Origin: a virus
Reading direction: 5' to 3' (one strand)
IMG/VR virus record: IMGVR_UViG_3300037137_000493
Span: 1 to 25,708 of that record
Length of the DNA: 25,708 nucleotides
Of the stretch, positions 1 through 25,708 are shown piece by piece. Below the pieces are notes generated by a model, which saw only the letters and a list, made by a program, of their open reading frames with translations, made no database searches and was not told the origin of the DNA. Both the position numbers and the translations under genes were made by a program. Positions within the stretch are counted from its first letter, which is position 1. Every line of letters starts with the position of its first letter.

Positions 1-555
1 CAGTTTGGGTTTGGTGCTACTGTGTTGGGTATTGACTGGGGTGCCGCTGGTACCACTGCAATGACGGTTGCACAGTATATGACAAATGAGGATGTTAATA
101 TTGTGTCGTACCATTCATTAACAGCACCATCGGACACTGATTGTTATCAATTGATAGCTGAGCTTGCTAAGAGATATAAAATTATGCAGGTGTTACCAGA
201 TAGTTCGCATGTATTTCAAAATATGCACATACAAAGAGAGCTTGGATTAGCAGTTAATCCAATCAATTTCACCACACAGAAAGAAGCTGGTGTTGGTGCG
301 ATGCGTATGAAGTTTGAACGTAGACAAGTGAAAATTCCAGAAAAGTATAGGTCCACACTTGGCAAAGATCTGAAGAATTGGCGTAGGGACTCTAATGGAA
401 ATATTATTAAAAAGAATGATCATGGTCCAGATTCATTGTTATGTGCGATGATTAATAGTATGTCGTTTGGTAGTGCTATGTCGTATTATTCAGATGATGG
501 AGATGTTGATATTAACAAAACTTACCATGATAGATGGTCGAATTCAATCTTTTAG
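1..555 (+). CDS. terL: Terminase large subunit, C-terminal nuclease part (5' partial)
   Basis: The reading frame is open from base 1 and ends with TAG, so the N-terminal ATPase half lies outside the window. What remains, about 184 codons, looks like the RNase H-fold nuclease domain that cuts concatemeric phage DNA during packaging. The expected acidic residues are visible. The first is the Asp of a GIDWG motif (codon 12), the second the Asp of LPDSSH (codon 67), and the third lies in a DHGPDSLLCAM motif near the C-terminus (codons 140 and 144). This spacing and the final D-x-x-D helix are typical of the family. A GTG at 22 could be read as a start, but the upstream codons continue the same beta-strand into GIDWG, so it is internal. 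The portal gene follows one gene later, the normal phage order. Assignment rests on motifs and synteny. Confidence 0.85.
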   Translation, partial: QFGFGATVLGIDWGAAGTTAMTVAQYMTNEDVNIVSYHSLTAPSDTDCYQLIAELAKRYKIMQVLPDSSHVFQNMHIQRELGLAVNPINFTTQKEAGVGAMRMKFERRQVKIPEKYRSTLGKDLKNWRRDSNGNIIKKNDHGPDSLLCAMINSMSFGSAMSYYSDDGDVDINKTYHDRWSNSIF

Positions 556-564
556 GGAGGTAGT

Positions 565-843
565 ATGGATGGCGAGTTGATCTGTCAAAACGAAAATTGC
601 AGCAAGCCTTTTATTCCTGTGTTTGAGAATCAGCTTTATTGCAATAAAAAGTGTAAGCGTGCTCGCATAATGAGGCGCAATAGGGGTAAGAAGAACGAGT
701 CTGTTTATACGGCTCGTGCAGCTGATGTTAAGATGTGCCAACATTGCAATCAAGTGATTCAAAGAGATCCAAAGGTTCCAGATCATCAGTGGGAGATGCA
801 GAAATATCATAAGAAATGCTATGAAGGATTACATACTCCATAA
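565..843 (+). CDS. Small Cys-rich zinc-finger-like protein of unknown function
   Basis: This is a 92-residue protein with a GGGAGG ribosome binding site (555-560) overlapping the terminase stop codon, four bases before the ATG. It carries two cysteine clusters. The first is C7-x4-C12 paired with C26-x3-C30, followed by an Arg/Lys-rich stretch (residues 31-43); this resembles short treble-clef fingers with a YC-x3-C knuckle. The second is C58-x2-C61 with H82 and C85. Two zinc sites and a basic linker suggest nucleic-acid or protein binding, but no function is known from the sequence. It sits between terminase and portal, 9 bases after one and 15 before the other, so it is co-transcribed with packaging genes and may assist packaging or act as a small regulator. 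It is not long enough for an HNH nuclease and no HNH motif is seen. Confidence 0.7.
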   Translation: MDGELICQNENCSKPFIPVFENQLYCNKKCKRARIMRRNRGKKNESVYTARAADVKMCQHCNQVIQRDPKVPDHQWEMQKYHKKCYEGLHTP

Positions 844-858
844 TTGCGAGGTATAGCC

Positions 859-2892
859 ATGAGTTTGATAGATAGATTTTTCGGTACATCTAGACTAGAA
901 GAGTCAATGCTGGAAACGGAAACAGCTGTTGACCATCTAGAAAAATCCGTTGATGCTGCGAAGGAATTACATGAATCAGCGATGATTAATATGCTGAATG
1001 AATTGGAGTCAGAGAATACTGGGTGGCGTAACATTGGTAATGCTAATGACTCTATTAGAGATTTTACCACAGACACACATAGAGAATTGAGTAGGATGGC
1101 TTGGTCAGCAGTTATGACCAACCCAATCGCTGCTCGAGAGATTTTCTATAAGACGGTATTCGTTGCTGGTAAGGGGCTGCGTTGTACTTCGCAGATCCCA
1201 GAAATTCAAAAAGTGCTGGATGAATTTTGGACATCCACACGTAATAAGATTCCGTATTATGTACCCATGTATATTAATCGGTATAATATTGATGGTGAAG
1301 TATTCTTCGCGTTGTTTATTGATAAGAATACTGGTAAAGTTACACTGAGGGATATTGAACCACAAGAAATTACAGAGATTTTATTTGATCCAGATGATGC
1401 TGCAGTACCTGTCTATTTTAGGCGGCAGTTTTACAAGTCATCGGGGGCTAGAGGAGCTGGAGGGATTAGTGAAAGTAAGGATATTTGGTATAAGAGTATT
1501 GATTGTATCCAACATCCACAATTAGAAACAGAAGTTAAATTACCAGAAAATGCTGAGATAGCTGGTAAAGCCGAGTCAAATATTGATATTTTTGTATTCC
1601 ATTTTAAGAATAGTTTGCTTACCAATAGGCGCAGGGGGCTCTCTACGCTAACTAACCACCTACCATGGTTACGTGAGTATAAAGATATTCTTAGAACTAG
1701 GACTGGCATCAATAAAGCTCGCTCATCTTTCTTCCTTGACGTTATGATTAAAGGTGGAACGAAGGAGCAGATTAAGGCTGAGGCTCTAAAGCATAAATCA
1801 CCACCACGGCCTAATACTTGTGTTGTTCATGGTGATGATGTTGTTTATTCATTTTTGACACCTAATATTCAAGGTACTGATGTGCAGTCGGATTTAACAG
1901 AGATTAAGAACATGTCAGCTATTGGATCGATGTTACCACCAGATATTCTTGAAGGTGGTGGTGGAAAGTCTAATTACCAAAATTCTGGTAGAACCAAGTT
2001 TCCATTTTTGCGTTCAATGGAATTTCAGCAAGAACTATGGGAGTTTGCATTTAAATATGGGATTATGTGGGTTGTGGTTTGGGCAGCTACTGAGTATGGG
2101 GAGTTGCCAGAAAGTTTTAAAGTTGCGAAAAAGTTAAACATTTCTTCGTTGGCGTTGACGCAAGAAGGCGAGTTATATGACATAGAGACTATGGCAATAA
2201 TTAATAAGAAAACCACAAAAGTTGTTAAAGATTATCTAAGAGATATATTTGAAGCAGCAATGGTCCCACCTACTGGTATTACTGGTGCGCCAATGAATGG
2301 GCAGCAGCTTCCTGGGATGCCAGCACCTCAAGTACCACCAATGCCTGGCGGTGACCCAGCTAAGGCAGAAGGTATGATGGGTGATTACGTTGTAATTACA
2401 ATGAGTGAGGAAGTTGATGCAGTTGATTTGGTAGAGATTCAGTTTCCAAGAATTGATACAGAGAATCTTGGTGATATGGCGATGGCATTTCAGGCGTTTG
2501 ATGCAATGAAGATTGTATCTAAGCAAACACTTGCGAAGCTTGCTGGGTTTGATTATGCCAAGGAGAAAGAGCTAGTAGCACAGGAAACTGCTGAAGCAAT
2601 GAAGACGATGGCGGATCAACAGTCTCAATTGGCTGGTAATCCAGCTCTTGGTGGTGGAGTTAATCCGCCTCCTGGTGGGCCTAATCAGGTTGATGCAGGG
2701 ATGGGTGGTCCTCCTGGAATGCCACCGTCTCCTAATGCAGCTGGGCCTAACAATGAGGCTAGTAATATACAAGCAGTGTTGGCTGATATATTGAATCGTC
2801 CTGGTCGGTCTAAGAAACGTGGCCCAATTGCAGAGTCGCGCTTATCGGTAGCGCACAAATTAGTAGAGGCATTTCTGGTGGAGGATAAATAG
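859..2892 (+). CDS. Phage portal protein
   Basis: This 677-residue protein should form the dodecameric ring at one capsid vertex through which DNA enters and leaves. After an acidic coiled-coil start (about residues 10-50) come typical portal patterns: a helix-rich RELSRMAWSAVMTNP segment, then a NIDGEVFFALF strand followed by a T-G-K-V-T-L-R-D-I-E-P strand and an EITEILFDPD strand. Next is an FHFKN-x5-RRRGLS segment leading into a long helix, and an ILEGGGGKSNYQNSG loop. The C-terminal third is odd, with Pro/Gly/Met-rich tracts at about residues 470-511 and 594-634 and a basic tail, so it is longer than many portals. I chose ATG 859, preceded by GAGG at 848-851, over the in-frame TTG at 844, which has no ribosome binding site and follows directly on the previous stop. 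Its TAG overlaps the GTG start of the next gene by one base. Confidence 0.85.
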   Translation: MSLIDRFFGTSRLEESMLETETAVDHLEKSVDAAKELHESAMINMLNELESENTGWRNIGNANDSIRDFTTDTHRELSRMAWSAVMTNPIAAREIFYKTVFVAGKGLRCTSQIPEIQKVLDEFWTSTRNKIPYYVPMYINRYNIDGEVFFALFIDKNTGKVTLRDIEPQEITEILFDPDDAAVPVYFRRQFYKSSGARGAGGISESKDIWYKSIDCIQHPQLETEVKLPENAEIAGKAESNIDIFVFHFKNSLLTNRRRGLSTLTNHLPWLREYKDILRTRTGINKARSSFFLDVMIKGGTKEQIKAEALKHKSPPRPNTCVVHGDDVVYSFLTPNIQGTDVQSDLTEIKNMSAIGSMLPPDILEGGGGKSNYQNSGRTKFPFLRSMEFQQELWEFAFKYGIMWVVVWAATEYGELPESFKVAKKLNISSLALTQEGELYDIETMAIINKKTTKVVKDYLRDIFEAAMVPPTGITGAPMNGQQLPGMPAPQVPPMPGGDPAKAEGMMGDYVVITMSEEVDAVDLVEIQFPRIDTENLGDMAMAFQAFDAMKIVSKQTLAKLAGFDYAKEKELVAQETAEAMKTMADQQSQLAGNPALGGGVNPPPGGPNQVDAGMGGPPGMPPSPNAAGPNNEASNIQAVLADILNRPGRSKKRGPIAESRLSVAHKLVEAFLVEDK

Positions 2893-5800
2893 TGTCAGAC
2901 GCACAAGATCGATTTTTAAATGAGTATATTAGAATAGTACAGGAACAATCTGAAGCATCAAAGTATGTTGGTAGAGATGAAGAGGAAACAAAGAGGGTCT
3001 ATGAATTAGACGAACAGATGAGTAATCTGTTGGAGGAATATGCTGATATAGTTCGTCAGCGTCCAGACTATAAAGATAGTGATGTAGAAAGAGCACTAGA
3101 CGAATTAGAAAGTAGTGCCTTAGGTATTATTAGAACCAATACACTTGATCCAGTTGATGTGGTTGCTGCACATACCATTATTAATAAACCAATTGTTGAT
3201 GGTATAAATAGAGAAGCAATACGTGTGAGTGGTGTTGGTAATAGATTTGGGACGCTCGTTGTGGTTAGTAGTGGAAAACAGCAGTTTGCTATTGGTGCCG
3301 GTAATAGAAGTATGAATGCGTTTACTGCTGATGCTGGGTTTAGTCAGGTAGTTAGTGTTGAAGAAACTATACATATTAATGGATTACGCAAAAATCTGCG
3401 TGCAGTAAATGCAAATATTGAAAATTTACTTCGTGTTGTTGAATCAAAGGGGCGCATGACCATTGGTGGTGCCAATCCATATGTTGGATTGTCACGTGAG
3501 GTGTTGAGAGAGAAATATATAGAATTGATTGGCACTCGTACTAAACTGGAAGATGAAATTGGTGGGTTTGTTAGTAGATATTATACAGATGTTGTGTTGC
3601 CAAATGGTGATAGTGCATATACTAGACTATTGTCAGAAATGGTTAAACACAATCCAGATTTGAATTTGTGGACAGACAAAGCTAGCGCACTAATTTATGC
3701 ACAATATCCTACTGGTAGATTCTTACCATTAGCTAATGCATTTAAAGCAGCTAGTAATGTTGGATTTTTAGATGGAGATACTGAACAAGAAATTGGTGAG
3801 TTTATTTTAAAACGTGTTAAAATAGATGATCATTCATATGCAGAAATCTTATTGCACAAGCCAAGCAATAGGACGGTTGCTGTTATCCCGCCAATCAAGA
3901 AGCGTGCTGATTTAGAGAAGATATTAAATGGTAATAAGATTGACATGTTATTCATTGATGCACGTTATAGCAGTATGGGCGGATATTACGCTAGTGATCC
4001 TATATTAGCACAACGAACCAAGATGTATCTATCTTCCCAAGAAATTGGGAATATATTAGTGTCAACATATCAAGATAAGGTTCTTAGACCAGAGTCGGTT
4101 GTTTTAACTAATATTGATTATAATTTAGAGGCTGGAACGGTAGCCAAAGATATTGAATCAGGATTTAGTACTAGCACGAAAAATTTAAAAAAGGCAATAG
4201 TTAAATTATCACCAGTATCTAATGGTTATAATCCAGATATCTTTACTTTTGATGGAAACGAAGATGGAGTAGCGCATATTCCAGGTGTGTCAAATGAAAA
4301 AACTTATGATGATATTATACGTGGTGCGATGTTTAGGCGTAGAGAACGAGATTCAGCAAAGGCCACCGAATTACATGTAGACCTTGTGCATGCTGATGAA
4401 GAGCAGGTCGAACATATAGCAGATACTGTTGATGATCTTGCTAGGTTTGACACAGCAGACCTTGATATTCCTGGAGAAGAAGAAGTAGGTGAGTTTGCAA
4501 AAATTGGCCTAGAGGGCGATGCATACAATATAGTTGGTGGGCAAGAAATTGCCAATACTAGTGCCGAGGAATGGATTGATCTTAATGTAAGGCCAAAAGA
4601 TAGGAGCACAATAGAATCAAGGATTAATAAATTCAAGCTTAAGGCGAATGGCGTTGGCATTAAATTGGTTCCGGAAAAGGGTGAATTACCAACATCGAAA
4701 GGTATATTAAAAGGAGCAGTAATAAGCCAAGCCGCTTTTGATCAAAACATTGACTGGCAGGCAGTAAAGAATGTCAATGGTTCTCAGAAATATGTTTCAA
4801 GTACGCAGGCTAGGGTTGATTTTATTAATTTGATTAGGGATTATACCTGGGAAACTGAGGCGAGTGTTTTTGACGTTGGTGTTGATTGGATTAAACATAA
4901 AGATCAAGTACTTGATCTGGTCGTTACTTCAGACCGACTAGCAGATGATCGTAGTGTAAAAGATTTAGTTAAGATATTGAAGGGCAGGACTGCTAAGGAG
5001 TTTACTCTTTTAGATCGCAAAATTGTCCAAGATTTACCTACTAAGAATAAAAAACTTGTTCCAAGTTATATTGCACAAAGAAAATTGGTTATTGATAAAA
5101 TAAACAATATGACTAGGAGAGAAATTGAAAAAAGTGCTGAAGCACTTCGTACAGCGACATTACCAGAGACAATTACGCATCATAAAAATAATATCATAGC
5201 GTATACTGAATATCGTGATTGGGCAAATGGTAACCAGCATAATATTGATGTGGCCATTGGTAATTATCAGAAGATTAAAGATATTAGGGGAGTTAAGAAT
5301 GTTGTATTTACGGAGGAATTGGCCAATGGGTATATGCTTGATGGGCTGAGGGCCGAATTACATAGTAAATTTGAGCAACTAACAAAGATTAATGAAGCTA
5401 AATATAACTTTGATAGTCCATTTGAATTTGCGCGTAACATAGATAGAGTCAAAGAAGTGATACGTAAGATAGAGGGGACTGATAGGGTTAAAGCACCACA
5501 AGCCTACACTGCGCTAGTTAAAGAACTAGATAATGTGATGAGTTATTTCAATGGGGTTAATAGAGCGTTTGTTGAACCATCCGTACCTTTTGGTTTTGAT
5601 GTTATTGTTGGTGGTCGTGTAGCAAAAATAATGACAGAAATCAAGATATTACAGCCACCAATGCTGAGTCCGCTACATCCAAATGGACCATTTAAAACAC
5701 CACAAGATTTTATGGATTTCCAGGCTGACATCAATAGTATTGATGATATGATTAGAGAAGATACGGTCATATTAAGAGATGGCAATGATCTAAAGTTATT

Positions 5801-8800
5801 AGTAAATAAATATTTTAAATTAAAGGTTAATACATTTGCCAAAGAATTAGAAGAGTTAGAGGTAGCAGGAGAAGTTAAGAGATACAATGCAAAATTAGAA
5901 GAAGCAGCAGATTTTGTAATGAGCAGTCTTGGGTATATGCCAACAGAAGAACGACGCTTTGTATTACTCGATTTGGCTAATATAGAGAAGATCAAACATG
6001 ATGAATTTGTGCCAAAAGCTAGTATGATATTTGCTAGGGTTGATGAGGTAGTGAAGAAATCAACGACCAGATTAGTGAGTATGGTTGGCAAAACGCCCAT
6101 TACGGAGAGTAAGGCTAAGGTAGCAAGTAATAATATAATTAAACAATTGTTTAGTGAGCGAGAAACATTAAGTATCACATTAAATAATAGGATTGACGAA
6201 CTAACCAAATTAGAGTCTAGATTTGCTGCTATCGCTGCTAATATGCCAAAAGAGCATATGGGTGCTGTAGGCTCTATGTCAAATCCTGGCGATGAAAATA
6301 CCACAGAATTAAATTTATTAGACATGAGGCAACTAAAGAATAGACGGTTGTTAGTTAGAGATGAGATGTCAGATCTTCGTACACAAATTTTGAAAATAGA
6401 TTTGGATAAGTTTAATAGGTTTGATGCGACAGATCCATCATTATACACAAGTGATATACTTGGTACTGCTAATGCAATTAGGGCTGGAAAGATTAACCCA
6501 GAGGCTATTGCAGAAGTATCAGATATAATATCAGTGATTGATTATAAAAATCTTGAGAAATCAAGACTAATGATTGCTTTGCGTAAAATTCAAGAATTAC
6601 ACGAAAAACGCAGGATGACCATTAGTATATCAAGCAAGAAAAAGATAAATGATGAGATATTTGAGATTGTAAGTTCTGAAATGTCTCTATCAGATACACA
6701 CAAATATAAAGATGTAATATTACCGTCCATCGAGTTGGAGTGGCATTCAGATAGTGATATTGATAAGCATATAGCAATGGTAATAAATTCGATCGATTAT
6801 AGAATAGATGAGTTAGACACAGATATAAATAGAGCGGAAAAGGCTGTTCAGAGATTAAAGGGGTATGCGGCCAGAATTGATACTCCATTCAAAAACTTTG
6901 TGCGTGAAAGTATAATTGACGATCCGTTCAGAAGTACCGTTGGTCACATTGTATTACATTTGAATGCTAAGGAAGTTACTCGCACAGAGTTAGTACCACC
7001 TAGCTTAGTTACTGGTAGAGATGGTGGCGATGGACTACCGTTTGATTTGATGAAAAAATTCGGACTTTCTGGTAATAGGGGATTCTTGTTCCCAGATAGG
7101 GTTGGTAAGTTAGCAGTGTATAAATTGCATGTCCCTATGAGTGCCACCCCAGGACAGATTGAGTCATTAATTGTTGAGGCTGAAAGGCAGGCACACCATA
7201 GAAATATTAATCATTTGGTGGTTGAATTTCCAGCTGATTTATTTAGAGGATATATACCAGATCCAGAAGTACATCCAAAATTATATAGATACTTTACGCT
7301 TTCTAATGCTGACATCAAAAAGCAGATATTAACTGGGAAGGTATTCAGTGTAGCCAATAAGCCAATAATTATTGGTGCCGGATATCAATATGAAATATCA
7401 CCAGATATTAATCAAGTTAGACGCTTTAGAACTATAATTGCACAGGCTCAAGTAGAGGAATCTGCAGCTAGAAATGTTGAAAAGTTTATTGAGCCTAAGA
7501 CTCAACAAGATATTTATGATAGGATAAAATTGATTGTTGATGACATTGGTACGCCTGGGCAAAGAGCAATAATCAATGGTGAATTGCAGGCGTTGGGTGT
7601 AAAGGTACGTGAGGATCTTACTCCAACGATCACAACCGAAGTTGTAGCAGATAAGGCCAAAGGAGTTGATGTTAGCATCAGAGAAGGAGAAAACAAGTTA
7701 TTTAGTAGGTTTAAATCTATCATTACTCACAAATTTACTGATAAATGGGCATTAGTAGAAGCTGAGTTTCCGGTTATTGTTTATGTTGACCAAAATAACA
7801 ATATACGATCCACGAATCTTGGCGTATTAATGGCTGATGGTAGTTTAGATCCACACACTAAGGCAGCATTACGCACTGGTAAGGGATATTTACCTCATGA
7901 TGCTCAATATTCAGTAATTATTGAGGGTGGAGAGAATAATAGATTTAGGATTGGCAATGCTGCTGGCACGCTACCAAAAGAGATATCGTTTAATTCAATA
8001 GTCCATACAGCAACACAAATAATATCAAGTAAAACTAGAACACAATTTGTTACTGATTTCGCTGGGGTTGATGCAAAAATACAGACGTCTTTTGATGATA
8101 TGGATCGAGCTATTGCCAGGGTAAAAGGATTATCTAATACGGATCTAGAGCGTGTGACTCAAGCTGAAGAGCTGATAAAGGAGAATTTTAAGACGGCGCT
8201 TTTAGAAGCAGGCGGAGAGCGTAGTAAGGAAATAGAGGCCATTAAAGAATATAGAGATGGTATGCGTGGATTTTATCAGGGACTATTAAATGAAAAAGAA
8301 AATATGAAATGGTATAATTATGTAAAAGTAAAAAATGCGCACCTTGGTGAAGCCGGGCAGTTGATTTATGGCATTGAACCAGAAAAGGATGGAGAGATAA
8401 CTGTAGCTAGGAAAATTAGTAATGCCTTCGGTGTGTCGGTGTGGTTTGATCGTAGTGTGCCAGTCCAATCAGTGCCCACCACATTTATAGATGTACAAAT
8501 TAAGGATGCGTATGCTTTATTAGCTAAAGAACCCCATAGAGCTAATGAATTATATGCCAAACTAGACGCACTTAAAACTGCACGTTCGCAGTTTGTTAAT
8601 GTAGAAAGTAGAACGTTATTATTCAATCCATCATTAAATGCTATTTATAATAATTATATAATTAGGCAGCTTATTGATGTGGATTTGAAGCATGCACGTC
8701 AAACTGGTGACCTTGGTCTACAGGCGAGAATATCATCTCAGATTGAATTAATCCGTAATAGTATTAAGCAAGAAGAGGAACTCGCTAGTAAAATTCGTGC

Positions 8801-11800
8801 AATTAATCATACCAACAGTATGATGTTTGGATTGGTCGATGATAGAGGACAGTTTCTTGGTGCGCAGAAGTTATTTGCCTTAAGACAGTTTAAAGAGTCA
8901 TTAACCCCCACTGACGCTGATAAATTGAGGCGTTTAGAACAACAGTACATGCAGCTTATTACTTATACTTCTAACCAAACACAGCTAGCAAAAGACATAG
9001 ATAATATGCTTTCATATAAAGTAGATGCTTCTAATATTGCTGATTGGTTTAAATTACGACATCATGTTGCTAAAAGTGTATACACTGAGTGGAGGTCCAA
9101 TCTTGATGGGGCATTAGCAAGGGTATTACCAAAGTCAGTAGACTTCAAGAGTACAATCAATGGTACAACAGAGGATTATGTTAAGATCTTTACTAATAGA
9201 GATACATTAAAAGATCAGGTGGCAGATACCAAGAAACTGCTTAAACAAATAATAGGGAAATATAAAGAAAAGATTAGTAGCTCTGGTGTTAGTGAGTATG
9301 CCAAAGAATTTAGACAATTACAAGCAAATTTAGAGGCATTAGTTGAGAAACGCACCAAAATCATTGAGAGATGGACTAGTTCATATAGCAATATTACAAT
9401 GTCAGGCAATCCGGAGATGATATCGGACCTTATAATTAAGCAACTTCATAATGGAATACCGATATTTGATGATGGATTGGCTACACGTATGAAATATGTA
9501 TTACGTGCTAGGCTTGACGAGCTGGGACATCTTAAAAATGATGGGGCCGATGTTGATAGTAAGATAACTAGTTTGCAAGCAGAGATAGAAGGATTTGATG
9601 CAATCAATAAGGAGAATATGTTAAGGGGTGCCACTAGGTATGGCCTTGATAAAACCGAACAAGAGATTGTTGCCATAAAAGATAGGTTGGCTGTTCTTAC
9701 TACTGATATAGATAAGATGCCATATGCAGAAGAAATGCGGGTATTGAATGCTCAAGTATATCAACATGAAGAATTGTTGGTTTCATTAAATAGTGAATTA
9801 AGTAGCGTCGAATTAAGGATTAAAAATTTACCAAGTGTCATAGCCACCAATGCACAGTTTATACATGTTTCAAAAATACAACGTTTAGACCAAATTGCGC
9901 AGTTAGAGCAACAGTTAGGTGTTCTTAATAATAATTATAGCAAGGCCAGTGGAGAAGATGTGGTTCGTATAAAGGCATCAATTAATAAGGTAGAAAGTGA
10001 AATCGTAGTCCTTAGAGAAGCTATAGTTGCTGATGCGGACCAAGTTAAAGAGGCAGAAGAAAATTTAGCAAAGAATATACTACAATATGATGAGGTTAAA
10101 GTAGCAAATTCACAATATATTAGAGACCAGATTGCCCACCATAGGACCAATCTATATGATGCTGAAAGACGTATTAGACCCGAGATTGCCGCTAATATAA
10201 AGAAGCTAGAAGACACCCTACACAGCAAGGACCTTCGTGATCAATTGGTGTCTGTGCTGACTGAAATTGGTGTTGTGCAGTCGGAAAGACGTAAGTTACT
10301 AGAAAAGACAGATGCGTTTTGGTATGAGCGTAATCGAACATTGTTTATGGGTGAGAGGGCTTCAGCACGTCTGGCTGAATTAGATGGTAAAATTGTTGCT
10401 CTTAGAAGTAGGGCGGTTGAATTGTCTGGGCAAATGAGTACAATAGACCCATTTTATACTCCACAAATGCTTGGGCATGATGTAGGTGTGTTGAAAAAGG
10501 TATATGGTAACCTAATAAAGGCCATCACTCCCGTTCCATATGAAAGAAAAACTGTAGCTGAGGCCAATCTGCTTGAGATGTATGTGAAGAAATATGTACA
10601 GACCCAGTTTCAACGTAAGTTTGATGAGGCCGCTGTTGGTGTAGGAGAGATAATTTCTAGTGCTGCAGTTGGCAAAAAGGTGAAAGAGGATGTAGTTGCT
10701 GGGATATTGACCAAGTTAAAAACAAAGAGCATAAGTGATTTTGTGTTTTTAGATGGAAAATTTAATGATGAATTTATTAAAGAAGTATTGGCTGGTGATA
10801 AGCCTACTGTTGATGTTGGTGTTGTTAGGGGGCAAATAACTGTTCAAAAGGTAAAAATATCAGATATTAATTTAAAAATAAAGGCATACGAAGATGCTAT
10901 AGTATCCAAAAAAAGTCTGTCGGATGTATTAAAAGATAGGCTTAGGGCCCTAGATGTGCGTTTTCTTGGCGTTGATGTTGACAAACCGCTTACCAAGGAC
11001 AATATCATAACACTCAAGGAACGCATTAAGGATTTAAAAGACGAAATCATAGAACTTAAAACGACAATAGCAAAAGAAGAAAAAGAAATTAGGCAGGCTG
11101 GGAAATTGGTACCACTTTTTGTTGGAATGAGAGAATTAACTGATACTGCGGGTAAGCCTTTTAAGGAAAGAATGGATAGAATATCTGCAGTACATGATAA
11201 ATACATTTTAAAAGACATAGTAGTATTTATAGAATCACAAAAAATTATGGTACCATCTGCTGGTGTGTGGGACGAGAAATTAGGCAGCATGGTTGACGTT
11301 GGTAAGATGGTTCCATTAGAAGTTGAATACGATCTTATGCAGCAATTTGATACAGCACTTAATTTTGATAAGCCATTAAAGAATATGGTTGAAGGATTTA
11401 CGGAACGGTACGCTGATAAGTTTGATGTAGTGTCTGTGGACAGGTTTAAGTTATTGACGCTATTATCGCGTGGGGTTGACAAAAAAAGTTTAATGGTCAA
11501 TATTAGAGTTGTGGAAAAGAAGGCACATGATTTAAATGTGGCCCTCATAAAGAATCAGATTGATCTTAAGGCAGCACAGGATGCATTGCCAGGGGCGGAC
11601 AATCTGCAGAGGTATAATCTTGGTAGAAGGATTACCAGTCTATCCAGGAAACAAGCTGCGATTGAGACTGAGCTTAGTGGTTATGAGGAATTGGTAGCAG
11701 TTGGTAAGGCATTTAATGCGCGTAGTGATGATATTGTACATTTGTCAAAGATAGTACCATTTAAGGAAGACGTACTATCATTTTTGCAATTATCACTAGC

Positions 11801-14800
11801 CAAAGACATAGTGTCTAATGAAATGGCTGCAGTGATTACATTAGATCAGGATTTTGTTGCATTGCGTGTTGCCAGTGAAGCAAGGGCGGCTAAAACAGTT
11901 CAATCATTAAAGGATAGTGTGCTCTATCATCCATATTTAAATTCTGATTTGGGTGAGGCTATTAGAGGTGTAGTTGATGGAATATTTGAGGCATCTGAGG
12001 GCAAGGATTTTGATCATACTAAGGCAAATAAGGTAGCAATTGAACTAGAACAATACTTACGTAGTGTTGGTATAAATATAAATTCTACATTTAAAGTTAA
12101 AGGATGGAACATACCAAAGTTACGTAAAGCGTTTAGTAAGATGTTAATAGTTGAAGCTGACTCGCCGGTATTTACTGCGGCATTACGGCAAGTTGCCAAG
12201 AAGAATGGGATAGTATTAGATGAATTTGCGCATGGTATTACCAATTCATTATTTGGGATGTCGGGTGTTTCTAAGGACCACTATGGTCGTGTAATAGTTG
12301 GGGCATTACGTAATTATATGGGCGCACGTACATATGAGTTTGTTTCTGCCTTCATGAATGGTTCTGTCGAAGTGCCATTCTTTGATTTATACCGTGGGCT
12401 AAGCACTAAGGAAGCAGAAGAATTTCGTAATTTATTCGCTCGTGAAGAGACACTCATAGGAACGGAACTTACTAGGTATCAAGAGCTTAAAAGAATAGCT
12501 GGGAAATTACGTGTAGCGCCTAAATATGATGCAGGCGACGAGATGGCAAAGGCTTATGTACGAGCCTATGGCTTGGATGATGGTACAATAGTCATAGCGA
12601 GTAATGAGGTTGTACATGATGTTAATTATGCCATACTTGAACCAAGATTTAGAATATTAAAGGTTTTTCATGAGAAGCCATACTCGAGAGTAGAGAAATA
12701 TTTATTTGAGAATTATAGTGCTGACAGGCAGAAATTTGCCCAGTTATTAATTGATCCCAAATATGATAGCCGTGGCCTAGTAGCATCGGTGTTTCGTGTT
12801 ATATTAAAAGAGAAATTTAATATAACTGTTGACCCCAAAATTCTAGATAATCCTGATGTAATTTTTGATCAATATAGGGAGAAGTTATCAAGTATTAGCC
12901 TATCAAAGATGATAGCTCATACTGCAGACCCAGAGGATATTGTTAAGAGCGAATTAAAAATTAATCCTGCTAGATGGGTTGATGCGTTTAATGATACTGG
13001 AGGTAGTGTACAAGAAGTATTTTTAAATATGGTGCGTGCTTCAGGTGTTAATGAAGGCACACTTAGAAAAAGTGATGAGTGGTACAGGGTGTACCAGCCT
13101 AAAATCTCTGCATATGGTACTATACATACTGAAAGAAGAAGGATAGGTGCCAGGGTTGCTCAATATGAAGCTGATATGTATGTTAGAGTTAATGGTAGGG
13201 CCCCACAGGGTGTTCAGATTGGACTTAATCCAAAGTCATTTGTAGAGTTTTTATTGAAGGGCACCATTGGAGAAGATGTTGCGGATTCCCTAAATAGATA
13301 CAAACAATTACCAGGTGTTATGGAATTAATAAAGAGAAATAATGATAGAAAGGTAGAGATTGAAGCTTTATTAAAACATGCAGAAACCGCTCCGGGATCA
13401 ATATCTATAGATGGAGGGACTTATACAATAGATAGTATGGATAGAGTTTTCAAGGCAGTAAGTAGTAAGACAAATAAAATCATAGATGATCTATATGATG
13501 TTGGGATTGTTGATCCAAGTTTAGCACCACTCAAAGACCCCAAACATATAGATGGTGCTAAAAAATTATTAGATAGGGCCGCATTGAACAGCGTAAATAA
13601 TACACTAAGTGTATCATATAAATATAACACATCAATTATGGACGATGTTCTAGAGAAGATAGCCATCAATGAGCGCAAATTGAATAGCATTCCATTTACC
13701 AAGGTGGAGTTTAAATTACAAGGTGATAAAAAGATAATCAACTGGATCGTAGAAAGCAAATTGTCAAATGGCACAACAGTAAATAGTCAGAATATCAAGG
13801 AAGAATTAGTAAAATTAAGGAAGGTACATGAAGAAGTAGTTGATATTGCTGAAAAGAGGATGATTCAAGCGGATATTGATAGGGTACAGATGTTGTCTGA
13901 CATATTAGATGATATATATAAATTATATGCCCAAAAGGATATATTAGACCAAGTGGTTCAAGAGTCTGGTGGGATATTAAAACATGTTGATCTCTATAAG
14001 GCACTTGAATCTATAAAGGTAGACCAAGAAACACAAGTAATGGTTGGGGCTCGTAGATTAGATAGGATTAAAGTTATCAATCAGCAATTAGAAGATCTAC
14101 GTAAAGAGTTTGGTGATGTTGATGCTTTAGCGGGACAATTAACTAGCGAGCAAAAGGCTGCAAAAAAGTTGCAGAAAAAGTTATTGACAGAATTGAATGG
14201 TGGGATTGACCCAAAAACTGGCGTAGAGATTGTTGGGTTGGCTACCCCTACGCCTGCTGTTACGGAAGTTATTGAGCAATCTGCATATGGTGGGTTAGTA
14301 CGACATACAGTTGATGAATTACGTGATGAATTAAAATTATTACATTCATCTGTAGAAGATTTAACTAGTTCAATTCCAAAACTTGAACAATTACGTATAT
14401 TCCAGAAACTTGTACGTCCAGTGCAATATATGGATAATGCAACTGGGCCAGAAATGATAAAGAATATTGAAACAATTATTGGAGAACTGAATAATACTAT
14501 TGCAGTGAAGAATAATGTTATACATGGATCAATGCCAAATCGGCAAAAATATATCACTAATATGATTATTGCTAGCACAGAGAAGTTTGAGGCTAAGATT
14601 AAGGCTCTTAGACAGGGAATAGAGATTGCAAAGACCAAGGGTAAAGAGGGACAGATAGAAGCTAATAGGTTATTAGTTGAGCTTAATAACTTAGTTGAGC
14701 GTTTAAATATTATTACTACAGGCAAGGGAAAGATGTTTATTGATAGTGATGAGTTATTGACAACATCGACTATTGATCGGGATATAGTCCTTGCATCTAG

Positions 14801-17800
14801 GGGTAGAGAAGCAGCATTAAAGCGTGGCGATTCTACTATGGCAACGAAATTTGCGGATGAGGTATTAAGGCTGCAAAAAATGCGTCCAGTGCATGCCACT
14901 ATCGAGCAAATAGACCTGCCAGCAGCTCTAAATAAGATAGCTGCTTTTGGTAAAAAGACTACGATGGAGCCAGCGGATTGGGCTGAGTACCAAGAATTAG
15001 TTGGTAGGCTGAACCGTATTACTAACGCTGGATTACATATAGAGATGAACGCTGAACAGATTAGAATATTTGATAGGATGGAAGCCTTATTTCTCCAAAG
15101 CAAGATAATGGGCACAGTAGGATGGATGGAATTATATAAAAAAGAATGGACTGAGTTAATAACTAAACTTGATGAAGTTAGTGATACATTTATGGGTGCC
15201 AGGTATATTAATTCTACCTATCATAATCTTGGGTTAATGATGCAACGGGACATGAGTATTGATCAGATATTATTAAAATGGAGTGAAGATGCCAAAAGTG
15301 TATTAGATCCCAAGACACAGAGGGCAATAGAATTAGTAGTTAAACCACTTGACGCTAATGGGAAGAAAGTAGTTGCTAAGGAATTGGCAGTATGGAGGGG
15401 ACTACTAAACGAATTAGAAAATAAGCCTGTTACAGATGATAAGTCATATAATATGTTATTAGGGTTATACACTAATAAGGTAGAATCTTTAGAGACACGG
15501 TTAAATGGTGAAACACAGCGTGGGTTTAGAAAATATAATGAAGTATTTCAAATATTAGAGAATGCGCTTAGAGGTGGTGTTAATGAGGAGGGGCAAAGAT
15601 TTAAGGGATTAGTGCCTGAGCGTGAAGCCATTATAGAGCAATTAAATGCTTTAAATACTAGAATTAGTGAACAAAATGGGCTTATAGCACAAAAGTACAC
15701 TATTAATAAGGAAATGATACGAGTTAATAAGGAAATCCCTGATTTAAATAGTCCACTGCGACAACAGTTATTTGATGAGCTAGACAGTAGGCTAGAAAAA
15801 GTTGAACGTTTGATTATGGATGATGCTGGATTAAAGGCTGCAAAGGAAGAGCAATTAGCATTACAAGTAAGACAAGCCAAGGCACAAAAACAAATTGATA
15901 AGATTGAGGCTACATTAAAATTAACACTTAATAAGGGCACGGTGTTTTATCAGGGCAATGTGCAGCAATTTAAAAATGTGGCCCTAGCAATGGATTTAGA
16001 TGATTTTGAAGCAGACTACATTAAAAATATGGGCAATGAATTTTCGGAGTCAATTAATAAATTTTTAGATGGAATGGAGAATAGAGTACGAAAAGCAGCT
16101 AGTGTTGTAAAGCAAGAAGTTGATCCTAGAATTATTACCCAGATTGAACATTTACGTACGTATGTTAGCTTAAGTGATGTGCCAGCTATCGACGCAATCC
16201 AGGCTGTAGTTGATGAAATGACTTATTTGGGAGCATATTCAATACCAAATGGTGAGGAATTAACTGACACTGTTGCCAGATATAAAGTTGCAGTAGAATT
16301 TTGGGATAGTGGACCAGTTAAATGGCCCACTACAATGTTAACTGACTATGATTCGTCAGTGGCGAGATTAACAGAAGCCAGAAAAGAGTACGAAAGATTA
16401 TTGGCCAAATTAAAGCCTGGTGTTGAAATGACAGATATTCAAATTCAGGCTATGAATGATTATTTTGATAGATTGTTTACTACTGAGGCGACTAAAGCAG
16501 ATAGGAAAGCGTTTAATCTTGGTATGGAATTCTTATCTGGGCGTGGATTCGATTGGACTAAGCATCCATCTTTAGAGGCTGGTCAGGCAGCTAGGGCCAA
16601 GCTGATAAAGCAAATGGACCCAGATATGGCCAAGGCATTTATAAATGCAGAGAATAGAATTAAAAAGATGGAAGGTGCTGAGTATATTGATAAAAATATG
16701 GATGCCACTAAGTTACTGGCAGACATAAAAGTTCAATCAGATATTGGTCATGCTCGGGCAAGAATAGCAAAATATCGTGCTGAAGTTATGTTGTTGCAGA
16801 ATATGTCAGTTTATAATGACGTCGAAGTATTAACTAGGGAATCTAAGAGCCTAATTAATGCGCGGGACTTATTATCTGTGTATAAGGATGTTATTGATAG
16901 TGTTGAACGATTTGATGGTCACGAGATCAAAATCCCAGGAAAAGCGCAGGTTATTAATGTAAATACAGAATTGGTCAAGAAATTAGCTAATACATTTGAA
17001 CGTAATATCTACATAACCAAGATTAGCAATGGAGTGCCAGTCCGTGAATTAGTAGAATCAATAAATAAAGATGCTGTGATGGCAAAATTAACCGATGAAC
17101 GGATGCGCATATTAAGAAATATTACTAATGATATATCCAATAAGGTAGTTAAGGCGACTGGGGATGTGCTAGAATTTACTGATGAGAATATACGTAATGC
17201 GTATGCATTATTAGGTAGTGAGGGCGTGGTCCCGGTCCATAATTACTTCGGCATTGCAGATATTAGTAAGGATGGTACCAATCAATTCGTACCGGTTATT
17301 AATGGAAGTGTTATTCTCCCAGAACAAAAACCTTTAGGGATGATTATTGACACATCATGGCGTGACCCATTTGCCATGAAACCTAGTACTGGTACAGTAG
17401 AGTCGCAGTTATTGTCTGAGTATTTAAAATCATCATTACAATATTCTGATAATATGACAATTCAAGATACGTTTAAAACTGTGGTTAATTTGACGATGGT
17501 TGACAAGGTAGGGCGTATAGCAAAAGTTATGCGCGAAGGTGCGCCATATGAGAGCACAATATTAAATACACTAAATAAGGCTGTAGGAGCGTCGTTGCTT
17601 GGTGGGGTTATGGTGGCCAAGGTCTCGAGAGATCTTGTTAGAAGAGTAGACTTATCATTGCAGGCAGTTAATGGATTTGTTAATAGCTTATTGGATGGTG
17701 TATCTAAGGATTCGGTTGCCATGTTGTATGAACATGCTGCAAAAGCACGTTCGCAGTATCAAAAAGGGGCTAAATATGTAAAATGGTTCGGTGGGCATGG

Positions 17801-20624
17801 AGATATTGGGTCATTATTAAAAAAGATGGCTACTAATGCTGGTATTAAGCATGGTACATCATTGTTTAATATTGCCAATGAATTATTCGCTGAAGAGACA
17901 AGAAGAACTATGGTAGGACTTAAGAATATTGTAAATACAGCAGCATCAAGTGCTTACTTCCTTGGTGCTAGGGCTACATCGAATTCATTAGAGGAGATTG
18001 CTACAGTTGCACAGCCTATTCCATGGAAACTAGATGGCGAGGCACTAAAGGCTATGTGGAGTGAGGTTGATAATAAGGTAGAAAATTGGCAAGAAACAAT
18101 GTTTGATAAGCGTGCTGATACTATTATTAATAGGTTGCTTGGTAGGGTAAATAAGGCTGGTAATGATATGAATAGAAAGATGTCGCAAGGTGTTATGCCA
18201 GCATTAGCAGTTGGTGGTGCTACTAAAGAAGTACAGGCGGCATATACTAGGGCTGGGCAGGATTTAGAAGGATTAATCAGCGATTCAGGGTATACTGCAT
18301 TGAATCAGGTTGCAATGTCTAATTTTGTTGATAATGCTGACCAAATAAGGTGGTTTGAATATACTGCAATAAATGATTCAAGAACATGTAAATACTGCAG
18401 GTCTACTCATGGGGTACTATATCGGCCTAACGAGCCAAGGCCTGAGTTACCACGGCATCCAAATTGTAGATGTGTATATCGTCCATGGTTTAAATCTGTA
18501 TCAAATGCAGCAGAAGAGATGGAGGCAGAGATACGTAAACCAAGAGTAGCTATCGGGCAGACATTTAATATCGGCCCAGATGATTTCGCAGGATTTGGTG
18601 ATGGCCTGAGCAAATTAGTTAGACCAGTTAATGCTGATGGTACTATTAGTGATGAAGATTGGATTATGTGGTTTAATAAACAGCCATTTGATATTAGGCA
18701 GATGATGGTCGGAGATGTACACAATATGGCGAATGCGCTTGGTGTATTTGGTGTGGACTCGCCTGTTGATAAAAAAGCTTTCATAGTAAATGCAAGTAAA
18801 AATATTGCAAAGACGTTTGCTAAGGATATGACGAAAAATACCATTAGGCAAACAGTATATAATACGTTAACTGATGGATCGGTTTTGCAGGCTATAGCTG
18901 ATATAGCTAGTGATCCAAAAAATGCCGCGTCAATATTAGCAAAGGTGCCATTTAGAAGGTTAATGTTTAAGAAAGGTGGCGTATTACAAACTTCTTCTGC
19001 TGAAGCATTTAATAGATCTGTTGGTGGGCTTATGCCCATAGACCCAAATGAAATAGGTCCTTTACAGATGCTGATCAGTCGTATTACTGGAGATAAGACT
19101 GTTGGCAAAATTGCCAAATTTATGAAGCCTTGGGGTACAACAGTGATGGCTAAATTGGCCCATATGACACCTGAGGAATGGGCCACATGGGGGCCAGTGT
19201 TGGGTGGTGATGTTAGCCCTAAGACTCTAGAGGATGCTTACGCAAGGGCTACTGGTAATAAGCATGGTAATGAAGACAAGACTAAGGGCGCTATGCATGG
19301 TACGATGCAGGCGTTTGATGCTTGGTTTAATGTGATAGGTGAGGGATTAGCTCCCATGGCAGATATGTCGATTGCTAGCAGAACTAAAATTTTTGAAGAT
19401 TTGGCAAAGGACATAGCAGCATTACCAGAAATAGAGGCTGTAAATGCTAGATTACGTGGCATTTTGCGTAATAAGGAGCATGTAAGTAATAATATGTTTA
19501 CTACCTTAAAAATGAGTGATGACGCAATATATAGAATGCAAGATTCACTTAGTAACGTATCGATTACGGCAGAATCTGATGCCATTCCGACCAAGGAAGT
19601 ACTTGATATCTATGGGCAACTAATGCGTACACAAAGGTCAAGTGCTAAGGGTTTATTAGAAGATGAGGTATTAAAGGAAAGGTTGGTACGTTTGCCATCA
19701 AAGCAGAGGACTTTATTGGTTGATACATATTTAACAGACCCGACCATGAAAGCAAAGGTCCAGCGATTCTTTATTGATACCACAGTTAATAATACTGCCT
19801 TATTGGAGGCCATCAGAATTAGATCAGTTGGCTCTAATGGGGTGGTATTGGCCACAAAAAATATCACCAGTGGAACGGTGAGGGTTACTATCGGGCCAGA
19901 TGGGAAAATGTATAATGCTTCCAAGCAGGATCTTGAGTATTTGTGGAGGAAAATCGATCCAAAAACTGACACATCTAAATTTGTTTCTATGGACATCAAT
20001 ATTGGTGGCAATGTTACTGAGAATCCAGCCTATTTGGACTGGCAGAAGACAGTTGGGGCTAATTTGGAGAGGAAGCCATACACAGACATACAAGGTGTAA
20101 AGACTAGGAAGAAGGCTATTGAATCAATGCCAACAAGGAAAACGTTTGGCGAATATGAGTACGAAATTGTATTAGAAAATAAGGATGATGCAGTCAATAA
20201 TCGTAGTAATGTTCAAACTGCGATTATGAATATTGATGGAGTCCATACATTCTCAGCATCATCTAAGGTTAGTGTATTACTAGAAAAGGGAGTACTGAAG
20301 GTAGGAGAAGGTGATTCAAGTTCATATGCCTATAAGAAGAAATATTCAGAAGCCATTATTAAGATTGAGTCTATAATTGATAAAACTGTACGTAAGAAGG
20401 ATGAGTTGAAGTTGGATAAACGTAATACTATGGTTAGGATTGGTGATGAGAAAATCCAAGAAATTGCCACATTGGTTCGTAGTAATATTGGTGATATATT
20501 AAATCCAAAGGGTGAATTTAAAGATGTTCATACTGGCATTAAGCAATTTGTTGGTGACGTTGAAAATAGTGAAGCGTTCTTAAATAGGATCCGAATTGCG
20601 GTCAATAAGGTGTATAATGTGTAA
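2892..20624 (+). CDS. Giant 5910-residue MuF-domain head-associated protein
   Basis: A single uninterrupted frame of 5910 codons, roughly 650-660 kDa by average residue mass. It starts at GTG 2892, seven bases after GGAGG (2880-2884), overlapping the portal stop. Its only domain I recognise with confidence is a MuF/SPP1 gp7-type minor head domain at about residues 5044-5200, with C5166-x2-C5169, H5173, H5189 and HPNCRC (C5192, C5194). About 700 residues follow it. The rest holds long coiled coils (about 2206-2516, 2655-2739, 2875-2943, 3724-3840, 4211-4365) and unrecognised alpha/beta segments (about 317-370, 1332-1505, 1620-1708, 3160-3275). No signal peptide or clear membrane span is seen. 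On reading the whole translation I found cysteine only in the MuF motif. The gene occupies the minor head protein slot between portal and protease. It could be an internal virion protein, an ejected polyvalent cargo protein, or a polyprotein cut by the neighbouring protease. Confidence 0.9.
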   Translation: MSDAQDRFLNEYIRIVQEQSEASKYVGRDEEETKRVYELDEQMSNLLEEYADIVRQRPDYKDSDVERALDELESSALGIIRTNTLDPVDVVAAHTIINKPIVDGINREAIRVSGVGNRFGTLVVVSSGKQQFAIGAGNRSMNAFTADAGFSQVVSVEETIHINGLRKNLRAVNANIENLLRVVESKGRMTIGGANPYVGLSREVLREKYIELIGTRTKLEDEIGGFVSRYYTDVVLPNGDSAYTRLLSEMVKHNPDLNLWTDKASALIYAQYPTGRFLPLANAFKAASNVGFLDGDTEQEIGEFILKRVKIDDHSYAEILLHKPSNRTVAVIPPIKKRADLEKILNGNKIDMLFIDARYSSMGGYYASDPILAQRTKMYLSSQEIGNILVSTYQDKVLRPESVVLTNIDYNLEAGTVAKDIESGFSTSTKNLKKAIVKLSPVSNGYNPDIFTFDGNEDGVAHIPGVSNEKTYDDIIRGAMFRRRERDSAKATELHVDLVHADEEQVEHIADTVDDLARFDTADLDIPGEEEVGEFAKIGLEGDAYNIVGGQEIANTSAEEWIDLNVRPKDRSTIESRINKFKLKANGVGIKLVPEKGELPTSKGILKGAVISQAAFDQNIDWQAVKNVNGSQKYVSSTQARVDFINLIRDYTWETEASVFDVGVDWIKHKDQVLDLVVTSDRLADDRSVKDLVKILKGRTAKEFTLLDRKIVQDLPTKNKKLVPSYIAQRKLVIDKINNMTRREIEKSAEALRTATLPETITHHKNNIIAYTEYRDWANGNQHNIDVAIGNYQKIKDIRGVKNVVFTEELANGYMLDGLRAELHSKFEQLTKINEAKYNFDSPFEFARNIDRVKEVIRKIEGTDRVKAPQAYTALVKELDNVMSYFNGVNRAFVEPSVPFGFDVIVGGRVAKIMTEIKILQPPMLSPLHPNGPFKTPQDFMDFQADINSIDDMIREDTVILRDGNDLKLLVNKYFKLKVNTFAKELEELEVAGEVKRYNAKLEEAADFVMSSLGYMPTEERRFVLLDLANIEKIKHDEFVPKASMIFARVDEVVKKSTTRLVSMVGKTPITESKAKVASNNIIKQLFSERETLSITLNNRIDELTKLESRFAAIAANMPKEHMGAVGSMSNPGDENTTELNLLDMRQLKNRRLLVRDEMSDLRTQILKIDLDKFNRFDATDPSLYTSDILGTANAIRAGKINPEAIAEVSDIISVIDYKNLEKSRLMIALRKIQELHEKRRMTISISSKKKINDEIFEIVSSEMSLSDTHKYKDVILPSIELEWHSDSDIDKHIAMVINSIDYRIDELDTDINRAEKAVQRLKGYAARIDTPFKNFVRESIIDDPFRSTVGHIVLHLNAKEVTRTELVPPSLVTGRDGGDGLPFDLMKKFGLSGNRGFLFPDRVGKLAVYKLHVPMSATPGQIESLIVEAERQAHHRNINHLVVEFPADLFRGYIPDPEVHPKLYRYFTLSNADIKKQILTGKVFSVANKPIIIGAGYQYEISPDINQVRRFRTIIAQAQVEESAARNVEKFIEPKTQQDIYDRIKLIVDDIGTPGQRAIINGELQALGVKVREDLTPTITTEVVADKAKGVDVSIREGENKLFSRFKSIITHKFTDKWALVEAEFPVIVYVDQNNNIRSTNLGVLMADGSLDPHTKAALRTGKGYLPHDAQYSVIIEGGENNRFRIGNAAGTLPKEISFNSIVHTATQIISSKTRTQFVTDFAGVDAKIQTSFDDMDRAIARVKGLSNTDLERVTQAEELIKENFKTALLEAGGERSKEIEAIKEYRDGMRGFYQGLLNEKENMKWYNYVKVKNAHLGEAGQLIYGIEPEKDGEITVARKISNAFGVSVWFDRSVPVQSVPTTFIDVQIKDAYALLAKEPHRANELYAKLDALKTARSQFVNVESRTLLFNPSLNAIYNNYIIRQLIDVDLKHARQTGDLGLQARISSQIELIRNSIKQEEELASKIRAINHTNSMMFGLVDDRGQFLGAQKLFALRQFKESLTPTDADKLRRLEQQYMQLITYTSNQTQLAKDIDNMLSYKVDASNIADWFKLRHHVAKSVYTEWRSNLDGALARVLPKSVDFKSTINGTTEDYVKIFTNRDTLKDQVADTKKLLKQIIGKYKEKISSSGVSEYAKEFRQLQANLEALVEKRTKIIERWTSSYSNITMSGNPEMISDLIIKQLHNGIPIFDDGLATRMKYVLRARLDELGHLKNDGADVDSKITSLQAEIEGFDAINKENMLRGATRYGLDKTEQEIVAIKDRLAVLTTDIDKMPYAEEMRVLNAQVYQHEELLVSLNSELSSVELRIKNLPSVIATNAQFIHVSKIQRLDQIAQLEQQLGVLNNNYSKASGEDVVRIKASINKVESEIVVLREAIVADADQVKEAEENLAKNILQYDEVKVANSQYIRDQIAHHRTNLYDAERRIRPEIAANIKKLEDTLHSKDLRDQLVSVLTEIGVVQSERRKLLEKTDAFWYERNRTLFMGERASARLAELDGKIVALRSRAVELSGQMSTIDPFYTPQMLGHDVGVLKKVYGNLIKAITPVPYERKTVAEANLLEMYVKKYVQTQFQRKFDEAAVGVGEIISSAAVGKKVKEDVVAGILTKLKTKSISDFVFLDGKFNDEFIKEVLAGDKPTVDVGVVRGQITVQKVKISDINLKIKAYEDAIVSKKSLSDVLKDRLRALDVRFLGVDVDKPLTKDNIITLKERIKDLKDEIIELKTTIAKEEKEIRQAGKLVPLFVGMRELTDTAGKPFKERMDRISAVHDKYILKDIVVFIESQKIMVPSAGVWDEKLGSMVDVGKMVPLEVEYDLMQQFDTALNFDKPLKNMVEGFTERYADKFDVVSVDRFKLLTLLSRGVDKKSLMVNIRVVEKKAHDLNVALIKNQIDLKAAQDALPGADNLQRYNLGRRITSLSRKQAAIETELSGYEELVAVGKAFNARSDDIVHLSKIVPFKEDVLSFLQLSLAKDIVSNEMAAVITLDQDFVALRVASEARAAKTVQSLKDSVLYHPYLNSDLGEAIRGVVDGIFEASEGKDFDHTKANKVAIELEQYLRSVGININSTFKVKGWNIPKLRKAFSKMLIVEADSPVFTAALRQVAKKNGIVLDEFAHGITNSLFGMSGVSKDHYGRVIVGALRNYMGARTYEFVSAFMNGSVEVPFFDLYRGLSTKEAEEFRNLFAREETLIGTELTRYQELKRIAGKLRVAPKYDAGDEMAKAYVRAYGLDDGTIVIASNEVVHDVNYAILEPRFRILKVFHEKPYSRVEKYLFENYSADRQKFAQLLIDPKYDSRGLVASVFRVILKEKFNITVDPKILDNPDVIFDQYREKLSSISLSKMIAHTADPEDIVKSELKINPARWVDAFNDTGGSVQEVFLNMVRASGVNEGTLRKSDEWYRVYQPKISAYGTIHTERRRIGARVAQYEADMYVRVNGRAPQGVQIGLNPKSFVEFLLKGTIGEDVADSLNRYKQLPGVMELIKRNNDRKVEIEALLKHAETAPGSISIDGGTYTIDSMDRVFKAVSSKTNKIIDDLYDVGIVDPSLAPLKDPKHIDGAKKLLDRAALNSVNNTLSVSYKYNTSIMDDVLEKIAINERKLNSIPFTKVEFKLQGDKKIINWIVESKLSNGTTVNSQNIKEELVKLRKVHEEVVDIAEKRMIQADIDRVQMLSDILDDIYKLYAQKDILDQVVQESGGILKHVDLYKALESIKVDQETQVMVGARRLDRIKVINQQLEDLRKEFGDVDALAGQLTSEQKAAKKLQKKLLTELNGGIDPKTGVEIVGLATPTPAVTEVIEQSAYGGLVRHTVDELRDELKLLHSSVEDLTSSIPKLEQLRIFQKLVRPVQYMDNATGPEMIKNIETIIGELNNTIAVKNNVIHGSMPNRQKYITNMIIASTEKFEAKIKALRQGIEIAKTKGKEGQIEANRLLVELNNLVERLNIITTGKGKMFIDSDELLTTSTIDRDIVLASRGREAALKRGDSTMATKFADEVLRLQKMRPVHATIEQIDLPAALNKIAAFGKKTTMEPADWAEYQELVGRLNRITNAGLHIEMNAEQIRIFDRMEALFLQSKIMGTVGWMELYKKEWTELITKLDEVSDTFMGARYINSTYHNLGLMMQRDMSIDQILLKWSEDAKSVLDPKTQRAIELVVKPLDANGKKVVAKELAVWRGLLNELENKPVTDDKSYNMLLGLYTNKVESLETRLNGETQRGFRKYNEVFQILENALRGGVNEEGQRFKGLVPEREAIIEQLNALNTRISEQNGLIAQKYTINKEMIRVNKEIPDLNSPLRQQLFDELDSRLEKVERLIMDDAGLKAAKEEQLALQVRQAKAQKQIDKIEATLKLTLNKGTVFYQGNVQQFKNVALAMDLDDFEADYIKNMGNEFSESINKFLDGMENRVRKAASVVKQEVDPRIITQIEHLRTYVSLSDVPAIDAIQAVVDEMTYLGAYSIPNGEELTDTVARYKVAVEFWDSGPVKWPTTMLTDYDSSVARLTEARKEYERLLAKLKPGVEMTDIQIQAMNDYFDRLFTTEATKADRKAFNLGMEFLSGRGFDWTKHPSLEAGQAARAKLIKQMDPDMAKAFINAENRIKKMEGAEYIDKNMDATKLLADIKVQSDIGHARARIAKYRAEVMLLQNMSVYNDVEVLTRESKSLINARDLLSVYKDVIDSVERFDGHEIKIPGKAQVINVNTELVKKLANTFERNIYITKISNGVPVRELVESINKDAVMAKLTDERMRILRNITNDISNKVVKATGDVLEFTDENIRNAYALLGSEGVVPVHNYFGIADISKDGTNQFVPVINGSVILPEQKPLGMIIDTSWRDPFAMKPSTGTVESQLLSEYLKSSLQYSDNMTIQDTFKTVVNLTMVDKVGRIAKVMREGAPYESTILNTLNKAVGASLLGGVMVAKVSRDLVRRVDLSLQAVNGFVNSLLDGVSKDSVAMLYEHAAKARSQYQKGAKYVKWFGGHGDIGSLLKKMATNAGIKHGTSLFNIANELFAEETRRTMVGLKNIVNTAASSAYFLGARATSNSLEEIATVAQPIPWKLDGEALKAMWSEVDNKVENWQETMFDKRADTIINRLLGRVNKAGNDMNRKMSQGVMPALAVGGATKEVQAAYTRAGQDLEGLISDSGYTALNQVAMSNFVDNADQIRWFEYTAINDSRTCKYCRSTHGVLYRPNEPRPELPRHPNCRCVYRPWFKSVSNAAEEMEAEIRKPRVAIGQTFNIGPDDFAGFGDGLSKLVRPVNADGTISDEDWIMWFNKQPFDIRQMMVGDVHNMANALGVFGVDSPVDKKAFIVNASKNIAKTFAKDMTKNTIRQTVYNTLTDGSVLQAIADIASDPKNAASILAKVPFRRLMFKKGGVLQTSSAEAFNRSVGGLMPIDPNEIGPLQMLISRITGDKTVGKIAKFMKPWGTTVMAKLAHMTPEEWATWGPVLGGDVSPKTLEDAYARATGNKHGNEDKTKGAMHGTMQAFDAWFNVIGEGLAPMADMSIASRTKIFEDLAKDIAALPEIEAVNARLRGILRNKEHVSNNMFTTLKMSDDAIYRMQDSLSNVSITAESDAIPTKEVLDIYGQLMRTQRSSAKGLLEDEVLKERLVRLPSKQRTLLVDTYLTDPTMKAKVQRFFIDTTVNNTALLEAIRIRSVGSNGVVLATKNITSGTVRVTIGPDGKMYNASKQDLEYLWRKIDPKTDTSKFVSMDINIGGNVTENPAYLDWQKTVGANLERKPYTDIQGVKTRKKAIESMPTRKTFGEYEYEIVLENKDDAVNNRSNVQTAIMNIDGVHTFSASSKVSVLLEKGVLKVGEGDSSSYAYKKKYSEAIIKIESIIDKTVRKKDELKLDKRNTMVRIGDEKIQEIATLVRSNIGDILNPKGEFKDVHTGIKQFVGDVENSEAFLNRIRIAVNKVYNV
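6885..7406 (+). other. Unrecognised alpha/beta segment of the giant protein (residues 1332-1505)
   Basis: Between helical stretches the giant protein has a section with alternating predicted strands and helices. It includes a HIVLHLN strand, a Gly/Asp-rich TGRDGGDG loop at residues 1374-1381, an AVYKLHV strand, a NHLVVEF strand followed by LFRGY, and a KPIIIGAGY strand. A second beta-rich part follows at about residues 1620-1708 (7749-8015). The pattern looks like a folded domain rather than coiled coil. I do not recognise the family and assign no activity. Confidence 0.35.
9507..10439 (+). other. Longest coiled-coil tract of the giant protein (residues 2206-2516)
   Basis: About 310 residues with almost no Pro or Gly and regular Leu/Ile/Val spacing among Glu, Lys, Gln and Arg, for example SKITSLQAEIEGF, RLDQIAQLEQQLGVL, KKLEDTLHSKDLRDQLVSVL and SARLAELDGKIVALRSR. 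This heptad-like pattern indicates an extended coiled coil or helical bundle. Similar shorter tracts recur through the protein, so much of it is probably long helices. This is a reading of residue patterns; no coiled-coil score was calculated. Confidence 0.6.
12369..12716 (+). other. Possible degenerate ADP-ribosyltransferase-like segment (residues 3160-3275)
   Basis: The segment begins with FFDLYRGLS (Arg at residue 3168). It continues through KLRVAPKYDAGDEMAKAYV to FRILKVFHEK, about 70 residues later. An aromatic-R-G strand, then a strand followed by a helix of the A-K-A-Y type, then a short hydrophobic strand, is the order found in R-S-E class ADP-ribosyltransferases, which are often fused to MuF domains. 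However, the Ser-x-Ser motif is not where expected and no E-x-E is evident. It may be an inactive or unrelated fold, so this is only a lead. Confidence 0.2.
18021..18491 (+). other. MuF / SPP1 gp7-type minor head domain (residues 5044-5200 of the giant protein)
   Basis: This domain starts with helices (WKLDGEALKAMWSEV, then MFDKRADTIINRLLGRV) and ends in a strand pair and Cys/His cluster: DSRTCKYCRSTHG followed after about 13 residues by PRHPNCRC. D-S-R-T-C-x2-C with H-P-N-C-R-C is the signature of the MuF family (phage Mu gp30, SPP1 gp7). These proteins sit with the portal and are needed for head morphogenesis, and SPP1 gp7 also affects DNA ejection. The four cysteines and two histidines probably hold a metal ion. 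The domain is normally part of a protein of a few hundred residues, not near the end of one of 5910. Confidence 0.85.
20613..20618 (+). promoter_or_regulatory. Candidate -10 box before the capsid operon
   Basis: A perfect TATAAT lies within the last codons of the giant gene, about 80 bases before the protease start. No convincing -35 hexamer sits 16-18 bases upstream, so if used it may need a phage-encoded activator or may be coincidence in AT-rich DNA. A separate promoter here would let the capsid genes be expressed far above the giant gene, which their stoichiometry demands. Confidence 0.3.
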
Positions 20625-20642
20625 TATTATTGGTAAATGAGT

Positions 20643-20681
20643 ATTTATTTATGTATTCACATACCGTAGATTTATTTATGT
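20643..20681 (+). repeat. 12-bp direct repeat in the spacer before the protease gene
   Basis: ATTTATTTATGT occurs exactly at 20643-20654 and again at 20670-20681, 27 bases apart. It fills much of the 72-base non-coding gap between the giant gene and the protease, the only sizeable gap before 24551. The second copy abuts the ribosome binding site. The repeat could be a protein-binding site pair controlling the capsid operon or part of a phage-specific promoter. AT-rich low-complexity sequence could also produce it by chance. Confidence 0.5.
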
Positions 20682-20688
20682 GGGGAGG
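20682..20688 (+). promoter_or_regulatory. Ribosome binding site deciding the TTG start of the protease
   Basis: GGGGAGG lies eight bases before TTG 20697. The other in-frame candidate, GTG 20688, overlaps the last G of this site and so cannot be served by it. Confidence 0.65.
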
Positions 20689-20696
20689 TGTCCGCA

Positions 20697-21929
20697 TTGG
20701 CAAAAAAGGTTGATCAGAAGACAGAAGACCTAGGTGGTGATATCCTTTTATTTGAGGGTACTCCAACTATAGATGCTGACAAGAAAACCATCACAGCAAT
20801 ATTGATTAAGTCTGGGGTAAGCAAGCGGAAGAATTATTATACCCCAGAGTGTCTAGAGTCAGCCGCACCGCTTTTTATTGGAAAGAAAATGTATGTAGAT
20901 CATCCAGTTCCAGGTTCCCCAGAAGCCACAGGAAAAGCAGCCCGCTCCTTTAGGGATTGGGTAGGCACGATTCTTGAGTCCTACTATGTTCCCGAAGAGA
21001 AGGGGATCGGCGCGAAAATAGGGATTAGGGATAATGGCCTATGGGAGAAAGTAGCTGATGCCCATGCAAATGGATGGTTGAATGAGATTGGTCTATCCAT
21101 CAATGCTATGGGTAAAACCCGTATTGGTAAGATTGGCAATGAGCAGGTTACTGTAGTAGAAGCCATTGTTAAGCCTCATTCCGTTGATTTTGTTCCAGAT
21201 GCGTCAGCTGGTGGGCATATTCAGGTAGTTCATGAATCAGATGTTGAAATCTCAGAGGTCACGGAGGAGAAGGGAATGACTACAGCGATTACGTTTGAAA
21301 GTCTTGTTGAGTCTAATCCAGAGATCGTAGCTCAGATTGAAAAGGGTGTACGTGAGAAGGCTCTTGAGGAAGCAGCTGCGGCTATTGATGCAATGGCTGA
21401 ACATACCAAGGCGCTCATCGATGAGTTTGTCGATCTCGTAGAGAGTGAGACTGCCGAAGTTTATGCAAACGTTACTGAAAGTGTAGCAAAGGAAGAGATT
21501 CCAGAAGGAACTGAGAAGCTTGAGGAGGCTGATATGAATGATTTTGCACAGGCACTTGCTGAGCGGGACGAGCAGATTCAGCTTCTTTCGGAAGCAGCTG
21601 GTCAGGCACAGGAAGCTAATGTAGAGATGGGTAAGAGGGTTGAGGAGCTTGAAGAGAAGCTTATCGCAGTTACTTCTAAGGCAGTTGCTGAGAAGAAGCT
21701 TCAGGAGTCAGGACTTCCCGTTAGCATGAAGAAGCGGCTCATGCAGTCCCTTATTGGCGCTGATCCCGATGAGATGGATGCTATTATCCAGGAATCCAAG
21801 ACCATGTTTGCCGAGATCACCGAGGAAAACACTCCTAAAGGTACGGTTCGTGGACTTGGGACTGGCGATGACAAGACAGTAAGCCGTCAGACAAAGCTTG
21901 ATAATCTTTTTGGTATTCTTGATAAGTAA
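20697..21929 (+). CDS. Prohead serine protease fused to scaffold protein (Mu I/Z-like)
   Basis: About 410 residues from TTG 20697. The N-terminal ~180 residues look like a phage prohead protease of the assemblin-like fold. A KMYVDHP motif carries the likely catalytic His (residue 69 from this start) and a NEIGLSINAMG motif the likely nucleophile Ser (residue 134), followed by a VDFVPDASAGG strand. The rest is acidic and helical, with coiled coil around VEMGKRVEELEEKLIAV, as expected for a scaffold that fills the prohead and is then degraded. In phage Mu the protease I and scaffold Z share one frame in the same way, and lambda C/Nu3 is similar. Two strong internal ribosome binding sites support a scaffold-only product. 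The gene lies between the giant MuF protein and the decoration and capsid genes, the expected position. Codons here are noticeably more G/C-ending than in the giant gene. Confidence 0.85.
   Translation: MAKKVDQKTEDLGGDILLFEGTPTIDADKKTITAILIKSGVSKRKNYYTPECLESAAPLFIGKKMYVDHPVPGSPEATGKAARSFRDWVGTILESYYVPEEKGIGAKIGIRDNGLWEKVADAHANGWLNEIGLSINAMGKTRIGKIGNEQVTVVEAIVKPHSVDFVPDASAGGHIQVVHESDVEISEVTEEKGMTTAITFESLVESNPEIVAQIEKGVREKALEEAAAAIDAMAEHTKALIDEFVDLVESETAEVYANVTESVAKEEIPEGTEKLEEADMNDFAQALAERDEQIQLLSEAAGQAQEANVEMGKRVEELEEKLIAVTSKAVAEKKLQESGLPVSMKKRLMQSLIGADPDEMDAIIQESKTMFAEITEENTPKGTVRGLGTGDDKTVSRQTKLDNLFGILDK
21263..21268 (+). promoter_or_regulatory. Internal ribosome binding site for the nested scaffold
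   Basis: GGAGGA lies seven bases before an in-frame ATG at 21276, exactly where the protease domain ends. A second site, GAGGAGG at 21522-21528, lies five bases before an in-frame ATG at 21534. Glu/Lys-rich coding sequence produces such strings by chance, but the position and spacing of the first are what a nested gene needs. Confidence 0.55.
21276..21929 (+). CDS. Nested in-frame scaffold protein (predicted internal start)
   Basis: Starting at ATG 21276 and sharing the stop of the protease gene, this would give a 217-residue protein made only of the acidic, helical scaffold part (MTTAITFESLV onward). The start is preceded by GGAGGA at good spacing and falls at the boundary after the protease domain. 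Established parallels are Mu Z within I and lambda Nu3 within C, where a protease-less scaffold is made in excess of the fusion. An alternative shorter product could begin at ATG 21534 (MNDFAQALAERDE), also with a strong ribosome binding site. The sequence shows the sites; actual use is inferred. Confidence 0.5.
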   Translation: MTTAITFESLVESNPEIVAQIEKGVREKALEEAAAAIDAMAEHTKALIDEFVDLVESETAEVYANVTESVAKEEIPEGTEKLEEADMNDFAQALAERDEQIQLLSEAAGQAQEANVEMGKRVEELEEKLIAVTSKAVAEKKLQESGLPVSMKKRLMQSLIGADPDEMDAIIQESKTMFAEITEENTPKGTVRGLGTGDDKTVSRQTKLDNLFGILDK

Positions 21930-21957
21930 TTATAGATAGTAGATAGGAGGAAAATAG

Positions 21958-22473
21958 ATGGCTCAGAACTTTGTCCAAGACGGCATTACACTGCAGGCTC
22001 CAGTGGCCTATGGTGCAAGTGGGGTTACCAAGATTTACACTGGTACTCCAATTGTACTATCGGCTGGTGGGATAGCCCCAGGGGCCGCGCCTGCTACAGC
22101 AGCGACTGGTATTGATGGTATTGCAATGAATAACTGCGCATATGTTCCTGATGCCAATGTTTATCTAACAAGCACTTGCGTATATCGAACTGAAGGAGTT
22201 TTTACCTTTAAGGTAAAAAATGCGACTACGTTTGTTCTTGGTGCTACAGCGTATCTTGATTTAGTTGATAATTCAACAGCGACAGTGGTTGATGAGCAGA
22301 TAGGCGCTAGAACTACAGTTACAAACCTTGCTGGTTGTTCTGCTACGGAGCCAGCGATTGGTACGGTTGTTGCCCTTGGGTCTATAAAAGGGTTTAGTAC
22401 TACAGTTGGCACTGATTACGTTCAAGTTAAGATCGTAACCCGTGCAAATAGTAATTTAGCGGCACATTCGTAA
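21958..22473 (+). CDS. DUF2190-like capsid decoration protein, copy 1
   Basis: A 171-residue protein beginning MAQNFVQDGITL, with AGGAGG (21945-21950) seven bases before the ATG. The N-terminus, the strand pattern and the GVFTFKVKN-x10-Y-LDL core match DUF2190 proteins, which are found beside phage capsid genes and are thought to bind the outside of the shell and stabilise it. It is the most divergent of three tandem paralogs, 9-12 residues longer than the others, with extra residues near residues 30-45. Two cysteines 14 positions apart (C60, C74) are conserved in all three copies. The gene ends in tandem in-frame stops TAA TAG. It lies 28 bases after the scaffold gene. Confidence 0.8.
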   Translation: MAQNFVQDGITLQAPVAYGASGVTKIYTGTPIVLSAGGIAPGAAPATAATGIDGIAMNNCAYVPDANVYLTSTCVYRTEGVFTFKVKNATTFVLGATAYLDLVDNSTATVVDEQIGARTTVTNLAGCSATEPAIGTVVALGSIKGFSTTVGTDYVQVKIVTRANSNLAAHS

Positions 22474-22503
22474 TAGATGAGAGTACGATAGGAGGGACAA
22501 TAG

Positions 22504-22992
22504 ATGGCTCAGAACTTCGTTCAAGATGGTGTAACGTTACGAGCTGCGGCTACTGCGAAGATCTTTAGTGGTACGCCAATATATATTGGTTCTAGTGGCG
22601 CAGTGCCTGCTAGTGAATCGACTGGTATCCATGGTATTGCCATGAATACTTGTTCCAATGTTGCTGATGCTAATAATTATATCACCACAACCTGCATTTA
22701 CCAGACCAAGGGAGTATTTGAATTTAAGGTAGCAGCTGGTACTACCTTTATTCTTGGTGACCACGTATTTATTGATGCGGTTGACAATTCAACTGCAGCA
22801 GTTGTTGGAGAGCAGGAAGGTGCACGGACCACAGTACAAAATCGTGCTACTGCTACCGGTGGTAATATTGCAATTGGCAAGTGTGTTGCTCTTGGGTCCA
22901 CAAAGGGATTTGGTAATTCATTGGGTACAGCTGGAAATTATATCCAGTGCAAACTGGTAACTTTAGCTGAAAGCAATATTGCTGATAAGTAA
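22504..22992 (+). CDS. DUF2190-like capsid decoration protein, copy 2
   Basis: A 162-residue paralog of the neighbouring proteins, starting MAQNFVQDGVTLRAAATAK, with AGGAGG (22490-22495) eight bases before the ATG. Its middle (MNTCSNVADANNYITTTC, then VFEFKVAAG and ILGDHVFIDAVDN) is nearly identical in plan to copy 3. The C50/C64 pair is conserved. The probable role is to coat or cement the capsid lattice, inferred from family and position directly before the major capsid gene. Strong ribosome binding site and capsid-like codon use suggest high expression. Confidence 0.8.
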   Translation: MAQNFVQDGVTLRAAATAKIFSGTPIYIGSSGAVPASESTGIHGIAMNTCSNVADANNYITTTCIYQTKGVFEFKVAAGTTFILGDHVFIDAVDNSTAAVVGEQEGARTTVQNRATATGGNIAIGKCVALGSTKGFGNSLGTAGNYIQCKLVTLAESNIADK

Positions 22993-23017
22993 GCAAGAGT
23001 AGGAAGGAGGAGAATAG

Positions 23018-23497
23018 ATGGCTCAGAATTTCGTACAGGATGGTGTCACACTACGAGCTGCAGCTGTAAGCAAGATCTTTAGTGGCACACCAGTATATAT
23101 TACCACTAGTGGTGCAAACCCAGCCACAACCTCCAGTGGTATTGATGGTATTGCCATGAATACTTGCTCTAATACAGAAGATGCAAACAACTACATCACC
23201 ACGACTTGTATCTATCAGACTGAGGGTGTATTTAGTTTTAAGTCTGATGGTGGGCAGTTTGTTCTTGGTGATCGTGTATTTGTTGTTTCTGTTGATAATG
23301 CAACTGCCGCAGTTGTTGGTGAGCAAGAAGGTTCACGTACTATCGTTTCTATTGCCGATGTTGGTGTCACTGGTGGTAAGGCGATTGGTACTGTTGTTGG
23401 TCTTGGATCACTCAGAGCCCTTGGGAATACTAATGGTGCTAATTACGTCCAAGTTAAGATTGCAACGCTTTCTAATAGTAATCTTGCTGTAGCGTAA
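23018..23497 (+). CDS. DUF2190-like capsid decoration protein, copy 3
   Basis: A 159-residue paralog starting MAQNFVQDGVTLRAAAVSK, with AAGGAGG (23004-23010) seven bases before the ATG. It matches copy 2 through most of its length, including C50/C64 and the VDN-[SA]-TAAVVGEQEG segment, but differs in the surface-type loops around residues 30-40 and 80-85 and in the C-terminal tail. It is the copy next to the major capsid gene, 27 bases upstream of it. Whether the three copies mix on one capsid or are alternatives cannot be told from the sequence. Confidence 0.8.
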   Translation: MAQNFVQDGVTLRAAAVSKIFSGTPVYITTSGANPATTSSGIDGIAMNTCSNTEDANNYITTTCIYQTEGVFSFKSDGGQFVLGDRVFVVSVDNATAAVVGEQEGSRTIVSIADVGVTGGKAIGTVVGLGSLRALGNTNGANYVQVKIATLSNSNLAVA

Positions 23498-23524
23498 GCA
23501 AGAATAGACAAGGAGGACTAATAG

Positions 23525-24550
23525 ATGTCAGTACACGTGATCAAGAGTTTACAAGAGGCTGCTCAGGCAGAACTTGATAGCGGCCTGTATTCCCGGCTAC
23601 TCCAGGAAGCTGCATCCACTGCAGATTTCCCAGCGATCATGGCAAATACCCTTTACAAGGTAATGCTAAAGAGCTACACGGAGTATCCTTCAACATGGAC
23701 TCAGGTTGTTAGTGAAACCAGCAATCTGAAGGACTTCAAAGAGCAGACACGGACTCGCTTTTCCGAATCTGACAACCTGTTAGAGGTTGGGGAGCACGGG
23801 GAATATAAGGATTCCTCGCTGCAGGACGAGAAAGTTCGGTATTCACCTAAGAAATTCGGTCGTATTTTCGGAGTTTCTTGGGAAGCACTGATCAACGACG
23901 ACATGGCTGAAATAAAGAAGCAGCCACAGCGTTTCGGGCGTGCAGCTGCACGGACTATCGACTACGATATCTGGACACATATCCGCAGCAACCCAACCAT
24001 CTATGATGGTACTGCACTTTTCACCGCTGGTCATGGTAATGCCTCTGCTTCAGGCTCTATGAATGCGGTTCTTTCAGAAACCACCCTAGCTAACGCATTC
24101 AACGCAATGATTGGGCAGACCGATCTTAAGGGATATCCAATCCGCATCGTACCCAAGTATCTTGTAGTTTCCCCACAGCAAGAGATCAAGGTGTGGAAGA
24201 TGATGAACACGGTTAACCAGGCAATCCCAACCTCAGGTGTCACTACTGATCTATTGTCTGGTGCTCAGATTGCTACTCAGCCCACTGCGAAGAACTTCTT
24301 CCAGGGGAAGTTAACCCCAATCTTCGTTCCTTGGCTTGACGCTGACGAATGGTATCTAGTTGCCGATCCTGGCCAGTATGATACAATCGAAGTTGGGTTC
24401 CTCAATGGCAAGAAAGATCCAGACCTCTTCGTACAGGACGGAAATCTTGGTACGGCATTTGAGCGTGATCAGATCCGGTACAAGGTCCGCATCGTATGGG
24501 GCAAGGGCATCATGGACTATCGCACCTGGTACTGCGGGATGGCTCCCTAA
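23525..24550 (+). CDS. Major capsid protein, Mu gpT-like
   Basis: A 341-residue protein with AGGAGG (23511-23516) eight bases before the ATG. It matches the Mu gpT-type HK97-fold capsid family. After a helical N-terminus comes the FPAIMANTLYKVML segment, then YSPKKFGRIFGVSWEALINDDM, FGRAAARTIDYDIW and LFTAGHGNASASG, followed by a long helix (NAFNAMIGQ), KYLVVSPQQE and a C-terminal EVGFLNGKKDPDLFVQDG strand pair. The first ~30 residues, ending near LLQEAAS, could be removed by the prohead protease, but no site is proven. Codon use (many ATC, CGC, AAG, CTT and few TTA) differs from the giant gene and fits a very highly translated product. A strong hairpin lies 29 bases after the stop. Confidence 0.9.
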   Translation: MSVHVIKSLQEAAQAELDSGLYSRLLQEAASTADFPAIMANTLYKVMLKSYTEYPSTWTQVVSETSNLKDFKEQTRTRFSESDNLLEVGEHGEYKDSSLQDEKVRYSPKKFGRIFGVSWEALINDDMAEIKKQPQRFGRAAARTIDYDIWTHIRSNPTIYDGTALFTAGHGNASASGSMNAVLSETTLANAFNAMIGQTDLKGYPIRIVPKYLVVSPQQEIKVWKMMNTVNQAIPTSGVTTDLLSGAQIATQPTAKNFFQGKLTPIFVPWLDADEWYLVADPGQYDTIEVGFLNGKKDPDLFVQDGNLGTAFERDQIRYKVRIVWGKGIMDYRTWYCGMAP

Positions 24551-24578
24551 TTAGGTAGCAATCCATAGTGTAGCAACC

Positions 24579-24614
24579 TGAGGGGCGGGCGGAGATGAAA
24601 CTGCCCGCCCCTCA
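24579..24614 (+). terminator. Strong hairpin after the major capsid gene
   Basis: GAGGGGCGGGC (24580-24590) pairs perfectly with GCCCGCCCCTC (24603-24613). T24579-A14 extends it, and a G-T and a G-C pair at the top could shorten the loop to 8 bases. It is by far the most GC-rich spot in the window. No U-tract follows (CAATAG), so it is not a textbook intrinsic terminator. It may be a partial terminator, a Rho-resistant 3' end, or a structure protecting capsid mRNA. The rest of the 142-base gap (24551-24692) shows no other clear element. Confidence 0.65.
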
Positions 24615-24692
24615 ATAGTATCGTACTCAAATGAATACTACTTGTATAGTGAGCACTAAATGGAATAAATTGTATTATCTCTGGAGGGCATG

Positions 24693-24983
24693 ATGGACAA
24701 TAGTTATGATTTTAGAACAGGTACTACATCAAATATATTTGTTTCTGGTGGAAACCCTATTAGTGGCACATCAGAATGTTTTCTTAGTGCAATATTTCAT
24801 AATCTTGATACTACTAATACAATATATATTGGTAAGGTTGGAGTCCTTAGCGGTGGCACCAATGGATTTGGGTTAGAGAAAAATGAAATGGTTGAGTGGC
24901 GTGCGGAAGGGGATATTAGTCAAATATATGCAGTAGCTGGTGGTGGAGTAGCGCTCAAATTATCCTACGTATTGTTTAAGTAG
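24693..24983 (+). CDS. Small beta-rich virion-type protein, function unknown
   Basis: A 96-residue protein. ATG 24693 is preferred over ATG 24690 because GGAGGG (24683-24688) is four bases from the former and one base from the latter. The sequence alternates short strands: ATSNIFVSG-like start, CFLSAIFHNLDTTNTIYIGKVGVL, a GFGLEKNEMVEWR turn and SQIYAVAGGGVALKLSYVLF. The NTIYIG, NG-L-x-x-x-E and IYAVA-G pattern resembles small beta-sandwich proteins often found near phage head genes, but I cannot name the family. Position just after the capsid gene suggests a structural or head-completion role. It returns to AT-rich codon use. Confidence 0.65.
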   Translation: MDNSYDFRTGTTSNIFVSGGNPISGTSECFLSAIFHNLDTTNTIYIGKVGVLSGGTNGFGLEKNEMVEWRAEGDISQIYAVAGGGVALKLSYVLFK

Positions 24984-24998
24984 GTTGTAAGGTGTGAT

Positions 24999-25400
24999 AT
25001 GTGGGAAACTGTAAGGCTAGTTATAACCCAATGGGGCTTGGCCGGGGCAATGGCAGCTTGTATTGGTTTCTTTATTTACATATTATATATCGATAAGAAC
25101 AAGCAGGCAGATAAGGATTCAGCTAGGGAAGAACGATTAAACCAGATGACGGACAAGGTAATTGATATTACATCAGAGGTTAGTAAAGTAGTTACATCAA
25201 ACACAGAAGTTTTCCGCGAGGTAACAGATAGACTAAAAGAATTAAGTAGTACCAATTTATCTGATCATAGGTTTATTGTTGAAAAACTAGAAAAATACTC
25301 TGATCATAGAGACATAGTTGATGAGTTAAAGAGAATAGATTCTGATATGAAAGTAGCCCACAGTAGGTTGGAGGACAAACTTAATGATCTGCCCAAGTGA
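24999..25400 (+). CDS. Single-span membrane protein with coiled coil (holin-like topology)
   Basis: A 133-residue protein with AAGGTG (24989-24994) four bases before the ATG. One hydrophobic span lies at about residues 9-30 (WGLAGAMAACIGFFIYILYI), followed by a charged KNKQADK segment and a long heptad-like coiled coil to the end. N-terminal span plus cytoplasmic coiled coil is the plan of BhlA/UviB-type putative holins, though those are usually shorter (70-90 residues). It could instead be another membrane-anchored accessory. No catalytic motif is seen. The stop is TGA and the next membrane gene begins six bases later in the same frame. Confidence 0.55.
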   Translation: MWETVRLVITQWGLAGAMAACIGFFIYILYIDKNKQADKDSAREERLNQMTDKVIDITSEVSKVVTSNTEVFREVTDRLKELSSTNLSDHRFIVEKLEKYSDHRDIVDELKRIDSDMKVAHSRLEDKLNDLPK

Positions 25401-25406
25401 TTTAAA

Positions 25407-25708
25407 ATGGGAAATGTAATAATTCACGATTTTGCTGGATCTTTATCTGCACAGATTTTTAGTATAGTAATGCATGCATTTGTTGTGTGGGTTGGCATGA
25501 CATTGGTGCGTGGATATTGGTCAGTTTTTAAGTCTCACCCATCAAATATTGCATTTGCAATGGTTATGTTATTATCTTCTATGGTTACTACTAGTATTAT
25601 ATTAGGGCTTAATTCGTTTATGTGGTTTTTTGGGGTCTGTTTATTTTGTGAGCTGAATAGTCATTTTGCATGGATACAAATATTATGGACAGGATTTTAT
25701 GCAACTGG
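25407..25708 (+). CDS. Multi-span membrane protein (3' partial)
   Basis: An open frame from ATG 25407 runs off the window end after 100 codons without a stop. It is strongly hydrophobic, with likely spans at about residues 17-34, 47-67 and 70-82 and a possible fourth at 86-100, rich in Phe, Trp, Met and Val. No ribosome binding site lies upstream; the nearest GGAGG is about 32 bases away. It begins six bases after the TGA of the previous gene, in the same frame, so it may be translated by re-initiation. Pairing with the preceding single-span protein would suit a lysis or membrane module, but the family is not recognisable. Confidence 0.5.
   Translation, partial: MGNVIIHDFAGSLSAQIFSIVMHAFVVWVGMTLVRGYWSVFKSHPSNIAFAMVMLLSSMVTTSIILGLNSFMWFFGVCLFCELNSHFAWIQILWTGFYAT

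Follow-up and report, generated by a model that had tools for sequence, protein, structure and literature searches.

The window, a complete virus record of 25,708 bases (25.7 kb) and hence a metagenomic fragment, carries a single gene for a protein of 5910 amino acids (~664 kDa), which, judging from its sequence and by analogy with known ejected proteins, is probably an internal virion protein that docks at the portal through a MuF domain and is threaded into the host at infection. The gene (2892..20624, + strand) starts with GTG and contains no internal stop. It is preceded by a ribosome-binding site, GGAGG (2880..2884, + strand), which is kept in all three lineages in which the gene was found; in the same three lineages, the portal stop and the start of the giant gene overlap in TAGTG, the first base of the GTG being the last base of the stop codon. 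The remaining two same-strand frames contain 493 and 899 stops over the length of the gene, which excludes a chance open frame. The single intact 17.7-kb frame after the portal, to which the preliminary description of this DNA had drawn attention, is thus borne out, and the homologs on five further contigs are open too. We conclude that the giant is a real and unusual gene; on one of the related contigs (G004; 178,008 bases), it takes up about 10% of the sequence.

The relatives were retrieved with the MuF region as query, which yielded five further, separately assembled IMG/VR contigs (G001–G005). The giant frame is unbroken in all five, with 5784 codons from stop to stop in G001 and G002 and 5841 in G003, G004, and G005, corresponding to proteins of 5783 and 5840 amino acids, respectively. 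These contigs fall into two related lineages, represented by G002 (112,589 bases) and G004, with the window forming a third; within a lineage, the contigs differ by 0–17 bases across ~20–22 kb. The search of phage metagenomes for homologs in the same gene slot, suggested in the preliminary description, has accordingly produced two divergent lineages beyond the window. The window giant is collinear end to end with its counterparts in G002 and G004; in a three-way alignment, 47% and 37% of its residues are identical to those of G002 and G004, respectively (50% and 40% in pairwise alignments). The dN values of 0.42–0.57, combined with near-saturated dS (1.7–1.8), indicate that the protein is constrained, with purifying selection along its length. 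For the portal, scaffold-like, and capsid proteins, dN is 0.07–0.15, so that the giant diverges 3–7 times faster; its length is kept within about 2% across the three lineages. As a separate observation, the giant is nearest to that of G002 (50%), yet the portal, scaffold-like, and capsid proteins are nearest to those of G004 (about 82–88%), and exchange of the giant gene between the three lineages compared is possible. Profile scans found no lineage beyond these three, scans of genome contigs gave no match, and the non-MuF parts matched nothing in isolated phages. The N-terminal 700 residues used as a single query matched no viral contig, because the exact-peptide patterns missed existing relatives.

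The genes surrounding the giant form a head module in the order terminase end, small CxxC protein, portal, giant, protease/scaffold-like protein, decoration proteins, and Mu-T-like major capsid protein. The first gene (1..555, + strand) is cut by the window edge and probably encodes the C-terminal part of the terminase large subunit; this assignment is based on sequence and on synteny with G004, the fragment having no PHROG match of its own. In G004, the portal is preceded by a 984-residue TerL with an intein signature (L019:6893-9847). Intein signatures were also observed in the ribonucleotide reductase (L018:2948-6508) and an AAA ATPase (L016:9339-11540) of this contig; the terminase match is below its curated cut-off, and two of the three also match LAGLIDADG. 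Between the terminase and portal genes lies a gene (565-843) for a protein of 92 residues with several CxxC pairs, likely zinc-binding. The portal protein (859..2892, + strand; 677 residues from ATG) shares 79–81% identity with its counterparts in the two related lineages. Downstream of the giant are the protease/scaffold-like head protein (20688..21929, + strand; 413 residues; phrog_29592 with E 4e-11 and a weak match to phrog_172), three tandem paralogs of a head decoration protein (21958-22473, 22504-22992, and 23018-23497, + strand; phrog_122), and the major capsid protein (23525..24550, + strand; phrog_4523, E 2e-76), which is 84–87% identical in the related lineages. The decoration gene between the protease/scaffold and capsid genes is present in three copies in the window and in one copy each in G004 and G002. 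The slot between portal and protease assigned to the giant in the preliminary description is therefore the one it occupies. The tail module of G004 encodes an Ig-like major tail protein followed by a tape-measure candidate of 1674 residues (L012:5639-10663) devoid of cysteine, which matched nothing in PHROGs, Pfam, or isolated phages. Given these two genes and the lack of a sheath among the scanned tail-module genes of G004, the phage looks like a large siphovirus with a long non-contractile tail. The giant itself was considered as a tape measure and rejected, since it sits in the head module and G004 has the separate 1674-residue candidate.

The only recognisable domain of the giant lies near its C-terminus, as had been proposed from the window alone. 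The helical lead-in and the MuF/SPP1 gp7 domain span residues 4950-5196 (17739..18479, + strand), with a core at about 5100-5196, and score above the cut-offs of both Pfam (PF04233, 34.8 bits versus 29.6) and NCBIfam (TIGR01641 phageSPP1_gp7, 47.8 versus 39.65). In BLASTP, the MuF region matches a 349-residue MuF protein of Serratia phage Smarc3 (E 8e-13), and the block 5101-5250 is the best-conserved part of the giant in the three-way alignment. Within the domain, the motif C-x2-C ... H ... H-P-x-C-x-C (residues 5166-5194; 18387..18473, + strand) is invariant and of the zinc type. Thus, by its domain, supported by matches to curated family models and by a gene adjoining the portal in the head module, the giant is a member of the MuF/gp7 family, although not of the few-hundred-residue length that is usual, if not strictly defining, for that family: the MuF frames of the head-module relatives Blf4, Mae-JY22, and Smarc3 have 291–353 residues, whereas those of the giants have 5784–5911. 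The domain is preceded by about 5,100 residues, in agreement with the long upstream stretch described before, and followed by a C-terminal extension of about 710 residues (5200-5910; 18489..20621, + strand), which lacks cysteine and has a conserved DWIMWFN block at its start.

The N-terminal region (residues 1-4950; 2892..17741, + strand) contains no recognisable domain and no cysteine and is predicted, at low confidence, to be largely helical. Apart from MuF, searches of the giant against Pfam, PHROGs, and NCBIfam recognised no domain, and neither a transmembrane segment nor a domain of enzymatic or channel-forming type was found; residues ~2330-2512 show a coiled-coil-like resemblance to SMC (TIGR02169, E 4e-6), with a score far below the cut-off. 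A sequence search of solved structures with three profiles gave no match at E <= 1, and comparison of the non-MuF parts with proteins of N4, T7, P1, crAss001, P23-45, and DSS3 returned nothing beyond weak scores and, in the case of N4 gp66, matches of a coiled-coil-like kind. AlphaFold models built from three sequences (pLDDT 54 and 44) are too poor for the fold to be read; they consist mostly of helix, with a small low-confidence alpha/beta patch near residues 1352-1445. Three candidate activities were rejected. For an ADP-ribosyltransferase at residues ~3165-3255 (YRGLS ... EPRFRIL), the three homologs do not all keep the core motifs, and residues 2851-3460 gave a helical model of poor quality (pLDDT 54); for a metallopeptidase, no HExxH is aligned in the three homologs; and for an RNA polymerase, there is neither an aligned DxDxD nor a polymerase match, although a very divergent single-subunit enzyme could still be accommodated. 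A P-loop GK[ST] likewise has no aligned counterpart across the homologs. The ~5,000 unassigned residues constitute a conserved family without a description in any of the libraries searched.

An indication of what this chain may do comes from its cysteine content. Each of the three giant homologs has exactly four cysteines, all within the C-x2-C ... C-x-C part of the MuF motif (residues 5166, 5169, 5192, and 5194 in the window), and the ~5,900 residues outside the motif contain none. From the rest of the genome, 92 cysteines would be expected in the giant of G004 (P ~1e-34) and 107 in that of G002 (P ~1e-40). The phages' own head proteins (portal, scaffold-like, decoration, and capsid) have 6.25 cysteines per 1000 residues, which leads to an expectation of ~36 outside the motif versus none observed (P ~1e-16). 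Base composition is not the cause, since TGT/TGC occurs 4 times in frame over the gene, and the two remaining frames have 136 and 380 such triplets. Among the large genes of G004, the next strongest depletion after the giant is that of the tape-measure candidate (0/1674). Compared with the remaining genes of G002 and G004, the giants contain 0.04 times the cysteine, 0.49 times the tryptophan, and 0.60 times the histidine. The lack of cysteine in an N4-like virion RNA polymerase (vRNAP) was noted earlier (PMC4837373), and near-absence of cysteine is indeed found in the ejected proteins of N4 (vRNAP 0/3500; gp51 and gp52, none) and T7 (gp15 0/747; gp16 0/1318), in the cargo of crAss001 (gp46, none; gp47 1/2341; gp49 1/1349; gp50 3/2412), and in the fused tape measure and vRNAP of P23-45 (0/5002). 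In DSS3_VP1, the only two cysteines of the 1463-residue MuF fusion lie within the MuF motif. Large external or tail proteins, by contrast, retain cysteine (N4 gp65 11/1382; crAss001 gp44 10/1371), and replication enzymes have 11–14 per 1000. The giant shares this near-absence, which is not exclusive to ejected cargo: the T7 gp9 scaffold, the N4 capsid protein, and several P23-45 structural proteins also have no cysteine, proteins of Thermus phages may be poor in cysteine generally, and P1 DarB, a presumed injected protein, contains 9 cysteines among 2255 residues. The pattern is thus suggestive of ejection rather than proof of it; a cysteine-free chain would presumably benefit if it had to unfold and maybe cross an oxidising compartment.

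On the mechanism that we favour, the MuF domain would dock a few copies of the giant at the portal, on its interior side, during procapsid formation, and the ~5,000 residues before the domain and ~700 after it would be stored in the head alongside the DNA. At infection, the chain, in an at least partly unfolded state, would thread its way out via the portal and down the long non-contractile tail into the host, where it would presumably help genome entry or early takeover. We infer the docking from SPP1 gp7, and the ejection from composition and analogy. Rapid divergence in dN at a kept length and the lack of cysteine in the separate tape-measure candidate also speak for ejection. The lack of any recognised enzymatic or channel-forming domain and of a transmembrane segment speaks against it. 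Known ejected giants are mostly from short-tailed phages, and the apparently long tail counts against ejection, as each copy would have to pass an additional ~660-kDa chain through the tube that is also used by the tape measure. SPP1 gp7 is bound to the portal, targeted to the procapsid interior, and present in few copies; assembly proceeds without it, and it increases infectivity and supports the start of infection (PMC6316719). The vRNAP of N4, present in 4 +/- 1 copies, exits via the tail in published models with its fold wholly or partly lost (PMC12633501), and for the cargo of crAss001, which has a storage room of about 5 MDa in the head, partial unfolding upon ejection was proposed (PMC10172136). 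These loads imply that heads can hold a mass of the order of the giant, eight copies of which would amount to 5.3 MDa.

The preliminary description had offered three roles, namely scaffold, DNA-organising core, and ejected cargo, of which the cysteine pattern favours the last. A retained core or scaffold, anchored by MuF, that gives order to the DNA or the procapsid in the portal region and remains in the emptied head, would fit the position of the gene between those for the portal and the protease/scaffold and capsid proteins, the near-constant length in the three lineages, the mostly helical character with its sub-threshold SMC-like match, and the low cysteine that is frequent among virion structural proteins. 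However, cysteine is depleted even in comparison with the phages' own head proteins, the giant evolves several times faster than the portal, scaffold, and capsid proteins, and MuF proteins, being of low copy number and dispensable in SPP1, are unlike scaffolds (PMC6316719), which together make this role unlikely. It is likewise unlikely, and somewhat more so, that the giant is a polyvalent protein for anti-defence or takeover as understood by Iyer et al. 2017, in which MuF would package a string of numerous effector domains for injection against host defences. Fusion to MuF is a recognised route for packaging effectors (PMC5512222), the quick divergence at conserved length would suit such a protein, and no other job for 5,000 residues is obvious; but polyvalent proteins carry at least two recognisable effector domains, MuF is the sole domain recognised here in Pfam, PHROGs, and NCBIfam, although others may be hidden, the structure models being of poor quality, and the HExxH, DxDxD, and GK[ST] motifs are not conserved. 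This possibility shares the ejection step with our main explanation and differs in the cargo. A virion polyprotein cut by the head maturation protease, such that the MuF-bearing fragment alone stays at the portal, is very unlikely: although the protease/scaffold-like gene adjoins the giant and the internal head proteins DarA and DdrB of P1 are processed (PMC5512222), the giant shows no repeat units or internal duplication (profile–profile comparison of windows, best probability 15%). Finally, an assembly or annotation artefact, i.e., joined contigs or a spurious frame, for which the origin of the window as a metagenomic fragment would speak, has a negligible chance of being the explanation, because an intact, collinear frame recurs on five more, separately assembled contigs, with three divergent lineages represented, and the giant is thus no assembly join.

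If the ejected-cargo explanation is correct, protein ejection, which is best studied in short-tailed phages, would extend to a large siphovirus-like phage and a chain of ~660 kDa, and MuF would be a portal tether for payloads of nearly any size on either side of the domain. The lack of cysteine outside a metal-binding motif would then be a cheap, sequence-only predictor of ejected virion proteins and help to pick injected proteins among the many unannotated large proteins of phages. We also entertain, more tentatively, that the giant founds a distinct class: a ~660-kDa cysteine-free chain, tethered by MuF near its C-terminus, pulled through a long tail tube, and endowed with activities that belong to no known family.

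The closest relatives by domain are SPP1 gp7 and other MuF proteins, with which the giant shares the family domain, the cysteine/histidine motif, and a gene directly after that of the portal; unlike those of 291–353 residues, it has ~5,100 residues before the domain and ~710 after. The MuF fusion of DSS3_VP1, a head morphogenesis protein (L050:7509-11900; 1463 residues, frame of 1510), has MuF at its N-terminus and an extension of ~1200 residues. In MuF toxins and polyvalent proteins, MuF serves to address the payload fused to it, whose delivery to the host has been proposed (PMC5576092, PMC5512222). In MuF toxins, the domain is N-terminal and the toxin C-terminal (PMC5576092), the reverse of the giant, in which the payload is mainly N-terminal and no toxin family was detected in Pfam, PHROGs, or NCBIfam; furthermore, MuF toxins are often followed by a small ORF (<150 residues), whereas the next gene here encodes the 413-residue head-like protein. 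The likeness to polyvalent MuF fusions suggested previously fits in part, as no second recognisable domain turned up and the domain order is opposite to that of MuF toxins. The earlier statement that no described system matches the giant in detail stands within what was searched, with the qualification that close functional analogues exist. The vRNAP of N4 (gp50; 3500 residues) is likewise huge and cysteine-free, and it is internal to the virion and ejected; no sequence relation was found, the giant has no RNA-polymerase match, and N4 is short-tailed with a vRNAP that has no annotated MuF domain, whereas the giant has one and the tail genes point to a siphovirus. The cargo proteins of crAss001 (gp45, gp46, gp47, gp49, and gp50) are stored in the head, with gp45 docking on the portal (PMC10172136); they form a set of individual proteins, of which three are associated with RNAP, rather than one chain, and show no homology to the giant beyond chance-level scores. 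The fusion of Thermus phage P23-45, gp96, a tape measure joined to a virion RNAP, is of similar size and also free of cysteine, and, as part of the virion, should enter the envelope of the cell (PMC10770324), but it is a tape measure with DFDGD, whereas the giant is no tape measure and has no conserved DxDxD. At 5,002 residues, gp96 is the largest of the phage virion proteins compared here, and the giant exceeds it. Collectively, these comparisons indicate that, in composition, the giant is an analogue of ejected proteins, and that what is new, as far as its sequence tells, is its size and the placement of the payload mainly N-terminal to MuF.
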